A DNA stretch of 64,000 nucleotides, from NCBI RefSeq assembly GCF_900141755.1, contig NZ_LT670844.1, forward strand, positions 7,846,000-7,909,999, written 5' to 3'. The notes beneath the pieces were generated by a model. The model was not told the DNA's origin, made no database searches, and saw only the letters and a list, made by a program, of their open reading frames with translations. Within the stretch, counting starts at the first letter, position 1. Every line of letters begins with the position of its first letter. Positions 1 through 64,000 of the stretch are shown piece after piece. Both the position numbers and the translations under genes were made by a program. Source of the DNA: Bradyrhizobium lablabi (lineage in GTDB: Bacteria; Pseudomonadota; Alphaproteobacteria; Rhizobiales; Xanthobacteraceae).

Positions 1-62
1 GCCGCCTCGAAGAAATAATCAGGACGCAGCCCAACAGCGTCTGCCATGACAGGAGGAACACC

Positions 63-470
63 ATGAATATCCATCTCGCCGGTTCTCGGCCGACGCGCCG
101 AGCGCCAAAAGAGTATTTTACCGGGACCGTCTGGCAGGATCCGATCATCGCGACCGAGGCGCCGGCACGCGCTGTCGCGAACCGCGTATCCTTCGAACCG
201 GGTGCGCGGACGGCGTGGCACACCCACCCGCTGGGGCAGACGCTCTATGTCGTCACGGGCGTCGGACGGGTGCAAAGCAAGGGCGGGCCGGTGCGCGAGA
301 TCAAGGCGGGTGACGTCGTCTGGATTCCGCCCGGTGAGAAACATTGGCACGGCGCCTCGCCGGCCAATGGCATGACCCATGTCGCGATACAGGAAGCGCT
401 GGACGGAAGTCACGTGACCTGGATGGAGCATGTGACGGATGCGGAATTTACCGCTGACGTCGGCAAGTAG
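63..470 (+). CDS. small cupin-domain protein
   Basis: 135 aa, about the size of a single-domain cupin. The core shows both cupin motifs: an AWHTHPLGQTLYVV block (His53, His55, Gln59) and a PPGEKHWHGAS block (His94, His96), so the usual metal ligands are present. Proteins of this kind often accompany a carboxymuconolactone decarboxylase or short-chain dehydrogenase, but no such partner is visible, and the substrate cannot be told. The start is supported by an AGGAGG ribosome site at 51-56. An in-frame TAA at 16-18 could be the end of an upstream gene cut by the window edge. The cupin fold is secure, the function is unknown. Confidence 0.85.
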   Translation: MNIHLAGSRPTRRAPKEYFTGTVWQDPIIATEAPARAVANRVSFEPGARTAWHTHPLGQTLYVVTGVGRVQSKGGPVREIKAGDVVWIPPGEKHWHGASPANGMTHVAIQEALDGSHVTWMEHVTDAEFTADVGK

Positions 471-525
471 CGATTTACCGTTCCCCGGCGGCGGCGGCGC
501 GCCATGTCCGGGACACGATGGACTG

Positions 526-882
526 TCAAATCCGCTGCGCGGTCCAGGTGCCCGAGCACAACGCGCCGCGCCAGGTGCCCGATCCGGACGTGCTCGAGAG
601 GTGACCGAAGCCGACCGCATGCTTCATGCCGCTTGCAAGCGTCACGCTGATGTTGCCGGCGTCGGCAACGCGGCCTGATGCCGTCATCAGCGGATTGTTC
701 GAGGCGACCTGGCCGTTGTTGATGCCGATCGAGACGGTTGTACCGCCGCCGCAGGCCGAATTCGATGAGGCGATCTGGACATTCCAGGCGCCGTCAAATG
801 TCGCCGCCGCACCGGCAGGTGTTGCAGCTGAGATTCCCGCGAGCATCAGGATAGCGACTGTGGCTGTGTGAAAACGCTGCAT
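526..882 (-). CDS. small secreted hypothetical protein, paralogue of the one at 5078-5437
   Basis: 118 aa from the ATG at 882, which has a GGGGG ribosome site just upstream; a longer reading from 954 lacks one. Residues 1-25 are an exported-type signal (MQRFHTATVAILMLAGISAA then TPAGA). The mature part keeps motifs shared with its paralogue: WNVQIAS near the start, two cysteines, a central GRVADAGNI block and a C-terminal GSGTWRGALCSGTWTA. I recognise no catalytic motif. It is probably periplasmic or extracellular. It and its paralogue bracket the Sel1/HlyD/ABC operon and are transcribed against it. The gene looks real; function unknown. Confidence 0.7.
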   Translation of the reverse strand: MQRFHTATVAILMLAGISAATPAGAAATFDGAWNVQIASSNSACGGGTTVSIGINNGQVASNNPLMTASGRVADAGNISVTLASGMKHAVGFGHLSSTSGSGTWRGALCSGTWTAQRI

Positions 883-1184
883 GACAACCCCCTGTGTTGG
901 TCCGACGCCGACACCGTCACACATCCTTTCCTCCGGGAATGTGATTGGAATCACACCGCAAGTTCGCAGCCATCAACTAACATCCGCCTCGGGTCGGCGA
1001 GCGAAACTTGGCCAAGCCATCGCGCCACTACGATTCGGTTCGAACCCTTGCGCGTTCTTGAACGACCACCGCATGAGTGTACAATCTGCAGGGATTTTTC
1101 GCGGTAACACTCGAGACAAAAGGTGCGTGAAACCAACGATATACGACAGGGTGGGTGATTTTCCCCAAACTCCCGGAGAATTTG

Positions 1185-1829
1185 ATGAAGCGAGCCCTTC
1201 TGTCAATCGTTTGCGGCGCCGCTCTCATTGCGAACTCCGTTGTCTGTGCCGCCGATCCGCTATCCGACAAGGAGATGGCCGACCGCTATTTTCAGGCCGC
1301 ACAGTCCGGAGATAACGACGCGCAGTTTTTTCTTGGCGCGCTTTATTCCGCAGGCGCCGGGCGGCCAAGGTCCGATGAGCAGGCCTTCCAGTGGTTTTCG
1401 CGCGCCGCCGAGCAGGGTCATTCGCACGCGATGCTGGTGCTCGCCGGATTGTATGCGATCGGGCGGGGAACGGCGAAAGACAACGTCAACGCCTACAAAT
1501 GGGCTTACATCGTTTCCGTCGGTACCCGGGTTGACGAGTTCCGCAACGGTGCCCGCCAATTGATGGGCGTTCTGGAAACCAGAATGACACCGGCAGAACT
1601 CAGCCAGGCCAGGGCCGCGGCCGCCGACTGGCACGCGGTACCGACCCAGGCCAGGCTCGCCACGCCGTCAGAAACGGCGCCACCGCAGCCTTCGCCGCCC
1701 GTCTCGAAGCCATCGCCGTCGGCGAGTGCCGCTGCCCCTTCGGCGCCGACGGCCAGCAGCAAGAAAGACGATATCGACACGTTGATGGACAAAATGCCGT
1801 CCGAACTGCGCAAGCGGCTCGGCTTCTAA
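1185..1829 (+). CDS. exported Sel1-repeat (tetratricopeptide-like) protein
   Basis: 214 aa from the ATG at 1185, chosen because CGGAGA lies just before it and a signal peptide (MKRALLSIVCGAALIANSVV, ending near a CAA site) starts there. The mature part carries two or three Sel1-like repeats with the typical A-x-x-x-L-G-x-x-Y-x-x-G spacing (AQFFLGALYSAGAG, AMLVLAGLYAIGRG). A Pro/Ser/Ala-rich linker of about 45 residues follows, then a short charged tail with a KKDDIDTLMDKMP stretch. Sel1 proteins are scaffolds in the periplasm. It ends 6 bp before the HlyD gene, so it is probably co-transcribed with the efflux genes and may act with them. Confidence 0.85.
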   Translation: MKRALLSIVCGAALIANSVVCAADPLSDKEMADRYFQAAQSGDNDAQFFLGALYSAGAGRPRSDEQAFQWFSRAAEQGHSHAMLVLAGLYAIGRGTAKDNVNAYKWAYIVSVGTRVDEFRNGARQLMGVLETRMTPAELSQARAAAADWHAVPTQARLATPSETAPPQPSPPVSKPSPSASAAAPSAPTASSKKDDIDTLMDKMPSELRKRLGF

Positions 1830-1835
1830 GAGGTA

Positions 1836-3071
1836 ATGCCGATGCCCTCGCGCAATCTTGTCTGGTCCGCCTCCATGCTCGCAGCGCTTGCGGCCGTAGC
1901 GGTTGGCGGAGCCTATCTGGAATATCCGGACTTCTTTCGGCCGCCAACGATGACCGCGGCAACGTCCATCCTCGCGCCGGTCTCGGAGGCGATCTATGGA
2001 ACTGGAACCGTCGAGCCCGAGCGCTGGGCGAAAGTCGTGCCGTTGCAGCGACGGCGGTTGGTAGACCTGTGCCGCTGCGAGGGGCAGGCCGTGCGCGCCG
2101 GCCAAATCCTCGGCCGCCAGGACGACGCCGAAGAAGTCTCGGCGCTGCATGAATTGGAAATCAACAATGAACAATTGCAGCGCGACCGCGATCGGGCCGA
2201 GCGCGACCGCGACAAGAGCGACGCGGCGAAGACCGAATACGAGCAACGCCAGACCCAACTCGATGAATCCAAATCGCGCATCAGCGCCCAGAAGGTACGC
2301 GTCGATTCGCTGGTGCTGCGCGCGCCGCTAGATGGAATGGTGCTGCGGCGCGACGGCGAGGTCGGCGAGATCGTTGGACCGACCGACGTGCTGTTCTGGG
2401 TCGGTCCGCCAACGCCAATGCAGGTGGTGGCGGAAATCAACGAGGAGGAAATCACCCGGATCGCCGTCGGGCAGAAGGCCTTTTTACGAAGCGAGGCCTT
2501 TGCCGCGCAGGCCCTGCGCGCCACCGTTTCACAGATCACGCCAAAGGGTGATCCGACGCGAAAGACCTTTCGCGTCTATCTGCGATTGCCGTCCGATACG
2601 CCGTTGCGGATCGGGATGACGGTCGAAGTCAACATCATCTATCGTGAAAAGACCGCGGCGGTTGTGGTGCCTGCCGAGGCTGTGATCGACAATGGGGTCC
2701 AGGTGGTGCGCGACGGAAAGGTTCATCGGGTTCCCGTCAATGTCGGGATCAAAGGCAGCCGCAACGTCGAGATCATCGGCAATGTGACGCAGGATACCAC
2801 CGTGTTGTCGCCGGCACGCATGGACTTGGCCGACGGTACCCGGGTCCATGTGGAGAACGTGGCTACGCCTGCGAAGCAGGCAACCGACGCTCCCCTGGAA
2901 CCCGCTCCCGATCCTGTGCCCACTGCTGCTCTCGAGCGCAACAACCCTCCCGTCCTGACCAGTGCCGCCGATCCTGATGATGCCGTGATCTCGGCGGCGC
3001 TGTCGGCGCATGTAGATTCCATTGTCAACGACGCCCGCAGGAACGTCGCCAAATACCCTGCGGCCCGGTGA
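1836..3071 (+). CDS. HlyD/MacA-type periplasmic adaptor of an ABC exporter
   Basis: 411 aa. An N-terminal membrane anchor (about residues 10-30) is followed by a biotinyl-lipoyl-like half, a strongly charged coiled coil (about residues 105-155, rich in RDR and ERD), the second lipoyl half (SLVLRAPLDGMVLRRDGEVG), a beta-barrel domain, and a disordered Ala/Pro-rich tail of about 75 residues that MacA proteins usually lack. Adaptors of this kind link an inner-membrane ABC exporter to later envelope steps. It overlaps the permease gene by 4 bp (GTGA), implying coupled translation. The family is secure, the cargo unknown. Confidence 0.88.
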   Translation: MPMPSRNLVWSASMLAALAAVAVGGAYLEYPDFFRPPTMTAATSILAPVSEAIYGTGTVEPERWAKVVPLQRRRLVDLCRCEGQAVRAGQILGRQDDAEEVSALHELEINNEQLQRDRDRAERDRDKSDAAKTEYEQRQTQLDESKSRISAQKVRVDSLVLRAPLDGMVLRRDGEVGEIVGPTDVLFWVGPPTPMQVVAEINEEEITRIAVGQKAFLRSEAFAAQALRATVSQITPKGDPTRKTFRVYLRLPSDTPLRIGMTVEVNIIYREKTAAVVVPAEAVIDNGVQVVRDGKVHRVPVNVGIKGSRNVEIIGNVTQDTTVLSPARMDLADGTRVHVENVATPAKQATDAPLEPAPDPVPTAALERNNPPVLTSAADPDDAVISAALSAHVDSIVNDARRNVAKYPAAR

Positions 3072-4321
3072 ACGGCATGGCAACGAACCTCTTGCTGAGT
3101 ATTGCCTGGACCCATGTCTCGAGCCGCGTCCGGCAGACGCTGGTCGGCATGTTCGGCGTCGCCATGGGCGTCGGCTTCACCATCATGATGGCGGGCCTGA
3201 TGCAGGGATCCCAGATCGATTTTTTGCGGCAGCTTGTCGATACCATGCCCCACATCACGGTGAACGATGAGCGCCGGTCGGTCCCTGTGCAACCGGCGGA
3301 TCAGGAATATGCCGCGGTCGCGATGTCCAACGTGGCGAACGTCAATCCGCGCCCGGGGATCCGATATCCGGATGCGGTGATGGCATCGCTGAAGTCATGG
3401 TTGCCGGGCGACGTCGCGCCGTCGGCGCGAACCACGGCGATCATCGATCACGGCGGCGGGCGGATCGGCGTGACGCTGACCGGCATCGATCCGCGGTTCG
3501 AGGTTCGCGTGTCAAAACTCGCCACGCAGATGCGCGAGGGGCAATTGAGCGATCTTGCGAAGGCGGCGAACGGGATCATCATCGGCCAGGCGCTGGCCGA
3601 GAAGCTCGCGGTGAAGACTGGAAATACGGTCCTGCTGGCGGGAGGCGAGGGCACGCAGATTTCAGCAACCGTGGTCGGCATCTTCCGCTCCGGGTTGAAG
3701 CGGGTCGACGAGGCGCAGATCTATTCGCTGACCGGTCTGGCCCAGACCCTGATGGGGCAAAACGGGATCGTCAACGAGTTGCGGCTGCGGTTGAACGATC
3801 CGTTGATCGCGCAGAAGGTGGCGACGCAGGTTGAGGCGCAGACCGGCTACAAATCGGTTTCCTGGCAGGAAGCCAACGCTGACCTCTTGTCGAGTTTCGC
3901 AACGCGCGATTTCATCGTGCTCACCGTGATGGGCGCGATGCTGCTGTCCTCCTCCTTCGCGACCTACAACATCATTTCCACCATTACCCATGAGAAACGT
4001 CACGACATCGCGATCATGAAGTCGCTGGGCATGCGCGAAGCCTCGGTGCGGCGAATCTTCATCCTGGAATCGATGATGATGGGATCGGTCGGAATCCTGT
4101 TCGGATGGATTCTCGGATATCTGCTCTGCTACGCGTGGTCCAAGATCACCATCTACAACACGCTTACCGGAGCGACCGTCCCGCTTTCGATCTACTATTC
4201 GCCGACGCACTATTTAGCCACCGGCGCCATTGCCATTCTCTGCTGCGCGATCGCGGCGTTCTTTCCGGCGCGCAAGGCGACGCGGGTACACCCGGTCGAG
4301 ATTATCAGGGGGGCATCGTGA
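3068..4321 (+). CDS. MacB/FtsX-type ABC transporter permease
   Basis: 417 aa from GTG at 3068, overlapping the adaptor stop; an ATG at 3077 is an alternative. Topology is that of the MacB/LolE permeases: one N-terminal membrane helix, a large periplasmic domain (about residues 45-275), then three C-terminal helices making the FtsX domain (FIVLTVMGAMLLSSSFATYN, a helix near MMMGSVGILFGWILGYLLCY, and YLATGAIAILCCAIAAFFPA). The last helix ends in ARKATRVHPVEIIRG, the usual FtsX-family ending. Unlike E. coli MacB, the ATPase is a separate protein, encoded next. It is likely a mechanotransmission-type exporter or lipid/lipoprotein handler. Confidence 0.88.
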   Translation: MNGMATNLLLSIAWTHVSSRVRQTLVGMFGVAMGVGFTIMMAGLMQGSQIDFLRQLVDTMPHITVNDERRSVPVQPADQEYAAVAMSNVANVNPRPGIRYPDAVMASLKSWLPGDVAPSARTTAIIDHGGGRIGVTLTGIDPRFEVRVSKLATQMREGQLSDLAKAANGIIIGQALAEKLAVKTGNTVLLAGGEGTQISATVVGIFRSGLKRVDEAQIYSLTGLAQTLMGQNGIVNELRLRLNDPLIAQKVATQVEAQTGYKSVSWQEANADLLSSFATRDFIVLTVMGAMLLSSSFATYNIISTITHEKRHDIAIMKSLGMREASVRRIFILESMMMGSVGILFGWILGYLLCYAWSKITIYNTLTGATVPLSIYYSPTHYLATGAIAILCCAIAAFFPARKATRVHPVEIIRGAS

Positions 4322-5055
4322 GCGAGATCGCGCTGGAGGTCGTGGGCTTGGTCCGCCGCGTTCAGGGCGTCGTTTCTCATACGCTGGTCAACGGCATCGA
4401 TCTGTCGGTGCAAAAGGGCGAATTCCTCGCCATCACCGGACCTTCCGGGTCCGGCAAATCGTCGCTGCTCTATCTGATTGGATTGCTCGATGCGCCGACC
4501 GAAGGCGAGATCATCATCTGCGGTCAGCCGACGTCAAAGCTATCGGAAACCGAGCGCGCCGACGTTCGCCTGACCAAATGCGGCTTCGTGTTTCAGTTTC
4601 ACTTCCTGCTGCCCGAGTTCACCGCGCTGGAAAACGTGCTGCTGCCGATGCGCGCCCATGGCCGGATGTCCACCAAGGACATGCATGAGCGGGCGATGGC
4701 GCTGCTCACATCGCTCGGTCTCGGCGAACAGGTCGCAAAACGCCCCAATCAGCTTTCCGGCGGTCAGCGGCAGCGCGTCGCGCTGGCGCGGGCGCTCGCC
4801 AACCGTCCCGAGATCATCGTCGCCGACGAGCCCACGGGAAATCTCGACACCGCCTCGACCGAGCAGGTGTTCGGCATCCTGCGCGATATCGCCGACAATG
4901 GTCAGACGGTGGTGGTTGTAACGCATGATGCCGCGTTGGCTGCGCGCGCAGACCGGCGCATCCATATCGTCGACGGCAAGATTCACGAAACGACCTTTGG
5001 CAATGGGAAGCCAGAGATGACGGCCGCGACAGGGACCGCGGAATATCAGCCGTAA
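4318..5055 (+). CDS. ABC transporter ATP-binding protein (LolD/MacB-N type)
   Basis: 245 aa from the GTG at 4318, which overlaps the permease stop as GTGA; the longer in-frame reading from 4105 lies inside the permease gene and is rejected. All ABC motifs are present: Walker A GPSGSGKS (41-48), Q-loop Gln at VFQFHF, signature LSGGQ (146-150), Walker B IIVADEP (166-172) and H-loop His203 in VVTHD. It should power the permease encoded just upstream. Three genes in a row with 4-bp overlaps make one tightly coupled exporter operon with the Sel1 gene in front. Confidence 0.9.
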   Translation: MSEIALEVVGLVRRVQGVVSHTLVNGIDLSVQKGEFLAITGPSGSGKSSLLYLIGLLDAPTEGEIIICGQPTSKLSETERADVRLTKCGFVFQFHFLLPEFTALENVLLPMRAHGRMSTKDMHERAMALLTSLGLGEQVAKRPNQLSGGQRQRVALARALANRPEIIVADEPTGNLDTASTEQVFGILRDIADNGQTVVVVTHDAALAARADRRIHIVDGKIHETTFGNGKPEMTAATGTAEYQP

Positions 5056-5077
5056 CGGCGTACGCTGGCGCGATCGG

Positions 5078-5437
5078 TCAGATGCGGTGCGCGGTCCAGG
5101 TGCCCGAACACATCGCGCCGCGCCAGGTGCCCGATCCGAATGTCGCGGTGAGGTGACCGGAGCCGACGGCCCGTTTCATTCCGCTCGCGAGCGTGACGCG
5201 GATGTTTCCGGCATCGGCGACACGACCCGATGCCGCCATCTGCGGGTTGGTCGACGCCACCTGGCCATCTCGAATGCCGATCGAGATGGTTGCGCCGTTG
5301 CCGCAGCCCGCATTCTGCGAGGCGATCTGGACATCCCAGGAGCCGTCATAGGTCGCGGCCACGGCCGGCGTGGCGACGGAAATTCCCAGAAGCAGGACGA
5401 TGCGGCCTGCGATTGCAAGTTTGCGAAAGCGTTCCAT
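5078..5437 (-). CDS. small secreted hypothetical protein, paralogue of the one at 526-882
   Basis: 119 aa with a signal peptide (hydrophobic IVLLLGISVATPAVAA). The mature part repeats the architecture of the 526-882 protein: WDVQIASQN, a conserved GRVADAGNIRVTLASGMKRA block and a C-terminal GSGTWRGAMCSGTWTAHRI with matching cysteines. It converges on the ABC operon with only 22 bp between stops. A GGGG stretch precedes the ATG. The two copies probably arose by duplication on either side of the exporter. The DNA is still visibly alike, for example the GGTCCAGGTGCCCGA block near both 3' ends. Function unknown. Confidence 0.75.
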   Translation of the reverse strand: MERFRKLAIAGRIVLLLGISVATPAVAATYDGSWDVQIASQNAGCGNGATISIGIRDGQVASTNPQMAASGRVADAGNIRVTLASGMKRAVGSGHLTATFGSGTWRGAMCSGTWTAHRI

Positions 5438-5648
5438 GACATCCCCCGTTGTTGAACGGAGCCATAGTCATCGAACGCATCGCCCGAAGATGTGATGGGG
5501 GTCACGCCGTCGCGATGGAGCCAGGCTGGCGAGCTTTGGGGCGGGCGCCGCGGAGCCGCGCCTCGGTCAAAATCCGCGCCATGGAAGCGCACCGGGCGGT
5601 GCAGCGGGACGGGGCCAAGGACCTTGGCGCTGGAGAGGTCCGCGCCGA

Positions 5649-6467
5649 TTAGTTCACCCGGCTCCAGGTCTGGCCGCCGCAGAACATGCCGCCGAAGGCG
5701 CAGCCCTGGACGCGCAGGGTATCCGGGGCTTTCAACGCGATCGTCGAATCATAGGTTGAGCCGGTATTGGGATCGAGAATCCGCCCGCTCCATTTGGCGT
5801 CCTTGCCGGGCTTCATGTTGATCAGCACCTGTTCGCCGTTCTTGTTCGATTTCGAATCGACCGAATAGCCGCAGAGATTGGCGCCGCATTGCTCGATACG
5901 GACCTTGCCTTCCTTCTCTTCCGTCAGCCATACGCCGAGCGGTGAATTTGCCGCCTGAGGAGCCGGCGCTGGGGCAGGGACCGGCACCGCCGGGGGAGCC
6001 GTCGCTACCACCGGAGGCGGCGCAGGCCTGGGGACTGGGGCGGGGGCAGGGTCCGGCTGTATCTGCGGGGCGGGGGCGCTGGCCCCCGGCGGTGTTGATG
6101 TGATGGTCTCGGATGATGGCGCCGCGGTTGCGGTGGTCGTGGATGGCGCGGGCGAAGCGGCCGCCGGTGCAGGCGTGGGAACTGGAGCCGGCGCCGGGGT
6201 CTGTTCGGCCGGCGCGGAGGGAGCGGCGGGGGCCTGCGGATCGATCTTCGCCTGCTCGGGCGACTGCTTGCGCGTACTGTCCTGGTCGCCACGGGCGCGC
6301 TTCGATTTCCGCCCGCTATTGTCATAGACGCCCGGAATCGAAACCGTTCCGCGATCCGGATCGATGCGAATGGTGCGCCCGCCATATTCGAAGGTGTACT
6401 GCGCCTGCGCGGCGCTGCTCGCCAGCACAAAGGCGGCGACGGCCAAAAGCCCTTTTGCGATTTTCAT
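5649..6467 (-). CDS. exported Pro/Ala-rich protein with C-terminal DUF2147 domain
   Basis: 272 aa from the ATG at 6467, preceded by AGGGGG. It has a signal peptide (KGLLAVAAFVLASSAAQAQ), a short region with TFEYGGRTIRIDPDRG, a Lys/Arg patch, then a low-complexity Pro/Ala linker of about 110 residues. The last 95 residues are a DUF2147-like domain: SPLGVWLTEEKEGKVRIEQC, a conserved LCGY, WSGRILDPNTGSTYDS, and a cysteine-rich end (GCAFGGMFCGGQTWSR). DUF2147 domains are small periplasmic lipocalin-like folds of unknown role. The long linker suggests the domain is held away from a wall- or membrane-bound N-terminus. The linker is prone to slippage. Confidence 0.8.
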   Translation of the reverse strand: MKIAKGLLAVAAFVLASSAAQAQYTFEYGGRTIRIDPDRGTVSIPGVYDNSGRKSKRARGDQDSTRKQSPEQAKIDPQAPAAPSAPAEQTPAPAPVPTPAPAAASPAPSTTTATAAPSSETITSTPPGASAPAPQIQPDPAPAPVPRPAPPPVVATAPPAVPVPAPAPAPQAANSPLGVWLTEEKEGKVRIEQCGANLCGYSVDSKSNKNGEQVLINMKPGKDAKWSGRILDPNTGSTYDSTIALKAPDTLRVQGCAFGGMFCGGQTWSRVN

Positions 6468-6648
6468 ACTCACCCCCTGAGCAGTCGAAATCCCGGTCCC
6501 AAGTTGGGAAGTCCCGCGTTCCGACCCTATGCTTCGGCAGCTTTCGTCAACGTGATCTAGATCACTTTCATCGCTATGAGTCGTGGATAAGCGGCCTTTG
6601 GTTCAATCCATCTCCGCCCGGCCAGCCCAATTTAGCACCGCGCAGGAT

Positions 6649-7425
6649 CTATTCAAACCAGGCGGCATAGATCTTCTTGAAACTGCCGTCCTCAAAGGCG
6701 ATGTGCAGCCATTGGTCGACAAAGGCCTTGAGCGCGGCGTCGCGCTGCAGCCAATACGCTTTCTCGGCGAAGTCGAACGGCTTGTCCGGATGCACCGCGC
6801 AGAGCACGCCCGGATGAAGCCGTTGCTGATAGCGCGTCTCCGACGCATCCGTGATCATGACGTCGGCGTTGCCCTTGGCGATCTCGTCGAAGATCGTGAC
6901 GTTGTCGTTGTAGATTTTGATCTCGGCGTTTTTGACATTGGCGCGGGCGAACCGCTCGTTGGTGCCGCCGGTGTTGGTGATCACGCGGGTGCCTGATTTG
7001 TCGATATCGGCGATGCTCTGGAATTTATCCTTGTCGGCGCAGCGCGCGATCGGCGTCTTGCCTTCGCGCATGATGGGGCTAGAGAACATGCCCTTTTTCT
7101 GCCGGTCGAGGGTGATCGAGACGCCGCCCATCGCGATGTCGAAATTGTCCGCCTCGAAATCTTTCGTCAGTTGCGGCCAGGCGGTCTGAACATACTCGAC
7201 CCTGACGCCGAGCGCCTTGCCAAGCGCCTCCGCCATATCGACGTCGAAGCCGCGGAATTTCTTCGTCTCCTTGTCGATATAGGTGAAGGGCAGATAGTCG
7301 CCGGTCATGCCGACGCGCAAGCTTCCGCGCTTCATGATCTCGTCGAGGCGGGAAGGCTGCTGGGCCTGCGTTGGGCTTACGGCAAGAAAAAATAGGGCGG
7401 CGAGGCAGGATAGAACGCGAATCAT
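6649..7425 (-). CDS. periplasmic cyclohexadienyl dehydratase (PheC)-like / SBP_bac_3 protein
   Basis: 258 aa from the ATG at 7425 (GGAGAA upstream). A signal peptide (MIRVLSCLAALFFLAVSPTQ then AQ) precedes a type-II periplasmic-binding fold. From memory it resembles Pseudomonas PheC more than ordinary amino-acid binding proteins: TGDYLPFTY, a GFDVDMAEAL block, GGTNERFARAN, TDASETR (a Glu at the place of the PheC catalytic Glu) and a C-terminal PFDFAEKAYWLQRD block. PheC turns prephenate or arogenate into phenylpyruvate or phenylalanine. No ABC permease or ATPase is adjacent, which fits an enzyme better than an importer subunit. A plain solute-binding protein remains possible. Confidence 0.7.
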   Translation of the reverse strand: MIRVLSCLAALFFLAVSPTQAQQPSRLDEIMKRGSLRVGMTGDYLPFTYIDKETKKFRGFDVDMAEALGKALGVRVEYVQTAWPQLTKDFEADNFDIAMGGVSITLDRQKKGMFSSPIMREGKTPIARCADKDKFQSIADIDKSGTRVITNTGGTNERFARANVKNAEIKIYNDNVTIFDEIAKGNADVMITDASETRYQQRLHPGVLCAVHPDKPFDFAEKAYWLQRDAALKAFVDQWLHIAFEDGSFKKIYAAWFE

Positions 7426-7618
7426 CAAAGCTTTCTCCGGAAGCCAGATCGATCCGACGCAAAAAGCCCGGACCACGATGCCGCGCAACATATCGCGTTG
7501 CCCTGTATCAACAAGACAAATGCTTAAGAGCAATGGTTTGTTGCAAAGTGGAAGGATAGGATCGGCCGATCAAATCGGCGGCTTCGGACTTTGCGGCCCG
7601 CGCGGACAGGACCCAACA

Positions 7619-8146
7619 ATGTCGATCTCGATGTACAATGCATCAGTCGCCGTCTTCACGCAATTTCTCGGCAGTCTGTCGCATCTTCTCGACCGCGCGG
7701 GGGCTCACGCCGAGGCGCGCAAGATTGATCCCTCAATTCTGCTCAATGCGCGGCTCTATCCCAACATGTACAACCTCACGCGCCAGGTGGGCGAGGCCAT
7801 CAGGCACGCGGTGCTCTCCACAAGCCTGCTGGTCGGCGTCGACCCGCCAGTCTTTCCGGATGGCGAGCCGGATATTGCCGAACTCAAGGCGCGTATCGCG
7901 ACGGCGATCGATTTTGTCCGGAGCTTTTCGCCCGCCGAGATCAATGGCGCCGCCAACAAGGAAGTGGTCTTCACGTTTCGCAACGGTTCAACGAGACGTT
8001 TTACCGGCCAATCGTTGCTGCTGACGTTCAGCGTGCCGCAGTTCTTTTTCCACGTGACCACGGCCTACGATATCCTGCGCCATTGCGGCGTCGATCTCGT
8101 CAAGAAGGATTTTCTGGGAACGCCGAGCGAGTTGCTCGAGAGTTGA
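7619..8146 (+). CDS. DUF1993 family protein
   Basis: 175 aa from the ATG at 7619, where the family begins (MSISMYNASVAVFTQFLGSL); the open frame extends upstream to 7307 but that part overlaps the divergent pheC-like gene. The sequence is all-helical and soluble, with family landmarks LYPNMYNLTRQVGEAIRHAV, a central DFVRSF block and FFFHVTTAYDILRHCGVDL near the end. DUF1993 belongs to the DinB/YfiT-like four-helix group; some members bind metal, but the function is unknown. It is transcribed away from the pheC-like gene with about 190 bp between the starts. Confidence 0.85.
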   Translation: MSISMYNASVAVFTQFLGSLSHLLDRAGAHAEARKIDPSILLNARLYPNMYNLTRQVGEAIRHAVLSTSLLVGVDPPVFPDGEPDIAELKARIATAIDFVRSFSPAEINGAANKEVVFTFRNGSTRRFTGQSLLLTFSVPQFFFHVTTAYDILRHCGVDLVKKDFLGTPSELLES

Positions 8147-8149
8147 GCG

Positions 8150-8605
8150 CTAGATTTCGCCGCTGTCCTTGCGGACGATATGTGCCGCCGCGGCGCGGCC
8201 GGACATCTCGCTTTTGAGCTCTTCGAAGCGCCGCCGCGCCTCGCTCTCGCGATCGTCCACGAACCACACCGCCGCATCCCTCGACATCGGTCCGCTGACG
8301 ACAGGCGTTGAATTCTCGCCGATCGTCTCGTCGACGTAATATTCGCTGCCCTCGCGGCGGACCGTCCACTTCAAACGGATCGCGGCCATCGGGCCGGGGC
8401 CGCTCTTCGAGTAACCGTCGGCCTCGGTCAGGGTTGGGGCGAGGGGCTTTTCGTCGACCTGAGGCTTTTCCTCAATCGGCGGCTTTTCCGGCGCGCGAAC
8501 GGATTCGCCTTGATCGAGAATGCTGGCGATGGTCGCGAGCGCGTCGTCGGTCGGATCGCTTTGAGTCAAATGTTCAGCCTCCGGATGTCCCACAGTCGGC
8601 AGCAA
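8150..8605 (-). CDS. small hypothetical protein, cytoplasmic
   Basis: 151 aa, no signal peptide or membrane segment. The N-terminal half is acidic and Pro/Lys/Glu-rich with short repeats of the EKPP / EKPQ / EKPL kind, probably disordered. The C-terminal half has a compact core (IRLKWTVRREGSEYYVDETI and RDAAVWFVDDRESEARRRF) followed by a charged helix. It is convergent with the DUF1993 gene, with 3 bp between stops. I do not recognise the family. Coding potential is supported by third-position GC and by the lack of a better ORF here. Confidence 0.6.
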   Translation of the reverse strand: MLPTVGHPEAEHLTQSDPTDDALATIASILDQGESVRAPEKPPIEEKPQVDEKPLAPTLTEADGYSKSGPGPMAAIRLKWTVRREGSEYYVDETIGENSTPVVSGPMSRDAAVWFVDDRESEARRRFEELKSEMSGRAAAAHIVRKDSGEI

Positions 8606-8665
8606 AACGATTCTGCCATTCCGGTATCCCTACCTTGTCCCCGAATAAGGCTGAGTTTTGTCGGT

Positions 8666-10096
8666 TTAGCTGCAAACTGGCGGCAATTTGTGCTTCCAGG
8701 GCCGCGCCTGCTCGAGCTGCGCCGCCAGCCGAAACAACCCCGCCTCGTCCCCGAAGCGTCCCGCGAACATCATACCGAGGGGCAGGCCGGCCGAGTTCCA
8801 TGCCAGCGGTACCGACATCGAGGGCTGACCGGACATGTTGAACATCGAGGTTGCCGGGATATACCGCCGCAGGATCGGCGCGATATGGGACAGGTCCCGC
8901 GACATCGGGTTGAGCTCTCCGATCCGCAGCGGCGGCAAGCACAGCGTCGGACACAGGAACACGTCGCAGGTCTCGAAGAACGCCGCCAGCCCGCGCGAAA
9001 TCTGGAATGCACCGAGCTGCGCCGCCACGTAGTCCGCCGCGGTTGCTTTTTGCCCGTTATGGGCGGTTGCCAGCGTCAATACTTCAAAATCCTGATCCGT
9101 CATCGCGCGGCCCAAGCGCTGCTCGGCAAGGCGCACATTGAGCGCGGTGTTGGCGCCGACGATGGTTGACATCACCGCAGCCGGATCGGCGGCCAACGCC
9201 GGCGCGCGCTCCTCGACTTCATGGCCGAGCCCGGCCAGCATGGAGGCGACGTCCCGTGTCGCTGCCGCAATTTCGGGATCGATGGCGTCGCCATAGGGCG
9301 ATTTGTCGGTGAAGGCGATGCGAAGCCGTCCGGGATCGCGGCCGACTTCTTCCGCAAATGGTCGCTCCGGCGACGGCGCGTAGTAGAGGCTCGACGATTC
9401 CGGTCCGTGGATCGCGTCCAGCATCGCCGCGCTGTCGCGCACGCTGATGCTCACGACATGGCCGCAGGAAAACCCGCCCCAGCCTTCGCCGCGGTCCGGC
9501 CCGACTGGGTTGCGCGCCCGTGTCGGCTTTAGTCCGAACACGCCGGATGCGGAGGCCGGAATGCGGATCGAGCCGCCGCCATCGCTCGCATGCGCGACGG
9601 GGAGGATGCGCGCGGCAACGGCGGCGGCGGCGCCGCCGGACGAGCCGCCGGAGGAATGCGCGAGATTCCAGGGATTGCGGGTTGGGCCGAACAGGCGCGG
9701 CTCGGTGGTCGGCATTAGGCCAAATTCCGGACTGGAGCTTTTGCCGAAGATCGTCACGCCGGCATCAAGAAAGCGCTGCGCGAGGGTGCCGGTATGATCG
9801 GCGACATTGTCCTTGTAGAGGCTGGCGCCCGACGTCGTCCGCGTGCCCTCGAGGAGCTCCAGGTCCTTCAAGAGAAATGGCACGCCGGTGAAGGGGCCAC
9901 CCGGAAGCTCTCGCGCGATTTGCCGCTTTGCATAATCGTAATGCTTCACGACGACGGCGTTGATCTGCGGATCGACCTTGGCGGTGCGGGCGATCGCCTC
10001 GTCGAGCAATTCGCTCGCGCTGACGTGTTTCTTGCGGACAAGGTCAGCGAGGCCCACCGCGTCATAATTACCGTATTCGCGAAAGGCCATTTGCAT
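8666..10096 (-). CDS. amidase-signature family amidohydrolase
   Basis: 476 aa, normal for the amidase signature family. The Ser-cisSer-Lys triad is visible: Lys77 in GVPFLLKDL, cis-Ser around 152 in HSSGGSSGGAAAAVAA and the nucleophilic Ser around 176 in SDGGGSIRIPAS. It hydrolyses an amide bond; the substrate cannot be read from sequence. It is first reported in a minus-strand run with a D-2-hydroxyacid dehydrogenase and an ABC sugar-type importer upstream (43 bp from the dehydrogenase), so it may act on an imported amide or amino-sugar derivative. The start may be the ATG at 10090 instead. Confidence 0.88.
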   Translation of the reverse strand: MQMAFREYGNYDAVGLADLVRKKHVSASELLDEAIARTAKVDPQINAVVVKHYDYAKRQIARELPGGPFTGVPFLLKDLELLEGTRTTSGASLYKDNVADHTGTLAQRFLDAGVTIFGKSSSPEFGLMPTTEPRLFGPTRNPWNLAHSSGGSSGGAAAAVAARILPVAHASDGGGSIRIPASASGVFGLKPTRARNPVGPDRGEGWGGFSCGHVVSISVRDSAAMLDAIHGPESSSLYYAPSPERPFAEEVGRDPGRLRIAFTDKSPYGDAIDPEIAAATRDVASMLAGLGHEVEERAPALAADPAAVMSTIVGANTALNVRLAEQRLGRAMTDQDFEVLTLATAHNGQKATAADYVAAQLGAFQISRGLAAFFETCDVFLCPTLCLPPLRIGELNPMSRDLSHIAPILRRYIPATSMFNMSGQPSMSVPLAWNSAGLPLGMMFAGRFGDEAGLFRLAAQLEQARPWKHKLPPVCS

Positions 10097-10139
10097 TACC
10101 CGCGGTCATGAAACAACGAAGCCGGCGAAGCGACCGGGG

Positions 10140-11129
10140 TCAGCCGAGCACGTCTGGATTGATGACGTTCTGGCGGATCGGTTCGCCATCGAGCGCGCTC
10201 AGGATATTTCGCGCGGTCTGCTCGCTCATGCGATCGACAGCTTCCCGTGTGACGCCGGCGACATGCGGGGCCATGATCACGTTCGGCAATTCGAACAGCG
10301 AATGGCCCATCGGCGGCGGCTCCTGCTCGAACACGTCGAGACCGGCGCCGGCGAGTTCTCCCGATACCAGCGCGGCAAACAGCGCCCGCTCGTCGACGAT
10401 GCCGCCGCGCGCGGTGTTGATGAGGTAGGCGGTGGGCTTCATCCGTGCCAGACGCGCCGCGTTGAACATCCCGATGGTCTCGGGCGTTTTCGGGCAATGG
10501 ATGCTGACAAACTCGGCGCGCGGCAGCGCCGCGTCGAGATCGGCGACGGGCTCGCAACCCGCCGCCTTGATCTCACCGGCGGCCTTGTAGGGATCGTAGA
10601 CCAGGACGTTCATTTCCATGGCAAGGCAGCGTTTCGCGGTGCGGGTGCCGATGCGGCCAAAGCCTACGATCAGCACGGTCTTGCCGAAGAGATCATAGGG
10701 CAGCATGCCGAGCCGATGGCCCCATTTGCCGTCTTTGACGATGGAATGCATTTCCACAGCGCGTTTTGCCAGCGTCAGCATCATGAACAGCGCTTGTTCG
10801 GCGACCGAGGGCGAGTTGGCGGTGCCGGCCACCATCAGCGGGATCTTGCGGCGAGACAGCGCCGGGACATCGACGGCGTCATAGCCGACGCCGATCCGGG
10901 TCACCACCTTCATGTCCTTGGAAGCCTCGAGCTCCGGCTCGCCGAATTTTGTCGCGCCGAGCGCCACGCCATGGACCGGTGCCTGCGCCTTCAGCATGGC
11001 CTCGAAATCGGGCGCGGAGATCATGTTGGGGAATTCGACGAGCTCGATGTCCTCCCGTTCCTTCAATAGTGCCCGCCCTGGCTGCGACATCGATTCAGTG
11101 ACGAAAATTTTCTTCTTGTTGGTCGCCAT
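10140..11129 (-). CDS. D-isomer-specific 2-hydroxyacid dehydrogenase, NAD-dependent
   Basis: 329 aa. The Rossmann nucleotide motif is VLIVGFGRIGTRTAKRCLAM; the catalytic set is Arg in NTARGGIVDERAL, Glu in DVFEQEPPP and His in IMAPHVAGVT. It interconverts a 2-oxo acid and a D-2-hydroxyacid, as in phosphoglycerate, glyoxylate or hydroxypyruvate reductases. It lies between the amidase and an ABC importer transcribed the same way, which suggests catabolism of the imported compound. Substrate choice among family members is not readable. Confidence 0.9.
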   Translation of the reverse strand: MATNKKKIFVTESMSQPGRALLKEREDIELVEFPNMISAPDFEAMLKAQAPVHGVALGATKFGEPELEASKDMKVVTRIGVGYDAVDVPALSRRKIPLMVAGTANSPSVAEQALFMMLTLAKRAVEMHSIVKDGKWGHRLGMLPYDLFGKTVLIVGFGRIGTRTAKRCLAMEMNVLVYDPYKAAGEIKAAGCEPVADLDAALPRAEFVSIHCPKTPETIGMFNAARLARMKPTAYLINTARGGIVDERALFAALVSGELAGAGLDVFEQEPPPMGHSLFELPNVIMAPHVAGVTREAVDRMSEQTARNILSALDGEPIRQNVINPDVLG

Positions 11130-11177
11130 TCCCGTTTCCCTGCCAGCCCCCGAGGGCTCTTGTTTGTTGTGCTGCCG

Positions 11178-12278
11178 TCAAAGGACGACGCCGGTAACCT
11201 CATTTAGCAGGTGCATATTGTTGAGGTCCACTGCCAATCGCAGCGGCCCGCCGTCGCGTGCGCCGGCGTTGGGGTTGACGCGTCCGCAGATCTGCGCGCC
11301 TTCCATGGTAAAGTAAATCAACGTCTCCATACCCATCGGCTCGGTGACATCCAGGACCGCGTCGAAGGGCTCTACCCCGGGCTCCAGATGCGAGTTCGCC
11401 TCGGTGATGTGCTCCGGCCTGATGCCGAGCAGCAATTTCTCGTTCCGCGCGACGCTTTGATAGCGCACCGCGCGGTTCAGCGGCAGCGGGAAGGCGATGC
11501 GGTCGGTCAGGCGGATGTGCAGCTTGCCTGCGACCTCCTCGAGCCGGCAGGGTACGAAATTCATTGCCGGCGAGCCGATGAAGCCGGCGACAAAACGCGT
11601 CGCCGGATGGTGATAGAGGTCGTTCGGCGTTCCGATCTGCTCGATCCGGCCGTGGTTCATGACCACGACCCGGTCGGCGAGCGTCATCGCCTCGACCTGA
11701 TCGTGGGTGACATAGACGGTCGTGGTGCGGACCTTCTGGTGCACTTTCTTGATTTCGATCCGCATCTGTACGCGCAGCTTGGCGTCGAGATTGGACAAGG
11801 GTTCGTCGAACAAGAACACCTTGGGATTACGAACGATGGCGCGGCCCATCGCGACGCGCTGGCGCTGACCGCCGGACAACTGCTTCGGCTTGCGGTCGAT
11901 CAGGTCGGTGATGTCGAGCATGCGGGCGGCTTCGGTGACCCGGCTCTTGATCTCGGCCTTTGGATAGTGTTTCAGGCGCAATCCGAACGACATGTTTTCC
12001 GCAACCGTCATGTGCGGGTAAAGCGCGTAATTCTGAAACACCATCGCGATGTCGCGGTCCTTTGGCGGCACGTCGTTGACGACGTCGCCGCCGATCATGA
12101 TGTCGCCGTCGGTGATGTCTTCCAGCCCCGCGATCATCCGCAGCGTGGTGGACTTTCCGCAGCCGGATGGTCCGACCAGCACGACGAACTCATGGTCGGC
12201 GATGTCGAGGTCGATGCCGCGCACCGCCTCGACCTCGTCATAACGCTTGATCACCTTACGCAACGTCACGTCAGCCAT
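11178..12278 (-). CDS. carbohydrate ABC importer ATPase (UgpC/MalK type)
   Basis: 366 aa. It has a nucleotide-binding domain with Walker [10 protein letters not shown], signature [15 protein letters not shown], Walker [17 protein letters not shown] and H-loop [17 protein letters not shown]-terminal regulatory OB-type domain (about residues 235-366) is of the MalK/UgpC kind. Such ATPases drive uptake of sugars, polyols or glycerol phosphates. It lies 4 bp after a permease gene in the same direction, completing the importer encoded at 11178-15645. Confidence 0.92.
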
Positions 12279-12282
12279 GAGT

Positions 12283-13197
12283 TCAACCCTTTGTCGCGCC
12301 GGCGGTCAGGCCGGCAATGTAGTAGTCCATCAGGAACGCGTAGATGATCAGCGGCGGCGCGGCGCCGAGCAGCGCCCCGGTCATGATCTGCCCCCAGTTG
12401 AAGACGTCACCCTTGATCAAGGTGGTGATGATACCGACCGGCAGCACCAACTGGTCGGTCGAGGTCGTGAACACCAGGGGATAGAGGAATTGCGCCCAGG
12501 ACACCGTGAAGGCGAAGATGGTCGCGGCGATCAGGCCGGGTAGCGCCACCGGAATGAAGATGCGCGTCAGGGTCTGGAACCATGACGCGCCGTCGATGAT
12601 GGCGGCCTCATCCAGTTCCTTCGGGATCGAGGCGAAGTAGCCGATCATGATCCAGGTGCAGAACGGCACGGTCAGCGTCGGATAGATGATCAGCAGCACG
12701 TACCATCGGTTGATCAGCTGGATGCCGGTCCAGTCGCCGAACACCGCGAACATCTTGAACAGAGGCAAGAACAGCAGCGTGTCCGGGATGAGATAGGTCA
12801 GAAACACCCCGGTCGCGAGCGTCGCCGAACCCCAGAACCGCATGCGGGACAGTGCGAACGCGGCGGGCACGCTGATCAGCATGGTGATCGTCACCACGAA
12901 GATTGAGACAAACGCGGAGTTCCGAAAGAACGTCAGGAACTGGTTCGACGTCAGCAGTTCGACGTAGTTCGACAGCGTCGGATGAAACACCCACCAGGGA
13001 TTAGTCGCGGCCGAGATCTCCGCGCTGCTCTTGAGCGAGGTGATCAGCATGTAAAGCGGTGGCACCAGCGAGAAGAACGCAAACAGGGTGAGGAAGAAGT
13101 ATGACCACCGGAGCGCCCAGGTACGATCGCGGCTCATGCTGCCATATTTGACCCTGCGGGTCGGCGCGGCCTTGTCGATCAACACGGTGCTTGTCAT
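12283..13197 (-). CDS. carbohydrate ABC importer permease, MalG/UgpE type
   Basis: 304 aa, six predicted membrane helices. A basic N-terminal tail leads into the first helix near [20 protein letters not shown]. The inner-membrane EAA loop is visible as [20 protein letters not shown], the site that docks on the ATPase. It overlaps the previous permease gene by one base and is spaced 4 bp from the ATPase gene. It forms the heterodimeric channel with the product of 13197-14135. Confidence 0.92.
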
Positions 13198-14135
13198 CAG
13201 GCTTCATTTCCCCGTTTATTGATATCGCGCAGGATGAAGATCGCCGCGATCGCGAGGATCGGAAACATGAACAGCGAGACGCTGGCGCCGAGCGGGATGT
13301 CGCCGCCCTCGATACCAACGCGGAACGCCCAGGTCGCGAAGATATGCGTGTGGTCCAGCGGACCGCCAGTGGTCAGGATGCGGACGATATCGAAATTGGC
13401 GAAGGTCACGATCAGCGAAAACAGCGTCGTGATCGCGATGATGTTGCGCATCATCGGCAGCGTGACGTACCAAATGCGCTGCCACCAGTTGGCGCCGTCG
13501 ATGGCCGCGGCCTCATAAAGCTGCTCGGGCACCGATTTCAGCGACGCCAGATACAGAATCATGAAGAAGGGCGCGCCAAACCAGATATTGACCAGAATGA
13601 CGGTAAAACGGGCCCAGTTGGGTTCGCCGGTCCAAGCGATCGGTCCGATGCCGAAAAACGAAAGGGTGTAGTTGAAGGCGCTGTAGGAGGGATCGAACAG
13701 CCATAGCCAGGCCAGCGTGCTCATCGCGGGGGGAATCACCCACGGCACCAACAGCATTCCGCGCCACTTGCGTTGGCCCTTCGCGGGAATGTTGTGTACG
13801 AGGTGTGCGACGACGAAGCCGATCAGCGCTTTGAACACCACGGCCGTGATCGCAAAGATACAGGATTGCTCAACGACCAGCCAAAATGTCTCGCGCTTGA
13901 ACAGGAACTGAAAGTTTCCGAGGCCGACAAAACGCTGCATCGACTTGTTTAGGGTTGCGAGATGCAGCGAGTAGAAGGCGGGATAAATCACCAGCAGCGC
14001 GATCAACAGGATCAGAGGCAATGTCATCAGGAAAGCGGTCATCGACTTTCGCTTGAGCGCCGTACGTAAGCTGCCCCGCTTGCGCCTGGCACGACCATCG
14101 ACAGCGCTGTCGGCTCTAATCGCGACATCAACCAT
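13197..14135 (-). CDS. carbohydrate ABC importer permease, MalF/UgpA type
   Basis: 312 aa with a basic N-terminus and six membrane helices; the first is MTLPLILLIALLVIYPAFYS. The EAA loop VPEQLYEAAAIDGANWWQRI is clear. It shares one base with the following permease gene. It lies about 170 bp downstream of the binding-protein gene, a gap in which I see no gene; a partial attenuator there would fit the usual excess of binding protein, but I cannot point to one. Confidence 0.92.
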   Translation of the reverse strand: MVDVAIRADSAVDGRARRKRGSLRTALKRKSMTAFLMTLPLILLIALLVIYPAFYSLHLATLNKSMQRFVGLGNFQFLFKRETFWLVVEQSCIFAITAVVFKALIGFVVAHLVHNIPAKGQRKWRGMLLVPWVIPPAMSTLAWLWLFDPSYSAFNYTLSFFGIGPIAWTGEPNWARFTVILVNIWFGAPFFMILYLASLKSVPEQLYEAAAIDGANWWQRIWYVTLPMMRNIIAITTLFSLIVTFANFDIVRILTTGGPLDHTHIFATWAFRVGIEGGDIPLGASVSLFMFPILAIAAIFILRDINKRGNEA

Positions 14136-14304
14136 GGTGCATCTTCCTCGCCCGTTTTATTGCAGTGAGCCAGCGTCCGGATGTTTCCGGACATATCAAC
14201 CTGAGGCCGGCGATCATGGCCCGCCGCTCGCCTTGTTGACATAGATGATCATTGCGACTGCGCGCCGCAGCGGCCACGCGACCGCTGCGGCGAATTCCTT
14301 CGCC

Positions 14305-15645
14305 TCAACTGCGCATGTAGCCTTCGCACTCGCCTTCCGCCCAGGCCAGCGTCTTCTCCATCGCTTCGCCCTGATAGTACCTCACGCACATTTTTGTCAG
14401 GATGGCTTGCGTATAGATCTGCTGGGCGATCTTGGGCGGCGCCGGTGACGCGGCAATCGACAGGATTTGATGGTTGTACGGATTTGGGTAGTGGTAGAGC
14501 GTCCCCTTTGGCGGGCCTTCTTCGGCCCATGTCTTCAGGGTGGTCAATTTCTCGAACGCCGGCAAGTCGTAGCCGCCGCTGGCTGCAACAAGCTTCTCAA
14601 CCGAAGCCGGCTGCGACAGGTGGACCAGCAAGCTCTTCGCGGCCTCCTTGTTCTTGGAAAAATTCCATGTGGTCCAGAAGAAGGGAAGGAATGGGGCAAA
14701 GCGGCCCTTCGGACCCAGCGGGAAGCCGTGTGTCCAGCATTGCTCGGCGACATCGGGCGCGTCGCGTTTGGCAACCGCCCATGCGCTCGGCGGATTCATG
14801 ATCAATGCGCCCTTGCCTGACACCAGCCATTTGTTGTTGGAGGCGTCGTCCCATGCCGGTGCATCGGGCGGCAGGAATGCCATCAGTTTCTTGTAAAACT
14901 CAAGTGCCTGGCGGACGGCGTCGGTCTTAACAGTGATGTTGGAATTGGCGTCGACGAGTTGCGCGCCGAAGGCGAGGAAGAATGCGCCGGCGGTGTCGAC
15001 GGAATCGCTGGTTGTACCGAGTCCAATCCCGAACGCAAAGCCGCCCTTCTGGCAGGCTTCGGCCGCCTTGAGGAACGTATCCGTCGTCCAGTTGTCCGCT
15101 TTGGGCGGTGCGCCGGCGGGATACATCGCCTGGACGTCAATATTGGCGTACTTCTTCATCAGGTCGATGCGGGAGCAGGGCCCTTTGATCTGGCTGCCGA
15201 TAGTGGCGGGAACGCCGAGCCATTTGTCGCCGGCCTTGCCCAGGTACTGCACCGTGCCATTGACGGCGCCGTTCTGCTTGATCAGCGGCTCCATGATGTC
15301 GTTGACGGGCTCGAGCAGATCAGCCTGTGCGTGGGGCCACCAGGTCGGCATCGCCAGGATGTCATGGCCGGTTTTTCCCTGAGCCTCGGTGGCGATGGTC
15401 AACAGAGTCTTGTTGCCCTGGCTCGTGATGTAGTCGATCGAAACCTCGACCTTTTCCTTGGCGGCCCACTCATTGACGAGCTCGGTAGAGGCACTGTTGG
15501 CGCCGGGCACCCAGTGATCCCAGAAGCCCATCGTGAGCTTCCCGGCAGCGTACGCGCCCCGAACATAGGGCGCTGTTATCAGCGCTGCAGACGACATGGC
15601 GGTAGCAGCAACGAATTGCCGCCGAGAAAGCTTCTTCCGTGACAT
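14305..15645 (-). CDS. carbohydrate ABC importer substrate-binding protein, Tat-exported
   Basis: 446 aa from the ATG at 15645, preceded by GGGAGGGA; the longer reading to 15762 has no ribosome site. The N-terminus is a twin-arginine signal (SRRQFVAATAMSSAALITAP). The mature protein is a family-1 (MalE/UgpB-like) solute-binding protein: LTMGFWDHWVPGAN, a WWPHAQADLLEP block, and an aromatic-rich ligand region (FFWTTWNFSKNKEAAKSLL). The ligand is probably a sugar or polyol. Tat export suggests folding before export. Confidence 0.9.
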   Translation of the reverse strand: MSRKKLSRRQFVAATAMSSAALITAPYVRGAYAAGKLTMGFWDHWVPGANSASTELVNEWAAKEKVEVSIDYITSQGNKTLLTIATEAQGKTGHDILAMPTWWPHAQADLLEPVNDIMEPLIKQNGAVNGTVQYLGKAGDKWLGVPATIGSQIKGPCSRIDLMKKYANIDVQAMYPAGAPPKADNWTTDTFLKAAEACQKGGFAFGIGLGTTSDSVDTAGAFFLAFGAQLVDANSNITVKTDAVRQALEFYKKLMAFLPPDAPAWDDASNNKWLVSGKGALIMNPPSAWAVAKRDAPDVAEQCWTHGFPLGPKGRFAPFLPFFWTTWNFSKNKEAAKSLLVHLSQPASVEKLVAASGGYDLPAFEKLTTLKTWAEEGPPKGTLYHYPNPYNHQILSIAASPAPPKIAQQIYTQAILTKMCVRYYQGEAMEKTLAWAEGECEGYMRS

Positions 15646-16124
15646 GGCGTTCCCTCCCTGGTGAGCCAATCCTGGTAAGCTTGGAAATCCCGTCGTTTTT
15701 GCTTCGCCGCCGTCAGGCCGAACTTGGCGTGACGGGGCTGCGCGGTGATTTCGTTGTCGCAATCAGAGCAGAATTGCCGGCGTCTGTCGAGAAATCCGGC
15801 GCCGTGCGGTTCTAGTACTAACGTTGCGGGCAAATTTGCCGCAGCTGGAATCCTTGCCGCTTCGTGCATGCCGTCGCCGAGGCGCGATGAAAACGGTTGT
15901 TGCGCTGCACATACGATCGCGGGCCGGGATGCGCAATTGCGCCGCAGTCCGGTTTCATCCTGCGTAACCGGCTCTTGCGGCGCAAGTTTCCAGATCGTGG
16001 ACAAGGCGGCGGGACGGTAGACTTGCAGGTCTCGGAAACGATAATGTCCGGATACGGCAGGTTGCATGCCGCCCTCCAACGAACAGCCAGCCCGAAAATC
16101 CACATCGACCATGGAGATTAAAGA
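15646..16124. other. 479-bp intergenic region between divergent genes
   Basis: It separates the importer operon (minus) from the LTXXQ-protein gene (plus), so it must hold both promoters. Open frames here have no ribosome site or recognisable domain and I reject them. The only structured site I see is the 12-bp palindrome at 15829-15840. A GGAG ribosome site for the plus-strand gene is at 16113-16116. Confidence 0.5.
15829..15840. promoter_or_regulatory. 12-bp perfect palindrome, possible operator
   Basis: GGCAAATTTGCC reads the same on both strands and lies 184 bp upstream of the binding-protein start. AT-centred palindromes of this size are typical of LacI- or GntR-type operators for sugar importers. 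No regulator gene is adjacent, so this is a weak call. Confidence 0.3.
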
Positions 16125-16832
16125 ATGATCAGTTCGACACCGACGGCGCGTGCGCGGTTGAGATTGCGCGTCGTGCTTGGGGCCGTTGTCGTCCTGCTTC
16201 TCAACGCGCCTTCGGCCGCGGACGCGCAAGGGCTGGTCAAAGGCGTTCAAGAAGGAGCCAAGGAGGGCAACAAGGCGGCCGGACCGGTCGGCGCCGTGCT
16301 CGGCGGAGCGATTGGCGGTGTGGCCGGTGTTTTTACCGGCGTGCTTGGTGTCGGCAAGAACGAGCCGGCGCCGGCGGCGGGCCCAAAGCAGCCTGGTTCC
16401 GCAAAGAATGCCAAGGGAGCCAAGGGTGCGAAGGAAACCAAGCAGGCCGTGCTGACCCAGGAGGGCGAGCCGCAACTGACGGCCGAACAAATCGTCGCCA
16501 GCAGCGATGCCAACATCGAACGGATCAAGGCCGAATTGAAACTCACGCCCGAGCAGGAGAAGAACTGGGCCGGGTTCTCAAGCGCGATGCATTACCTCGG
16601 CCATAACGGGGCCGACCGTCTCAACTTGCGTATTGCCCGCGCCAAGCGCGACCCGCCCGACGATATTATCGAGCAGATGCGCAACGAAGCCCAGTTTCTC
16701 AATGATCGCGCGGTGGATCAGCGCAGTGTCGCCGACGCCGCCGAGCCGCTATTTGCAAGCCTCGACGACAAGCAAAAAGCGCTCTTCATCGAGGAAATGG
16801 TGCGCTTAAGTCATGAGCGCGGCCTCGATTAA
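16125..16832 (+). CDS. exported LTXXQ-motif (Spy/CpxP-like) protein
   Basis: 235 aa. The start at 16125 follows GGAG. A basic N-terminus and hydrophobic stretch (VVLGAVVVLLLNAPSAADAQ) form a signal. Next is a glycine-rich hydrophobic segment of glycine-zipper type (VGAVLGGAIGGVAGVFTGVL), then a Lys/Ala-rich linker. The C-terminal 110 residues are helical with the LTXXQ-type LKLTPEQEKNW motif and a second helix pair ending LDDKQKALFIEEMVRLSHE. LTXXQ proteins are periplasmic chaperone-like proteins of the envelope-stress type. The added glycine zipper, which could insert in a membrane, is unusual. Confidence 0.8.
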   Translation: MISSTPTARARLRLRVVLGAVVVLLLNAPSAADAQGLVKGVQEGAKEGNKAAGPVGAVLGGAIGGVAGVFTGVLGVGKNEPAPAAGPKQPGSAKNAKGAKGAKETKQAVLTQEGEPQLTAEQIVASSDANIERIKAELKLTPEQEKNWAGFSSAMHYLGHNGADRLNLRIARAKRDPPDDIIEQMRNEAQFLNDRAVDQRSVADAAEPLFASLDDKQKALFIEEMVRLSHERGLD

Positions 16833-16833
16833 A

Positions 16834-16909
16834 GCGTTTTCAAGCGAAGAGAACGCGCCAAATCAAAAATCTAGAGCCCCGTTTCGATTCCATCGAAACC
16901 GGGCTCTAG
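16834..16909. repeat. intergenic double-hairpin palindromic repeat (Bradyrhizobium REP-like)
   Basis: Two hairpins lie one after the other directly after a stop codon. The first pairs GCGTTTTC (16834-16841) with GAGAACGC (16849-16856). The second pairs 16871-16888 with 16892-16909 over 18 positions with one mismatch and a 3-base loop, both arms ending in CTAGAG/CTCTAG. I recall this arrangement as a frequent dispersed intergenic element in Bradyrhizobium genomes. It can also end transcription of the upstream gene, although no long T-run follows. Confidence 0.75.
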
Positions 16910-17150
16910 GCCGCAACTCCGGCGGGGAACGCATCGGCCCGGCGCGGGCGAATAGCCGGGCACTCATGCCCCTGGGGTAGGGTTTGAAGGGCGCGGCACC
17001 CGGCTATCCTGCCGCAGCGGCGCGGCCCTTCAACTCGTCACGCAAAATTGGAGAAAAGCTGACGGTTCCACGCCAGGGTGATGGCCGAGTCGGGGCGTTG
17101 TCGGGAACAACGTGTGGAACGTTGTTAGATCGCCTTGGCCGGGTGACGTC

Positions 17151-17552
17151 TCACGCCTTCGGAAAATTCAGCTCCACGCCGACGCCGTCGGGATCGTACA
17201 GGAAGAATTGCGTGTCGCCGGTGCGCGGCACGATGCTCTCGCGGAATTTTACGTTCTTGGCTTGCAGGCGCTTGCGCACGCCCTCGACATCGGTCGCGGC
17301 AAAGGCGATGTGGTCGAGCCGGCCGGTGTCCTCATATTTCTTCTCGGTGCCGCGCACCACGATGCCTTCGCGCGGCTTGCGGGTACCCATCAGATGCACC
17401 GTCGCGGTGCCGCCGGAATAGAGCCAGTAGCCGGGAAAATCGAGCGGCGGACGGTCGCCGTTTTCCAGTCCCAGCAGCTCGCAATAGAACTCCTTGGTGC
17501 GCTCCAGATCCTGCGGTTCGATGGTGTAATGTTGCAGTCCGCCGAGTGGCAT
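17151..17552 (-). CDS. VOC superfamily (glyoxalase/dioxygenase-like) protein
   Basis: 133 aa, one VOC unit of two beta-alpha-beta-beta-beta modules. Candidate metal ligands are His8 (LQHYTIEP), a His in the middle (ATVHLMG or LDHIAFAA) and the C-terminal Glu in GVGVELNF. The DPDG motif before it is typical of glyoxalase and extradiol dioxygenase relatives. An AAGGAGAAG site precedes the start. It lies about 50 bp downstream of the MFS carrier gene in the same direction and may be its partner, but the substrate is unknown. Confidence 0.85.
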   Translation of the reverse strand: MPLGGLQHYTIEPQDLERTKEFYCELLGLENGDRPPLDFPGYWLYSGGTATVHLMGTRKPREGIVVRGTEKKYEDTGRLDHIAFAATDVEGVRKRLQAKNVKFRESIVPRTGDTQFFLYDPDGVGVELNFPKA

Positions 17553-17604
17553 AGAGTCTTCTCCTTGAGAGGAACGTTAAATCGGTATCGGGATGTGCGA
17601 TCGC

Positions 17605-19014
17605 TTATGCCTGCCGAACTGAGGCCGTAGCTGCCGGCAGATCAGGCGCAAGGGTCAACTCCCGATCGATCTCTTCGATCGACTTGCCCCGGGTCTCGAT
17701 GCCGAGGAAATAATATACCGCGCCCGCCATCAAAAACCAGCAGCCGAGATAGACGAAGGCCAGCGGAATCTGTGGCAACGGCACGTCCGGCTTTAGGTAG
17801 TTGCCGGAGCCCACGATCAAGGCGAGGCCGACCGGCCCGATGATCTTGCCGATGCCGCCAAAACCGTAGGCCGAGCCCATGCCCGAGGTCCGCAAATGCG
17901 AGGGCCAGACTTCCGCCGCATAGGGGCCGACGATCGCAAACCCGCCATCGGCAAAGAAGAAGGCAACCGCGAGCAGCAGCCAGAACGCCGACACGCCCAT
18001 GAACATGACATCGTAATTGTAGCCCGCCACGATGGTCATCAGCCCGGCGCCGAAGCCGAGCAGGCCGCCGGCGTTGCGCCGACCCATCAGTTCGGAGAAG
18101 AACGCGAATGACAGCCGGCCGATGAAGCCGAACACCGAGAGCAGGATCATCATCTTGGCGGCCTCCTGCGGGGTGACCTTCAACAGCACGACGAACAACG
18201 AGGGCGCCCATAGCGTGATGCCGTAGACGCCGGTCTGCGCGCCGGCATTGCCGAGCCATGAGACGACCAGGCTGCGCGGATATTTGAAAAGGTCGAGCCA
18301 GTTGCTCTTGATGATCGGCCCGGCGTCGGCGGCCGTCGGCAGCGGCAACGCGGATGGCTCCATCTGCAGCGCCCAGGCGAGCGATTTGCGCGCTTCCTCA
18401 TAGCGCCCCTGGCGGCAGAGCCAACGCGGCGATTCCGGCACCCAGAGCCGGACCAGGAGGACGAGGAGGGCGGGCAGCACGCCGATAGCGAACAACAGCC
18501 GCCAGTCGCCGCTGCCGACCAGGGCGCCCATCACCGCACCGAGCCCGACACCGAGCGGGATTACGCAGGTCACGAGGCCGCCGACCCAGCCACGCTTGGA
18601 GGAGGGCATGAACTCCTGCACCAGGGGCAAGTCCACGCAATAAAGCCCCCCGACGCCAACGCCGACGAAGAAGCGCAGGATCGACAGGTAGATCCAGCCA
18701 TTGTCGGGGGTGAAATACAAAAGGCCGGTGGCGATCGAGAAATTCAGCACGGTGCCGATAAAGACCTTGCGGCGGCCGATGCGGTCGGCGAGCCAGCCCC
18801 AGGCATAGGCGCCGATAATGGCGCCAATGCCCGAACTCATCAGCACGGTCGCCGACTGGCCGAAGGTGAGCTTCCAGGGCCCGATCAGGAAGGCAAGAAC
18901 AAAACCGATCAGGAAATAGTCAAAGAATTCCAGCGCGTCGCCGATGATGGCGGCGGCGAGGATTTTGATCTGGTTTCCGGTCAGACTCGTGCGTCGATCG
19001 AGTATCTCGAACAT
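17605..19014 (-). CDS. MFS transporter (metabolite:H+ symporter / sugar-porter-like)
   Basis: 469 aa from the ATG at 19014, preceded by AAGGGGGAAA at suitable spacing; the frame is open further upstream but without a start signal. Twelve membrane helices are expected. Motif A between helices 2 and 3 is WGWLADRIGRRKVFIG. Helix 1 carries GDALEFFDYFLIGF, typical of the organic-acid/aromatic-acid symporter group. The central loop has VPESPRWLCRQGRYEEARKS and the C-terminus GIETRGKSIEEID, both sugar-porter-type signatures. The substrate is not readable. Confidence 0.88.
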   Translation of the reverse strand: MFEILDRRTSLTGNQIKILAAAIIGDALEFFDYFLIGFVLAFLIGPWKLTFGQSATVLMSSGIGAIIGAYAWGWLADRIGRRKVFIGTVLNFSIATGLLYFTPDNGWIYLSILRFFVGVGVGGLYCVDLPLVQEFMPSSKRGWVGGLVTCVIPLGVGLGAVMGALVGSGDWRLLFAIGVLPALLVLLVRLWVPESPRWLCRQGRYEEARKSLAWALQMEPSALPLPTAADAGPIIKSNWLDLFKYPRSLVVSWLGNAGAQTGVYGITLWAPSLFVVLLKVTPQEAAKMMILLSVFGFIGRLSFAFFSELMGRRNAGGLLGFGAGLMTIVAGYNYDVMFMGVSAFWLLLAVAFFFADGGFAIVGPYAAEVWPSHLRTSGMGSAYGFGGIGKIIGPVGLALIVGSGNYLKPDVPLPQIPLAFVYLGCWFLMAGAVYYFLGIETRGKSIEEIDRELTLAPDLPAATASVRQA

Positions 19015-19193
19015 GGCGTTTTTTCCCCCTTGGCGCATGTTCGTTTCTGAGCGGGCGCCGCGCCTGCGTCCCGCCGATCGTTCGAATGCTACGCTTTCGA
19101 CGCGGCGAACGGAAGCCCGGGCGCGCAAGGTCAATTTCTTTAAGGTTTTTGGCTAAGCTTGCGTCCCGCTCGTTCCCGTCGAGACCGAAGCCT

Positions 19194-19466
19194 ATGGAAG
19201 AAAAGCGAAAGCATCCGCGGACCGAAATCGAGGAAGCGGCCTACGTTTCGTCGGGCGGAATGGTCATGAGCTGCATCGTCCGGAATATCTCGCCGGAGGG
19301 CGCCGCCATCGACGTCGAGAACCCGGCCTTCGTACCCCCGCGCTTTCGCCTCGTGGTGGCGAAGGACTCCTCGGTTTTCGAATGCCGAACCGTCTGGATT
19401 CAGCGAAACCGCATCGGCGTGGCTTTCGCTGCGGTGCCGCAAGAAGTGCGGCAGCAGGACAAATGA
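19194..19466 (+). CDS. PilZ-domain protein
   Basis: 90 aa from the ATG at 19194. It opens with EKRKHPRTEIEEAAYV, where the R-x-x-x-R region of PilZ c-di-GMP binders would be (here KRKHPR), followed by the downstream PilZ-type motif NISPEGAAIDVENP. Stand-alone PilZ proteins of this size are abundant in Rhizobiales. Because the canonical RxxxR / D-x-S-x-x-G is only partly kept (NISPEGAAI for DISxxGAxI), binding of c-di-GMP is not certain. It converges with the DsbA-like gene. Confidence 0.8.
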   Translation: MEEKRKHPRTEIEEAAYVSSGGMVMSCIVRNISPEGAAIDVENPAFVPPRFRLVVAKDSSVFECRTVWIQRNRIGVAFAAVPQEVRQQDK

Positions 19467-19476
19467 ATTGACATCA

Positions 19477-20169
19477 TTACTTCTTCAACAGCGATCGGAT
19501 CTTCTTGTCGAGTTCCTCGAACGACATCGCGCCCTTGGAGATTTCGCCGTTGATAAAGAAGGTCGGCGTCGCATCGACTTTCAGTTGCTTTGAGGCGAAC
19601 TCCTGATCGGCCTTGAGCTTGTCGAGCAGCGCCTGATCCTTCACGCAACCCTCCACCGCCCGCTCGCTCATACCGGCCTGTTGCGCACCGATCTGCTTCA
19701 GGGTGGCGGTGGTCTGGTCCATCAGCTGATCCTGCTGCTTGAACAGCTGCTCGACGGCGCCGAAATATTTCTCGGCATCGCCATCGGCGATGCAGCGCGC
19801 CAGCATCGAGGCCGCCGCGGCCTTGATCTCGAGCGGGAATTCCCGAAACACGAAGCGCAGCTTGCCGGTGTCGATATATTTCGATTTCAGCATCGGAAAC
19901 ACGTTCTCGCCGAATGCCGCGCAATGCGGGCAGGTCAACGAGGCGTATTCGACAATGGTAACCGGCGCCTTGGCGGGTCCGAGCGCCATGTCCGGGAGCG
20001 CTCCCGGCTTGGCCAGAAGGGCCGCCGTCCTGCTTTCCGCCATGGCGTCGGCGACGGGATTGAGTTGCGCGAGGCCGGCGAGAGCGGCAAGTCCGGCCAG
20101 CGTCAAAGCGGTGGCGAAGGCGCGGCGGATAACGATCAACGGCTCTGCTCCAAAACCGGCATTGGTCAT
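19477..20169 (-). CDS. DsbA-family thiol:disulfide oxidoreductase, exported
   Basis: 230 aa from the ATG at 20169; the open frame continues to 20676 but only this start gives a signal peptide (VIRRAFATALTLAGLAALAG followed by an AxA site). The thioredoxin-like domain has the active site CPHC in YASLTCPHCAAFGENVFP, the cis-Pro region VDATPTFFINGE, and a helical insertion as in DsbA/ScsC and BdbD. It should introduce or isomerise disulfides in the periplasm. No DsbB partner is adjacent. It is divergent from the beta-helix gene. Confidence 0.87.
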   Translation of the reverse strand: MTNAGFGAEPLIVIRRAFATALTLAGLAALAGLAQLNPVADAMAESRTAALLAKPGALPDMALGPAKAPVTIVEYASLTCPHCAAFGENVFPMLKSKYIDTGKLRFVFREFPLEIKAAAASMLARCIADGDAEKYFGAVEQLFKQQDQLMDQTTATLKQIGAQQAGMSERAVEGCVKDQALLDKLKADQEFASKQLKVDATPTFFINGEISKGAMSFEELDKKIRSLLKK

Positions 20170-20416
20170 TCGAAACAACCGCCGTTCGCTAGCTTGAAAC
20201 GGCAAATCTGGCAATGGCGGTGCGGGATGACGAGCCAGACCCGCACGGCGCGATGAAATGTAGAGCAGTTTCCTGAACGCGCGCCGGCACCCTTGCATCG
20301 TTTTCAGGCAAGCCGCGCCGGCTCGGTGCCGGTCAAAATTGTTGCGACGAGTGACACCCAGCAGTTTATCGCGCGACGCCTCCCGGCGTAGAAATCGCAA
20401 ACGGGAGATTCTTCGA

Positions 20417-22330
20417 ATGCAGTTCCTCAACCGTCGGCAAGCGATGAAGCTCGCCTCGTCGTTCGCCGCGGCCTTGCCCTTGTTGAAAAGCGCCGGAAGC
20501 CGTGCGCAAATCAAACCCGGAGCCGTCGTTTTTGAGATGGCGGAATTCAGCAAGGGGGTTCCCGACGCCGATACAGCCTTCGCAAAAGCCTTCGCCGCGA
20601 TTTCCAAATCGGCCGGTGAGGCGAGCAAGGCCGGCAAACCCGTTCCCATCGTTCTCAACCTGGAAAAGAACGCCACCTACAGGATCAAGCAGCCTCTTCA
20701 GCTCAAACGGCTCAAGGACTTCGAACTCAACGGAAACGAGGCGCGGCTCGTCAATACGACGCTTGCGTCGACGCTTTTGATCTCCGAGGCGAGCCGCGTC
20801 ACCATCCGTGACCTCGCAATCGACTACGACCCGCTGCCGTTTACGCAAGGGACCATCAGTGCGTTCGACCATGGTGCACTGCAGATCACGGTGAAGGTCG
20901 ACAACGGTTATCCCGACGATCCAAAATTCCTCGCCGGCATCAATGACGGCTTCTTCAAGGTGATGGATCGCCGCACCCGTGCGTTGAAGCCCGGCGCGAG
21001 GGATTTTCTGACCCCGAGCCGGATCGAGCGGGTCGGCGACAAACTGATCAAGGTCGTTTTGCGATGGAGCGCCAACGATACCTTTCCGAGCCAATTGCCG
21101 ATCGCGGTAGGCGACGTGGTGACGATGTGCAACGGCTACGCCCATGCGATCGTCGTCGACGGCAGCCTCGCGACCACGTTCTACGGACTGAAACTCCTGG
21201 CTTCTCCCGGCATGGGCATCCTGGAGAACGGCGGACCGGGCGGAATGGTGCTACAGAACGTATCCATTGTTCCCGGGCCAAGGCCGGTCGGCGCGACCAC
21301 GGATCGGCTGGTTTCCACCAATTCCGACGGGACCCACTTCATCACCGTCGAACGCGGCCCGACGATGCAGGATTGCACCTTCGCCAACACCTCCGACGAT
21401 GCCGTCAACGTGCACGGCTTTTATTATTACGTGGTGCAGAAGACCGCGCCGCGGCGCTACGTCGTCAGTCCCAAATGGGATATCGGCCTGATGGCGGGAG
21501 ACGAGATCGAGACCTGCGAGCAGGGAACGTTCCGCTCGCTGGGACGCACCAAGATCGTTCAGCTGACCAAGCGAAAGGCGCCCGAACTCAAAGCCAGGAT
21601 CACGCCGATCTGGAAGAACAAGAGCCCGGCTACCCAGCCCGATCTGGTCTACGACATCGAGCTAGCGGAGGACCTGCCGCTGAAGATCGCCGATGCTGTC
21701 ACATCGCTCAGCCGGATCGGCACGGGCACGGCGATCCGGCGATGCAGCTTTCACGCCTGCGGCCACGTCGTGGTGAAGTCGCCCAATTCCGTCGTCGAGG
21801 ACTGCCAGTTCACCTATTCGTCGACGATCGCGCTGCAGGCCGGGAGTGACATCGGCTTTTGGTCCGAGGCCGGCTTTTCCGACAATCTGACACTGGGGAA
21901 CAATCATTTCGACCATAGCATCACCGGCGCCAACGCGCTAACGGAGGGTAACGGTGCGCTCGGTACCATCTATATCGGCATGTCGCCGCCCGAGGGCACG
22001 AAGGGTTTTGCCAACAGCTTCCAGAACCGCAACATCACCATCCAGGGCAACCGGATCGACAATTCCTTCATCTACGGGATTTTCGTCGGCAATGCCGATG
22101 GCGTGCGCATCATCGACAATGTGATCGGCCAGACTTTTATTCGCGGCAGTTTTGATGCCGGGAAATTCTACGGCGAGACCCCGAACAGCGGCATCTTTAT
22201 CGGCCGCTCAAGGAATGCCGAGATCAGCAACAATTCCGTCGCGCGCGGCCGGATTGCAAAAACCGCGGTCGCCGTGGACCGTACCTGCGTTCGGGAATCG
22301 ATCCGCCTGGCGAACAACGTTCTGGCGTGA
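20417..22330 (+). CDS. exported right-handed beta-helix protein
   Basis: 637 aa from the ATG at 20417 (GGGAGA at 20403). The N-terminus (LNRRQAMKLASSFAAALPLL) looks Tat-like. The body has parallel-beta-helix repeats of the pectate-lyase/NosD kind, with recurrent asparagine ladders (FANTSDDAVNVHGFYYYV, ITIQGNRIDNSFIYGIFVGN, AEISNNSVARGRIAK). SDDAVNVHG recalls the DxxD region of glycoside hydrolase family 28-like helices. It probably binds or cleaves a polysaccharide outside the cytoplasm. No carbohydrate operon surrounds it. The fold is likely, the activity not established. Confidence 0.75.
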   Translation: MQFLNRRQAMKLASSFAAALPLLKSAGSRAQIKPGAVVFEMAEFSKGVPDADTAFAKAFAAISKSAGEASKAGKPVPIVLNLEKNATYRIKQPLQLKRLKDFELNGNEARLVNTTLASTLLISEASRVTIRDLAIDYDPLPFTQGTISAFDHGALQITVKVDNGYPDDPKFLAGINDGFFKVMDRRTRALKPGARDFLTPSRIERVGDKLIKVVLRWSANDTFPSQLPIAVGDVVTMCNGYAHAIVVDGSLATTFYGLKLLASPGMGILENGGPGGMVLQNVSIVPGPRPVGATTDRLVSTNSDGTHFITVERGPTMQDCTFANTSDDAVNVHGFYYYVVQKTAPRRYVVSPKWDIGLMAGDEIETCEQGTFRSLGRTKIVQLTKRKAPELKARITPIWKNKSPATQPDLVYDIELAEDLPLKIADAVTSLSRIGTGTAIRRCSFHACGHVVVKSPNSVVEDCQFTYSSTIALQAGSDIGFWSEAGFSDNLTLGNNHFDHSITGANALTEGNGALGTIYIGMSPPEGTKGFANSFQNRNITIQGNRIDNSFIYGIFVGNADGVRIIDNVIGQTFIRGSFDAGKFYGETPNSGIFIGRSRNAEISNNSVARGRIAKTAVAVDRTCVRESIRLANNVLA

Positions 22331-22472
22331 CAAGGGAGGGCAGGGGACGCGAGCACGGAACTCGAACGGGGGATATTTCGGGCGCACAACATCCCACGCG
22401 CCGCATTTAGCGTGCCATGCAGCGTCGCTATCCCCGCCGGCCGCAACCAGCGGGGCTATTCAGATAACGACC

Positions 22473-22895
22473 TCAACCGACCGACAGCGGCCTTGCCGGG
22501 TATGTCTCGACAGCGGGCTTTGCATGGGAACCCGGCTGATGAACCACTGGCAATTGCAGCACGGTCGCACGCTGCCCCTCACAGAGCTGCGTCACCAGTA
22601 CATGGCTTCCGTCCGGAAATTCGATCGCATCATGGTGACGATGCGGGACATCGGGGTCGATCTGGCCAAATTTTCCGACCCGGAAATTGGTTACCCGCGT
22701 CCAGATCCACCTGTTGTCGTATCGGACGTCCTCAGCGAACGCGAGTTCGGTGCCGGGTAGCATGCAGACCGCCACATTGGGCTCGCTTTGCGACGCGAAA
22801 CCACGCGTCGACGTGCCGCGGAACGTGGTCGTGATCAATGTCTCTCCAACCTGGGCAGGACGCGTTGCTACAGCGTGCAGACTATAGTCACACAT
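22473..22895 (-). CDS. conserved hypothetical protein, cytoplasmic
   Basis: 140 aa from the ATG at 22895, with GAGGAG upstream; the frame runs on to 23024 without a start signal. The N-terminus MCDYSLHAVATRPAQVGETL is one I recall from a widely conserved alphaproteobacterial family without an assigned function. Other landmarks are GTSTRGFAS, VAVCMLPGTELAFAEDV, and HRHHDAIEFPDGSHVLVTQL, a His-rich segment that could bind metal. It faces the sugar-acid locus tail to head with 260 bp between. Confidence 0.75.
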   Translation of the reverse strand: MCDYSLHAVATRPAQVGETLITTTFRGTSTRGFASQSEPNVAVCMLPGTELAFAEDVRYDNRWIWTRVTNFRVGKFGQIDPDVPHRHHDAIEFPDGSHVLVTQLCEGQRATVLQLPVVHQPGSHAKPAVETYPARPLSVG

Positions 22896-23130
22896 TTGGT
22901 TTGCTCCTCGATCGAGATAGCCAACCCACGCCGCTCCGAGGCGCAGGCCTCTATCAGAGTGAACTTCAAATCTTAACTCGATTATGGGGCGATTGTGCGG
23001 CTCGCCTTGGCCGGGCGCAATCACAAATGCGTTTGCGGAGGTTTTGAGCGATTTGGTGGGGTTGTATGCGAAGGCAAGGCAATCGTCGCCGCAAGGCCTT
23101 CCCGCCGACGCAAGCCGGTGTCTACCGTGC

Positions 23131-23152
23131 AGGCAAGGCCCAAGCCTTGCTT
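23131..23152 (-). terminator. hairpin after garD, possible transcription terminator
   Basis: GCAAGGC (23133-23139) pairs with GCCTTGC (23144-23150) around a CCAA loop, extendable by two weaker pairs. It begins within 10 bp of the garD stop, at the end of a six-gene minus-strand run. There is no T-run on the minus side, so it may be Rho-assisted or only a processing hairpin. Confidence 0.35.
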
Positions 23153-23156
23153 CGGC

Positions 23157-24701
23157 TCAAGTGACCGGCCCTGGGGTGAACAGGGTCAGATCATTATGAA
23201 TGCCCCAGCGGTCCGACCACACTTTGGTGCGTCCGCTCGCGACATCCAGAATCAGCCGGAACAGGTCCCAGCCGGTTTCCTCGATCGTGGCTTCGCCGGT
23301 GGCGATGCGGCCGGCATCGAAATCGATCAGATCCTTCCAGCGGCGCGCCAGCTCCGTTCGCGTCGACACCTTGATCACTGGTGCCGCGGCGAGCCCATAA
23401 GGCGTGCCGCGCCCGGTCGTGAACACCTGCAGCGTCATGCCGGAGGCGAGCTGCAGCGTGCCGCAGATGAAGTCGCTGGCCGGCGTCGCCGCGAACGTCA
23501 TGCCCTTCCTGCGCACCCGCTCGCCCGGCGACAGCACATCGACGATCGGGCTCGAGCCTGATTTGACGATCGAGCCGAGTGACTTTTCCACGATGTTGGC
23601 CAGTCCGCCCTTCTTGTTGCCGGGCGTGGTATTGGCGCTGCGATCGGCATCACCCTTGGCGAGATAATCGTCATACCAATCCATCTCGCGGATCAGGGCG
23701 CGACCGACATCCTCGTTGATGGCGCGACGGGTCAGCAAATGAATGGCATCCCGCACTTCGGTGACTTCGGAAAACATCACGCTTGCACCGGCACGCACCA
23801 GAAGGTCGGCCGCGAAGCCCAGGGCCGGGTTGGCCGTGACGCCGGAAAAGGCGTCGGAGCCGCCGCATTGCAGGCCGACGACGAGATCGGAGGCCGGGCA
23901 GGTTTCGCGGCGGCGCCGGTTGAGCACGGCAAGCCGCTCGTCCGCCATTTTCATGATGGCGTCGACAATGGCGCCAAAACCGTCGAAGGCCTCGTCCTGC
24001 ATACGCACAACGCTGTCGCCTGCTTCGCCCGGCAGCAGCCGTTCGGGAACCAGCTTTTCGCAGCCGAGGCCGACAACCATGACCTCGCCGCCGAAATTCG
24101 GATTGCGCGCGATGTTCTGCAGCGTCCGGATCGGCACGATTGCGAGCGGCGCGGTGATCGCAACGCCGCAGCCGTAATTGTGCGTCAGCGCGACGACGTC
24201 GTCCACGTTGGGATATTTCGGCAAAAGCTCTGTCTTGATGCGCTTGAGCGCAAACTGCAGCGTGCCGGCGACGCATTGCACGCTGGTGCTGATCGCCAGC
24301 ACGTTCTTGGTGCCGGCGGAACCGTCGGGATTGCGAAAACCCTCGAACGTATAGCCCTCGAGCGGCGCTTGGGCTGCGGGAACGGCAGTCGCAAGTTCGA
24401 GCTTGTCTAGTTCCGGCGGCGTCGGCATGCGAATCCGCGCCTCGTCCACCCATTCGCCGGCCTGGATCGGCTGCGCGGCCGTTCCGATCACTTCATTGTA
24501 GCGGCGGATCGGGGCGCCTTCCGGAATATCGGCCAGCGCCACCTTGTGACCCTGCGGCACGAAATTGCGCAGCTCAAGGCCGCAGGCAAAGCGGGTTTGC
24601 GCCGGCAGTCCGAAATCATTGACCACGATCGCGACATTGTCGTTGGCGTCGAGCCTGATGTAGCGCGGCTCGTAGGCCTGCGCCGTCGCATGTACCGTCA
24701 C
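23157..24701 (-). CDS. garD: galactarate dehydratase
   Basis: 514 aa, close to the 523 aa of E. coli GarD, and it follows that protein as I remember it along the whole length: an N-terminal SAF-type domain ([29 protein letters not shown]), [20 protein letters not shown], a YGCGVAI motif, [17 protein letters not shown], and the C-terminal [20 protein letters not shown]. It dehydrates meso-galactarate to 5-dehydro-4-deoxy-D-glucarate. It shares the kdgD and semialdehyde dehydrogenase genes with the glucarate branch. Altronate dehydratase (UxaA) is the closest alternative but fits the neighbours less well. Confidence 0.9.
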
Positions 24702-24728
24702 GACACTCTCCCTTGCCTTGTCCTGCGC

Positions 24729-26177
24729 CTAGACCGGATTGATATAGGCCGTTTTCACGATGGTGTAGAATTCGCGGGCATAAGCGCCTTGTTCGCGCGC
24801 GCCATAGCTCGATCCCTTGCGGCCGCCGAACGGCACGTGATAGTCGACGCCCGCGGTCGGCAGGTTGACCATCACCATACCGGCCTCGCTGTTGCGCTTG
24901 AAATGCGAGGCGTATTTGAGGCTTGTCGTGCAAATGCCCGCAGCCAGACCGAATTCCGTGTCATTGGCGAGCGCCAGCGCCTCGTCGTAATCCTTGGCCC
25001 GGATGACGCAGGCCACGGGTCCAAAAATCTCCTCCCGTGCGATCCGCATCGCATTGGCAGCGCCGGTGAAGATCGCAGGCTGCATGTAGAAGCCGGGGGT
25101 TTCGCGGTTGAGCATTTCGCCGCCCCAGTGCAGCCTTGCGCCTTCTTCCTTGCCGATCTGGAGATATCGCAAATCTTGATCGAGCTGGGTCTGGTCCACG
25201 ACAGGTCCCATCTGGGTTCCGGCCTTCAGCGCATCGTCGACGACGAGGCCTTTGACACGTTCGGTCAGCGCCTCGACGAAACGATCGTGGATACCCTCGG
25301 TGACGATCAAGCGCGACGAAGCCGTGCAGCGTTGGCCGGTCGAGAAGAACGCGCCATTGACGGCGGCTTCGACCGCGACCTTGACGTCGGCGTCGTCGAG
25401 CACGACCAGCGGGTTCTTGCCGCCCATTTCGAGCTGGAATTTCTTCATCGGCGTCGAGGCGACGCAGGTCTGCGCGATCCGGCGCCCGGTTCCGACCGAG
25501 CCGGTGAAGGAGATCGCGGCAACGTCGGGATGTTCGAGCATGGTCTGGCCGACGACGGAGCCGGAGCCCATCACCAGATTGAAGACGCCGGCAGGAAGCC
25601 CCGAGCGCGCGATGATTTCGGAGAGCGCGTGAGCCGAGCCCGGCACGATCTCGGCGGGCTTGAACACGACGGTGTTGCCATAACACAGCGCCGGCGCAAT
25701 CTTCCATGCCGGGATCGCGATCGGAAAATTCCACGGCGTGATCAGGCCGACGATGCCGACTGCCTCGCGCGTGATCTCGACCTCGAGGCCCGGACGCACT
25801 GATGCGCCCTTTTCACCCGTCAGCCGCAAGGCCTCGCCGGCGAAAAACGCAAAAATCTGCCCGGCGCGGGCGACTTCCCCAATGCCCTCCGGCAGCGTCT
25901 TGCCTTCCTCGCGCGCCAAGAGGCGACCGAGCTCTTCTTTGCGCGCCAGAATTTCGATGGAGACGCGGTTGAGCGCGTCAAACCGCTCCTGCGGCGTCGA
26001 GCGCGACCAGGCGGGGAAAGCAGCCTTCGCGGCGGCGATCGCCTTTTGGGTCTGGGCCGGATCGGCCTTGGCATATTCGCCGACGATATCGTTGGTGTTC
26101 GACGGGTTGATATTGCGGCTGATGCCGGGCCCCTCGACCCAGTCGCCGGCGATGTAGTTCTTCAGGATAGCGTTCAT
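24729..26177 (-). CDS. aldehyde dehydrogenase, probable 2,5-dioxovalerate (alpha-ketoglutarate semialdehyde) dehydrogenase
   Basis: 482 aa from the ATG at 26177, with GGAGAAG before it; a longer frame to 26360 overlaps gudD. ALDH motifs: NADP-site VGLITPWNFPIAIPAWKIAP, SFTGSVGTGRRIAQ, catalytic Glu in LEMGGKNPLVV and nucleophilic Cys in STGQRCTASSR. Next to kdgD, whose product is 2,5-dioxovalerate, it should oxidise that semialdehyde to 2-oxoglutarate, the last step of sugar-acid oxidation. It lies 34 bp after gudD and 27 bp before garD. Succinate-semialdehyde dehydrogenase activity is a possible side role. Confidence 0.87.
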   Translation of the reverse strand: MNAILKNYIAGDWVEGPGISRNINPSNTNDIVGEYAKADPAQTQKAIAAAKAAFPAWSRSTPQERFDALNRVSIEILARKEELGRLLAREEGKTLPEGIGEVARAGQIFAFFAGEALRLTGEKGASVRPGLEVEITREAVGIVGLITPWNFPIAIPAWKIAPALCYGNTVVFKPAEIVPGSAHALSEIIARSGLPAGVFNLVMGSGSVVGQTMLEHPDVAAISFTGSVGTGRRIAQTCVASTPMKKFQLEMGGKNPLVVLDDADVKVAVEAAVNGAFFSTGQRCTASSRLIVTEGIHDRFVEALTERVKGLVVDDALKAGTQMGPVVDQTQLDQDLRYLQIGKEEGARLHWGGEMLNRETPGFYMQPAIFTGAANAMRIAREEIFGPVACVIRAKDYDEALALANDTEFGLAAGICTTSLKYASHFKRNSEAGMVMVNLPTAGVDYHVPFGGRKGSSYGAREQGAYAREFYTIVKTAYINPV

Positions 26178-26211
26178 TCGACTTCTCCAATGGGCGGCAG
26201 GCAAAAAAGCG

Positions 26212-27567
26212 TCAGCGTACGAGGCAGGGACGCTTGTCGTTGAATTTCCAGCCGGGAATAAGGAATTGCATGGCGATCGCATCGTCCCGGGCGCCGAGCC
26301 CATGGGTCTTGTAGAGCCGGTTCGCCGCTTCGAGTGCAGCCATATCGATCTCGATGCCAAGGCCGGGGCGGTCGGGCAGGGGGATCTTGCCGCCGACGAT
26401 CCGCAACGGATTTTTGGTGAGGTTTTGGCCGTCCTGCCAGATCCAATGGGTATCGATCGCGGTCACCCTGCCGGGCGCCGCCGCCGCGACGTGGGTGAAC
26501 ATCGCGAGTGACACGTCGAAATGGTTGTTGGAATGGGAGCCCCAGGTCAGGCCATTGTCGCGGCAGGTTTGCGCCACGCGCACCGAGCCCTGCATGGTCC
26601 AGAAATGCGGATCGGCAAGCGGAATGTCGACGGCACCAAGGCGCAGCGCATGGGACAATTGGCGCCAGTCGGTGGCGATCATGTTGGTCGCGGTGGGTAG
26701 TCCCGTGGCACGGCGGAACTCCGCCATGATCTCGCGACCGGAAAATCCGTCCTCGGCGCCGCAGGGGTCCTCGGCGTAAGCAAGAATGCCGTGCATGTCC
26801 TTGCACAGGTGAACGGCCTCCCTAAGCGACCAAGCGCCATTGGGATCGAGCGTCACGCGCGCCTTCGGGAATCGCTTGGCGAGCGCGGTCACCGCCTCGA
26901 TCTCGTCTTCGCCGCGCAGCACGCCGCCCTTGAGCTTGAAATCGGCGAAACCATAAAGGTCTTGCGCGGCTTCGGCGAGGCGCACGATGGCGTCAGGCGT
27001 GAGCGCCGGTTCGTGGCGCAGGCGAAACCAATCGTTCTCCGCGCCCGCTCCGTCGGCATAGGGGAGATCGGTCTTGCGGCGGTCGCCGACATAGAACAGA
27101 TAGCCCAGCGTCTCAACTGCGTGGCGCTGAATGCCTTCGCCGAGCAAGGCGGCGACCGGAAGTTTTAGATGCTGGCCGAGCAGATCCAGCAGCGCCGATT
27201 CGATCGCGGTGACGGCGTGGATCGTGACCCGAAGATCAAATGTCTGCTTGCCGCGTCCGGCGGCGTCACGATCGGCGAATTGCGCGCGAACGGCGGCAAG
27301 AATGTTGTTGCAGGCGCCGATGGTCTGGCCGACGACAAGAGCGCGGGCATCTTCCAGCGTCTGCCTGATTTTTTCGCCGCCGGGAACCTCGCCGACGCCG
27401 GTATGGCCGGCATTGTCGGTGAGGATGACGATGTTCCGGGTGAAGAACGGCGCATGGGCGCCGCTCAGATTGAGCAGCATGCTGTCGCGCCCGGCGACCG
27501 GGATGACCTGCATCGCCGTAACGGTCGGCGCACCGGAGAAACCCGCACCAACGGAATCCTGGATCAC
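26212..27567 (-). CDS. gudD: D-glucarate dehydratase
   Basis: 451 aa from a GTG start at 27567 with GGGAGGAA just before. It is an enolase-superfamily protein of the GlucD subgroup: the KxK motif ADFKLKGG, metal ligands in [18 protein letters not shown] and the ATNMIATDW region, and the catalytic His in [14 protein letters not shown]. It dehydrates D-glucarate (and L-idarate) to 5-dehydro-4-deoxyglucarate, the same product as GarD. It sits 50 bp after kdgD in the operon. Confidence 0.93.
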
Positions 27568-27617
27568 TCTTTCCTCCCGGCGGCAGGTCCCGCTTTGGCC
27601 TGCCGTTTAAGTCCTTA

Positions 27618-28562
27618 TCAGGCCGCCTGAGGCCGGCCCGCCACCGCGCCCGGCAGCTTTGCCACCAGCGCCGCGACTTCGGCGATCTCCGCCGCAGTCA
27701 AATCGGTCAGCGGCGAGCGCACCGGACCCGAATCCCGGCCGATCACCTTCATGCCCGCCTTGATGATCGACACGGCGTAACCCTTCTTGCGGTTGCGGAT
27801 CGCGATCAGCGGCAGGATGAAATTCTTCAAACCCGCCGCGATCGTGGCGTGGTCGCGGCGCCGGACCGCGGCGTAGAAGTCGGTCGCGAATTGCGGCACG
27901 AAATTGAACACCGCCGACGAATAGGTGGTGACGCCCATATCGAGATAAGGCAGCGCGAAGGTCTCGGCGGTCGGCAATCCCCCGACATAGGTCAGCCGGT
28001 CGCCCATGCGCGAATAAACCCGGGTCATCAATTCGATATCGCCAACGCCATCCTTGTAGCCGACGAGGTTCGGACAACGCTCGCACAGCCGGGCGAGGGT
28101 GTCCTCGTTCAGCATCGCATTGTCGCGGTTGTAGACGATGACGCCGAGGCTGGTCGATTTGCAGACGGCCTCGACATGCGCGGCCAAGCCTTCTTGCTCG
28201 GAATGCACCAGATAAGGCGGCAGCAGCAGCAGGCCGTCGGCTCCGGCGCGCTCGGCGGAGACTGCGATCTCTTTGGCGATGGCGGTGCCATAGCCGGTGC
28301 CGGCGAGAACCGGCGTGCGGCCCTTGGTTTCGTCCACGGCAACGGCGACGACTTTTGCGACCTCCGCCGGTGTCAGCGAAAAGAACTCGCCCGTTCCACC
28401 GGCCGCGAATAGTCCGGCGACGTCGTAGCCGCAGAGCCAGTCGATGTTGGAGCGATAGGTTGCCTCATCGAACGAATAGTCCGGCCGAAACGGCGTGACG
28501 GGAAACGAAAGAAGGCCACTGCCGATGTGCCGGGCCATGTCCTGCGGGGTCATCTTGCTCAT
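27618..28562 (-). CDS. kdgD: 5-dehydro-4-deoxyglucarate dehydratase (decarboxylating)
   Basis: 314 aa, a class I aldolase-fold (DHDPS/NAL family) protein. The Schiff-base Lys is in [13 protein letters not shown], the catalytic Tyr in [10 protein letters not shown], and the family GTGEFFSLT block is present. It converts 5-dehydro-4-deoxyglucarate to 2,5-dioxovalerate plus water and CO2. This makes the route oxidative and distinct from the E. coli garL/garR aldolase route, of which no gene is present. It is flanked by lysR and gudD in the same direction. Confidence 0.92.
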
Positions 28563-28608
28563 CGTAGCCGCTCCGTGTCCAAAAAATCGGGGATGCGCGT
28601 GCCTAAAA

Positions 28609-28675
28609 TGATTGGCGAGGCGCTTGCTGTGCGGGCAGTTCTAGTGAGCGCGCCGATGCACGTCCAAGCCAATCA
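28609..28675. promoter_or_regulatory. inverted repeat between lysR and kdgD, possible operator
   Basis: TGATTGGC (28609-28616) and GCCAATCA (28668-28675) are exact inverted copies 51 bp apart, 47-113 bp upstream of the kdgD start. The half-site resembles the ATTGA/TCAAT half-sites upstream of the carrier gene, so both could be bound by the LysR protein encoded between them. Spacing this wide would need looping or DNA bending. Confidence 0.35.
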
Positions 28676-28701
28676 CTGGATCGAACAATGCCGAATACGC
28701 A

Positions 28702-29610
28702 TCAATCCTCTTTTCTCGTGTGGGCCGATGCGAGGCCGCCGGCGATCTCGATCAGCGACGGCAGCAATGGGTTTTCATGTTCTCTGCGCCAGACCAAAAA
28801 TAGTTCGACCAGCGCCGGCGCCCGCAATCGCAGCGGGCGCAGCGTGACGCCCCTGAAATTCAGACTGGCGGCCGCCTCCGGCACGACGGCGAGGCCGAGC
28901 CCGGCCCGCACCATCGCGAGGATGGAATGGATCTGGCTGAGATGCTGGACATAGCGCGGCAGGATGTCCGCCCGCGTGAATTGCGTGACCAGAAGGTCGT
29001 GGAAATATCGGGATTCGTAAGGCGAGTACATAACGAAGGGCTGGCCGTCGAGATCCTTCGGCGCGACGATTTCGACAGCGGCGAGCGGATGAGCTTCGGG
29101 CACCGCGGCGAGAAGCGGCTCGGCAACGACCCGGATCGAGGCGAATTCGGATCGCGCGACCGGTGGCCGCAACAGACCGACGTCGATCTGGCCCGACGCC
29201 AGCGCCTCGAGCTGATCGCCGGAGACCATTTCCTTCAGCGATAGGTCAACCTCGGGCAGGCGGGTGCGGCAGGCCGCGACCAGTTCCGGCATGAACCCGT
29301 AAGCCGTTGCCGCGGTAAAACCGATCTTGATCGATCCGGCTTTTCCCGTCGCAATCCGGCGCGCGACCTGGGACGCGCTTTCCGCGAGCCTCAGGATACG
29401 CTTGGCCTCGGGCAGAAAACTTCGCCCGGCCGGCGTCAACCGCACCGAGCGGCTGGTGCGTTCCAAGAGCGGCGCCTCGACGATGTGCTCGAGCACCTGG
29501 ATCTGCCGGCTGAGCGGCGGCTGGGTCATGTTGAGCCGCGCCGCCGCCCGGCCGAAATGAAGCTCCTCAGCCACAGTGACAAAACAGCGAAGCTGGCTCA
29601 GATCGAACAT
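28702..29610 (-). CDS. LysR-family transcriptional regulator of the sugar-acid locus
   Basis: 302 aa from the ATG at 29610. An N-terminal winged helix (LRCFVTVAEELHFGRAAARL, then MTQPPLSRQIQVLE) is the LysR DNA-binding signature, followed by a periplasmic-binding-type effector domain. It is placed between the carrier gene and kdgD and transcribed in the same direction, which is unusual since LysR genes are often divergent from their targets. The likely effector is glucarate, galactarate or an intermediate. An upstream alternative start at 29658 would add 16 residues without a better ribosome site. Confidence 0.9.
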   Translation of the reverse strand: MFDLSQLRCFVTVAEELHFGRAAARLNMTQPPLSRQIQVLEHIVEAPLLERTSRSVRLTPAGRSFLPEAKRILRLAESASQVARRIATGKAGSIKIGFTAATAYGFMPELVAACRTRLPEVDLSLKEMVSGDQLEALASGQIDVGLLRPPVARSEFASIRVVAEPLLAAVPEAHPLAAVEIVAPKDLDGQPFVMYSPYESRYFHDLLVTQFTRADILPRYVQHLSQIHSILAMVRAGLGLAVVPEAAASLNFRGVTLRPLRLRAPALVELFLVWRREHENPLLPSLIEIAGGLASAHTRKED

Positions 29611-29723
29611 CGATGCGTGTCCGGAATGGACGGACTGCCTTGATGTCAAGTTTAGCATCGATCCCTCGATAGACACAATGGCGGCCGCCTGTCCCGAACG
29701 CCCGCAAGCCGGGGTGAACGCGG

Positions 29724-31052
29724 TCAGGATGGTTGCAATTGCACCCGTTCGATCTTGCCGACGACAAAGAGGTAGGCGACCGCCGCGACCAGCGCATTGG
29801 CGCCGATAAACACCAGCGCGCCGTTGAAGGAGCCCGTGGCGCTGAGGATGTAGCCGACGATGATCGGCGTCGTGATGCTCGACAGATTGCCGAACATGTT
29901 GAACAGGCCGCCCGAAACCCCGCCGGCTTCCTTGGGCGAGGTGTCCGACACCACAGCCCAGCCGAGCGCGCCGATGCCCTTGCCGAAAAAGGCCAGCGCC
30001 ATCAGGCCGACGACGAACGCCTGTCCGTCCACATAATTGCAGCCGATGATCGCCATCGAGAGCAGCATGCCGCCGACGATCGGGATCTTGCGCGCCAGCG
30101 TCAGCGAGTTGGTCTTGCGCAAGATGACGTCGGAGATCACGCCGCCGAGCACGCCGCCCAAGAATCCACAGAGCGCCGGCAGCGTCGCGACAAACCCCGC
30201 CTGCAGGATGGTCAGGCCTCGTTCCTTGACGAGATAGACCGGGAACCAGGTCAGAAAGAAGTAGGTGAGGGCGTTGATGCAATATTGTCCGAGATAGACC
30301 CCGAGCATCATGCGATTGCCGAGCAGTTGCCGGATGTGGTCCCATTTTGGCCCGCTTTGCGCACCCTGGCCGGCGTCCATGTCGACCAGCGCGCCGCCGT
30401 CCTTGATGTAGTCGAATTCGATGGAATTGACGCCGGGGTGGTCCTTCGGACCATGGATGGTCATGATCCAGATTAGCCCGATGACCAGACCAACGGCGCC
30501 CATCACGAAGAAGACGTAGCGCCAGCCGAAATCATGGGCGATCCAGCCCATCAGCGGCGCGAACAATACGGTCGCAAAATATTGCCCCGAATTGAAGAAG
30601 GCCGAGGCGGTCCCGCGTTCATTGCTCGGAAACCAGGCCGCGACGATGCGGGCGTTAGCGGGGAACGACGGCGCCTCCGCGAGACCGACCAGGAAGCGCA
30701 ACGCGAATAGCAGGACGATCGCAGTTCCGCCCGCGAAGAAGCCGATAGTGCCCTGCATGAATGTGAAGACCGACCAAATCAAAATGCTGCAGGCATAAAC
30801 CCATTTTGAGCCGTAGCGATCGAGCAGCCACCCGCCAGGGACCTGGGCTGCAACATATGACCAGCCAAAGGCTGAGAACACGTAGCCAAGCGCGACCGGA
30901 TCGAGTTGAAGCTCCTTCGACAGCGCCGCGCCCGCGATCGAGAGCGTCGCACGATCGGCGTAATTGACCGTCGTCACGATAAACAGCATCAGCACGATGA
31001 AGATGCGGACGCGGGACCTCTTGGCTTCGACGGCGGCGATCGTCACGGTCAT
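29724..31052 (-). CDS. gudP: MFS anion:cation symporter, probable glucarate/galactarate carrier
   Basis: 442 aa from the ATG at 31052, preceded by GGGAGGAA; the open frame to 31343 has no start signal. Twelve membrane helices. Helix 1-2 features are those of the ACS (GudP/ExuT) family: VNYADRATLSIAGAALSKEL, then AFGWSYVAAQVPGGWLLDRY and FRFLVGLAEAPSFPANARI-like wording (LRFLVGLAEAPSFPANAR). It heads the minus-strand sugar-acid locus and should import D-glucarate and galactarate with protons. The gene name rests on family plus context; the exact ligand is not proven. Confidence 0.85.
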   Translation of the reverse strand: MTVTIAAVEAKRSRVRIFIVLMLFIVTTVNYADRATLSIAGAALSKELQLDPVALGYVFSAFGWSYVAAQVPGGWLLDRYGSKWVYACSILIWSVFTFMQGTIGFFAGGTAIVLLFALRFLVGLAEAPSFPANARIVAAWFPSNERGTASAFFNSGQYFATVLFAPLMGWIAHDFGWRYVFFVMGAVGLVIGLIWIMTIHGPKDHPGVNSIEFDYIKDGGALVDMDAGQGAQSGPKWDHIRQLLGNRMMLGVYLGQYCINALTYFFLTWFPVYLVKERGLTILQAGFVATLPALCGFLGGVLGGVISDVILRKTNSLTLARKIPIVGGMLLSMAIIGCNYVDGQAFVVGLMALAFFGKGIGALGWAVVSDTSPKEAGGVSGGLFNMFGNLSSITTPIIVGYILSATGSFNGALVFIGANALVAAVAYLFVVGKIERVQLQPS

Positions 31053-31400
31053 TGGTTCCTCCCAGAACGCTACCCGAGCCCGCTGGTCGTGAACTTCGTC
31101 GTCGTTCCCTGCGGTTGGGTGCGATGTTTCTAGGAGACGTGCGGGGCGGGGATCGACAACCGATTGAGCATCGGTCAATTCAATTTGGGTATTGATGGGG
31201 GAACCTCGGCAAGACCGCGAACGGGGCTTGCGGTTCTCACGAAGGAGATTAAACCAGCAAATGCAATCGGTCAGACAATACGCTGTTTCTATTGACTCTT
31301 CTGAAGGCAGCGAGCGTCTGAGAATTGAACCTTGGCGGGCCACGACCGACGATGATGAGCACTATGTCTACGCCATAGCCCTATGACCGGCTTCATCTGG
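31053..31400. other. 348-bp intergenic region upstream of the sugar-acid carrier
   Basis: The gap lies between the start of the carrier gene and the 3' end of the acetyltransferase gene, so it holds the promoter of the sugar-acid locus. I see no supportable gene. The half-site array at 31163-31195 is its main feature. Confidence 0.5.
31163..31195. promoter_or_regulatory. four-half-site array, candidate LysR-regulator operator
   Basis: ATTGA (31163-31167), TCAAT (31175-31179), TCAAT (31180-31184) and ATTGA (31191-31195). The first pair forms a dyad with 7 bp between arms and contains the T-N11-A core of LysR-type boxes (T at 31165, A at 31177). The array lies 111-143 bp upstream of the carrier start, a plausible activation/recognition site for the locus regulator. 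Confidence 0.45.
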
Positions 31401-31952
31401 TCAACGCGGGATAGGAAAGCGCATGACGTGACGCCGTTGACCGGCCTGTCCTACCTTCTGAAAGCCGGCTTCGCTGAAGGTTTCGACAAAGCCCATGAAG
31501 CGATAGCTCGGAGAATCCGGATCGACAGGGTAGGCTTCCACGATGGTCGCGCCGTTGCGCGCGGCATGATCAACGGCTGCCAGAAGCAACTTTTTCGAGA
31601 TTCCGTGGCCGCGATACTCTCGCTTAACGAAGAAGCACGCCAACGCCCAGACTCGTTCAGTCGTTTCGAAATCATCAAGGCCCCCGAGATGGCGGTAGGT
31701 GTCCCGAGGCGCGATCGAACACCAGGCGATGGGGGCGCCGTCACGATAGCCGAGAATGCCGATCGGCACGCCGGCCTCGACCTTGGATTGCATCGCAGCC
31801 CGGCGGCTTGCGCCATCGCGTTGTCTAGCTTCCGTAGCCGTCGATCGCCAGACCATGCACCAGCAGCTCTTTGGTCCGCCTCGGCTTTCGAAGAGGCCGG
31901 CGAAATCCGGCCAATTTTCATGGCTTACTTCCCGAAAGACGAATTCGCTCAA
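31401..31952 (-). CDS. GNAT-family N-acetyltransferase
   Basis: 183 aa. The acetyl-CoA motif A is seen in FFVKREYRGHGISKKLLLAA, followed by a helix and the motif B-like region SPSYRFMGFVETFSEAGFQK. The N-terminal half contains a conserved CWCMVW patch seen in a subgroup of GNATs whose substrates are unknown. It is the last chromosomal gene before the left end of the integrated element, whose boundary is about 95 bp upstream of this start. Confidence 0.85.
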   Translation of the reverse strand: MSEFVFREVSHENWPDFAGLFESRGGPKSCWCMVWRSTATEARQRDGASRRAAMQSKVEAGVPIGILGYRDGAPIAWCSIAPRDTYRHLGGLDDFETTERVWALACFFVKREYRGHGISKKLLLAAVDHAARNGATIVEAYPVDPDSPSYRFMGFVETFSEAGFQKVGQAGQRRHVMRFPIPR

Positions 31953-32045
31953 GTTTCCAATTCCTCGCCGTCGGTCACGTGCATCTGGCGCAACGCCGGA
32001 CGGCGTTGGATATCATTTCGCACACAATAGCGTAGAATCGGCGGG

Positions 32046-32061
32046 TCTGGCGGAAGGGGTG
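32046..32061. repeat. left attachment site (attL) of the element
   Basis: TCTGGCGGAAGGGGTG is identical to 46185-46200, which spans the CCA end and acceptor stem of tRNA-Ser. The flanking bases differ on both sides, so the identity block is exactly 16 bp and defines the crossover region. Confidence 0.85.
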
Positions 32062-32369
32062 TCCTCCGCATATAATTGATATAATTCGGCTATTTTGGAT
32101 TTTGTGAAGCCTACCCACGAGTTACCCCACGCTCTCGCCCGCGCATGGCGCCGGTTTACGTCGCCCGATGCCGTCAGGAGCGGGTACGCACCGCGATTTT
32201 GGTGCTTACCGCGAAAAAATATTTATATGACAATTCAAAAAGATATGGTCATGACTTCGAAGATTAGGTTAGTTCGGGATTGTCTTTTGTAGCCCACTGA
32301 TGTACATCCACACCCGCCTTGGAGGGTTCGATTCGTTCGTCTTGAGATCATCTCCAAGGAATCACGCCC
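32062..32369. other. left-end non-coding region of the element
   Basis: About 300 bp, AT-richer than its surroundings (a TATAATTGATATAATT stretch near 32070). It carries two CCCACG sites (32114-32119 and 32126-32131). The same hexamer recurs near the right end, so these may be integrase arm sites. The promoter for the replication genes should also lie here. No gene is supportable. Confidence 0.5.
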
Positions 32370-32585
32370 ATGCATATCGCCGATCCTGGTGCTGCCCCTG
32401 GCCGAAAGGCCTTTTCGGTCGACCAGTTCTGTTCAGATCACGGCATTTCGCGCGCGACGTTCTACAATCTCCGACAACGCGGCAAGGGGCCCACGGAAAT
32501 GAAAGTCGGGACTCGCACGCTCATCAGCGTTGAAGCCGCGGCGGAATGGCGCCGCCGGATGGAAACGGAAACTTCGGCGGCCTGA
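32370..32585 (+). CDS. AlpA-like helix-turn-helix regulator/excisionase
   Basis: 71 aa. The centre is a winged-helix/MerR-type turn (FSVDQFCSDHGISRATFYNL) followed by GPTEMKVGTRTLISVEAAAEW, the wing-plus-helix ending seen in AlpA and helix_turn_helix_17 proteins. Such proteins act as excisionases or as activators of integrase and replication genes in satellites of the P4 kind. It is the first gene of the leftward replication block. The next gene begins directly after the stop. Confidence 0.75.
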   Translation: MHIADPGAAPGRKAFSVDQFCSDHGISRATFYNLRQRGKGPTEMKVGTRTLISVEAAAEWRRRMETETSAA

Positions 32586-32942
32586 TTGCGCGGCAAAAGG
32601 AAAAGCGGCCCAACGGTGTGGGCCGCTCCTCCGGTATCTGCAGAGCTTGGCAGCCCGCATAATACCGAAGTTCCCAACCGGCGCAAACCCCATAGACCAA
32701 ATTTGTATCCGGAAGACTCGCGCCCCGACGCCAACGGCGAGGATGACTTGGCATTCTTCCGGGCGCGGCCGCATGTGCGAACGCGTATCAGAGCAGCTTT
32801 CCCAGGCGAATTTTCCAGAAAGATTCTGAAGCAGGGTCGCGGCCGATCCGCGGTGGTGGTGGTCGCGATAGCGCGTGACCGCGCTGGCAACCCTACAACA
32901 CGGGCGCGCGGCGTCCTCTTCGTCGACGAGGGGCGCGCATGA
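32586..32942 (+). CDS. hypothetical protein of the replication block
   Basis: Up to 118 aa if it starts at the TTG directly after the AlpA-like stop; a later start is possible since the first 45 residues are Pro/Arg/Asn-rich and unlike a folded domain. The credible part is DDLAFFRARPHVRTRIRAAF plus a GRGRSAVVVVAIARDRAGNP strand region, a small basic domain. The stop overlaps the ssb start as ATGA, which supports coding and coupled translation. I do not recognise the family. Confidence 0.5.
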   Translation: MRGKRKSGPTVWAAPPVSAELGSPHNTEVPNRRKPHRPNLYPEDSRPDANGEDDLAFFRARPHVRTRIRAAFPGEFSRKILKQGRGRSAVVVVAIARDRAGNPTTRARGVLFVDEGRA

Positions 32943-33391
32943 CCGCATTTGCATTGATCAGCGGCGTCATCTTTCGCGCACCGATGCAGAAGACGGCGAA
33001 GAGCGGGAAGCTCTTCACGACCTGCACAGTGAAGGCCGGGGCGGACGACAACGGCGGCGATTTTTGGAACGTCTTGAGTTTTTCCGAAAGCGGACAGTTC
33101 GAGCTGTTGCGGCTCGAGGTTGGCGACGCCGTTTCGGTGCGCGGCAAACTGAAGGTCGAAACCTACGCCGCGAACGACGGGACAACGAAGATCAGCAGGA
33201 CGATCTTCGCGGATGCTGCATTGGGGCTGCGTCCCGCGCCTCGCGAGAAAAAGCAGAAGGCGCCTCCGGCGGGCAGCAAAGCTGCGGACGCGCTTGCAAA
33301 ACAATCGATCTTGCCCGACGCGACGCCAGAGATTGCAGCAGGGGGGCCAGCGTTTTTTAACGACGACATACCTTTTGAGGCAGTGCGATGA
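32939..33391 (+). CDS. ssb: single-stranded DNA-binding protein (OB-fold), phage type
   Basis: 150 aa. OB-fold strands are visible (FALISGVIFRAPMQKTAKSG, LFTTCTVKAG, DFWNVLSFSE, VSVRGKLKVETY) and the tail ends in acidic FFNDDIPFEAV, the SSB-type tip that recruits partner proteins (canonical DDDIPF). A Lys/Ala-rich linker joins the two. It should coat single strands during replication of the element. Its start and stop overlap both neighbours by 4 bp. Confidence 0.85.
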   Translation: MTAFALISGVIFRAPMQKTAKSGKLFTTCTVKAGADDNGGDFWNVLSFSESGQFELLRLEVGDAVSVRGKLKVETYAANDGTTKISRTIFADAALGLRPAPREKKQKAPPAGSKAADALAKQSILPDATPEIAAGGPAFFNDDIPFEAVR

Positions 33392-33621
33392 GCAGCGCAG
33401 CCCGAAAGATCGATCATCATCAAAGCGCAAAGCCCTCGCCGATCGAGGTGTTCCGCGAGCGCGCCAGGGCGCGCGCGATGCTCGTCGCAAATGGCCTGAT
33501 GGACTTGCAAACCGCGGTCGACGGTATGCAGGAGACCGCCGGAGCTCAAGGGCTTGTCGCAAAGTACGGCCAGGACGAAATTCAACAGATCCTCAGCGAA
33601 GCATTCGCGAGGTGGCGATGA
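33388..33621 (+). CDS. small hypothetical protein of the replication block
   Basis: 77 aa, helical, with PIEVFRERARARAMLVANGL and a C-terminal QDEIQQILSEAFARWR. It overlaps ssb by 4 bp (ATGA) and the helicase gene by 4 bp, so it is translated as part of one unit. No family recognised; an accessory replication factor is the contextual guess. Confidence 0.65.
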   Translation: MSSAARKIDHHQSAKPSPIEVFRERARARAMLVANGLMDLQTAVDGMQETAGAQGLVAKYGQDEIQQILSEAFARWR

Positions 33622-35018
33622 TGGACCAGCTCTCCCCGCCGGTCGATCGCCTTGCCTATATCGGCCGCGATGTTTCGCTCGCCCAGCCTGGCGAAAAGCT
33701 CTCCGTATTTGTGGACCGCGCCAACGCCGTCGGCGGTTTGGTCCGCGACGGGTTCCTCAGCGCGACAGCCGTGAGTGAAAAGCTTTGGCAAACGGCCCGG
33801 GCTCATAATCTCGTTGGGTCGCCAGGCAGCGAACTGGAAGAACACATCACCAATGTGATCGAAGGCGCGGTCGCATTGGCCGACGAGGACGAGCCGCCAA
33901 TGCCGGCTGGACCTGATGATTACGGCGGGCACAGCGCGTCCACGGCGCCGAGCGATCAATCACCACTCGCGCTCGTCACCCCACAGCAGTGGAAAGGCGT
34001 CGAGCTCGAGCCCATGCGCTGGCTCGCGACACATCGCGTCCCGGCCGATGACGTCACCATCCTTTCCGGTGATGGAGGCCTCGGCAAGACGACCGTCGCG
34101 CTGCAACTCGGCGTTTCCGTCGCGCGCAATCTTGGCGACTGGCTCGGAACGACAACCTTGTCGGGCCCCGTCATTTTCTTCAGCGCCGAGGAGCCGGAAA
34201 GCGAAATGCGCCGGCGCCTCGATCGCGTCGCTCGAAAGCGCGGGATCGAGCCCGAACAGATCGAGCATCTCTATTTTCACTTCGCGGAACCCGACAAGGC
34301 CTTGCTGGGCATCTCTACACCCGCCGGCACGATCGCCCCGACGGCAACGTTCCAGGCTCTTGCCAGATCGGTGACGGATGTCAGGCCGGCGCTGCTGATC
34401 GTCGATAGCGTCGCCGCGGTCTTCGGCGGTAACCAGAACGACCGGGTCCAAGCCCGAACATTCGTGAGCATGTTTCGCCGCCTGGCGCGAGAGGCGGGAT
34501 GCGCCATCGTGCTGCTCGACCATCCGTCGCTGAGCGGCATGAACAGCGGCACCGGCCGCGGCGGCAACATGGATTGGAGCAACGTCGTCCGGTCCCGCCT
34601 GTATCTGCGGACGGTGGAGGAGGAAGAGGCTGCCTTCCGCGAGCTCGAAGTCGTCAAGAGCAATTATGGTCCCGCCGGCGAGAAGGTCAGGCTCCGTTGG
34701 GAGGATGGATCGTTCGTCCTCAAGACCGTTCAGTCAACGCCACAGCAGGCCGCCACTTTCGCAAAGATCGATGACCTGTTCCTGAAGCTGCTCGACAAGC
34801 GGACCGCTCAGGGCCGCCGGGTCTATCCGACCAAGGGTTCCGGATACGCGCCGAGTGTCTTTGCGATCGACCCGGACGCCGCCGGCATCACCCCCAAGGC
34901 CCTCGCAACCTCCATGGAGAGGCTCTTCAGCGAGCGCAAAATCGTCACCATCGAGGAGGGACCGCCATCGAAAAGAGTAACCCGCATCGCCCGCGCCGAG
35001 GTGTCCAAGGATGGCTAA
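33618..35018 (+). CDS. RepA-like AAA/RecA-fold helicase
   Basis: 466 aa from the ATG at 33618 (ATGATGG overlap with the preceding stop); the frame upstream to 33213 lies in ssb. The N-terminal 120 residues have no recognised fold. The RecA-like core has Walker A GDGGLGKT (151-158), VIFFSAEEPESEMRRRL, and Walker B LLIVDS (259-264), the pattern of the AAA_25/RSF1010 RepA helicases. The C-terminal part (about 370-466) looks like a winged helix. It probably loads on or unwinds the element's own origin; iteron-like repeats start 6 bp after the stop. Confidence 0.85.
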   Translation: MMDQLSPPVDRLAYIGRDVSLAQPGEKLSVFVDRANAVGGLVRDGFLSATAVSEKLWQTARAHNLVGSPGSELEEHITNVIEGAVALADEDEPPMPAGPDDYGGHSASTAPSDQSPLALVTPQQWKGVELEPMRWLATHRVPADDVTILSGDGGLGKTTVALQLGVSVARNLGDWLGTTTLSGPVIFFSAEEPESEMRRRLDRVARKRGIEPEQIEHLYFHFAEPDKALLGISTPAGTIAPTATFQALARSVTDVRPALLIVDSVAAVFGGNQNDRVQARTFVSMFRRLAREAGCAIVLLDHPSLSGMNSGTGRGGNMDWSNVVRSRLYLRTVEEEEAAFRELEVVKSNYGPAGEKVRLRWEDGSFVLKTVQSTPQQAATFAKIDDLFLKLLDKRTAQGRRVYPTKGSGYAPSVFAIDPDAAGITPKALATSMERLFSERKIVTIEEGPPSKRVTRIARAEVSKDG

Positions 35019-35024
35019 AGCACC

Positions 35025-35159
35025 CTTCGATCATCCTTCGATCATCAAAATTTGGCTTCGATCATCCTTCTTTCACCTATTCGAACACCCCTTATATCAT
35101 CTTCGATCATGCTTCGATCACCCTTCCTACTCACCCCCCATACCCCCGGGTGATCGAAG
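35025..35159. repeat. iteron-like repeats, candidate replication origin
   Basis: CTTCGATCA occurs five times directly (35025, 35036, 35056, 35101, 35112) and once inverted as TGATCGAAG (35151-35159). Copy-to-copy steps are 11, 20, 45 and 11 bp, near multiples of a helical turn. The short AT-rich stretch 35045-35055 lies among them. Position directly after a RepA-like helicase gene and before a DNA-binding protein gene fits an origin or a partition/regulatory site. A small frame starting at 35011 reads through the repeats (FDHPS motifs) and I do not call it. Confidence 0.6.
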
Positions 35160-35228
35160 GTGCCGATCCCTGGGCCTGACGGCCGGTCCGGACACATCGA
35201 TCCAAGCAAGCGGAGGCGTCGAATTGGG

Positions 35229-35519
35229 ATGACTTCCCTTGGAGAGCCGCTTGACGCAAAAACCGATGCCGAGAAAAAAATAGCGCCGCGCGACGAGCCG
35301 GCCTTGCCGGCGATCGACTGCGACGTGCTCTTCGGCCTGGGCGCGATAGCGCGGTGGCTTGGCATCACCGTTGGCCAGGCAAAAGCGCTTGTCGACGATG
35401 GCACCGTTCCGACCTTCAAACCGCCAGGCCGCTCGGCGCGCTGCGCGTTGAAGAGCGCGATCAATGAGGCGTTTGCGGAATATGCTCGCCGATCGGCGGC
35501 GCGAAAAAGCGCCGCTTGA
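35229..35519 (+). CDS. helix-turn-helix DNA-binding protein
   Basis: 96 aa from the ATG at 35229; a GTG at 35160 is an alternative but would begin at the inverted repeat. The C-terminal half (LFGLGAIARWLGITVGQAKA followed by DDGTVPTFKPPGRSARCALK) is an AlpA/excisionase-like fold with a helix-turn-helix and wing. It follows the iteron-like repeats directly, making it a candidate iteron-binding initiator (as RepC is beside RepA in RSF1010) or a second excisionase. Confidence 0.6.
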   Translation: MTSLGEPLDAKTDAEKKIAPRDEPALPAIDCDVLFGLGAIARWLGITVGQAKALVDDGTVPTFKPPGRSARCALKSAINEAFAEYARRSAARKSAA

Positions 35520-35582
35520 CAGCAACTCTGTACCTGTTACGGATAACTCAACGAAGGTTGGACTGTTTGTAACGGGGCGGCA

Positions 35583-36314
35583 ATGGCAGACGGCAAGTGG
35601 ATTTCGTACCTCAGGGTCTCAACCGATCGGCAGGGCAAAAGCGGCCTTGGCCTCGAAGCGCAGCGCGCGGCTGTGGCCGATTATCTCAACGGCGGCCAGT
35701 GGAAACTGATCAAGGAATTTGTCGAGGTGGAAAGCGGAAAGCGGGCCGATCGGCCACAGCTCGAGGCTGCACTGGCTGCCTGCCGGCTGCACGGCGCAAA
35801 GCTCGTCATTGCCAAGCTTGATCGCCTATCGCGCGATGCTCACTTCCTACTCGGATTGGACAAGGCCGGCGTCGATTTCGTTGCGGCCGATATGCCGAAT
35901 GCCAACCGGCTCACGGTCGGAATCATGGCCATGGTGGCGGAGGAAGAGCGGCGCATGATCAGCGCCCGCACAAAGGCGGCATTGGCCGCCGCCAAGGCGC
36001 GCGGCACGAAGCTCGGCGGGCGTCGCCGGAAGGTGATCGGCATTAACGAACGTGGCCGGAAGATCTATGGCGAAGTGGTCCGCGGCTCTGCCGATGCCAT
36101 CGCCAAGGCTCAGGCGGCGATACAGCAGCGTGCGGACGCCAGGGCGGCCGACATCGGCCCGACCGTGAGAGCGTTGCAGGCAGCCGGGGCAGCGAGCCTG
36201 CGTGCCATCGCAGCGGGGCTCAATGCTCAAGGCATCCCGACGGCGCGCGGGCAGGGCACATGGTCCGCCAACCAGGTCGCGCGCGTCCTCGAGCGGCTGC
36301 AGGAGACCGCATGA
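35583..36314 (+). CDS. serine recombinase (resolvase/invertase family)
   Basis: 243 aa. The catalytic domain begins WISYLRVSTDRQGKSGLGLE with nucleophilic Ser13, followed by LVIAKLDRLSRD and the VGIMAMVAEEERRMISARTK E-helix region. The C-terminal part has a helix-turn-helix (GAASLRAIAAGLNAQGIPT then ARGQGTWSANQVARVLERLQ). It lacks the long zinc-ribbon C-terminus of large serine integrases, so it is more likely a resolvase or invertase that resolves dimers or flips a segment. It overlaps the next gene as ATGA. Confidence 0.87.
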   Translation: MADGKWISYLRVSTDRQGKSGLGLEAQRAAVADYLNGGQWKLIKEFVEVESGKRADRPQLEAALAACRLHGAKLVIAKLDRLSRDAHFLLGLDKAGVDFVAADMPNANRLTVGIMAMVAEEERRMISARTKAALAAAKARGTKLGGRRRKVIGINERGRKIYGEVVRGSADAIAKAQAAIQQRADARAADIGPTVRALQAAGAASLRAIAAGLNAQGIPTARGQGTWSANQVARVLERLQETA

Positions 36315-36688
36315 CGCCCCAAGAGCAGCAATGGCATTGGGGCGAGGGCACCAAGTACGCGATCGAAGGCATGAAGGCGCTCTTGCTGCTGAACGGCGGG
36401 GCCGCAATTGCGCTGTTGACGTTCATCGGAAGCCACGCGCCAAGCGGCTCCAACAAAACTCTAATCGCCCAGGCAATCGGAAATTCGCTGATTTCATTTG
36501 GTGTGGGAACGGTGAGCGCCGCGACGACGTTTGTTGCAGGCTACCTGACGCAGCTATATTACGGGAACGGAAGCACCAGCACGGCCATTCGATGGCACCA
36601 GCTAACCTATGTGCTGGTGATTGTCTGTGTGGCCGGTTTCATCGCCGGGGTTTATTTCGCCCGGAGTGCAGTGATCGCGAGCCTTTGA
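36311..36688 (+). CDS. small integral membrane protein
   Basis: 125 aa from the ATG at 36311, overlapping the recombinase stop by 4 bp. Three hydrophobic segments (around ALLLLNGGAAIALLTFIG, ISFGVGTVSAATTFVAGYL and LTYVLVIVCVAGFIAGVYFA). The N-terminus is Gln/Trp-rich and soluble. The size and topology would suit a holin, but no endolysin lies nearby, and a sensor or superinfection-exclusion role is equally possible. Confidence 0.7.
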   Translation: MTPQEQQWHWGEGTKYAIEGMKALLLLNGGAAIALLTFIGSHAPSGSNKTLIAQAIGNSLISFGVGTVSAATTFVAGYLTQLYYGNGSTSTAIRWHQLTYVLVIVCVAGFIAGVYFARSAVIASL

Positions 36689-36933
36689 CGTGGGCTGATT
36701 CGCCCGTGTGAAACCGCGACGGCGCGGCGAAGCGGCCTGAAACAGCCAGCGATCGGCACACGTCCGAAATTTATTTTCAGCTTCCCTCAACCCCGCTCAG
36801 CCTCGACCAACTCTGATTAGCCAATCGAGCCGCGCGCCAGCGGAGCGGTGCGCTCTTGCGTTAACACTTTGAGCCAGTTTCTTTGCTGAAACTCGGTTCA
36901 AACCTCGCGAAACCAGTGCGGCAACATCGAACA

Positions 36934-37293
36934 ATGAGCGCGCAACCTCAACCAGCAACCCGTAACCTCGGTGGACGGCCGCCCGGCATCAACCGGAGGC
37001 GCAAAGAGCTGGTCGATGGCTACGTCACAGCCCTCGGCGGGCCTGATCGCGTCACACCGCTGCAGATGGTGGAGATCGAGCGCGCCGCGGGGCTGACACT
37101 TCTCGCCCAGGAGATGCGCGCAAAGGCACTCCGGGGCGAGGATGTAGCGATTACCGACCTTACGCGCTTGGAGGGCACTCTCGACCGCGCCACCCGCCGC
37201 TTGGGCCTCAACATCGGCGCCGCCGCCCATCGCGAACCCGTCGCCGATCTGCAGTCATACCTGGCCAATAAGGCCGCCGGCGGTGGTCCATGA
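36934..37293 (+). CDS. terminase small-subunit-like protein
   Basis: 119 aa from the ATG at 36934. The N-terminus is basic (NLGGRPPGINRRRKELVDGY), with a following VTPLQMVEIERAAGLTLLAQ helix block. It sits directly before the large terminase-like gene with an ATGA overlap, the usual place of a small subunit. I know small proteins with GRPPG-type starts before terminases in rhizobial prophages, but the assignment is from position more than from fold. Confidence 0.55.
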   Translation: MSAQPQPATRNLGGRPPGINRRRKELVDGYVTALGGPDRVTPLQMVEIERAAGLTLLAQEMRAKALRGEDVAITDLTRLEGTLDRATRRLGLNIGAAAHREPVADLQSYLANKAAGGGP

Positions 37294-38777
37294 CGATCAC
37301 CCTCGCTGCAGCCATGCGCGACGTGAACTTGCTCGGGGCGCCATTTCAGGCGCCTTCCTTTTGGACGTGGCATACGGTCGCGAAGGTGATCAGCGGCGAA
37401 CCGCTTGACGAGCGAGAGGCCGCGCTATTCCGCGAATGCACCGGGCGAACGGAGCTCCCGAAGGGGCCGGTCAGCGATTTGACGCTGCTCGGCGGCCGGC
37501 GCACCGGCAAAGACCGGTTCATGTCCGCAACGGCGATTTTCCGCGCGGCATTGGCGGCGAAGTGGCAGGAGATCATGAGCGCGGGCGAAATGGCGACCGT
37601 GATCCTGCTCGGCGCCGACAAAAAACAGGCGAGGATCCTGCGGCGGTACTGCCAAGGCCTCCTCGAGGCTCCGATGATCAAGGCCTTGGTCTCGCGCGAC
37701 ACGGATGAGCAGATTGAATTTAAGAACGGCGCCGCCCTTGAGATCACGACAAACGACGCTGCACTTGTGCGCGGCCGAAGCGCGATCGCCGTGCTGGGTA
37801 CAGAGGTTTGTTTTTGGCAGACGGACGCCGCGTCCTCCTCGAGCGACGAGGAGGTTGTCGCCGCAGCCGAGCCCGGCATGGCCATGATCCCCGATGGCGG
37901 ATTGATGATTATGGCTTCCTCCGTCCACCGCAAGAAGGGCTACATGTACCGGCGGTGGAAAGAACTTCATGGTAACAACGAAGCCGAAGCCATCTGCTGG
38001 CTGGCACCAAGCCGCACGATGAATCCCGCCCTTCCTGAGAAGGTTGTGGCGAAGGCGATGAGCAAAGACCCCCAGCGGGCGGGAGCGGAATTCGGCTCCC
38101 AATGGCGCGACGACGTTTCCGATTTCATACCGCGTGAAGTCGTCGAGGCCGCGACAGACTTCGGTGTTCGAGAGCGAGCACCATTGCCTGACATGGACTA
38201 TGTTGCCTTCACGGACGCCGCCGGCGGTACCGGAAAGGACGCTTTCAGCCTCGCCATCGCCCATCGTGAGCGGGACGGCACAGCCGTCCTTGACTTCCTC
38301 CGCGAGCGCAAGCCTCGCTTCATCCCTGCCGCGGTCGTCAAGGAATACGCCGCGATTTTGAAGCTCTACCGCATCACCTCGATCCGGGGTGATCGATACA
38401 GCGCCGGCTGGAACGCCGACGAATGGGCGCGCGCCGGCATCAAGTATGAAGCGAGCGAACTTACAAAGTCGGAGCTCTATCTCGCGGCGCTGCCGATGCT
38501 GCTTTCCGGCCAGGTCCGCCTTCTGGACAATCAAACTCTCCGCGATCAGTTCGTCGGCCTTGAGCGCCGCGTGCACTCTACCGGCCGCGAAAGCGTAGAC
38601 GATAACGGCTCAGCATCCGCGAATGATGATTCCGCCAATGCCTGCGCTGGCGCGATCGTTCAGATATCCAGCGCTGCGGCGCCCCTCATCATCACTTCCG
38701 AATTCGCCGCGGAATTCGCGGCGCTGACGCGCAACATGAACTCACGTTCCAACCTCAACGCAATGAAAGGGCACTAA
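37290..38777 (+). CDS. terminase large-subunit-like protein
   Basis: 495 aa. N-terminal ATPase: Walker A-like GGRRTGKD (68-75), where the usual Ser/Thr after GK is Asp, and a strand with Glu172 (VLGTEVCFW) at the catalytic-Glu position. C-terminal RNase-H-like nuclease: FTDAAGGTGKDAFS (Asp309, Asp317) and GDRYSAGW (Asp368). Both domains of a DNA-packaging motor are thus present. It would package the element into capsids, which must come from a helper since none is encoded here. The altered Walker A leaves activity uncertain. Confidence 0.75.
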   Translation: MTITLAAAMRDVNLLGAPFQAPSFWTWHTVAKVISGEPLDEREAALFRECTGRTELPKGPVSDLTLLGGRRTGKDRFMSATAIFRAALAAKWQEIMSAGEMATVILLGADKKQARILRRYCQGLLEAPMIKALVSRDTDEQIEFKNGAALEITTNDAALVRGRSAIAVLGTEVCFWQTDAASSSSDEEVVAAAEPGMAMIPDGGLMIMASSVHRKKGYMYRRWKELHGNNEAEAICWLAPSRTMNPALPEKVVAKAMSKDPQRAGAEFGSQWRDDVSDFIPREVVEAATDFGVRERAPLPDMDYVAFTDAAGGTGKDAFSLAIAHRERDGTAVLDFLRERKPRFIPAAVVKEYAAILKLYRITSIRGDRYSAGWNADEWARAGIKYEASELTKSELYLAALPMLLSGQVRLLDNQTLRDQFVGLERRVHSTGRESVDDNGSASANDDSANACAGAIVQISSAAAPLIITSEFAAEFAALTRNMNSRSNLNAMKGH

Positions 38778-38779
38778 CA

Positions 38780-39136
38780 ATGTCGACATACGATCACGAA
38801 GGCCGCCGAAACGAAGACCGCGAAGGCCGCCGCAACTCCGCCAAGGATAACGAAGGCGGTTCGGGCCTCAAGGAGGTGATGGCACTCCTCATGGAAAAGC
38901 TCAGTGATGAAGAATTCAACGAATTCATGCAGAGGTTCGGCGGATATTTTGGTGCAAGCAAGGGTGCCTTGGGCGCCGACGATCCCGCCCCGTTCAGGGG
39001 CATGCAGCCCGGCGGCAAACGATTTGGCGAGGACGCGATGCGGGCAGCGATCGCCGACGCGCGGTCGACGTCTTACTCGAAATTCGAGGAACACCGGAAG
39101 AGCCTCGGGCTTCGCCGGATCCGCGTGCTTGGCTAA
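38780..39136 (+). CDS. hypothetical protein, possibly structural or regulatory accessory
   Basis: 118 aa. The N-terminus carries a short imperfect repeat (HEGRRNEDREGRRNSAKD). A helical middle (KEVMALLMEKLSDEEFNEFM) and a disordered C-terminus rich in Asp/Gly follow. It starts 2 bp after the terminase stop. No homologous family comes to mind. Confidence 0.6.
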   Translation: MSTYDHEGRRNEDREGRRNSAKDNEGGSGLKEVMALLMEKLSDEEFNEFMQRFGGYFGASKGALGADDPAPFRGMQPGGKRFGEDAMRAAIADARSTSYSKFEEHRKSLGLRRIRVLG

Positions 39137-39189
39137 CGCCACAGACGCCGGCGCCTGGCGTGACGCCGAAACTTTGAGGAGCAAGACCT

Positions 39190-39873
39190 ATGGCACTTCT
39201 GCGCATGGCCACCAGCAAATCCGCGCCACCACCGCCACGCTCGCCGGAACGCGTCGCGCTCGCCGCGGCGATCGAGCGCCACACCGCTGCAGTGCGCGAA
39301 CACGACGCCACCACGCGGGCGCTCGACGAAGCCAAAGCCCGCATCTACCACGACGGCAACCAGGCGGAGGCCGTCGAGAAGGCAAAAGCGGCCGTCGAGA
39401 ATGCGAAAGCGAACGCCGCAAAGCACATGACCGAGAGCTTGCTTGGAAAGGCAGGCGAGGCGCCGGTCAGCATCCAGGAAGCCCGGCGCGCGCTGCAGGA
39501 TGCAGAGGACGAATTAGAAGCCTTGAAGGCGGTGGAAGCCACGTTGCAAACACGTCTTACGGCTTGCACCAGCGAGCTCGACTGGGCGAAGCGTCACCTG
39601 CGGGACCGCGTCCGCGACGTTGTGAGCTCTGAGCCTGGCATTCGAAATCTGCTCACCAAATTCGAAGCTGCCAAGAAAGACTTAGAGCAGCGCCACCTCG
39701 ATCTGCGGTGGTTCTCACGGCAGTTTATGATTCCTGATGAATTCAAGAACTGGGATCTCGAGGGCATTCGGCATGAGCCTCAACCCAACGCGCTGTCAGA
39801 GCTGACTGCGCCCTGGGCGGCGGCCCTCGAGCAGCTGGCCGTCGACGCCGACACGCCGTTGCCGGCGAGCTGA
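39190..39873 (+). CDS. coiled-coil hypothetical protein
   Basis: 227 aa, preceded by GAGGAG. Long heptad regions (about residues 20-160; rich in Ala, Glu, Lys, e.g. AVEKAKAAVENAKANAAKHM and QDAEDELEALKAVEATLQTR) make it a rod-like protein. The C-terminal 60 residues contain WFSRQFMIPDEFKNWDLEGI. In phages such proteins act as scaffolding or tail-assembly factors, but there is no sign of which. Confidence 0.65.
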   Translation: MALLRMATSKSAPPPPRSPERVALAAAIERHTAAVREHDATTRALDEAKARIYHDGNQAEAVEKAKAAVENAKANAAKHMTESLLGKAGEAPVSIQEARRALQDAEDELEALKAVEATLQTRLTACTSELDWAKRHLRDRVRDVVSSEPGIRNLLTKFEAAKKDLEQRHLDLRWFSRQFMIPDEFKNWDLEGIRHEPQPNALSELTAPWAAALEQLAVDADTPLPAS

Positions 39874-39915
39874 TCAGAATGGAGCGCGTGTTTGGGAAAG
39901 CATTAGCGCTCCTGT

Positions 39916-39939
39916 CCTCGCGCTACGCATTGCGCGAGG
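39916..39939. terminator. perfect hairpin after the coiled-coil gene
   Basis: CCTCGCGC (39916-39923) pairs with GCGCGAGG (39932-39939) around an 8-base loop, 43 bp after the stop at 39873. There is no T-run, so factor-independent termination is doubtful; it may separate the packaging genes from the secreted-protein genes. Confidence 0.4.
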
Positions 39940-40130
39940 CGCGACCTATTCGGCGAGTGGCGCGATACCAAGTAACCCCGAACGTCGGCGCGAGCGTACC
40001 GAAAATCTCGCGCTCGGTGGCCGACAAAGTTGGTGAAGGGCGGTGTCCATGACGACCTTCATCATTGCCCGCCGCCGCGGACGACGTAACGGCGGCGGGC
40101 AACTATCCAGTCCAACCGAAGGAAACCAAC

Positions 40131-40316
40131 ATGCGAATCTCAGTCGCCTGCTCAATCGCTATCGTCGCGTCGCTTCTGCAGTTTGCGCCGTGCATCGCCG
40201 CTGAACCTTGCGCGATCGGCGTCGCCGCGGTCGGCGCATGCCAGATTGGGCAGCATCCGAAGTCGGAGCGTCGCGCTGTTCATCCGCGCCATCGAGCGAT
40301 GGAGAAGCGAAAGTGA
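40131..40316 (+). CDS. short secreted peptide, 61 aa
   Basis: Starts with AAGGAAACC before the ATG and carries a signal peptide (MRISVACSIAIVASLLQFAP then CIAAEPC). Three cysteines lie in the first 40 residues and the tail is basic. It ends in a GTGA overlap with the next gene, so the two are translated together. No homologue known to me. Confidence 0.55.
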   Translation: MRISVACSIAIVASLLQFAPCIAAEPCAIGVAAVGACQIGQHPKSERRAVHPRHRAMEKRK

Positions 40317-41440
40317 AAAAACATCTCGCAATCTCGCTCGCGGCCGCGCTATGCGCGACACCGGCGCTCGCTCAGACGTCGCCGAACCTGACATTCGGCC
40401 AGGTCCTCACCCCCGCGCAGTGGAATTCGATTCTGGCCGGAAAACAGGACGTCCTCAGTTACAACCCGTTGAACGTCGCCGGCGGCGTGATGCTCGGTCG
40501 GCTGGTGACGGTGGCCCCGCCTTTCGGAACGACGGCTGGATTTAATCTTGCGCCGGGGACGACGCCGCCAAGCCCCGTCAATGGCGACATGTGGGTGACC
40601 GCGGCCGGCATCTTTGCTCAGGTCAACGGCGTGACGGTCGGGCCGCTCGGCGGCGCCTCGTCGGCCAGCTTTGCGGCAACGCAGCCACTAGCTGTTACGT
40701 TCCCGGGCGGCGTGACGACCTACGCGCTCAATTTCAATTCGTCGCTGTTGAAGGATGGCAGCAATAATCTCGGGATCAATCTCGCCAATCCGAACACCTG
40801 GACGGCGACGCAGACCTTTCCTGCCGCCAGCATTACGAACAGCGAGCTTGCTAATTCGTCGATCACCATCGGCAGCACCAACGTTGCTCTTGGCGGCACG
40901 GCGGCAACGATCGCCGGGCTGACGCTGACTGCACCGAACCTCGGCGCTGCGACCGCGACCACGATCAACAAGCTGACGATCACGCCACCGGCTACCGGAT
41001 CGACACTGACGATCGCCGACGGAAAGACATATGTCGTCAACAATTCGATCACGCTTGCTGGCACCGACAACACGACATGGACCGGCGCCGGCGTAAATAT
41101 GACGCTGGCCGCACTCAACATCGCCGATCAAGTATTGACCGGCGGAGCGAACGTCACGGCGCAATCGCAATCGACCGGCAACATCACGGTGGACTGCGGC
41201 TCACGGCCGATCCAGACCATCACCAACAACGGCGCCTACACGATCACGGCACCATCCAACGATGGTTTCTGCCTGCTCAAGGTCACGAACGGTGCTTCGG
41301 CTGGCGCCACAACATTCACGGGCTTTTCGGTCGGCACCAACACCGGGGACGGCCTGACCACCACGAACGGCAACAAGTTCGTTATCTCGATCATCCGTGC
41401 CGGTGGTGATTCAACATATTCTGTGAAGGCCCTCCAATGA
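40313..41440 (+). CDS. signal-peptide-bearing tail-fibre-like protein
   Basis: 375 aa from the GTG at 40313, with GGAGAAG before it. The first 21 residues are a signal peptide (KKHLAISLAAALCATPALAQ). The body is Thr/Ala/Asn-rich beta repeats of phage tail-fibre type: LTFGQVLTPAQWNSILAGKQ is like the receptor-binding fibre starts in rhizobial prophages, and NPNTWTATQTFPAASITNSE and LTITPPATGSTLTIADGKTY are fibre-like modules. A tail fibre normally needs no signal peptide, so this one should be secreted by the host cell rather than assembled on a virion. It overlaps both neighbours. Confidence 0.65.
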   Translation: MKKHLAISLAAALCATPALAQTSPNLTFGQVLTPAQWNSILAGKQDVLSYNPLNVAGGVMLGRLVTVAPPFGTTAGFNLAPGTTPPSPVNGDMWVTAAGIFAQVNGVTVGPLGGASSASFAATQPLAVTFPGGVTTYALNFNSSLLKDGSNNLGINLANPNTWTATQTFPAASITNSELANSSITIGSTNVALGGTAATIAGLTLTAPNLGAATATTINKLTITPPATGSTLTIADGKTYVVNNSITLAGTDNTTWTGAGVNMTLAALNIADQVLTGGANVTAQSQSTGNITVDCGSRPIQTITNNGAYTITAPSNDGFCLLKVTNGASAGATTFTGFSVGTNTGDGLTTTNGNKFVISIIRAGGDSTYSVKALQ

Positions 41441-42300
41441 GGCCAGCGATCATCCTGCGGAGTGCGGTTGCCGCCTGCCTGCTGCTTGGCGTCGTAGCCG
41501 CAAGGGCTCAAATCTTTGCCCCGCCCTATGTGAATTTTGCATCGGGAACGCCGCTGTCTTGCTCTGGCGGCACGCACACAGTAGTTAGCGGGCACGATGT
41601 CTATACATTCACGGCCAGCGGCACACTGACGTGCACGGGCAGCGGAACAGCGAACTATCTCGTCGTGGCGGGCGGGGGCGGGGGCGACATCAGCGGGGGT
41701 GGCGCTGGCGGTCTGTTGACTGGAGCCACTTTGCTATCCGCAGGCAGCTACGTGATTACGGTTGGCAACGGTGGATTGGGGGCGACGGCATCAAATAATG
41801 CTACGAGCGGAGGTAACTCATCACTCGGCGCGCTCGTCACTGCGGTAGGAGGTGGGCGCGGTATTAGTTCTATCGCATCTGTTAGCGGTGGTTCTGGCGG
41901 TGGTGGCTATAGTAGCGGTGGCGGTGCGGGCGCGGCAGGAACGGCGGGGCAGGGTAATGCTGGAGGCAACAGCGGCGCTTCACAAAATGCAGGCGGTGGC
42001 GGCGGCTGTGGGGCGGTCGGTAGTAATGGTGGCCCCGGAACAACAGGGACGGGCGGCAATGGTGGTGCGGGATGCTCATCATCGATTAGTGGTTCCGCCG
42101 TTACCTATGCAGGTGGTGGCGGTGGTGCTGCCAACACAACACCGGGCAGTGGCGGTTCTGGTGGGGGTGGTGCGGCTGGCGCGTCGTCTGGAACATCTGG
42201 CACGGCGAACACGGGTGGCGGCGGCGGCGGCATTTTTACAGCCTACGCGCCGAGCGGCGGCAATGGCGGCTCCGGCATCATCATCGCCAGGGTGAACTAA
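41437..42300 (+). CDS. secreted glycine-rich tail-tip-like protein
   Basis: 287 aa, starting in an ATGA overlap with the fibre-like gene. A signal peptide (MRPAIILRSAVAACLLLGVV then AARAQ) precedes a short domain with GTHTVVSGHDVYTFTASGTL. From residue 75 on it is Gly/Ser/Ala repeats (LVVAGGGGGDISGGGAGGLL; GNGGAGCSSSISG; GNGGSGIIIARVN). This is the polyglycine-II fold of phage fibre tips such as T4-type gp38-like adhesins and the PF21722-type glycine-rich domain. The export signal is the odd part. The base sequence is highly repetitive. Confidence 0.65.
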   Translation: MRPAIILRSAVAACLLLGVVAARAQIFAPPYVNFASGTPLSCSGGTHTVVSGHDVYTFTASGTLTCTGSGTANYLVVAGGGGGDISGGGAGGLLTGATLLSAGSYVITVGNGGLGATASNNATSGGNSSLGALVTAVGGGRGISSIASVSGGSGGGGYSSGGGAGAAGTAGQGNAGGNSGASQNAGGGGGCGAVGSNGGPGTTGTGGNGGAGCSSSISGSAVTYAGGGGGAANTTPGSGGSGGGGAAGASSGTSGTANTGGGGGGIFTAYAPSGGNGGSGIIIARVN

Positions 42301-42469
42301 CTAGTCCCTGATACGGCTCAGCGCGCGCCATATTGGGCCTGAACGTTTCCGGGCCCTTTGGTGCTCGTACCGTTCGATGAGCCGACGAATCGCCAGGCGT
42401 AACCGCTTCAGCAGATGGCTCACGACGTGTCCCCTTGCGCCGGGCCGAAAACGAATCAACGAAGAGCAA

Positions 42470-42613
42470 ATGCCGGCGCGTTTCCCAGCGGGAACGCTTG
42501 CTCGGATCGATGCTGTTTTGGATTCAGAGACCAACGAAAAGCGGGCCGATCTGGTCCGCGAAGCGGTCGAGCGTGAGCTCAAGCGCCGCGAATCGAAGAA
42601 GCAGCGCAAGTAG
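42470..42613 (+). CDS. ribbon-helix-helix (CopG/Arc-type) regulator, short
   Basis: 47 aa from the ATG at 42470; longer readings upstream have no ribosome site. The pattern PARFPAGTLARIDAVLDSET followed by KRADLVREAVERELKRRE is the beta-strand, helix, helix of CopG-like repressors. It probably regulates the accessory genes around it. Confidence 0.55.
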   Translation: MPARFPAGTLARIDAVLDSETNEKRADLVREAVERELKRRESKKQRK

Positions 42614-42657
42614 CCGCTCAGGCCTGCAGCTGCGGACGGTCAAAGGATGAACCGTCG

Positions 42658-43176
42658 CTATTTGCCCTCGACCATTCGAACGACGCAGATTAGCTCCTGT
42701 TCCGCCGACAATCGGTTGTGCGGATAGTCGGAAGCGCAGAAAACTGGCGACACCCTTGCTTTGACGAGTTCGCGGATTCGCGCGCAATCCGTCTCCGAAA
42801 ATCCTTTGCAATAGTCAGGTGTCGGCGGCGTCCGCTGCGTTCCGCATGCAATGTCGGCGAGCGCGCCGGCTGCCGACCGCGGCGGCGCGTAGAGAACCGG
42901 CCCGAGACCGCCAGTCTGGTCGCGATAGTGGCCGCGACAGTCGAACCATAGGACGCGGAGGTTTTCGGGATTGTATCCGGCGCCCTCGACAAAGTAGACA
43001 AAGGCGTCAGCAGTGCCGTTACTGTAGTGATTGATCGAATTTAGGTCGATCTTGTAGACCGCACCATTATCGGCCTCGACACTTCTCCAATTCCATTGAT
43101 GGTCCAGCGCCGACGCAGTTGTGACCGTCATAAGAAGTGCCACCGCGGCCACCAACCAGCCAATAAATATTTTCAT
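42658..43176 (-). CDS. exported hypothetical protein
   Basis: 172 aa from the ATG at 43176, where a signal peptide begins (MKIFIGWLVAAVALLMTVTT then ASA). The mature part has WNWRSVEADNGAVYKIDLNS, a GAGYNPENLRVLWFDCRGHY block and six cysteines, suggesting disulfide stability in the periplasm. It is transcribed against the main gene direction of the element, as cargo genes often are. No family recognised. Confidence 0.65.
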   Translation of the reverse strand: MKIFIGWLVAAVALLMTVTTASALDHQWNWRSVEADNGAVYKIDLNSINHYSNGTADAFVYFVEGAGYNPENLRVLWFDCRGHYRDQTGGLGPVLYAPPRSAAGALADIACGTQRTPPTPDYCKGFSETDCARIRELVKARVSPVFCASDYPHNRLSAEQELICVVRMVEGK

Positions 43177-43273
43177 GAAATGCCCCAAAATAATCAGGGC
43201 ATGATTCCGCAACCGGGGCGGGAGGGCAAGTATGCAGTGATGATACGCCGTCTGGCCTACCGACCGTCCTCGG

Positions 43274-43462
43274 TCATTTGCCTTTTACCTTCAGCCCGAT
43301 CTCGACCAGGCGGCGGATTGCTTCCGGGCGGCCGGGCAAATCGGATTGTTGCCGGCGCCAATCGTCCAGTTGTTTCGCCATATGCGGTTGCACACGGACC
43401 AGGACGGGCTCTCCGGTGGCCGCGGCTCGTTTCTTTGGCGATTTCGTGATTGATTTGCTCAT
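43274..43462 (-). CDS. ribbon-helix-helix DNA-binding protein
   Basis: 62 aa. A basic tail (SKSITKSPKKRAAATG) is followed by a strand (PVLVRVQPHMAKQLDDWRR) and two helices (LPGRPEAIRRLVEIGLKVKG), a clear RHH fold. Proteins of this kind are repressors, often of toxin-antitoxin or mobile-element control; no toxin gene is adjacent. Confidence 0.75.
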   Translation of the reverse strand: MSKSITKSPKKRAAATGEPVLVRVQPHMAKQLDDWRRQQSDLPGRPEAIRRLVEIGLKVKGK

Positions 43463-43543
43463 GAGGTCATGATATCACGAAATCAAGCCGGGGCAAGGGT
43501 GCAACCTCGCCGCCGGCTCTAACCCCGAGCAAGGATTTACCCC

Positions 43544-43774
43544 ATGCCCAAGGCTACAGGCGTGTTTATCACGCAACGGACAGGCACGTCCGAATTTCTG
43601 ATCACCGTTAACCGTCTGAGAATATCGCAGCTGCTACGCGATCCCTTCGTCGCGGCCGCTTTCAAGGCCACGGAAGAAGACGACGGGCTTGCGCCGGCCC
43701 TGGTCGAGGTCGACCGACCCAAGACCCTCGACGGCGGCGCCGCCGAGCACATTCTCGCGATGGCGGAGGTTTGA
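43544..43774 (+). CDS. small hypothetical protein
   Basis: 76 aa, beginning MPKATGVFITQRTGTSEFLI, with an acidic C-terminal half. It ends 3 bp before the next gene and is probably co-transcribed with it. Nothing in it is recognisable. Confidence 0.5.
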   Translation: MPKATGVFITQRTGTSEFLITVNRLRISQLLRDPFVAAAFKATEEDDGLAPALVEVDRPKTLDGGAAEHILAMAEV

Positions 43775-43777
43775 GTT

Positions 43778-44767
43778 ATGAAGCGCCTTTCACAGCCCGC
43801 CAGCAAGCCGCTGGTCGACGTTTCGTCGCCGCTCCCTGAACAGCATGCCGGCGCCCTCAAAGCGCTGTCGCGCCTGCGCCGCGAGGCCTGTAGGCAAATC
43901 GCGAGGCTCGGTCGGTCGTCATCTTGTCCACAGCTTTCCACCGGACAAGATGAACCGGTCCAGCAATCAGACGTTTCTCCGAGCACTGACAAACACACCC
44001 GGAGAAATGTCATGGGCATAATGGGTTCGGCGGCGGCCACAACGGCCGGCGCCACTTTCTTGGCGTCGCAGTCTGCCGCAGCGTTTGCAGTCCAGAACTC
44101 GGGGCGCGCAGAGATCGACAAGCTTTATGAGGAACGTACGGCGCTCGCTGCTCGATCGCGCGAGTTGCATGCGCAATACGTCGCTGCCGACGCGAGTCTT
44201 CCCTGGTGGGCCCGGGCCGGTCACGAGTATCTACGCGGTGACGGCACATGGACAGGCGGCATTGTCGGCTGGCCGGCGATCGATGATGACCACAAGCCGG
44301 CGCATTACATCGTCCAGCTCCTGAAGCGGCCTTCGCCGTACACCATCCGCAGGGATTTCGAGCGCGATCTTCGATTTTTTGGCGAAAAACAACGGCCGGA
44401 AATTCGTGCGAAATATCGCCGGCGGATGCGCGAGCTGGTCGCGCGGCTTCGGTGTCAACGCGAGGAAGAGCGAAAGGCTGGGCTTCCCGAACTGGAAGCC
44501 CAGATCGATGCGATCAGTGATCGGATATTTGATCTCAATGACAGGATCGAAAACCTCGATGTGTCAGCTGCAGACATGCCGCAGAAGGTTGCGGCCGTGC
44601 ATATGATCACGCAATATCGGCATTTCCTGGCACGGCAACCCATCGGCGACATCGCCGTGCTTATGGTGCTGCGGCCGATGCTGACGGGGTTGATCCGCGA
44701 GCATGCCGATTTCGCCGCCAAGGATTGGGAAGCGCCGATCTGCAGCATGCCCTTCTACTCGTCCTAA
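43778..44767 (+). CDS. hypothetical protein with internal Tat-like signal
   Basis: 329 aa. The first 70 residues are low-complexity and hydrophilic. Then comes THTRRNVMGIMGS-like sequence (HTRRNVMGIMGSAAATTAGA) and a hydrophobic Ala/Thr stretch ending AAAFAVQN, resembling a twin-arginine signal that starts inside the protein. The rest is helical and charged, with ERDLRFFGEKQRPEIRAKYR and a predicted coiled coil (ELEAQIDAISDRIFDLNDRI). A shorter start near the signal would explain it, but no good ribosome site is seen there. Last gene before the integrase, convergent with it. Function unknown. Confidence 0.6.
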   Translation: MKRLSQPASKPLVDVSSPLPEQHAGALKALSRLRREACRQIARLGRSSSCPQLSTGQDEPVQQSDVSPSTDKHTRRNVMGIMGSAAATTAGATFLASQSAAAFAVQNSGRAEIDKLYEERTALAARSRELHAQYVAADASLPWWARAGHEYLRGDGTWTGGIVGWPAIDDDHKPAHYIVQLLKRPSPYTIRRDFERDLRFFGEKQRPEIRAKYRRRMRELVARLRCQREEERKAGLPELEAQIDAISDRIFDLNDRIENLDVSAADMPQKVAAVHMITQYRHFLARQPIGDIAVLMVLRPMLTGLIREHADFAAKDWEAPICSMPFYSS

Positions 44768-44789
44768 GATCCAGCACCAGCGCTGTACG

Positions 44790-44818
44790 AAGCCGCCGGG
44801 CCCCCGCTCGGCGGCTTT
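44790..44818. terminator. hairpin between convergent genes
   Basis: AAGCCGCCG (44790-44798) pairs with CGGCGGCTT (44809-44817). It lies between the stop of the plus-strand gene and the integrase 3' end, so it can serve both directions. A second hairpin (44845-44851 with 44858-44864) follows. Confidence 0.55.
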
Positions 44819-44897
44819 CGCGCGCGTAGGGCGGTGACAAAACCCCGCCGGTTCACGCCGGCGGCAAGCCGCTAGGGATTGTGGCGCGCGCCGGGGC

Positions 44898-46028
44898 TCA
44901 AACCGCACCGTTGCAATAGTCCGCCCAAGTCATCATCAGTTCGCGCCGCTTTGCCAGCGCAGTGCGGCGCCGATAGGCGATCTCGGTTTCGTCGCCCACG
45001 ACGTGCGCAATCGCGGCTTCCGCCGTTTCCCATGCGGCCTCGGTTTCGTCACCCGCGTAATCCCGAAACGTCGACCGCATGCCATGCGTCGTTGCCGGTG
45101 TATCGGTGTGGCGCGCAATGCAATTCGCCAGGGTGACGTCAGATACCGGCCGGAACGGCAATTGCGCCAGTGCGAGCGGCGTGAGCGGCACAAAGTGCGG
45201 TCGGTCGCCCTTCATGCGGATCGCGGGGACAGTCCACAGATCGCCCTTCACTTCGGCGGTCGGATCCATTTCGTAGGCCTCGTTAAAGCGACAGGCGGTT
45301 AAAATAATCCACCGCAACATGCGCGCTGCGTTACTCGTGTCGCTGGCCAACGATTTCCAGAATTTCGGCATCTCCTCATAGGGCAGGGCAGGATGGTGCT
45401 TCACGTCCGATTTCTTGCGTCGGGCAAGCACCTGGTCGAGATGACCGCGCCAAAGCGCCGGATTTTCGCCAGTGCGGAGCTTTTCGGCCTTGGCGGAATT
45501 TAGAATTGCTTCGATGCGACCGCGGACACGCCGAGCCGTTTCTTTTTTCTTGGTCCAAATCGGCCGCAGCACTTTCAGAACAGCCTCCGTGTCGACGTCA
45601 GCGACCGGCAAATGGCCAATATGCGGATGGGCATAGTCGCGCAGACTATTGCGCCATTGCTGGCGATGTTTGTTGTTTTTCCAGCCGGCTTCGCGACCGG
45701 AAATGAATCCATCGGCATAGACCTTGAACGTGACGGAGCGGGAGGCCTCCACCTTGGCCTCGGCGCGCTTGGCATTGCGATCCTCGATAGGGTCTTTGCC
45801 GTCGCGTATCAGGGCGCGGGTGTCCTGCGCCGCGTCGCGCGCCTGCGCCAATGTCACGTCGTCAGCAGGCCCCAAGCCCATGTATCGCTCTTTGCCAGTG
45901 ACCGGCGACGTGAAGCGAAAAATCCAACTTCGGTTGCCGTTTTTGTCGACATCGAGCCGTAATCCGCCGCCGTCACTCAGCTTGTCACCGGGCTTCGAAT
46001 TCTTCACCTGAAATGCGGTCAATGCCAT
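44898..46028 (-). CDS. P4-type tyrosine integrase (DUF4102 N-terminus)
   Basis: 376 aa. The N-terminal arm-binding domain starts KLSDGGGLRLDVDKNGNRSW and continues to RYMGLGPADDVTLAQARDAA. A core-binding domain follows, then the catalytic domain with Arg in ILTACRFNEAYEM, His-x-x-Arg in THGMRSTFRDYAG, His in IAHVVGDETE and Tyr in IAYRRRTALAKRRELMMTWA. All five catalytic residues are present, so it should be active. It lies beside tRNA-Ser and reads away from it. It should recombine the 16-bp att core. Confidence 0.93.
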   Translation of the reverse strand: MALTAFQVKNSKPGDKLSDGGGLRLDVDKNGNRSWIFRFTSPVTGKERYMGLGPADDVTLAQARDAAQDTRALIRDGKDPIEDRNAKRAEAKVEASRSVTFKVYADGFISGREAGWKNNKHRQQWRNSLRDYAHPHIGHLPVADVDTEAVLKVLRPIWTKKKETARRVRGRIEAILNSAKAEKLRTGENPALWRGHLDQVLARRKKSDVKHHPALPYEEMPKFWKSLASDTSNAARMLRWIILTACRFNEAYEMDPTAEVKGDLWTVPAIRMKGDRPHFVPLTPLALAQLPFRPVSDVTLANCIARHTDTPATTHGMRSTFRDYAGDETEAAWETAEAAIAHVVGDETEIAYRRRTALAKRRELMMTWADYCNGAV

Positions 46029-46119
46029 TGAAGTGTCCGCCTAATCCCACGGGCCAACCCACGTCTGTAGCGTGGATGCTGGCACATTTCGGCGGACACC
46101 GGTAGACGCCGGAAGAAAT

Positions 46120-46143
46120 AAAGCCCCGGTTTTCCGAGGCTTT
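46120..46143 (-). terminator. hairpin-terminator downstream of tRNA-Ser
   Basis: AAAGCCCCGG (46120-46129) pairs with CCGAGGCTTT (46134-46143) over a TTTT loop with one mismatch. Read on the minus strand it follows the tRNA 3' end by about 45 bp and is succeeded by a T-rich stretch. It lies inside the element, so the element supplies a terminator for the tRNA. Confidence 0.5.
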
Positions 46144-46184
46144 AAAAACATCTATAGACGTGGGTGGATACGGGAGAACAATGT

Positions 46185-46200
46185 TCTGGCGGAAGGGGTG
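46185..46200. repeat. right attachment site (attR) inside tRNA-Ser
   Basis: Same 16 bases as 32046-32061. On the minus strand it covers the CACCCCTTCCGCCA 3' end of the tRNA plus two bases beyond, so integration restores a complete tRNA gene. Confidence 0.85.
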
Positions 46201-46276
46201 GGATTCGAACCCACGGTACCCTTGCGGGCACGCCGGTTTTCAAGACCGGTGCCTTAAACCACTCGGCCACCCTTCC
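46187..46276 (-). tRNA. tRNA-Ser (anticodon UGA)
   Basis: 90 nt including the encoded CCA (46187-46189). The acceptor stem pairs GGAAGGG at the 5' end with CCCTTCC at the 3' end, with discriminator G. The anticodon loop is CTTGAAA with stem CCGGT/ACCGG, giving UGA. A long variable arm and the GGTTCGAATCC T-loop are those of a class II serine tRNA. The gene is the integration target of the element on its 3' side. Confidence 0.95.
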
Positions 46277-46366
46277 GTCGCCGCGACATCAAGCACTTAG
46301 CTACCGCGAGATCAAGAACGGCCTGTGAACAAACCGAACTTGGACCAATCTTTGGACCAATCTCGC

Positions 46367-46985
46367 TTATTTTGACCCGAGAAAACCGGCCGCCAACGCT
46401 TCGATTGCATTCGACAGCGACGTGTCGGCATTTTTCGATCGGGTTCTCTTCGCGTAGTTGCGCAACACCACGGCAGGGTCATCGCCGATCCGCTGCGCCA
46501 CGGTATGCACCGGGATGCCGGCATCAAGCAGCGCAGTCGCATGGATACCTCGCAGATCGTGAAATCTGGTCCTGCCGAAACCGAGCCGGCCGGCGCGCCT
46601 TGCAAACTCCTTTGAGAAATTGCGCGGGTTCCGAGGTGCTCTAAATTCGAACTCCTCGCCCTTCATCGGAACGTTGGGGAACATCAAGGTGCCGGGCGGC
46701 AGGCGGACCAGACCGAGATCAACATCGGCGCCGTCCGGGATACCGGCTTGGATGCGCTGGTGCTTCTCTCTCTCCGCAACCAACATCCTGACCGTGGCGT
46801 CGTCCAAGGAGATGGTCCGCAGCCCGCGTTTGGTCTTTGGCGGCTTGAGTCTGAGGCCGAACTTTTTCGTTTGTTCCCATGCCCGTTCGATCCGGAGAGT
46901 CCTCTTGGGCAAGGCCCTTGGTGGTCGGCTGCAGCTTGCCGTTCTTGTCGGTGTACCGCGAAGCTACCGCCGGAAGTGAAGGCCG
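46367..46985 (-). pseudogene. tyrosine-recombinase remnant (C-terminal part, frameshifted)
   Basis: The intact part (46367-46912) encodes about 180 aa: KTKRGLRTISLDDATVRMLV, then the catalytic FHDLRGIHATALLDAG (His-x-x-Arg) and VVLRNYAKR with the Tyr. Upstream, the continuing sequence RYTDKNGKLQPTTKG lies in a different frame, so there is a frameshift near 46915, and the N-terminal half is missing before galE. It differs from the intact integrase and marks an older integration event next to the same tRNA. Confidence 0.75.
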
Positions 46986-47000
46986 CCGCCCTGACCGCCC

Positions 47001-47981
47001 TTACACCCGGATCACGCATGATTTTTCCCAAGCCAAGGCATGCTGAACAATTACCGAAAGATCATGCAGTTCCGGCTTCCAACCCAGCCTCACCAATTGG
47101 TCATTGCTGGCGATTATTGAGGCTGGATCGCCCGGCCGTCTAGGCGCTTGACGAACTTCGAAGTTAGTGCCCGCGACGCGCCTGACCGCCTCCACAACTT
47201 CTCGTACCGAGTAGCCCCGGCCATATCCGCAGTTAAGTGTTCGAGAAACTCCGTCGAGCCGCAGTTGATCGAGCGCGAGAAGGTGGGCGTACGCTAAATC
47301 GGAAACGTGTACATAATCTCGGACGCATGTCCCATCCGGCGTCGGGTAGTCATTGCCGAAGATATTCATGAAAGGCCGTCGACCAAGTGCAGTCTCGATT
47401 GCTACTTTAATCAGGTGCGTGGCATTGGCCGTAGATTGACCATGGCGGCCCTTTGGGTCGGCCCCCGCCACGTTGAAATATCTTAAGATTACATGCTTTT
47501 GACCATAAGCAGCGCTGACATCACGGATCATAAATTCGGACATTAACTTCGACATCCCGTACGGTGACAGCGGTGCCGGGACGGTTTCTTCATTCACCGT
47601 CGCTCTATTTGGATTACCATAGACAGCTGCCGTTGAAGAGAAAACGAAATATCTAACTTTTCCTTTCACTGCTGCCTCTAGTAAAGCCCGCGTCTTTGCG
47701 GTGTTGTTCAAATAATAAGCGAGCGGATCAGCTATCGACTCGGGTACGACTATTTTCGCTGCGAAATGCAAAATTGCATCAATCTTGTGCGCTTCAATAA
47801 TTTGAAGCAATAGCGAAGTATCTCCAACGTCGCCGAAGATAAATGGTACTTCCGAAGGAATTGCGCTTCGACTGCCGGTAGACAGGTCGTCCAAGACAAC
47901 CGGGGTCTCTCCGCGATCTAGAAACGCCAGAACCGCATGTCCGCCGATATAGCCTGCGCCGCCGGTAATAAGTACTGTCAT
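47001..47981 (-). CDS. galE: UDP-glucose 4-epimerase
   Basis: 326 aa, a short-chain dehydrogenase of the extended type. NAD site VLITGGAGYIGGHAVLAF; catalytic Ser in FVFSSTAAVYG and Tyr-x-x-x-Lys in LSPYGMSKLMSE; sugar-binding NVAGADPKGRHGQ and DYPTPDGTCVRDYVHVSDLA. It interconverts UDP-glucose and UDP-galactose, feeding the polysaccharide cluster that follows. The base composition looks less GC-rich than the genes left of the element. The only gene of the locus on this strand at its left edge. Confidence 0.92.
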   Translation of the reverse strand: MTVLITGGAGYIGGHAVLAFLDRGETPVVLDDLSTGSRSAIPSEVPFIFGDVGDTSLLLQIIEAHKIDAILHFAAKIVVPESIADPLAYYLNNTAKTRALLEAAVKGKVRYFVFSSTAAVYGNPNRATVNEETVPAPLSPYGMSKLMSEFMIRDVSAAYGQKHVILRYFNVAGADPKGRHGQSTANATHLIKVAIETALGRRPFMNIFGNDYPTPDGTCVRDYVHVSDLAYAHLLALDQLRLDGVSRTLNCGYGRGYSVREVVEAVRRVAGTNFEVRQAPRRPGDPASIIASNDQLVRLGWKPELHDLSVIVQHALAWEKSCVIRV

Positions 47982-48745
47982 TCAGGTCTCACTTTCGCCT
48001 GAGCGATACGAGAATGTCATCTGTTCGCTCTGCTCAAACCTTACTGCCGCTTTTTATCGAAACTCGCTCGAAGAAGAAATCGTGTTGTCGTTGCGATGCG
48101 CTTCGGGCCGTAGCCATCTAACGATCCCCAACGCGCCGCAATACGCGCAAGTTGTATGCTACGGGTCAGTCGGGCCTGCATAGCGGCTCTTGCCATAGCC
48201 TGGTCTTCCTCCGAAAGCCGACGTTCGCCCCGAGCAAGTCAACCTGCAGCTCGGGGCCCAGGGTGTGTGAAAGCGCTCTGTTTGCTGTGATTCGCGCGAT
48301 AAGATTCGCCGACGACTTGCGGGGTATCTGATGAAGCGCGCTTTGTCGAAGGGTTGGATCGCGGGCAGAGCACAACTGTTTCCGGCATCGCTCGATGACT
48401 ATGTGACCGACCCGGCGCCGCCCATCCGATTGCGCCGGTTTCGCGCCAGGATTCGCGCCTCGCAGGCGCGCAAACTTCTGGCGCAGTGCCAGTGTTGCAC
48501 CAGCCAGACCGGCGGCAAGCAGCCTGAAGGCCCACAATGGAGAAAACAGCCGGCGGAGATGGCGGGAGTGCACGAGGCCGAACAACGACTTGCGGGCAAG
48601 ACGGGCCAGACTTTGTGACTCGGATGTGCAGCCGCTTTTGGATGGGTCAGCCGACCAAGGAACACTTCCTAGTTCCTCGAGCAGAAGGTTCTGCGCCATA
48701 GCGACCGCGGATTGACTTGCGGTGCGAACCGGCTAAGGAGATCGG
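47982..48745. other. 764-bp region with degenerate ORFs
   Basis: Apart from the transposase remnant at 48290-48425 there is no supportable gene. A minus-strand open frame from 48699 opens with a plausible soluble-then-hydrophobic protein (LFSPLWAFRLLAAGLAGATL) but soon runs into the transposase remnant on the other strand; it may be a gene broken by the insertion. Promoters for galE (leftward) and for the VanZ-like gene should lie here. Confidence 0.5.
48290..48425 (+). pseudogene. IS1182-type transposase N-terminal remnant
   Basis: From 48331, dropping one base early gives MKRFVEGLDRGQST, the start typical of IS1182-group transposases. The original frame then continues QLFPASLDDYVTD, matching the family's LFPExLDDxVxxDNPVR wording. 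Two frame shifts and an abrupt end after about 35 codons mean it is a relic. The upstream bases resemble the leader of such elements. Confidence 0.6.
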
Positions 48746-49096
48746 ATGAGCACTGGTTTGACCCGCGCTATCGCGTGGCTCTACGCAGCGGCGCTGGTCT
48801 TTTTGACCCTCGGCTCGCCGAGGTATCGCTTTGAAACCGTGCTGCCCCACAATCTGGAGCACTTGGTGGCCTTCAGCATCTCGGGCCTCTTATTCTCTAT
48901 CGGGTATCGGTCCCGCCCTCTGCTTGCTCCATTGGCCGGCGTCGGCTTTGTGGCGGCGCTTGAGGTGCTTCAGATCTGGGTGGCGGGTCGGCATGCGAGA
49001 TGGATCGACTTTGCAATGGACGCGTTGGGTTTCTGTATCGGAGTCGGTGTGGATCTTATTGTGTCCCGGGTACGAGACCAGTTGACGGCACAGTGA
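48746..49096 (+). CDS. VanZ-like small membrane protein
   Basis: 116 aa, four hydrophobic segments (AIAWLYAAALVFLTLG, EHLVAFSISGLLFSIGY, LLAPLAGVGFVAALEVLQIW, DALGFCIGVGVDLIVS). The HNLEHLVAF, ALEVLQIWVAGRHARWIDFA and DALGF motifs are those of the VanZ domain. VanZ-like proteins are found in glycan and exopolysaccharide loci; the biochemical role is not known. First gene of the rightward polysaccharide cluster. Confidence 0.8.
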   Translation: MSTGLTRAIAWLYAAALVFLTLGSPRYRFETVLPHNLEHLVAFSISGLLFSIGYRSRPLLAPLAGVGFVAALEVLQIWVAGRHARWIDFAMDALGFCIGVGVDLIVSRVRDQLTAQ

Positions 49097-49199
49097 GCTC
49101 GTGTCGTGAGCGCCAATAGTGGCGGCAGCTCCGCCGTGGCACGGCTCGAGCTGTACGCCTTCTTGGTCGCCTCGCTCGGGAAGCGCACGTCGCGGGCAA

Positions 49200-50357
49200 A
49201 TGAGTAATTGCAGTCAGATGCGCTCGGCCTGTCAGAGCATTGTCTTCGTTATCAACTCGCTCACTGCCGGTGGCGCGGAGCGTACCCTGGTCGATGTGCT
49301 GGCGTACCTTGAGGATCGCCTAAGAGGCTATGCTGTCCATCTTGTGCTTCTGGACGTCGAAGAAGAGCTGCACGCCGTGCCGCCTTGGGTGCAAAAGCAT
49401 GTTCTCAATGCCAACTTTAGTTTCCTTTGGAGCACGATTTCGCTTACTCGGCTTCTGAGAGGTTTGGCGCCTGCGGTAACTGTAAGCTTCCTGAACCGAT
49501 CGAACTGTGCAAACGTCTTATCCTCCAAGATCCTCAAATATCCATGCATAGTCAGTGAGCGTACTTACCCGACCAGCCGTTTTGGAGCCGGCCTGAGTGC
49601 CGTGATCACCAAAGTGATTATGCGGCTCACATATCCGCATGCAGACCAAGTGATCGCTGTATCCGAAGGGGTTAGAGCCGATCTGATGGCGAATTTCGGC
49701 GTCGACGGAGCGAAGATTCGCGTAATCTACAATCCCGTCGATACGGATCGGATCTGTGAACGAGCGTTGGAGACGCCGAGCGCGAGACTTCCAGAACCAT
49801 ATATCGTGAGTCTGGGACGCCTGGTTCCAAGTAAGAATTTTCGGCTGCTGATCGAGTCCTATCGATCATCGAGCATCAACGAGAATTTGGTTATCCTGGG
49901 TGAGGGGGAGGAGCGCCAGGAACTCGAGAAACTTGTATCGAGGCTCGGATTGGAAGGGCGCGTCATCCTGCCGGGCCACATGCAGAACCCATATCCGATT
50001 GTTGGGGCCGCGCGGCTGTTCGTTTCTTCTTCCAATCTGGAGGGGTTTCCGAATGCACTAATTGAGGCAATGGCATTAGGATGTCCGGTTGTCGCTACGG
50101 ATTGTGATACTGGTCCGATGGAGATCTTGACGGGCAAAATGCAGGCCCGATGCACGGAGGTAACGCTCGCCGAATACGGAATCCTGGTCCCGGTGAATTC
50201 AGCTGATCTGCTCGCAGACGCGATCCGTATCGGGTGCCGTGAGAGCATCCGCGCCAGGTATTCGCGACGCAGCAAGGAACGTGCGCGGGATTTCGGAACT
50301 CGCAACTCGATTGAACAATACTGGTCGGTCATAGCGTCGCACGCGCGTTTCGTTTGA
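49200..50357 (+). CDS. glycosyltransferase family 4 protein
   Basis: 385 aa from the ATG at 49200. GT-B fold: N-terminal IVFVINSLTAGGAERTLVDV (acceptor-side glycine loop) and C-terminal donor site VSLGRLVPSKNFRLLIESYR, LVILGEGEERQELEKLVSRL, then the E-x7-E motif in SSSNLEGFPNALIEAMALGC. Retaining GT4 enzymes use nucleotide sugars and build polysaccharide repeats in the cytoplasm. The initial ATG lacks a strong ribosome site; ATG codons further in could be used. Confidence 0.88.
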   Translation: MSNCSQMRSACQSIVFVINSLTAGGAERTLVDVLAYLEDRLRGYAVHLVLLDVEEELHAVPPWVQKHVLNANFSFLWSTISLTRLLRGLAPAVTVSFLNRSNCANVLSSKILKYPCIVSERTYPTSRFGAGLSAVITKVIMRLTYPHADQVIAVSEGVRADLMANFGVDGAKIRVIYNPVDTDRICERALETPSARLPEPYIVSLGRLVPSKNFRLLIESYRSSSINENLVILGEGEERQELEKLVSRLGLEGRVILPGHMQNPYPIVGAARLFVSSSNLEGFPNALIEAMALGCPVVATDCDTGPMEILTGKMQARCTEVTLAEYGILVPVNSADLLADAIRIGCRESIRARYSRRSKERARDFGTRNSIEQYWSVIASHARFV

Positions 50358-50399
50358 TTCGTATTTCTGGTCTACGGACCGTCAGGAGGGGGATTGCAT

Positions 50400-51386
50400 A
50401 TGACAACCAGCACCATCGCTACCGTGATCCCGCTGTACAACAAGGAACCTTATATCGCGCGAGCGATCGCGTCGGTACTCGCTCAGACGAGGCCCGTCGA
50501 CGAAATCATTGTTGTGGACGATGCCTCTACGGACGGCAGCCTTGAACGGATCAAGGCTTTTCAAGATTCGCGAATACGCGTGCTTCGCCGGACGGATCCC
50601 ATGCAAAGAGGCCTCCCGGCAACTCGCAACCTTGGAATCCGGTCTGCAACATCGCGCTGGATTGCGCTCCTGGACGCGGACGATCGCTGGCATGAAGATT
50701 ACATCGAAGAGAGCAACAAGCTCATGGCCCAAGCGTTCGATCGTATAGGATTTCTCTTCACCGGCTGGGAGAGCGTCTCGCCTAACGGCGTCGTAACGCG
50801 TGATGCATATAGCGTGCGTTGCGAAGGTTTGGGCTTCAGGCGGTTGGATCTTGATAGCTTCGTTTCCGCGTGGCTCGACCTTGACGCCTGTCCCGTATTC
50901 CCTTCCGGGGTTGTTATTCGCCGCGACATGTTGCTCGACGCCGGTCTGTTTCAAGAGCGTTGCCGTCGTGGCGAGGACAAGGACATGTGGTTGCGTGTGC
51001 TGGCGATAACCGACGCGCTCAGTTCACCGCGAGTGTGCAGTTCGTATTATCGCGATATACCTGGTGCGATGAACGAAACGATCAGTACCAACGTGCGCCA
51101 TTGCCTGTGCGCCACGCTTGAAGAGATGATCTCTCAGGCGTCGGGGGCGCGCCGCCACTTGCTCATGCGGCTCTTCAACCAGCAGGTCATCGAATATGCG
51201 CGGTGGGTTGGTGGGCGCGAACGCCTCTCGCCAGACGTTTACCGTGGGTTCTTTGTATCAAAAAATCCGCTAGGTTACCTGTTGTTGCTCGCGCTTTCAT
51301 ATCTGCCGGTCTGGCTTTTGAAAATCGTGCGTCAGGGCATGCTCTGGGCCCGTGACGTGATTGAACGGCCCAGATCAAGCCGGTGA
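50400..51386 (+). CDS. glycosyltransferase family 2 protein
   Basis: 328 aa from the ATG at 50400 with AGGAGGGGG before it. GT-A fold: TVIPLYNKEPYIARAIASVL, IIVVDDASTDGS, GLPATRNLGIRSATSRWIAL and the DXD-type LDADDRW motif, then a C-terminal catalytic region (RCRRGEDKDMWLRVL, the ED base). The last 40 residues contain a hydrophobic segment (LLLLALSYLPVWLLKIV), which may anchor it to the membrane. It transfers a sugar in polysaccharide assembly. It ends 6 bp before the convergent beta-helix gene. Confidence 0.9.
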   Translation: MTTSTIATVIPLYNKEPYIARAIASVLAQTRPVDEIIVVDDASTDGSLERIKAFQDSRIRVLRRTDPMQRGLPATRNLGIRSATSRWIALLDADDRWHEDYIEESNKLMAQAFDRIGFLFTGWESVSPNGVVTRDAYSVRCEGLGFRRLDLDSFVSAWLDLDACPVFPSGVVIRRDMLLDAGLFQERCRRGEDKDMWLRVLAITDALSSPRVCSSYYRDIPGAMNETISTNVRHCLCATLEEMISQASGARRHLLMRLFNQQVIEYARWVGGRERLSPDVYRGFFVSKNPLGYLLLLALSYLPVWLLKIVRQGMLWARDVIERPRSSR

Positions 51387-51392
51387 CTCGGG

Positions 51393-53528
51393 CTACAGTA
51401 GCCCCGCCTCGTAGTTGTCAATCCAGGGATCGACCGCAAAGCTGCGCGAGACGACACCCGACCATGTCCATGTCGCATTCGTCCCGGCCGTGGCCTTCGG
51501 CCCGATGATGATCGCACCGTTCTTCTTCACGGTTGCGTTGGCACCCTTGACCTCCAAGCGAATTATATCGCCTACCAGGGGCGGGATTGTCACGAACCCG
51601 AGTTCCTTGAATTCACCGCTCGTCCTCTCATAGAGCGCGATGCGGTCGTTCTTGAATTCGACCCCGATCAGGTTGCTCGGGTTCGTGAGTCGGCAGGCCA
51701 GAATGCCATTGTAGTAGGTGGGAATTTTCGCCACCGTCGCCTGCACATAATGATCGGCAAAACCGCAATCTGGAGAGGCGTAGGCAGCGCCACGGTATGC
51801 TGTATTGAAGATGGCGAGCTTTTGGCCGCGAATGGCGATATCGCTCGGCGCGCCATCGCCGCCGCCGTCCGGAGCGAACCTCCAATCGGCGCTCGCTCCT
51901 AGGTCTTGGTCGGCGCGATTGAAGTCGTCTTTGAAGAACGCGCTTTCCGTTGTGCCGAAGGCAAGCGTAATCGTTTGATCGGCTTTGTTGCCATTGGCGT
52001 CCGTCGCCCGGACGATCACCTGGCGATTGGCGCCGCTCGGGGCGGCGGTCATAGCGAGCGTGCCTGCACGTCGGTCCGGCAGCACCTTGAACGAGGCCGC
52101 ATCGCGACCCCCGACAATCGACCACGTCACCAGCTTGTTGGCCTTCAGCAGATGCGCGAAATTGACGCGCGCCGCCGCGGTCACGGATGCGGCGGACGTG
52201 ATCGTCGGCGGCGTCGCATCCGAGGCTAGGCCATGGAGGAAGGCGTTGCCCCATCCTGCCAGCTCCGATTGCACAATCGCCTTGGCATGATGCGTGATTG
52301 CCGCAGCGGCGATGCGGAACACGCTATTATAGGCCTCGGCAACAAACACGTTGGTGTTGGGGTCGTTATCGGAAATAACGCCACCCTGAATGAGCACGTC
52401 GGCCCCGGCGACATTCGGCGCATCGCCGCCGTACACGTAATACTGCATCTGCGCGCCGGTGCCGCCGCGCGATTTCGGATTGAGCGCCCGGCAGTTGATA
52501 TTGGTGGTGGAGGGACCCCAGAACTTGTAGTTCACCTTGTTGCCGCTGGCGGTGCAATTCACGTTCGTGACGTCGGTGCCCTTGTCGTCATAGCCAGCAT
52601 CGGTATTTCCGCTGCTCGTGCATTCCTCGCGATAGATGGTGTAGTTGCCGCCCTCGCTCGCGAAGCCGTCGGCGTTCCAAAATCTATCCGGGTTGGAATT
52701 GTGGGTGTCATGGCAATTTGTGACAGTCACCTGGCGCATGGTGATATCGTGCGCCGTTTCATTGCATTCGACCCCGGTCGCGAAATTGTGGCCGTCCTGA
52801 CGTCCTGAGTTCAAGGTGATATTTTCCAAGAGGACCTTGTGGCTATCGCCGCGAATGCGGATCGCCGTTTTTGAGAATCCGGTGCCCGTGATGTTTGTTA
52901 GGACCGTATCAACGTGCGACGTGCCCGCATCGTGCTCAAAGAAGCGCTGGAAGTTATAGGCGGTGCACTCGCTGACCGTGATCCCCTTGTGCGTTGGACC
53001 GGCCAGGTGGAACGGCTGCCCGGTCCTCTGGAAATCGAAGTACTGGAAGGTAAGATAATCCGCGCCCGACGTCAGGACGAAGACGTCCCCGCCGGTGGAC
53101 CAATTCCTGACGTTCGTCACGGCTTCCGGATCAGCCGGGAGCGTCCAAGCGGTGCGGCTTCCGACGATGGTCGCCCTCATTGGTGCGAGCCTCCGGTCGA
53201 CGCCGATGACGGTCACAGGCGATCCGACTTGACCGCCCTTGCTAATGCTGATTCTGTTGCCGATGAACGAATAGGGCCCGGCGTCGGCGCGGACGTAGAC
53301 GGTGCCGCCAGGACCGGCCGCCGCGATCATATCGTTGAGCTGCCAGATTGATGCGGCATTCGCCCAACTATCGCCGGTTCCGTTGCCTGCCGGCGCCGGC
53401 GCGATATAGCGGACGTGCGTCGCGAGCGGTGGCGACGCAGAGGTCGCTTTGGGCGAAGCAGCTTTTGCGGGTCTCCCAAGTGAAGAGAGACTCGCAACGA
53501 GCAGAGCGCGGCGGGTCACGAACATCAC
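51393..53528 (-). CDS. secreted multidomain beta-helix protein
   Basis: 711 aa. A twin-arginine-like signal (FVTRRALLVASLSSLGRPAK) leads to a right-handed beta-helix (about residues 60-400) with Asn/Thr-rich coils (AIRIRGDSHKVLLENITLNS, GFASEGGNYTIYREECTSSG). Next is a cadherin/Ig-like module (about 425-525; VIVRATDANGNKADQTITLA) and a C-terminal jelly-roll/LamG-like domain (FFKDDFNRADQDLGASADWR onwards). Such layouts belong to polysaccharide lyases or glycan-binding proteins. Placed inside the exopolysaccharide cluster and transcribed against it, it may trim or bind the product. No catalytic residues identified. Confidence 0.75.
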   Translation of the reverse strand: MMFVTRRALLVASLSSLGRPAKAASPKATSASPPLATHVRYIAPAPAGNGTGDSWANAASIWQLNDMIAAAGPGGTVYVRADAGPYSFIGNRISISKGGQVGSPVTVIGVDRRLAPMRATIVGSRTAWTLPADPEAVTNVRNWSTGGDVFVLTSGADYLTFQYFDFQRTGQPFHLAGPTHKGITVSECTAYNFQRFFEHDAGTSHVDTVLTNITGTGFSKTAIRIRGDSHKVLLENITLNSGRQDGHNFATGVECNETAHDITMRQVTVTNCHDTHNSNPDRFWNADGFASEGGNYTIYREECTSSGNTDAGYDDKGTDVTNVNCTASGNKVNYKFWGPSTTNINCRALNPKSRGGTGAQMQYYVYGGDAPNVAGADVLIQGGVISDNDPNTNVFVAEAYNSVFRIAAAAITHHAKAIVQSELAGWGNAFLHGLASDATPPTITSAASVTAAARVNFAHLLKANKLVTWSIVGGRDAASFKVLPDRRAGTLAMTAAPSGANRQVIVRATDANGNKADQTITLAFGTTESAFFKDDFNRADQDLGASADWRFAPDGGGDGAPSDIAIRGQKLAIFNTAYRGAAYASPDCGFADHYVQATVAKIPTYYNGILACRLTNPSNLIGVEFKNDRIALYERTSGEFKELGFVTIPPLVGDIIRLEVKGANATVKKNGAIIIGPKATAGTNATWTWSGVVSRSFAVDPWIDNYEAGLL

Positions 53529-53630
53529 CGCATTTTACATCCCCGCGCCGCTCTGACCAAGGACGTGGCCGGGAACCCCGTCAGGACCGACATCAATGGG
53601 TGCGCCGATCCTTTTTCTGAGGGAGGCATA

Positions 53631-54578
53631 GTGACAATCAAACCACGCTCACTCGTGATCGGCGCTGCGACGTACATTCCTGGGCTGCGAAACTTCACAG
53701 GCAGGAGAACGGGCGGCACGGTGTCCGCGCGGTATTGCTACTCTGTCTGGTTGCGCCATTTATGCATGCTGCACTGGCATGGTCTGCCTACGACGTTCGA
53801 AACGGTCGCTGAGCTTGGTCCGGGCGACTCCCTCGGCACGGGCTTGGCCGCACTCCTGTCCGGAACAGGACAATACGTCGCGCTGGATGTAGTCCGGTAC
53901 GCAGATAGCGCCCGCAACCTTCAAATCCTGGAGGAACTGGTTGCACTCTTTCGAAATCGCGAGCCAATACCTGATCAAGTGGAGTTCCCGCTCGTTCAAC
54001 CGCCGCTGTCGTCATACGCCTTTCCAGCTTTTCTTACGGCGGCGCGCCTGGAGGCCGCGCTCGGCCCCGGCCGGCTCGACCTGATCCGAGCCGCGGTGGC
54101 TAGTCCAGGGACGAGCCTCCGTGACGGGAAGGCGGTCTGTTATAACGCTCCTTGGACCGCGGAAATGATCGGGGACGCTGCAGCGGACCTCGTATTCTCC
54201 CAAGGAGTACTCCAATTTGTCCGTGATTTGCCGAGAGCGTACACAGAAATGGTGGGCTGGTTGAAACAGGGCGGGATCATGTCTCATGAGATCGCTTTCC
54301 AGTCGATTGGGATCACGGCCGAATGGAATGGCCACTGGTCGTGCTCGGACACGCTCTGGAAGCTAGCGGTGGGAAGGCGGCGGCATGCGACCAATCGCGA
54401 GCCACATTCGACGCACATCGGACTGCTGGAAAAGGCGGGGTGCCAAGTCGTGACCGACGAGCGCAGCGTCCGGCGGTCGGGTATCAGTGGAGCGAAACTC
54501 GCGCCCCGCTTTCGCCATCTGACCGACGACGATCTCACGACGAGCAGCGCGCTAATACAAGCGGTGAAGTTGGCCTGA
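53631..54578 (+). CDS. SAM-dependent methyltransferase-like protein of the polysaccharide cluster
   Basis: 315 aa from a GTG at 53631, with GGGAGG at 53621-53626; the reading from 53565 lacks a site. A Rossmann-type motif I is seen in VAELGPGDSLGTGLAALLSG with QYVALDVV (acidic loop residue), and a post-motif strand DLVFSQGVLQFVRDLPRAY. The family of this protein is not one I can name; sugar methylation or a similar modification is inferred from context. Confidence 0.7.
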   Translation: MTIKPRSLVIGAATYIPGLRNFTGRRTGGTVSARYCYSVWLRHLCMLHWHGLPTTFETVAELGPGDSLGTGLAALLSGTGQYVALDVVRYADSARNLQILEELVALFRNREPIPDQVEFPLVQPPLSSYAFPAFLTAARLEAALGPGRLDLIRAAVASPGTSLRDGKAVCYNAPWTAEMIGDAAADLVFSQGVLQFVRDLPRAYTEMVGWLKQGGIMSHEIAFQSIGITAEWNGHWSCSDTLWKLAVGRRRHATNREPHSTHIGLLEKAGCQVVTDERSVRRSGISGAKLAPRFRHLTDDDLTTSSALIQAVKLA

Positions 54579-54877
54579 GCGTTCTACTTATTGCACTGAC
54601 GCATTTTTTACAGCGGACGAGCGCCCACTTCGCCGGAAAACACTCTGGTCGACGACGACCCCCGCCTAACGGCCGTTTCAAGCGGGAGCTCTTTAGAACG
54701 CCGATGCTCGGCCGGCTGGCGCTTTGCGTAGCCAAGAGAGCATCGTGAACGCGATACCTCCTGCGCCCTCTGACCCCTGACGAACCATTTGTATTGGGAA
54801 CGGTTTCCGCGCGGGCGATCGTGTTTACCCGGCCTCAACCGCTTGCTTGCAATCAGGGTCTGTGCTTGCGTTGCGGA
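54579..54877. other. 299-bp non-coding gap in the polysaccharide cluster
   Basis: Between two plus-strand methyltransferase genes. The open frames crossing it have no start signal or recognisable domain, and I see no strong hairpin. It probably holds a promoter for the FkbM gene that follows. Confidence 0.4.
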
Positions 54878-55711
54878 ATGTTGGAACAATTGGAACTTGG
54901 GCGTTGGTGGAAAGCCGTCAAAGCGTTCGGCCTCGGACAAGGAACGAGCGCATACTTCTTCCTTGCGTTGCCTCGCCTGTCCCGATTTGCCGGGAGGAAG
55001 GCGAAGCCGATGCGCATTCCCAGCGTCCCGCACCCGATCTGGCTGCGCCCGGCGACAACCGACTGGTACGTCATGGAGCAGATTTTTATCGATCAAGGCT
55101 TCAGTTTGTCGCGTTGGCCGGGGCACGAGCGCGCCATTCGTTCAAACTACGACAGGATGCTCGAGCGCGGTCAAATTCCCGTGATCTTGGATTGCGGCGC
55201 GCATATTGGCCTTGCTGCCCTTTGGTTCGCACAGCGGTTTCTTCGTGCTCGCATATTCGCGGTCGAGCCCGCGCAAGACAATTTCGAACTCTTGCGCCAG
55301 AATGTTTCTTCTCATCCCAACATCACGCCGATACACGCCGCCATATGGGATCGCGACACGCGGGTCGATCTGGTCAATCCGGACGGTGAGCCCTGGGCAT
55401 GGGCGGCGCGCGAATCCGGTTCCGGTGAGGTGCAGACCGTCACCGTGCGCGACCTCCTGCAGCGCGAGCCCAATGGCCTCCCGCTCATCGTCAAGATCGA
55501 TATCGAAGGCGGCGAGATCGAGCTATTCCGCTCGAACGTCGAATGGATCGAGCAAACGCCCCTGATCGTATTCGAGCTGCACGATTGGCAAGGCGGTTGG
55601 CGCGGGGCGGGACACTCCGTGTTTTCACGCCTCAGCACGCATCCTCGGGACTACATGCAACGTGCCGACAACATGTTTTCCTTCGCGCACTCCTTGGCGC
55701 AGATGAATTGA
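54878..55711 (+). CDS. FkbM-family methyltransferase
   Basis: 277 aa from the ATG at 54878. The SAM pocket starts IPVILDCGAHIGLAALWFAQ with the acidic residue in IFAVEPAQDNFELL, and FkbM landmarks VTVRDLLQ and LPLIVKIDIEGGEIELFRSN (IDIEGGE is the most typical FkbM motif). Methyltransferases of this family O-methylate sugars in exopolysaccharides and lipid-linked glycans. The ribosome site is weak, and upstream in-frame starts exist. Confidence 0.85.
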   Translation: MLEQLELGRWWKAVKAFGLGQGTSAYFFLALPRLSRFAGRKAKPMRIPSVPHPIWLRPATTDWYVMEQIFIDQGFSLSRWPGHERAIRSNYDRMLERGQIPVILDCGAHIGLAALWFAQRFLRARIFAVEPAQDNFELLRQNVSSHPNITPIHAAIWDRDTRVDLVNPDGEPWAWAARESGSGEVQTVTVRDLLQREPNGLPLIVKIDIEGGEIELFRSNVEWIEQTPLIVFELHDWQGGWRGAGHSVFSRLSTHPRDYMQRADNMFSFAHSLAQMN

Positions 55712-55755
55712 TCGCGTTATCCAGCCCCACTATTTCTGCTTGTTACGTAAGCTCG

Positions 55756-56586
55756 CTACCGCAAGCTGGCGTGAATATCATACCAACCAGGGAACTGCCG
55801 TCGGTACAGCCGCGACAACAGGCGCGGTATGCGCATTCCGCCTCGAAAGTCGTGCACAATCCCATCATCGCCAAATAAACGGTAGAGACCAAAGATCGCG
55901 CGGAATCGCCGAAGGCATTCGCCATAGTTCAACCAGCGGCCGGAAAGATCCTCCCCAAATGGTCCAGAAGCGCCGTCGACGAAGACATGGTGCAGCGGTT
56001 CGCCCCGAAGAGTTGTCGTCGCAATTCGGGTGCCCGGGATCGACGCTTGCTGAACAGGCTTGAATGTCCGGTAACCAAGACGCTTGAGGAGGTTCAATTC
56101 GGAGACGAGCTGCGAGAAGTCGACTTTTTCAGCCTCCATCGAAATGTAGGGTGGGCGATCCTCGAATCGCCCCAGCTCGTCCAGAACCAGGTGATCGGCG
56201 CCCTCGATATCAATCTTCAAATAGAACGGAATTCCATGTGTGCGAAACATCTCAGCAAGATCGACTCGGCCAACCTCGATCTTGACTGATCGCGTTCCAA
56301 ATTTTTCATTTCGCTCCACCCATCTTTGATCAATAGTGCCCCACTCGGATTTCTGCAGGTTCTTATAAAAGGCGATGCGCTCACCCGCTGCTTCTGGAGC
56401 GACGGCACCTTCGATTATTCGCAATCGGTGGTCGGCAATCGGCTGCTGGAAGTGGTCCCTGCAATGGGCGACGAGGTCGGGGTCGGCCTCGAAGGCGACA
56501 ACCTTGAACCCTTTTTTCAGATAGAAGTCGGTGTCCTCGCCTTTGTGCAAGCCGACATCGAAAATCAGATCGGGGTGGTGCGCCAT
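55756..56586 (-). CDS. FkbM-family methyltransferase
   Basis: 276 aa from the ATG at 56586, with GAGAGG before it; the frame is open to 56799 but the extra 71 residues do not fit the family and may belong to a fused relic. Motif I is LIFDVGLHKGEDTDFYLKKG with VVAFEADPDLVAHC, and the FkbM DIEGADHLVLDE motif is in FYLKIDIEGADHLVL. The two FkbM genes converge with about 45 bp between their stops. Different from the 54878-55711 protein in sequence, so probably a second modification step. Confidence 0.85.
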   Translation of the reverse strand: MAHHPDLIFDVGLHKGEDTDFYLKKGFKVVAFEADPDLVAHCRDHFQQPIADHRLRIIEGAVAPEAAGERIAFYKNLQKSEWGTIDQRWVERNEKFGTRSVKIEVGRVDLAEMFRTHGIPFYLKIDIEGADHLVLDELGRFEDRPPYISMEAEKVDFSQLVSELNLLKRLGYRTFKPVQQASIPGTRIATTTLRGEPLHHVFVDGASGPFGEDLSGRWLNYGECLRRFRAIFGLYRLFGDDGIVHDFRGGMRIPRLLSRLYRRQFPGWYDIHASLR

Positions 56587-56839
56587 CTGCGTTGCCTCTC
56601 GATCTCGACTGTCTAACTCTGATCCTTTTCGAGCGGCTAGGTCGGCGTTGTCGCTCCGCAGTGTCTCTTCAAGCGATTTCGTTCCGAACGTCTCTCCGCG
56701 CTGATAGCTACAGAGGTGCGATTTTAGGTCAGCGTTGACTACCTTTCTCCTACATTGATCGACTGATGCCAAAGTCCGCAATTTAGCCATGGAACGCATT
56801 TATTGAAGACTAGCCCTATCGGCTCATGGACCGGCCTGC

Positions 56840-58060
56840 ATGCAAGCCACAGAGTCCAAGAGACAGCACTTGTCGACCGGGCCTCCTGCTGCGGCCCGCG
56901 CGCTCGCAGGTCATGATAGCGCCGGCCGTGCGGGGCTGGTCTCAGTCATCATTCCCGCCTACAACGAGGCTGCGACCATCGAAAGGACCATTTCTTCGGT
57001 ACGCAACCAGACCTATTCAGATCTGGAGATGCAGGTCGTCGACGACGGTTCGACCGACGAGACTGCCGCTATAGTCCAGCGCCTTGCGGAAATAGACCAC
57101 AGGATCACGCTTCTACGGAAGCCTAACGGCGGCCTCGTGTCAGCTCGCAACTATGGAATTGCGCATGCGGGTGGAGAGTTCATTGCCCCCATCGACGCCG
57201 ATGACCTCTGGCATCCGGACAAGATCAAGAAGCAAATGGTGGTCATGCGGGTCCGTGGGGATCATGTTGGGCTAGTCTACTGCTGGTCGCGGGCGATCGA
57301 TGAACGGGACCGGGTGCTCTTCGATATCACGCCGTGCATATTTCGAGGCAATGTCTATACGGCTCTGATCCTTAGAAACTTCCTGTCCAGCGGCGCGCCT
57401 TTGGTTCGCAGACGCTGCGTCGAAGAACTGGGTGGCTACGATGCGACACTTTCCTCCCGAGGGGCCGCTTGCTGCGAGGACCTGAAGTTCAATCTGGAGG
57501 TCGCTGAGCGCTATGACTTCGATCTCGTTCCGGAGTTCCTGCTTGCACACCGCATCCGTGCGGGAAGCATGTCGACCGATAGCGATGCCATGTTGCGCTC
57601 CTACGAGGTGGTGATCGAGGAGGTACGAACGCGACATCCTGAATTGCCGGCTAGGCTATTTCGCTGGGCAGACGGACACCAACACCTGGAGCTCGGGCTC
57701 ACGTACGTGGCCGGTGGGCAGTGGTCGACAGGAGCCCCACTGCTTCTCAAAGCGCTGGTCGAAGATCCTCCTGCCACCATCCGACGAGGGACGAGGCGGG
57801 TCTTTGCGCGCCTCTGGAGGTCAAGCGGATTTGGTGCGCTCGTAAGAGCGAGGCGCCATGGCGGAGCGGGTAATACAGTGGTCAATCGCAACTTCTTCGA
57901 GGTTGACCCGACCATTCTGTGCGGACGTCCAAGAGCGCCATGGAACCGAAAGAGGCTCGCTCACGCTGCTGCACTGTTCGTAGAGCGCCGCGCGGATGTC
58001 CCATCCGGCGCGGATCACCATTCGCCTGAAGATGTGGGAGCTGATATCCGTCAAATCTGA
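56840..58060 (+). CDS. glycosyltransferase family 2 protein (copy 1)
   Basis: 406 aa. GT-A motifs: VSVIIPAYNEAATIERTISS, VVDDGSTDETA, GGLVSARNYGIAHAGGEFIA, and the DXD-type PIDADDLWHPDKIKK, then CEDLKFNLEVAERYDFDLVP with the catalytic-base ED. The C-terminal 80 residues (from about FGALVRARRHGGAGN) are basic. The last 241 bp from 57820 are repeated at the end of a second copy at 60673-61892. It begins the glycosyltransferase-methyltransferase-flippase unit. Confidence 0.9.
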   Translation: MQATESKRQHLSTGPPAAARALAGHDSAGRAGLVSVIIPAYNEAATIERTISSVRNQTYSDLEMQVVDDGSTDETAAIVQRLAEIDHRITLLRKPNGGLVSARNYGIAHAGGEFIAPIDADDLWHPDKIKKQMVVMRVRGDHVGLVYCWSRAIDERDRVLFDITPCIFRGNVYTALILRNFLSSGAPLVRRRCVEELGGYDATLSSRGAACCEDLKFNLEVAERYDFDLVPEFLLAHRIRAGSMSTDSDAMLRSYEVVIEEVRTRHPELPARLFRWADGHQHLELGLTYVAGGQWSTGAPLLLKALVEDPPATIRRGTRRVFARLWRSSGFGALVRARRHGGAGNTVVNRNFFEVDPTILCGRPRAPWNRKRLAHAAALFVERRADVPSGADHHSPEDVGADIRQI

Positions 58061-60169
58061 CATGTAGAGCACGAGATGATGTCCTCGGTCCAAAAGAGAC
58101 TTGCTGCTGGTTTGAAGTCGATTCTCCCCATCGCCGTCACGCAGAGGCTTCAAGCCTGGTGGCAAGACGCGGCCATACGCAGGTCTCTACTTTGGCCGCC
58201 ATTCGGTGCTGTTGCATCCCATGACCTCTTGCGTCGAACCTCCCCGATAAGTCGGCTGTACGGTGCCGATCGCGGCACCGCCATCGATAGGTACTACATC
58301 GAAGACTTTCTGGCTCGCCATGCGAACGACATCCGCGGCGTCGTGCTTGAGATCCAAGATGACGCGTATACCAAGCGTTTTGGCAAGAGCCACGTTAAAC
58401 GAAGCGAGGTACTGAGTGTCTCACCTGGAAGCAAGGTGACGATCGTCGCTGACCTCACGTCCGCAGATCAAATTCCGTCGAGCACGTTCGATTGCATCAT
58501 TCTAACTCAGACGCTGCAATACATTTACGACCTGCCCGCCGCCGTGAGAACGATTTATCGAATTCTGGCGCCCGGCGGGGTGCTGCTTGCGACCGTCCCC
58601 GGCATATGCGCCATCGGGCCGGAAAGCTGGCCATGTTATTGGTCCTTCAGACCGGCATCGGTAGAGAGGCTCATTGCGGACGCCTTTCCTGGCGGCAGCG
58701 TTTGCGTCGAATCCGCCGGAAACGTGCTCGCCGCGATTGCCTTTCTGCACGGGCTTGCCCTCGAGGAAGTCGATCGCACTGCTCTCGATGTCCATGATCC
58801 GGCGTATCCCGTGGTCGTGCGTGTTCGGGCGGTGAAATGATCGATGGTGCCGGTTTGGAGGGCCAAGAAGACTGTCGCCCCCCCAATTGACCCCTCCCGA
58901 GAAGAGTTGCTTTCAGTCGAACAAGTCGGTCGATGGTCTGGCCCTCGATTATTTTGTTCCGTCGACGTCCTGTCGAAGCCGGACCAGGGGATCGGCAGTG
59001 CAATGTCGGCTTCTTTATTGTAGACTGTCACAGTGTCAGCGACAGAGGTCGCCATCTTGTGCGTTTTCGCCCAAGCATGGCGCGAGGTCGCCTGTGGAAC
59101 GGGAACCCGGTGCCACATTCGGCCCCATGACGCTCCGTGTCCGTACCAAAACTTCGTTCGCTGCCAGCATCAAAGTGCGGGGTTCAGGTGCCTATCCCAT
59201 TTCAAATCTCGAACCAGCGGCTGCGGTACGATGCCCAACGCGCGAGTTTCCTCAATCTCAGCGCCCGCGGCATAGATTTCCTCTTCCAGTTCGTCAGCAT
59301 GGTCATCCTGGCGCGATTGCTCACTCCCGCCGATTTCGGAGTGTTCGCGATGGCGACACCCTTCGTCTGGATCCTCATGACCTTTGGCGATCTGGGGTTG
59401 GCGGCCGCGGTGCTTCAGCAGCGCGACTTGAACGAAGGGCAGGCCTCTGCCGTCTTTCGCATCAATTTGGTGGCCGGGATCGCGTTCGGCGGGCTGTTCC
59501 TGCTCTGCGCGCCGTTGCTTGGCTCGTTCTACGGCGATCCTGAGGTGACGCAGGTCGCGGCCGCCCTGAGTCTCATGTTCGTTTTTTCCGGGTTCACAGC
59601 CGTGCAGCAAGCGCTTCTTCGCCGCGCCCTGATGTTTGACACGTTGCTGCGCGCGCAGATCGCCGCATCGCTGGTGTCATCGGTAATGGCGGTGACCTTT
59701 GCGCTCAAGGGCGCCGGTTACTGGGCGTTGACCATCCGTGCGCTCGCCGATCCATTTGTCTACGGCATCGTGGTCTGGACCTCGACTGGCTGGGTGCCAA
59801 CCCGCGCCGAATGGGACGACACCGCCAGGGCCCTGCTGCGATACGGCAGGTATTGCATCGGATCCTCGCTTCTCTTTTCGATCGGGCGGCAAGCCAACAA
59901 CGTCTTGATCGGTTGGCGCTACGGAAGCACTGAACTCGGGCCTTTCGCGCTCGCGAACCGACTGCTTCTTCTTCCGGCTCAGCAGATTTCTTGGCCGCTC
60001 GGCCAGGTCATGGTCCCGACTCTGAGCCGTCTCCAGGGTGACCCTGATCGGCTGAAGAGGTGGTATTTGAAGCTACTTCGATTGGTGACCTTTGCGTCGT
60101 TCCCGCCGTTGTTCAGCTTGGCGATCTGTGCCGACGACGTCGTCCACGTGATCGCGGGTCCGCAGTGGG
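57820..60169. repeat. first copy of a long direct repeat, about 2.35 kb
   Basis: From GTCAAGCGGATTTGGTGCG at 57820 to at least 60169 the sequence matches 61652-64000 base for base as far as I compared, apart from small indels near 59327 and 59346. It covers the 3' end of the glycosyltransferase, the whole methyltransferase, the gap after it and two thirds of the flippase gene. The repeat distance is 3832 bp before the indels and 3831 after. Confidence 0.9.
58076..58840 (+). CDS. class I SAM-dependent methyltransferase (copy 1)
   Basis: 254 aa, identical in translation to the copy at 61908-62672. The C-terminal half is a Methyltransf_11-type domain (VTIVADLTSADQIPSSTFDC, ILTQTLQYIYDLPAAVRTIY, LAPGGVLLATVPGIC). 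The usual glycine-rich motif I is not evident: the expected place reads IRGVVLEIQDDAYTKRFGKS. It may therefore be a methyltransferase relative with altered cofactor binding or a glycan-modifying enzyme. It starts 15 bp after the glycosyltransferase stop. Confidence 0.8.
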   Translation: MMSSVQKRLAAGLKSILPIAVTQRLQAWWQDAAIRRSLLWPPFGAVASHDLLRRTSPISRLYGADRGTAIDRYYIEDFLARHANDIRGVVLEIQDDAYTKRFGKSHVKRSEVLSVSPGSKVTIVADLTSADQIPSSTFDCIILTQTLQYIYDLPAAVRTIYRILAPGGVLLATVPGICAIGPESWPCYWSFRPASVERLIADAFPGGSVCVESAGNVLAAIAFLHGLALEEVDRTALDVHDPAYPVVVRVRAVK

Positions 60170-60651
60170 GCCACGCGACCAATATCTTAAGGCTGCTCGC
60201 CCCCGTGGCCGCCCTGCAGGTGGGCTACGCCAGCACTGATTGGCTGATGCGATCGCAGGGACAGGCGGACCGTTTTTTTCGTTGGACGGTAATCGACACG
60301 ACAGCCAGCCTTCTCGGCTGCGTTCTCGGTCTTCGCTGGGGAGCGATTGGCGTTGCCGCAGGGCTCGCCACAGCGAACCTCGTTTTGTTTCTTCCAGGCT
60401 TTGCTTATGCCGCAAAAGGCACAACAATCCGGCTCATGGACGCGCTAGAGGCCATGCTTCCCTGTTTCCTGTTGATGATGATGACCGTGCCAGCGGTATG
60501 GGCGCTCAGGCATTTCATCGCACAAGACTGGACTCCGTTTCCTCGCTTGCTCCTGACCGGAGTGACGATCGCCGCCATTATGGCGTGCGGAACCGTCTGG
60601 ATGTATGGTCGCTCGGTTCTGAACCTCCACTTACTGAGATCAGAGCCTTGA
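59137..60651 (+). CDS. oligosaccharide flippase (Wzx-type, MATE/MVF superfamily)
   Basis: 504 aa from a GTG at 59137; a second GTG at 59188 is possible. Twelve to fourteen hydrophobic segments. The N-terminus (FLNLSARGIDFLFQFVSMVI, then ARLLTPADFGVFAMATPFVW) is a Polysacc_synt_3/WzxC pattern, and IGRQANNVLIGWRYGSTELG with GPFALANRLLLLPAQQISWP fits too. It exports lipid-linked repeat units to the periplasm. The 296 bp before it hold no gene. Intact, unlike its second copy. Confidence 0.9.
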   Translation: MSVPKLRSLPASKCGVQVPIPFQISNQRLRYDAQRASFLNLSARGIDFLFQFVSMVILARLLTPADFGVFAMATPFVWILMTFGDLGLAAAVLQQRDLNEGQASAVFRINLVAGIAFGGLFLLCAPLLGSFYGDPEVTQVAAALSLMFVFSGFTAVQQALLRRALMFDTLLRAQIAASLVSSVMAVTFALKGAGYWALTIRALADPFVYGIVVWTSTGWVPTRAEWDDTARALLRYGRYCIGSSLLFSIGRQANNVLIGWRYGSTELGPFALANRLLLLPAQQISWPLGQVMVPTLSRLQGDPDRLKRWYLKLLRLVTFASFPPLFSLAICADDVVHVIAGPQWGHATNILRLLAPVAALQVGYASTDWLMRSQGQADRFFRWTVIDTTASLLGCVLGLRWGAIGVAAGLATANLVLFLPGFAYAAKGTTIRLMDALEAMLPCFLLMMMTVPAVWALRHFIAQDWTPFPRLLLTGVTIAAIMACGTVWMYGRSVLNLHLLRSEP

Positions 60652-60672
60652 TCGGCACATGGGCCTGAACGA

Positions 60673-61892
60673 ATGCAAGGCACAGGGACCAAAGGGCAGC
60701 ACTCCTTAAAGCGGCCTCTTCCCACTGGGCGTTCTTATGCTGATCGCACGAGGCCCAACGGTGCGGGGCTGGTCTCAGTCATCATTCCCGCCTGCAACGA
60801 TGCCGCGACCGTCGAAAGGACTGTTTCCTCTGTACTCAACCAGACCTATTCAGATCTAGAAGTCCTCGTTGTTGACGACGGTTCGACGGATCAAACCGGC
60901 GCACTTGTCCAGAGCATGGCGGACATAGACCACAGGATCACGCTTCTACGGAAGCCTAACGGCGGCCTCGCGTCAGCTCGCAACTATGGAATTGCGCATG
61001 CGGCTGGAGCGTTCATTGCCCCATCGACGCCGATGACCTCTGGCATCCGGACAAGATCAAGAAGCAAATGGTGGTCATGCAGGACCGTGGGGATCAGGTT
61101 GGGCTGGTCTACTGCTGGTCGCGGGCGATCGACGAGCAGGACCGCGTGCTCTGGGATGTTACGCCGTGCAATCTTCGGGGTAGCGTCTACGCCGCTCTGA
61201 TTATAAGAAATTTTCTGTCCAGCGGCGCGCCTTTGGTTAGAAAATGCTGCGCTGCAGCGGTGGGAGGCTATGATGCGACACTCGCTTCCCGAGGAGCCCC
61301 TTGCTGTGAAGATTTGAAGTTCAACCTGGATATCGCCGAGCGCTGCGACTTCGATCTCGTCCCAGAATTCCTGTTTTCGTACCGCGTCCGTGCCGGAAGC
61401 ATGTCGACCAATATCGATGCCATGTTGCGCTCCCGCAAAGTGGTGATCGAGGAGGCGCGAGCGCGCCATCCTGAATTGCCCAACAAGCTCTTTCGGTGGG
61501 CAACCGCACATCAAGACCGGGAGTTCGGTCTGGCTCACCTTAGCGACGGACGCTTCTTGACCGGAGCGCGGCTACTTCTCACGGCGCTGAGGGAAGATCC
61601 GTTCGCTACACTACGCGTGAGCACGATACGAGCCTTTGCGCGCCTCCCGGTGTCAAGCGGATTTGGTGCGCTCGTAAGAGCGAGGCGCCATGGCGGAGCG
61701 GGTAATACAGTGGTCAATCGCAACTTCTTCGAGGTTGACCCGACCATTCTGTGCGGACGTCCAAGAGCGCCATGGAACCGAAAGAGGCTCGCTCACGCTG
61801 CTGCACTGTTCGTAGAGCGCCGCGCGGATGTCCCATCCGGCGCGGATCACCATTCGCCTGAAGATGTGGGAGCTGATATCCGTCAAATCTGA
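60673..61892 (+). pseudogene. glycosyltransferase family 2 gene, copy 2, frameshifted
   Basis: It starts as MQGTGTKGQHSLKRPLPTGR with the same motif order as copy 1: VSVIIPACNDAATVERTVSS, VVDDGSTDQTG, GGLASARNYGIAHAAGAFIA. At about 61021 a run of five C in copy 1 is four C here, which removes the frame right at the DXD motif; the second half continues from 61068 in the next frame (VGLVYCWSRAIDEQDRV to the end). The N-terminal half differs in sequence from copy 1, while the last 241 bp are the same. Either a recent real mutation or a sequencing error in a homopolymer. Confidence 0.85.
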
Positions 61893-61907
61893 CATGTAGA
61901 GCACGAG

Positions 61908-62672
61908 ATGATGTCCTCGGTCCAAAAGAGACTTGCTGCTGGTTTGAAGTCGATTCTCCCCATCGCCGTCACGCAGAGGCTTCAAGCCTGGTGGCAAGAC
62001 GCGGCCATACGCAGGTCTCTACTTTGGCCGCCATTCGGTGCTGTTGCATCCCATGACCTCTTGCGTCGAACCTCCCCGATAAGTCGGCTGTACGGTGCCG
62101 ATCGCGGCACCGCCATCGATAGGTACTACATCGAAGACTTTCTGGCTCGCCATGCGAACGACATCCGCGGCGTCGTGCTTGAGATCCAAGATGACGCGTA
62201 TACCAAGCGTTTTGGCAAGAGCCACGTTAAACGAAGCGAGGTACTGAGTGTCTCACCTGGAAGCAAGGTGACGATCGTCGCTGACCTCACGTCCGCAGAT
62301 CAAATTCCGTCGAGCACGTTCGATTGCATCATTCTAACTCAGACGCTGCAATACATTTACGACCTGCCCGCCGCCGTGAGAACGATTTATCGAATTCTGG
62401 CGCCCGGCGGGGTGCTGCTTGCGACCGTCCCCGGCATATGCGCCATCGGGCCGGAAAGCTGGCCATGTTATTGGTCCTTCAGACCGGCATCGGTAGAGAG
62501 GCTCATTGCGGACGCCTTTCCTGGCGGCAGCGTTTGCGTCGAATCCGCCGGAAACGTGCTCGCCGCGATTGCCTTTCTGCACGGGCTTGCCCTCGAGGAA
62601 GTCGATCGCACTGCTCTCGATGTCCATGATCCGGCGTATCCCGTGGTCGTGCGTGTTCGGGCGGTGAAATGA
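61908..62672 (+). CDS. class I SAM-dependent methyltransferase (copy 2)
   Basis: 254 aa, no amino-acid difference from the protein at 58076-58840. Motif content and the lack of a clear motif I are the same. It follows a frameshifted glycosyltransferase, so if the frameshift is real it might be expressed only weakly. Confidence 0.8.
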   Translation: MMSSVQKRLAAGLKSILPIAVTQRLQAWWQDAAIRRSLLWPPFGAVASHDLLRRTSPISRLYGADRGTAIDRYYIEDFLARHANDIRGVVLEIQDDAYTKRFGKSHVKRSEVLSVSPGSKVTIVADLTSADQIPSSTFDCIILTQTLQYIYDLPAAVRTIYRILAPGGVLLATVPGICAIGPESWPCYWSFRPASVERLIADAFPGGSVCVESAGNVLAAIAFLHGLALEEVDRTALDVHDPAYPVVVRVRAVK

Positions 62673-62968
62673 TCGATGGTGCCGGTTTGGAGGGCCAAGA
62701 AGACTGTCGCCCCCCCAATTGACCCCTCCCGAGAAGAGTTGCTTTCAGTCGAACAAGTCGGTCGATGGTCTGGCCCTCGATTATTTTGTTCCGTCGACGT
62801 CCTGTCGAAGCCGGACCAGGGGATCGGCAGTGCAATGTCGGCTTCTTTATTGTAGACTGTCACAGTGTCAGCGACAGAGGTCGCCATCTTGTGCGTTTTC
62901 GCCCAAGCATGGCGCGAGGTCGCCTGTGGAACGGGAACCCGGTGCCACATTCGGCCCCATGACGCTCC

Positions 62969-64000
62969 GTGTCCGTACCAAAACTTCGTTCGCTGCCAGC
63001 ATCAAAGTGCGGGGTTCAGGTGCCTATCCCATTTCAAATCTCGAACCAGCGGCTGCGGTACGATGCCCAACGCGCGAGTTTCCTCAATCTCAGCGCCCGC
63101 GGCATAGATTTCCTCTTCCAGTTCGTCAGCATGGTCATCCTGGCGCGATTGCTCACTCCCCGCCGATTTCGGAGTGTTCGCGATGGCGACCCTTCGTCTG
63201 GATCCTCATGACCTTTGGCGATCTGGGGTTGGCGGCCGCGGTGCTTCAGCAGCGCGACTTGAACGAAGGGCAGGCCTCTGCCGTCTTTCGCATCAATTTG
63301 GTGGCCGGGATCGCGTTCGGCGGGCTGTTCCTGCTCTGCGCGCCGTTGCTTGGCTCGTTCTACGGCGATCCTGAGGTGACGCAGGTCGCGGCCGCCCTGA
63401 GTCTCATGTTCGTTTTTTCCGGGTTCACAGCCGTGCAGCAAGCGCTTCTTCGCCGCGCCCTGATGTTTGACACGTTGCTGCGCGCGCAGATCGCCGCATC
63501 GCTGGTGTCATCGGTAATGGCGGTGACCTTTGCGCTCAAGGGCGCCGGTTACTGGGCGTTGACCATCCGTGCGCTCGCCGATCCATTTGTCTACGGCATC
63601 GTGGTCTGGACCTCGACTGGCTGGGTGCCAACCCGCGCCGAATGGGACGACACCGCCAGGGCCCTGCTGCGATACGGCAGGTATTGCATCGGATCCTCGC
63701 TTCTCTTTTCGATCGGGCGGCAAGCCAACAACGTCTTGATCGGTTGGCGCTACGGAAGCACTGAACTCGGGCCTTTCGCGCTCGCGAACCGACTGCTTCT
63801 TCTTCCGGCTCAGCAGATTTCTTGGCCGCTCGGCCAGGTCATGGTCCCGACTCTGAGCCGTCTCCAGGGTGACCCTGATCGGCTGAAGAGGTGGTATTTG
63901 AAGCTACTTCGATTGGTGACCTTTGCGTCGTTCCCGCCGTTGTTCAGCTTGGCGATCTGTGCCGACGACGTCGTCCACGTGATCGCGGGTCCGCAGTGGG
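62969..64000 (+). pseudogene. flippase gene, copy 2, frameshifted and cut by the window end
   Basis: Identical to the start of 59137-60651 up to about 63158. There an extra C (CTCCCC for CTCCC) and, about 20 bp later, a loss of two bases (GCGACCC for GCGACACCC) put the rest out of frame by one base; translation stops after 80 residues. The sequence continues as in copy 1 to the window edge. Net change minus 1 bp. Confidence 0.8.

What the first reader, a model, noticed from the sequence alone, without database searches (positions are those of the whole stretch)
32046..46200. Satellite-like element in tRNA-Ser: integrase, own replication, packaging, but no capsid genes
A 14.2-kb element is delimited to the base by a 16-bp direct repeat, one copy being the tRNA-Ser 3' end. 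It carries AlpA-like regulation, SSB plus RepA-like helicase, iteron-like repeats, a terminase pair and an integrase, yet I find no portal, capsid, tail-tube or lysis genes. That gene set is the signature of phage-inducible satellites (PICI, P4-like). I know of no described satellite family with this gene order in Bradyrhizobium. A decayed prophage is the main alternative.
Basis: partly seen in the sequence, partly recalled or inferred. Interest (0 to 1): 0.82.

Follow-up and report, generated by a model that had tools for sequence, protein, structure and literature searches.

The report
Capsid-less phage satellite with own motor
A 14-kb mobile DNA element in a soil bacterium carries the genes to copy itself and the motor that loads DNA into virus shells, but no gene for a shell was found, and related elements occur in about one in eight genomes of its genus, so it probably travels in shells stolen from other viruses.

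Summary
The element is real: 14,139 bp from 32046 to the tRNA-Ser 3' end, flanked by an exact 16-bp repeat that occurs only twice in the window. It encodes a tyrosine integrase, an excisionase-like HTH protein, SSB, a RepA-like AAA_25 helicase followed by six iterons, a serine recombinase, a probable TerS, TerL, a conserved coiled-coil protein and two proteins read as tail-fibre-like. No portal, major capsid or lysis gene was recognised.

It is not a one-off. TerL relatives occur in 33 of 265 genomes of the genus, this one included. Of 46 other bacterial loci examined, 28 are bounded by tRNA repeats, 10.2-22.6 kb. For one relative the empty site was found in two genomes. TerL is under purifying selection in 16 related pairs (dN/dS 0.045-0.164). 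No HK97-type (Pfam) portal or capsid match lies in a delimited element.

Best reading: an integrative phage satellite that brings its own replication and packaging motor and borrows head, tail and lysis. By gene content it is neither P4, PICI, cf-PICI nor PICMI. Helper use and packaging are inferred, not shown. An empty site for this very element was not found.

The parts
32046..32061 (.). attL: 16-bp direct repeat copy, remnant of the tRNA-Ser 3' end
   Evidence: exact copy of 46185-46200
32370..32585 (+). HTH protein, probable excisionase/transcription regulator
   Evidence: phrog_66 1.5e-5, phrog_575 Cox-like 1.2e-4; Pfam AlpA only E 0.1
32939..33391 (+). single-strand DNA-binding protein (SSB)
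   Evidence: PF00436 1.6e-6, 28.5 bits vs cut-off 26; phrog_44 1.3e-8
33388..33621 (+). 77-aa ORF overlapping SSB and helicase genes, unknown
   Evidence: no convincing hit
33618..35018 (+). RepA-like AAA_25 replicative helicase/ATPase
   Evidence: PF13481 5.7e-33; phage WO RepA 32% over half the query
35025..35159 (.). iteron cluster: CTTCGATCA x5 direct and x1 inverted, probable origin
   Evidence: in the 500 bp behind the gene one 8-mer occurs 6 times (0 of 500 shuffles), one 9-mer 6 times (3 of 500)
35160..35519 (+). 119-aa ORF, unknown
   Evidence: no convincing hit
35583..36314 (+). serine recombinase (resolvase/invertase type)
   Evidence: PF00239 9.5e-30, phrog_125 5.2e-31; its similarity cluster spans 18 of the loci compared
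36260..36688 (+). 142-aa ORF, unknown
   Evidence: no convincing hit
36934..37293 (+). probable small terminase subunit (TerS); ORF opens at 36883
   Evidence: overlaps TerL start by 4 nt; similarity cluster of 27 loci, this one included; helical model (pLDDT 81), HK97 TerS second by Z (8.4, 80 residues, 3.0 A) but Foldseek E > 1
37290..38777 (+). large terminase subunit (TerL)
   Evidence: phrog_2 1.1e-15; T4 gp17 by profile 3.2e-4; GRRxGK, E172, D309, D368, D446-D447 invariant in the 20 aligned sequences
38780..39136 (+). 118-aa ORF directly after TerL, unknown
   Evidence: no convincing hit
39190..39873 (+). 227-aa conserved coiled-coil protein
   Evidence: 25 proteins found, this one included; all-helical model, pLDDT 88; no significant fold match
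40208..41440 (+). tail-fibre-like protein, start uncertain (40313 used as start)
   Evidence: phrog_6002 virion structural 1.4e-9, best stretch only 58 residues; 311 homologues; 62.5% over about 50 aa to an S-WAM2 structural protein
41437..42300 (+). glycine-rich protein, read as tail-fibre-like
   Evidence: PF21722 Gly_rich_2 3.8e-16; phrog_2295, unknown function, 3.7e-38; no match in phage genomes
42377..42613 (+). small possible DNA-binding protein
   Evidence: phrog_949, unknown function, 4.5e-5; PSK_trans_fac 0.12, below cut-off
42658..43212 (-). 184-aa ORF, unknown
   Evidence: no hit
43274..43462 (-). small repressor-like protein
   Evidence: phrog_4738 transcriptional repressor 1e-5
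43544..43774 (+). 76-aa ORF, unknown
   Evidence: no hit
43778..44767 (+). 329-aa ORF, probable cargo
   Evidence: no convincing hit
44898..46028 (-). tyrosine integrase for tRNA-Ser
   Evidence: PF13356 1.9e-23, PF22022 4.3e-30 (the catalytic-domain family PF00589 is not listed); phrog_1 2.9e-35 over residues 1-373; 39-41% identical to integrases of relatives at tRNA-Ser
46185..46200 (.). attR: 16-bp repeat copy, the 3' end of tRNA-Ser
46187..46276 (-). tRNA-Ser(TGA), intact, integration target

Best explanation
An integrative phage satellite of a so far undescribed type ('own motor, no shell'). It sits in tRNA-Ser. When a helper phage grows in the cell, the integrase and the excisionase-like protein cut it out as a circle. 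SSB, the RepA-like helicase and the iterons let it replicate independently of the helper. Its own TerS marks its DNA, and its own TerL docks on the portal of helper proheads and pumps the DNA in, competing with the helper's terminase. Head, tail and lysis come from the helper; the two fibre-like proteins may be added to the particle. Shown: boundaries, gene content, conservation of the TerL catalytic residues, purifying selection on TerL in relatives (not testable for this element's own branch), recurrence as compact delimited elements, and an empty site for one relative. Inferred: induction, replication, docking on a foreign portal, the helper, and the role of the fibre-like genes.
For: Delimited to the base; 19 uninterrupted ORFs covering 86% of the element. 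TerL relatives in 33 of 265 genus genomes, 40 matches, this genome included. 28 of 46 other bacterial TerL loci bounded by tRNA repeats of 16-57 bp, 10.2-22.6 kb, median 12.65 kb with this element included. TerL dN/dS 0.045-0.164 in 16 pairs (15 of bacterial loci, one of small viral contigs); six pairs of phage contigs give 0.027-0.103, so the constraint is of the same order. A clade of 16 TerLs, 14 of them from delimited elements, has support 100/99 and no portal locus. None of 18 PF04860 and 21 PF05065 matches in 26 genomes lies in a delimited element. Empty site for L044's element contiguous in G489 (96%) and G143 (90%). The TerL family also occurs on five plasmid records of 9.7-58 kb, on the smallest as a fragment. 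Only 3 of 50,697 phage records match this TerL, all partial (44-56% of the query) and below 27% identity. A prophage-like region with HK97-type portal and capsid is present in the same genome.
Against: No particle, circle or induction data. No empty site for this very element: its left flank is not syntenic in the relatives looked at. No capsid-size or interference gene recognised. This element's TerL lies on a separate branch (window + L030 + L122, 100/100), not in the clade of 16; L030's locus is cut by a contig end and L122 is an 8.5-kb contig, so the nearest relatives are not delimited, and no dN/dS was obtained for this branch. Related TerLs also occur in true phages, beside portals, in viral contigs. 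One small viral contig with this TerL family (L132, 15.4 kb) encodes a portal. In G493 a portal/capsid cluster lies about 20 kb from the undelimited TerL locus L202, unresolved. A 312-aa ORF in the delimited element L051 matches head-protease families and, partially and weakly, the 'major head protein' family phrog_617 (5.6e-8), so that element may not be free of head genes.
Confidence: 0.7

Rival explanations
1. Decayed prophage: a temperate phage at tRNA-Ser lost its head, tail and lysis modules by deletion; what remains is no longer mobile.
For: Fibre-like genes at the end of a late-type gene block look like leftovers of a structural module. TerL relatives in viral contigs stand beside portals. 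The genome has another, complete-looking prophage. No empty site was found for this element.
Against: 19 uninterrupted ORFs, 86% coding, both att copies exact. The same compact architecture recurs in 28 tRNA-delimited relatives with TerL under purifying selection in the pairs that could be tested. No protein (E 1e-3) or DNA similarity to the resident prophage.
Confidence: 0.15
2. Integrative plasmid-like element that uses TerS/TerL for something other than packaging into phage heads, or carries them as passengers.
For: SSB, RepA-like helicase, iterons and a serine recombinase form a plasmid-like replicon; TerL relatives lie on plasmids, one with ParA and VapE, one (with a TerL fragment) with a DUF5906 gene. 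No virion has been shown.
Against: TerL keeps ATPase and nuclease residues and a TerS-like gene stays next to it in relatives, as expected of a packaging motor; fibre-like genes have no evident role in a plasmid.
Confidence: 0.08
3. A complete minute virus whose capsid and portal are too divergent to be recognised.
For: Several ORFs have no known family; PHROGs and Pfam miss highly divergent capsids.
Against: The conserved unknown after TerL models as a helical bundle, not an HK97 shell or portal; the only other ORFs over 300 aa without a function are the fibre-like one and a 329-aa ORF; no lysis gene was recognised.
Confidence: 0.07

Closest known systems
cf-PICI (capsid-forming PICI)
   Same: Integrative, about 14 kb on average (passage of PMC10803314), carries TerS and TerL and depends on a helper for the rest (passage of PMC10690885).
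   Different: cf-PICIs encode major capsid, protease, portal and connectors and borrow tails only; here no head gene was found, and fibre-like genes are present.
PICI (including SaPI)
   Same: Integrase, small regulator, own replication, TerS that redirects packaging.
   Different: PICIs bring TerS at most and use the helper's TerL (passage of PMC10690885); this element has TerL. Replication here is SSB plus a RepA-like helicase with iterons, no primase recognised.
P4-like satellites
   Same: tRNA integration, integrase with Arm-DNA-bind_3 domain, small regulator, about 10 kb (size, the rest recalled), no capsid.
   Different: No P4 alpha primase, Psu or Sid recognised; P4 is packaged by the helper's terminase (passage).
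PICMI of Vibrionaceae
   Same: No capsid-remodelling genes; own excision and replication.
   Different: Integrates next to fis, core of int, alpA and primase; the word terminase does not occur in the main text of PMC10803314 (find).
Satellite prophage AH14b of Pseudomonas (16.8 kb)
   Same: Small, own primase, borrowed capsid; inferred by its authors to be packaged as trimers in helper heads.
   Different: Its authors found no terminase gene in AH14b (passage of PMC4936722).
Wolbachia plasmid pWALBA1
   Same: Alphaproteobacterial plasmid with a TerL and a DnaB-like helicase.
   Different: It also has a portal and possibly a coat protein (passage of PMC9560607); not compared by sequence here.

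Membership tests
phage satellite (general) | integrated element of 7-20 kb between att repeats with integrase, regulatory and replication genes (definition in the abstract of PMC13376191, search listing) | tested here: met
   14,139 bp between exact repeats; integrase, regulator, SSB, RepA-like helicase
phage satellite (general) | lacks virion structural genes | tested here: inconclusive
   no portal or capsid hit in the 19 element ORFs scanned, but two tail-fibre-like genes are present
phage satellite (general) | transfer in particles of a helper phage | not testable with these tools
   needs induction and particle sequencing
P4-like satellites | P4 alpha-type primase-helicase | tested here: not met
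   replication gene is AAA_25; no primase domain in the Pfam scan, although the ATPase part also matches DNA polymerase/primase PHROG families; definition recalled
P4-like satellites | Psu/Sid/delta capsid and late-gene proteins | tested here: inconclusive
   no such hit in Pfam or PHROG scans, but short divergent proteins can be missed
PICI | TerS without TerL, helper TerL used | tested here: not met
   intact TerL present
cf-PICI | encodes major capsid, portal, protease and connectors | tested here: not met
   none found in the element; PF04860 and PF05065 match the genome only at C1:1.30 Mb
cf-PICI | TerS, TerL and HNH endonuclease | tested here: inconclusive
   TerL and probable TerS yes; no HNH hit in the element
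PICMI | integration next to fis with int, alpA, primase core | tested here: not met
   tRNA-Ser site, no primase domain in Pfam
TerS-TerL element family described here | tRNA att repeats enclosing integrase and a TerL of this family, no portal or capsid, under 25 kb | tested here: met
   window element; TerL enclosed in 28 of 46 relatives, no PF04860/PF05065 match inside them; an integrase similar to the collected ones was recognised in 22 cases
decayed prophage | pseudogenes, broken att or remnants of head/tail modules | tested here: inconclusive
   19 uninterrupted ORFs, exact att copies; but the two fibre-like genes could be remnants of a tail module

The most novel reading that the evidence does not exclude
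A widespread alphaproteobacterial satellite family lives by the reverse of the cf-PICI strategy: it brings the complete DNA-loading motor (TerS and TerL) and its own replicon but no shell, and docks this motor on foreign portals. Some relatives add single particle-shaping parts (prohead protease, tape measure, neck or fibre proteins), so each lineage would customise stolen particles: which DNA goes in, how large the head, how long the tail, which host is recognised.
Probability: 0.45. Interest if true: 0.82.

Novelty: new variant of a known kind. Interest (0 to 1): 0.64.

Why it matters
In the satellites described in the passages seen here, packaging is done either by the helper's motor (P4, PICI) or by the satellite's own motor with its own shell (cf-PICI). 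A family with a motor but no shell would show that the terminase-portal contact can be used across element lineages and would make its specificity testable. Nine paper searches listed no satellite family described for Bradyrhizobium. The TerL family is present in about one in eight species genomes of the genus (33 of 265), and some relatives carry defence-type domains such as SIR2-like and SMODS, so the elements may move phage resistance between soil bacteria.

Tried and rejected

Considered and dropped: gene transfer agent (element is excisable-looking and head and tail-tube genes were not found); ICE or mobilisable island (no relaxase in the scans); reading the element as AlpA-type P4/PICI (AlpA E 0.1 only).

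Limits of the counts. The 46 loci are 26 and 20, some with truncated or broken TerL (L052, L054, L055, L198); L020 and L023 lie on short contigs and were not fetched. 20-kb stretches cannot show elements over about 18 kb; 10 of the 21 undelimited loci were extended to 36-70 kb, which gave 3 more; 18 stay without a tRNA repeat. Three of the 28 elements (L048, L209, L211) were scanned for ORFs only in the part that lies in their 20-kb stretch. Of 113 unassigned ORFs of 200 aa or more, 112 were scanned; one that ran into an element's end was left out, and shorter ORFs were not scanned. The family scans list only 25 of 116 PHROG and 25 of 45 Pfam families, so single matches weaker than 2.8e-36 (PHROG) or 1.9e-13 (Pfam) are not seen there. 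Of portal and capsid folds only the Pfam families PF04860 and PF05065 were searched genome-wide. One search printed 22 pairs of similar length and score; 6 are phage contigs beside portals. The iteron-like enrichment behind the four other helicase genes holds for 8-mers (3-5 of 500 shuffles) but not for 7-mers in L126 (80 of 500) and L032 (45 of 500). Paper searches show capped lists (for example 12 of 86 papers).
Full report
What was checked. The window is C1:7846000-7909999 of a 7.91-Mb single-contig genome. The genus is very probably Bradyrhizobium: a same-genus genome, G169, has a 72,510-base contig with a TerL relative, and the protein database gives a TerL relative on a contig of that length as Bradyrhizobium sp.; this is an inference. 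The repeat TCTGGCGGAAGGGGTG lies at 32046-32061 and 46185-46200 and nowhere else in the window at up to 3 mismatches. The right copy is the 3' end of an intact tRNA-Ser(TGA) on the minus strand. The element is 14,139 bp; 19 ORFs that I chose cover 86% of it.

Gene content. From left to right on the plus strand: an HTH excisionase-like protein; SSB; a RepA-like AAA_25 helicase; an iteron cluster directly behind it; a serine recombinase; a probable TerS overlapping TerL by 4 nt; TerL; a 118-aa ORF; a 227-aa coiled-coil protein; two tail-fibre-like proteins (each begins with what looks by eye like a signal peptide); and small regulators and unknowns on both strands. The integrase is on the minus strand beside the tRNA. 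Pfam lists its arm-binding and central domains but not the catalytic family PF00589; PHROG 1 covers its whole length, and the sequence printed contains, by eye, the R, K, HxxR, H and Y residues expected of tyrosine recombinases (motifs recalled). CTTCGATCA occurs six times in 135 bp behind the helicase gene, five direct and one inverted. The 500 bp behind the gene are enriched for a repeated 8-mer here (0 of 500 shuffles) and in the four other loci with a related helicase (3-5 of 500 each); for 7-mers two of the four are not enriched (80 and 45 of 500). An iteron-like origin behind this helicase may be a shared feature.

Head genes. None of the 19 element proteins scanned with Pfam and PHROGs hits a portal or major capsid. 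The conserved protein behind TerL was modelled from 25 sequences (pLDDT 88) as a bundle of long helices without a significant structural match. It is not an HK97 shell protein; a scaffold or adaptor role is possible but not shown. The fibre-like reading rests on short or unspecific matches: 58 residues of a virion structural family and about 50 residues of an S-WAM2 structural protein for the first, a glycine-rich domain for the second.

TerL and its relatives. In 20 aligned sequences the Walker A motif (GRRxGK), E172 and the nuclease aspartates D309, D368 and D446-D447 are invariant (functional labels by analogy with other terminases, recalled). The profile reaches T4 gp17. In 50,697 phage records only three weak partial matches exist, whereas the protein database returned 788 relatives among the 7,991 scored candidates. 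In the genus, 33 of 265 genomes have a match at E 1e-60 or better, this genome included. In a sample of the order, 7 of 297 genomes match, this genome among them. In PLSDB five plasmid records match, among them a Komagataeibacter nataicola record whose feature table repeats after 15,212 bp in the 23 kb seen and holds ParA, VapE, a recombinase, a TerS-like gene and TerL, and a 9.7-kb Roseomonas plasmid whose match covers only 31% of the query.

A family of delimited elements. For 46 bacterial loci with this TerL, the window not counted, I looked for a tRNA part repeated on the other side of TerL. 25 of 46 have one in the first 20-kb stretches; 3 more appeared when 10 undelimited loci were extended. 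The repeats are 16-57 bp; most hold the 3' part of the tRNA, three (L032, L209, L211) the 5' part. The sizes are 10.2-16.9 kb with one of 22.6 kb; with the window element the median is 12.65 kb. Decoy comparisons reach 16 bp in 10 of 408. The tRNAs are His, Lys, Ser, Thr, Trp, Glu, Ala, Arg and Gln. For the element in L044 the joined flanks match contiguously over all 750 bases in G489 (96%) and G143 (90%), while in its own genome they are split by 12.2 kb, the repeat starts lying 12,282 bp apart: a true empty site. Four delimited relatives with 39-41% identical integrases all sit at tRNA-Ser with a 3'-terminal repeat (L046, L047, L204, L196), which independently supports the window's 16-bp att.

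No shell found in the family. In the 28 elements (three of them only in part) 379 ORFs were called, 173 of at least 200 aa; 60 of these are similar to the collected TerL (28), integrase (22), recombinase (4) or replication (6) proteins, and 112 of the other 113 were scanned. No portal or major capsid appears among the families listed, which go down to 2.8e-36 (PHROGs) and 1.9e-13 (Pfam) for single matches. Tape-measure, tail-collar and tail-fibre matches do appear. One ORF of L051 matches head-protease families and, partially, phrog_617 'major head protein' at 5.6e-8; I read it as a protease, but it is the nearest thing to a head gene in a delimited element. Genome-wide searches of the 26 genomes found 18 portal and 21 capsid matches of PF04860 and PF05065; by comparison of coordinates none lies in a delimited element. 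In G493 a portal/capsid cluster lies about 20 kb from an undelimited TerL locus (L202), which stays unresolved. In viral contigs, small elements with this TerL carry single virion genes: head protease, tape measure and neck protein (L129), baseplate hub and tape measure (L126), and in one case a portal (L132). Other contigs with this TerL family are phages with a portal behind TerL.

Selection and history. For 16 pairs of TerL genes from bacterial loci and small elements dN/dS is 0.045-0.164, and for 6 pairs of phage contigs 0.027-0.103 (own Nei-Gojobori script). So TerL in these elements is constrained much as in phages, which is hardly compatible with a family of dead remnants; the window's own branch had no close enough DNA to be tested. 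On the TerL tree (80 rows) a clade of 16, 14 of them from delimited elements, has support 100/99 and contains no portal locus. Delimited elements as a group need at least 10 changes, and portal loci at least 6, on starred branches. So capsid-less elements and phages have exchanged or lost these genes repeatedly. The window's TerL groups with L030 and an 8.5-kb viral contig (100/100) on a long branch outside the clade of 16.

Mechanism. The best-supported reading is a satellite that excises, replicates by itself and loads its DNA with its own TerS/TerL into helper proheads. Bradyrhizobium strains are known to release tailed phages with estimated genomes of 45-60 kb, two predicted to be headful packagers (passages of PMC10127595). 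A 14.1-kb element would fill such a head as three or four copies, as inferred for AH14b with three (PMC4936722) and shown for PICMI with eight (PMC10803314); for this element it is my inference. The own genome holds a prophage-like region at C1:1.29-1.33 Mb with HK97-type portal and capsid, whose other genes I assign by position only; it shares no detectable protein or DNA similarity with the element. It is a candidate helper, not a demonstrated one.

Comparison with known systems. P4 uses the helper's terminase, PICIs bring TerS at most, cf-PICIs bring TerS, TerL and the whole head (passages of PMC10690885), PICMIs sit at fis with int, alpA and primase (passages of PMC10803314), and no terminase was found in AH14b by its authors. 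The window element fits none. Nine searches of the paper library listed no description of a TerS-TerL, capsid-free satellite family or of satellites in Bradyrhizobium; the lists are capped, and subscription papers and preprints are largely not held, so this is not proof of novelty.

Verdict. The satellite reading is favoured at about 0.7, a decayed prophage at about 0.15. As a single element it is a good example of a new variant of a known kind; the family behind it is the more interesting finding.

Noticed in passing
window 46277-64000 and on across the contig origin to G000 C1:43.7 kb: tRNA-Ser is a two-sided hotspot: pieces of the tRNA 5' half recur at C1:39457-39495 and C1:43640-43723, and the chromosome conserved in several relatives begins at about C1:44.65 kb, so a second island of roughly 61 kb sits on the 5' side if the contig is circular. 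Similar 5'-half pieces lie 3-20 kb away in G031, G008, G034, G024, G001 and G032.
   Followed up: partly
window 46367-46912 (-): C-terminal half of a tyrosine integrase; a 410-aa relative (69%) stands at the same place in G031, so this is probably the decayed integrase of the 5'-side island.
   Followed up: partly
window 58076-58840 and 61908-62672: Two ORFs of 254 aa with the same first 60 residues in what looks by eye like a polysaccharide gene cluster (galE-like, glycosyltransferase-like and flippase-like ORFs): probably a recent duplication.
   Followed up: no
L129:13040-17980, L126:10178-13693: Small integrase-TerL elements in viral contigs carry single particle-shaping genes (head maturation protease, tape measure, neck, baseplate hub); this might allow a satellite to set head size or tail length of stolen particles.
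   Followed up: partly
L051:7688-8626: In a delimited 16.7-kb element, a 312-aa ORF matches head maturation protease families (phrog_9427 2.2e-10) and partially 'major head protein' phrog_617 (5.6e-8).
   Followed up: no
L132:10532-12016: A 15.4-kb viral contig with this TerL family encodes a portal protein (phrog_2662, 4e-69), perhaps an intermediate between capsid-less elements and cf-PICI-like ones.
   Followed up: no
L058 (NZ_CP134887.1): Komagataeibacter nataicola plasmid record of 30,453 bp repeats its gene table after 15,212 bp, so it looks like a tandem dimer of a plasmid with ParA, VapE, recombinase, TerS-like gene and TerL: a free-plasmid form of such an element, or an assembly artefact.
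   Followed up: partly
L031, L033, L034, L036, L039-L043, L046, L047, L053, L055: Three families found around TerL mostly in the clade-of-16 elements (304-399 aa before TerS, 105-219 aa and 272-369 aa after TerL) have no convincing Pfam or PHROG match among the representatives scanned; they are candidate replication and packaging or capsid-modifying proteins.
   Followed up: partly
28 delimited elements (A3): Defence-type domains as cargo in single elements: SIR2-like/STALD, SMODS, KAP NTPase, XamI restriction endonuclease, DNA methylase.
   Followed up: no
G000 C1:1292000-1331800 (L191, L192): A complete-looking prophage region in the same chromosome (HK97-type portal and capsid; other genes by position), a candidate helper.
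   Followed up: partly
L204:2698, 15175, 17908: Element at tRNA-Ser with two right-hand att copies 2.7 kb apart, suggesting a second small insertion in tandem.
   Followed up: no
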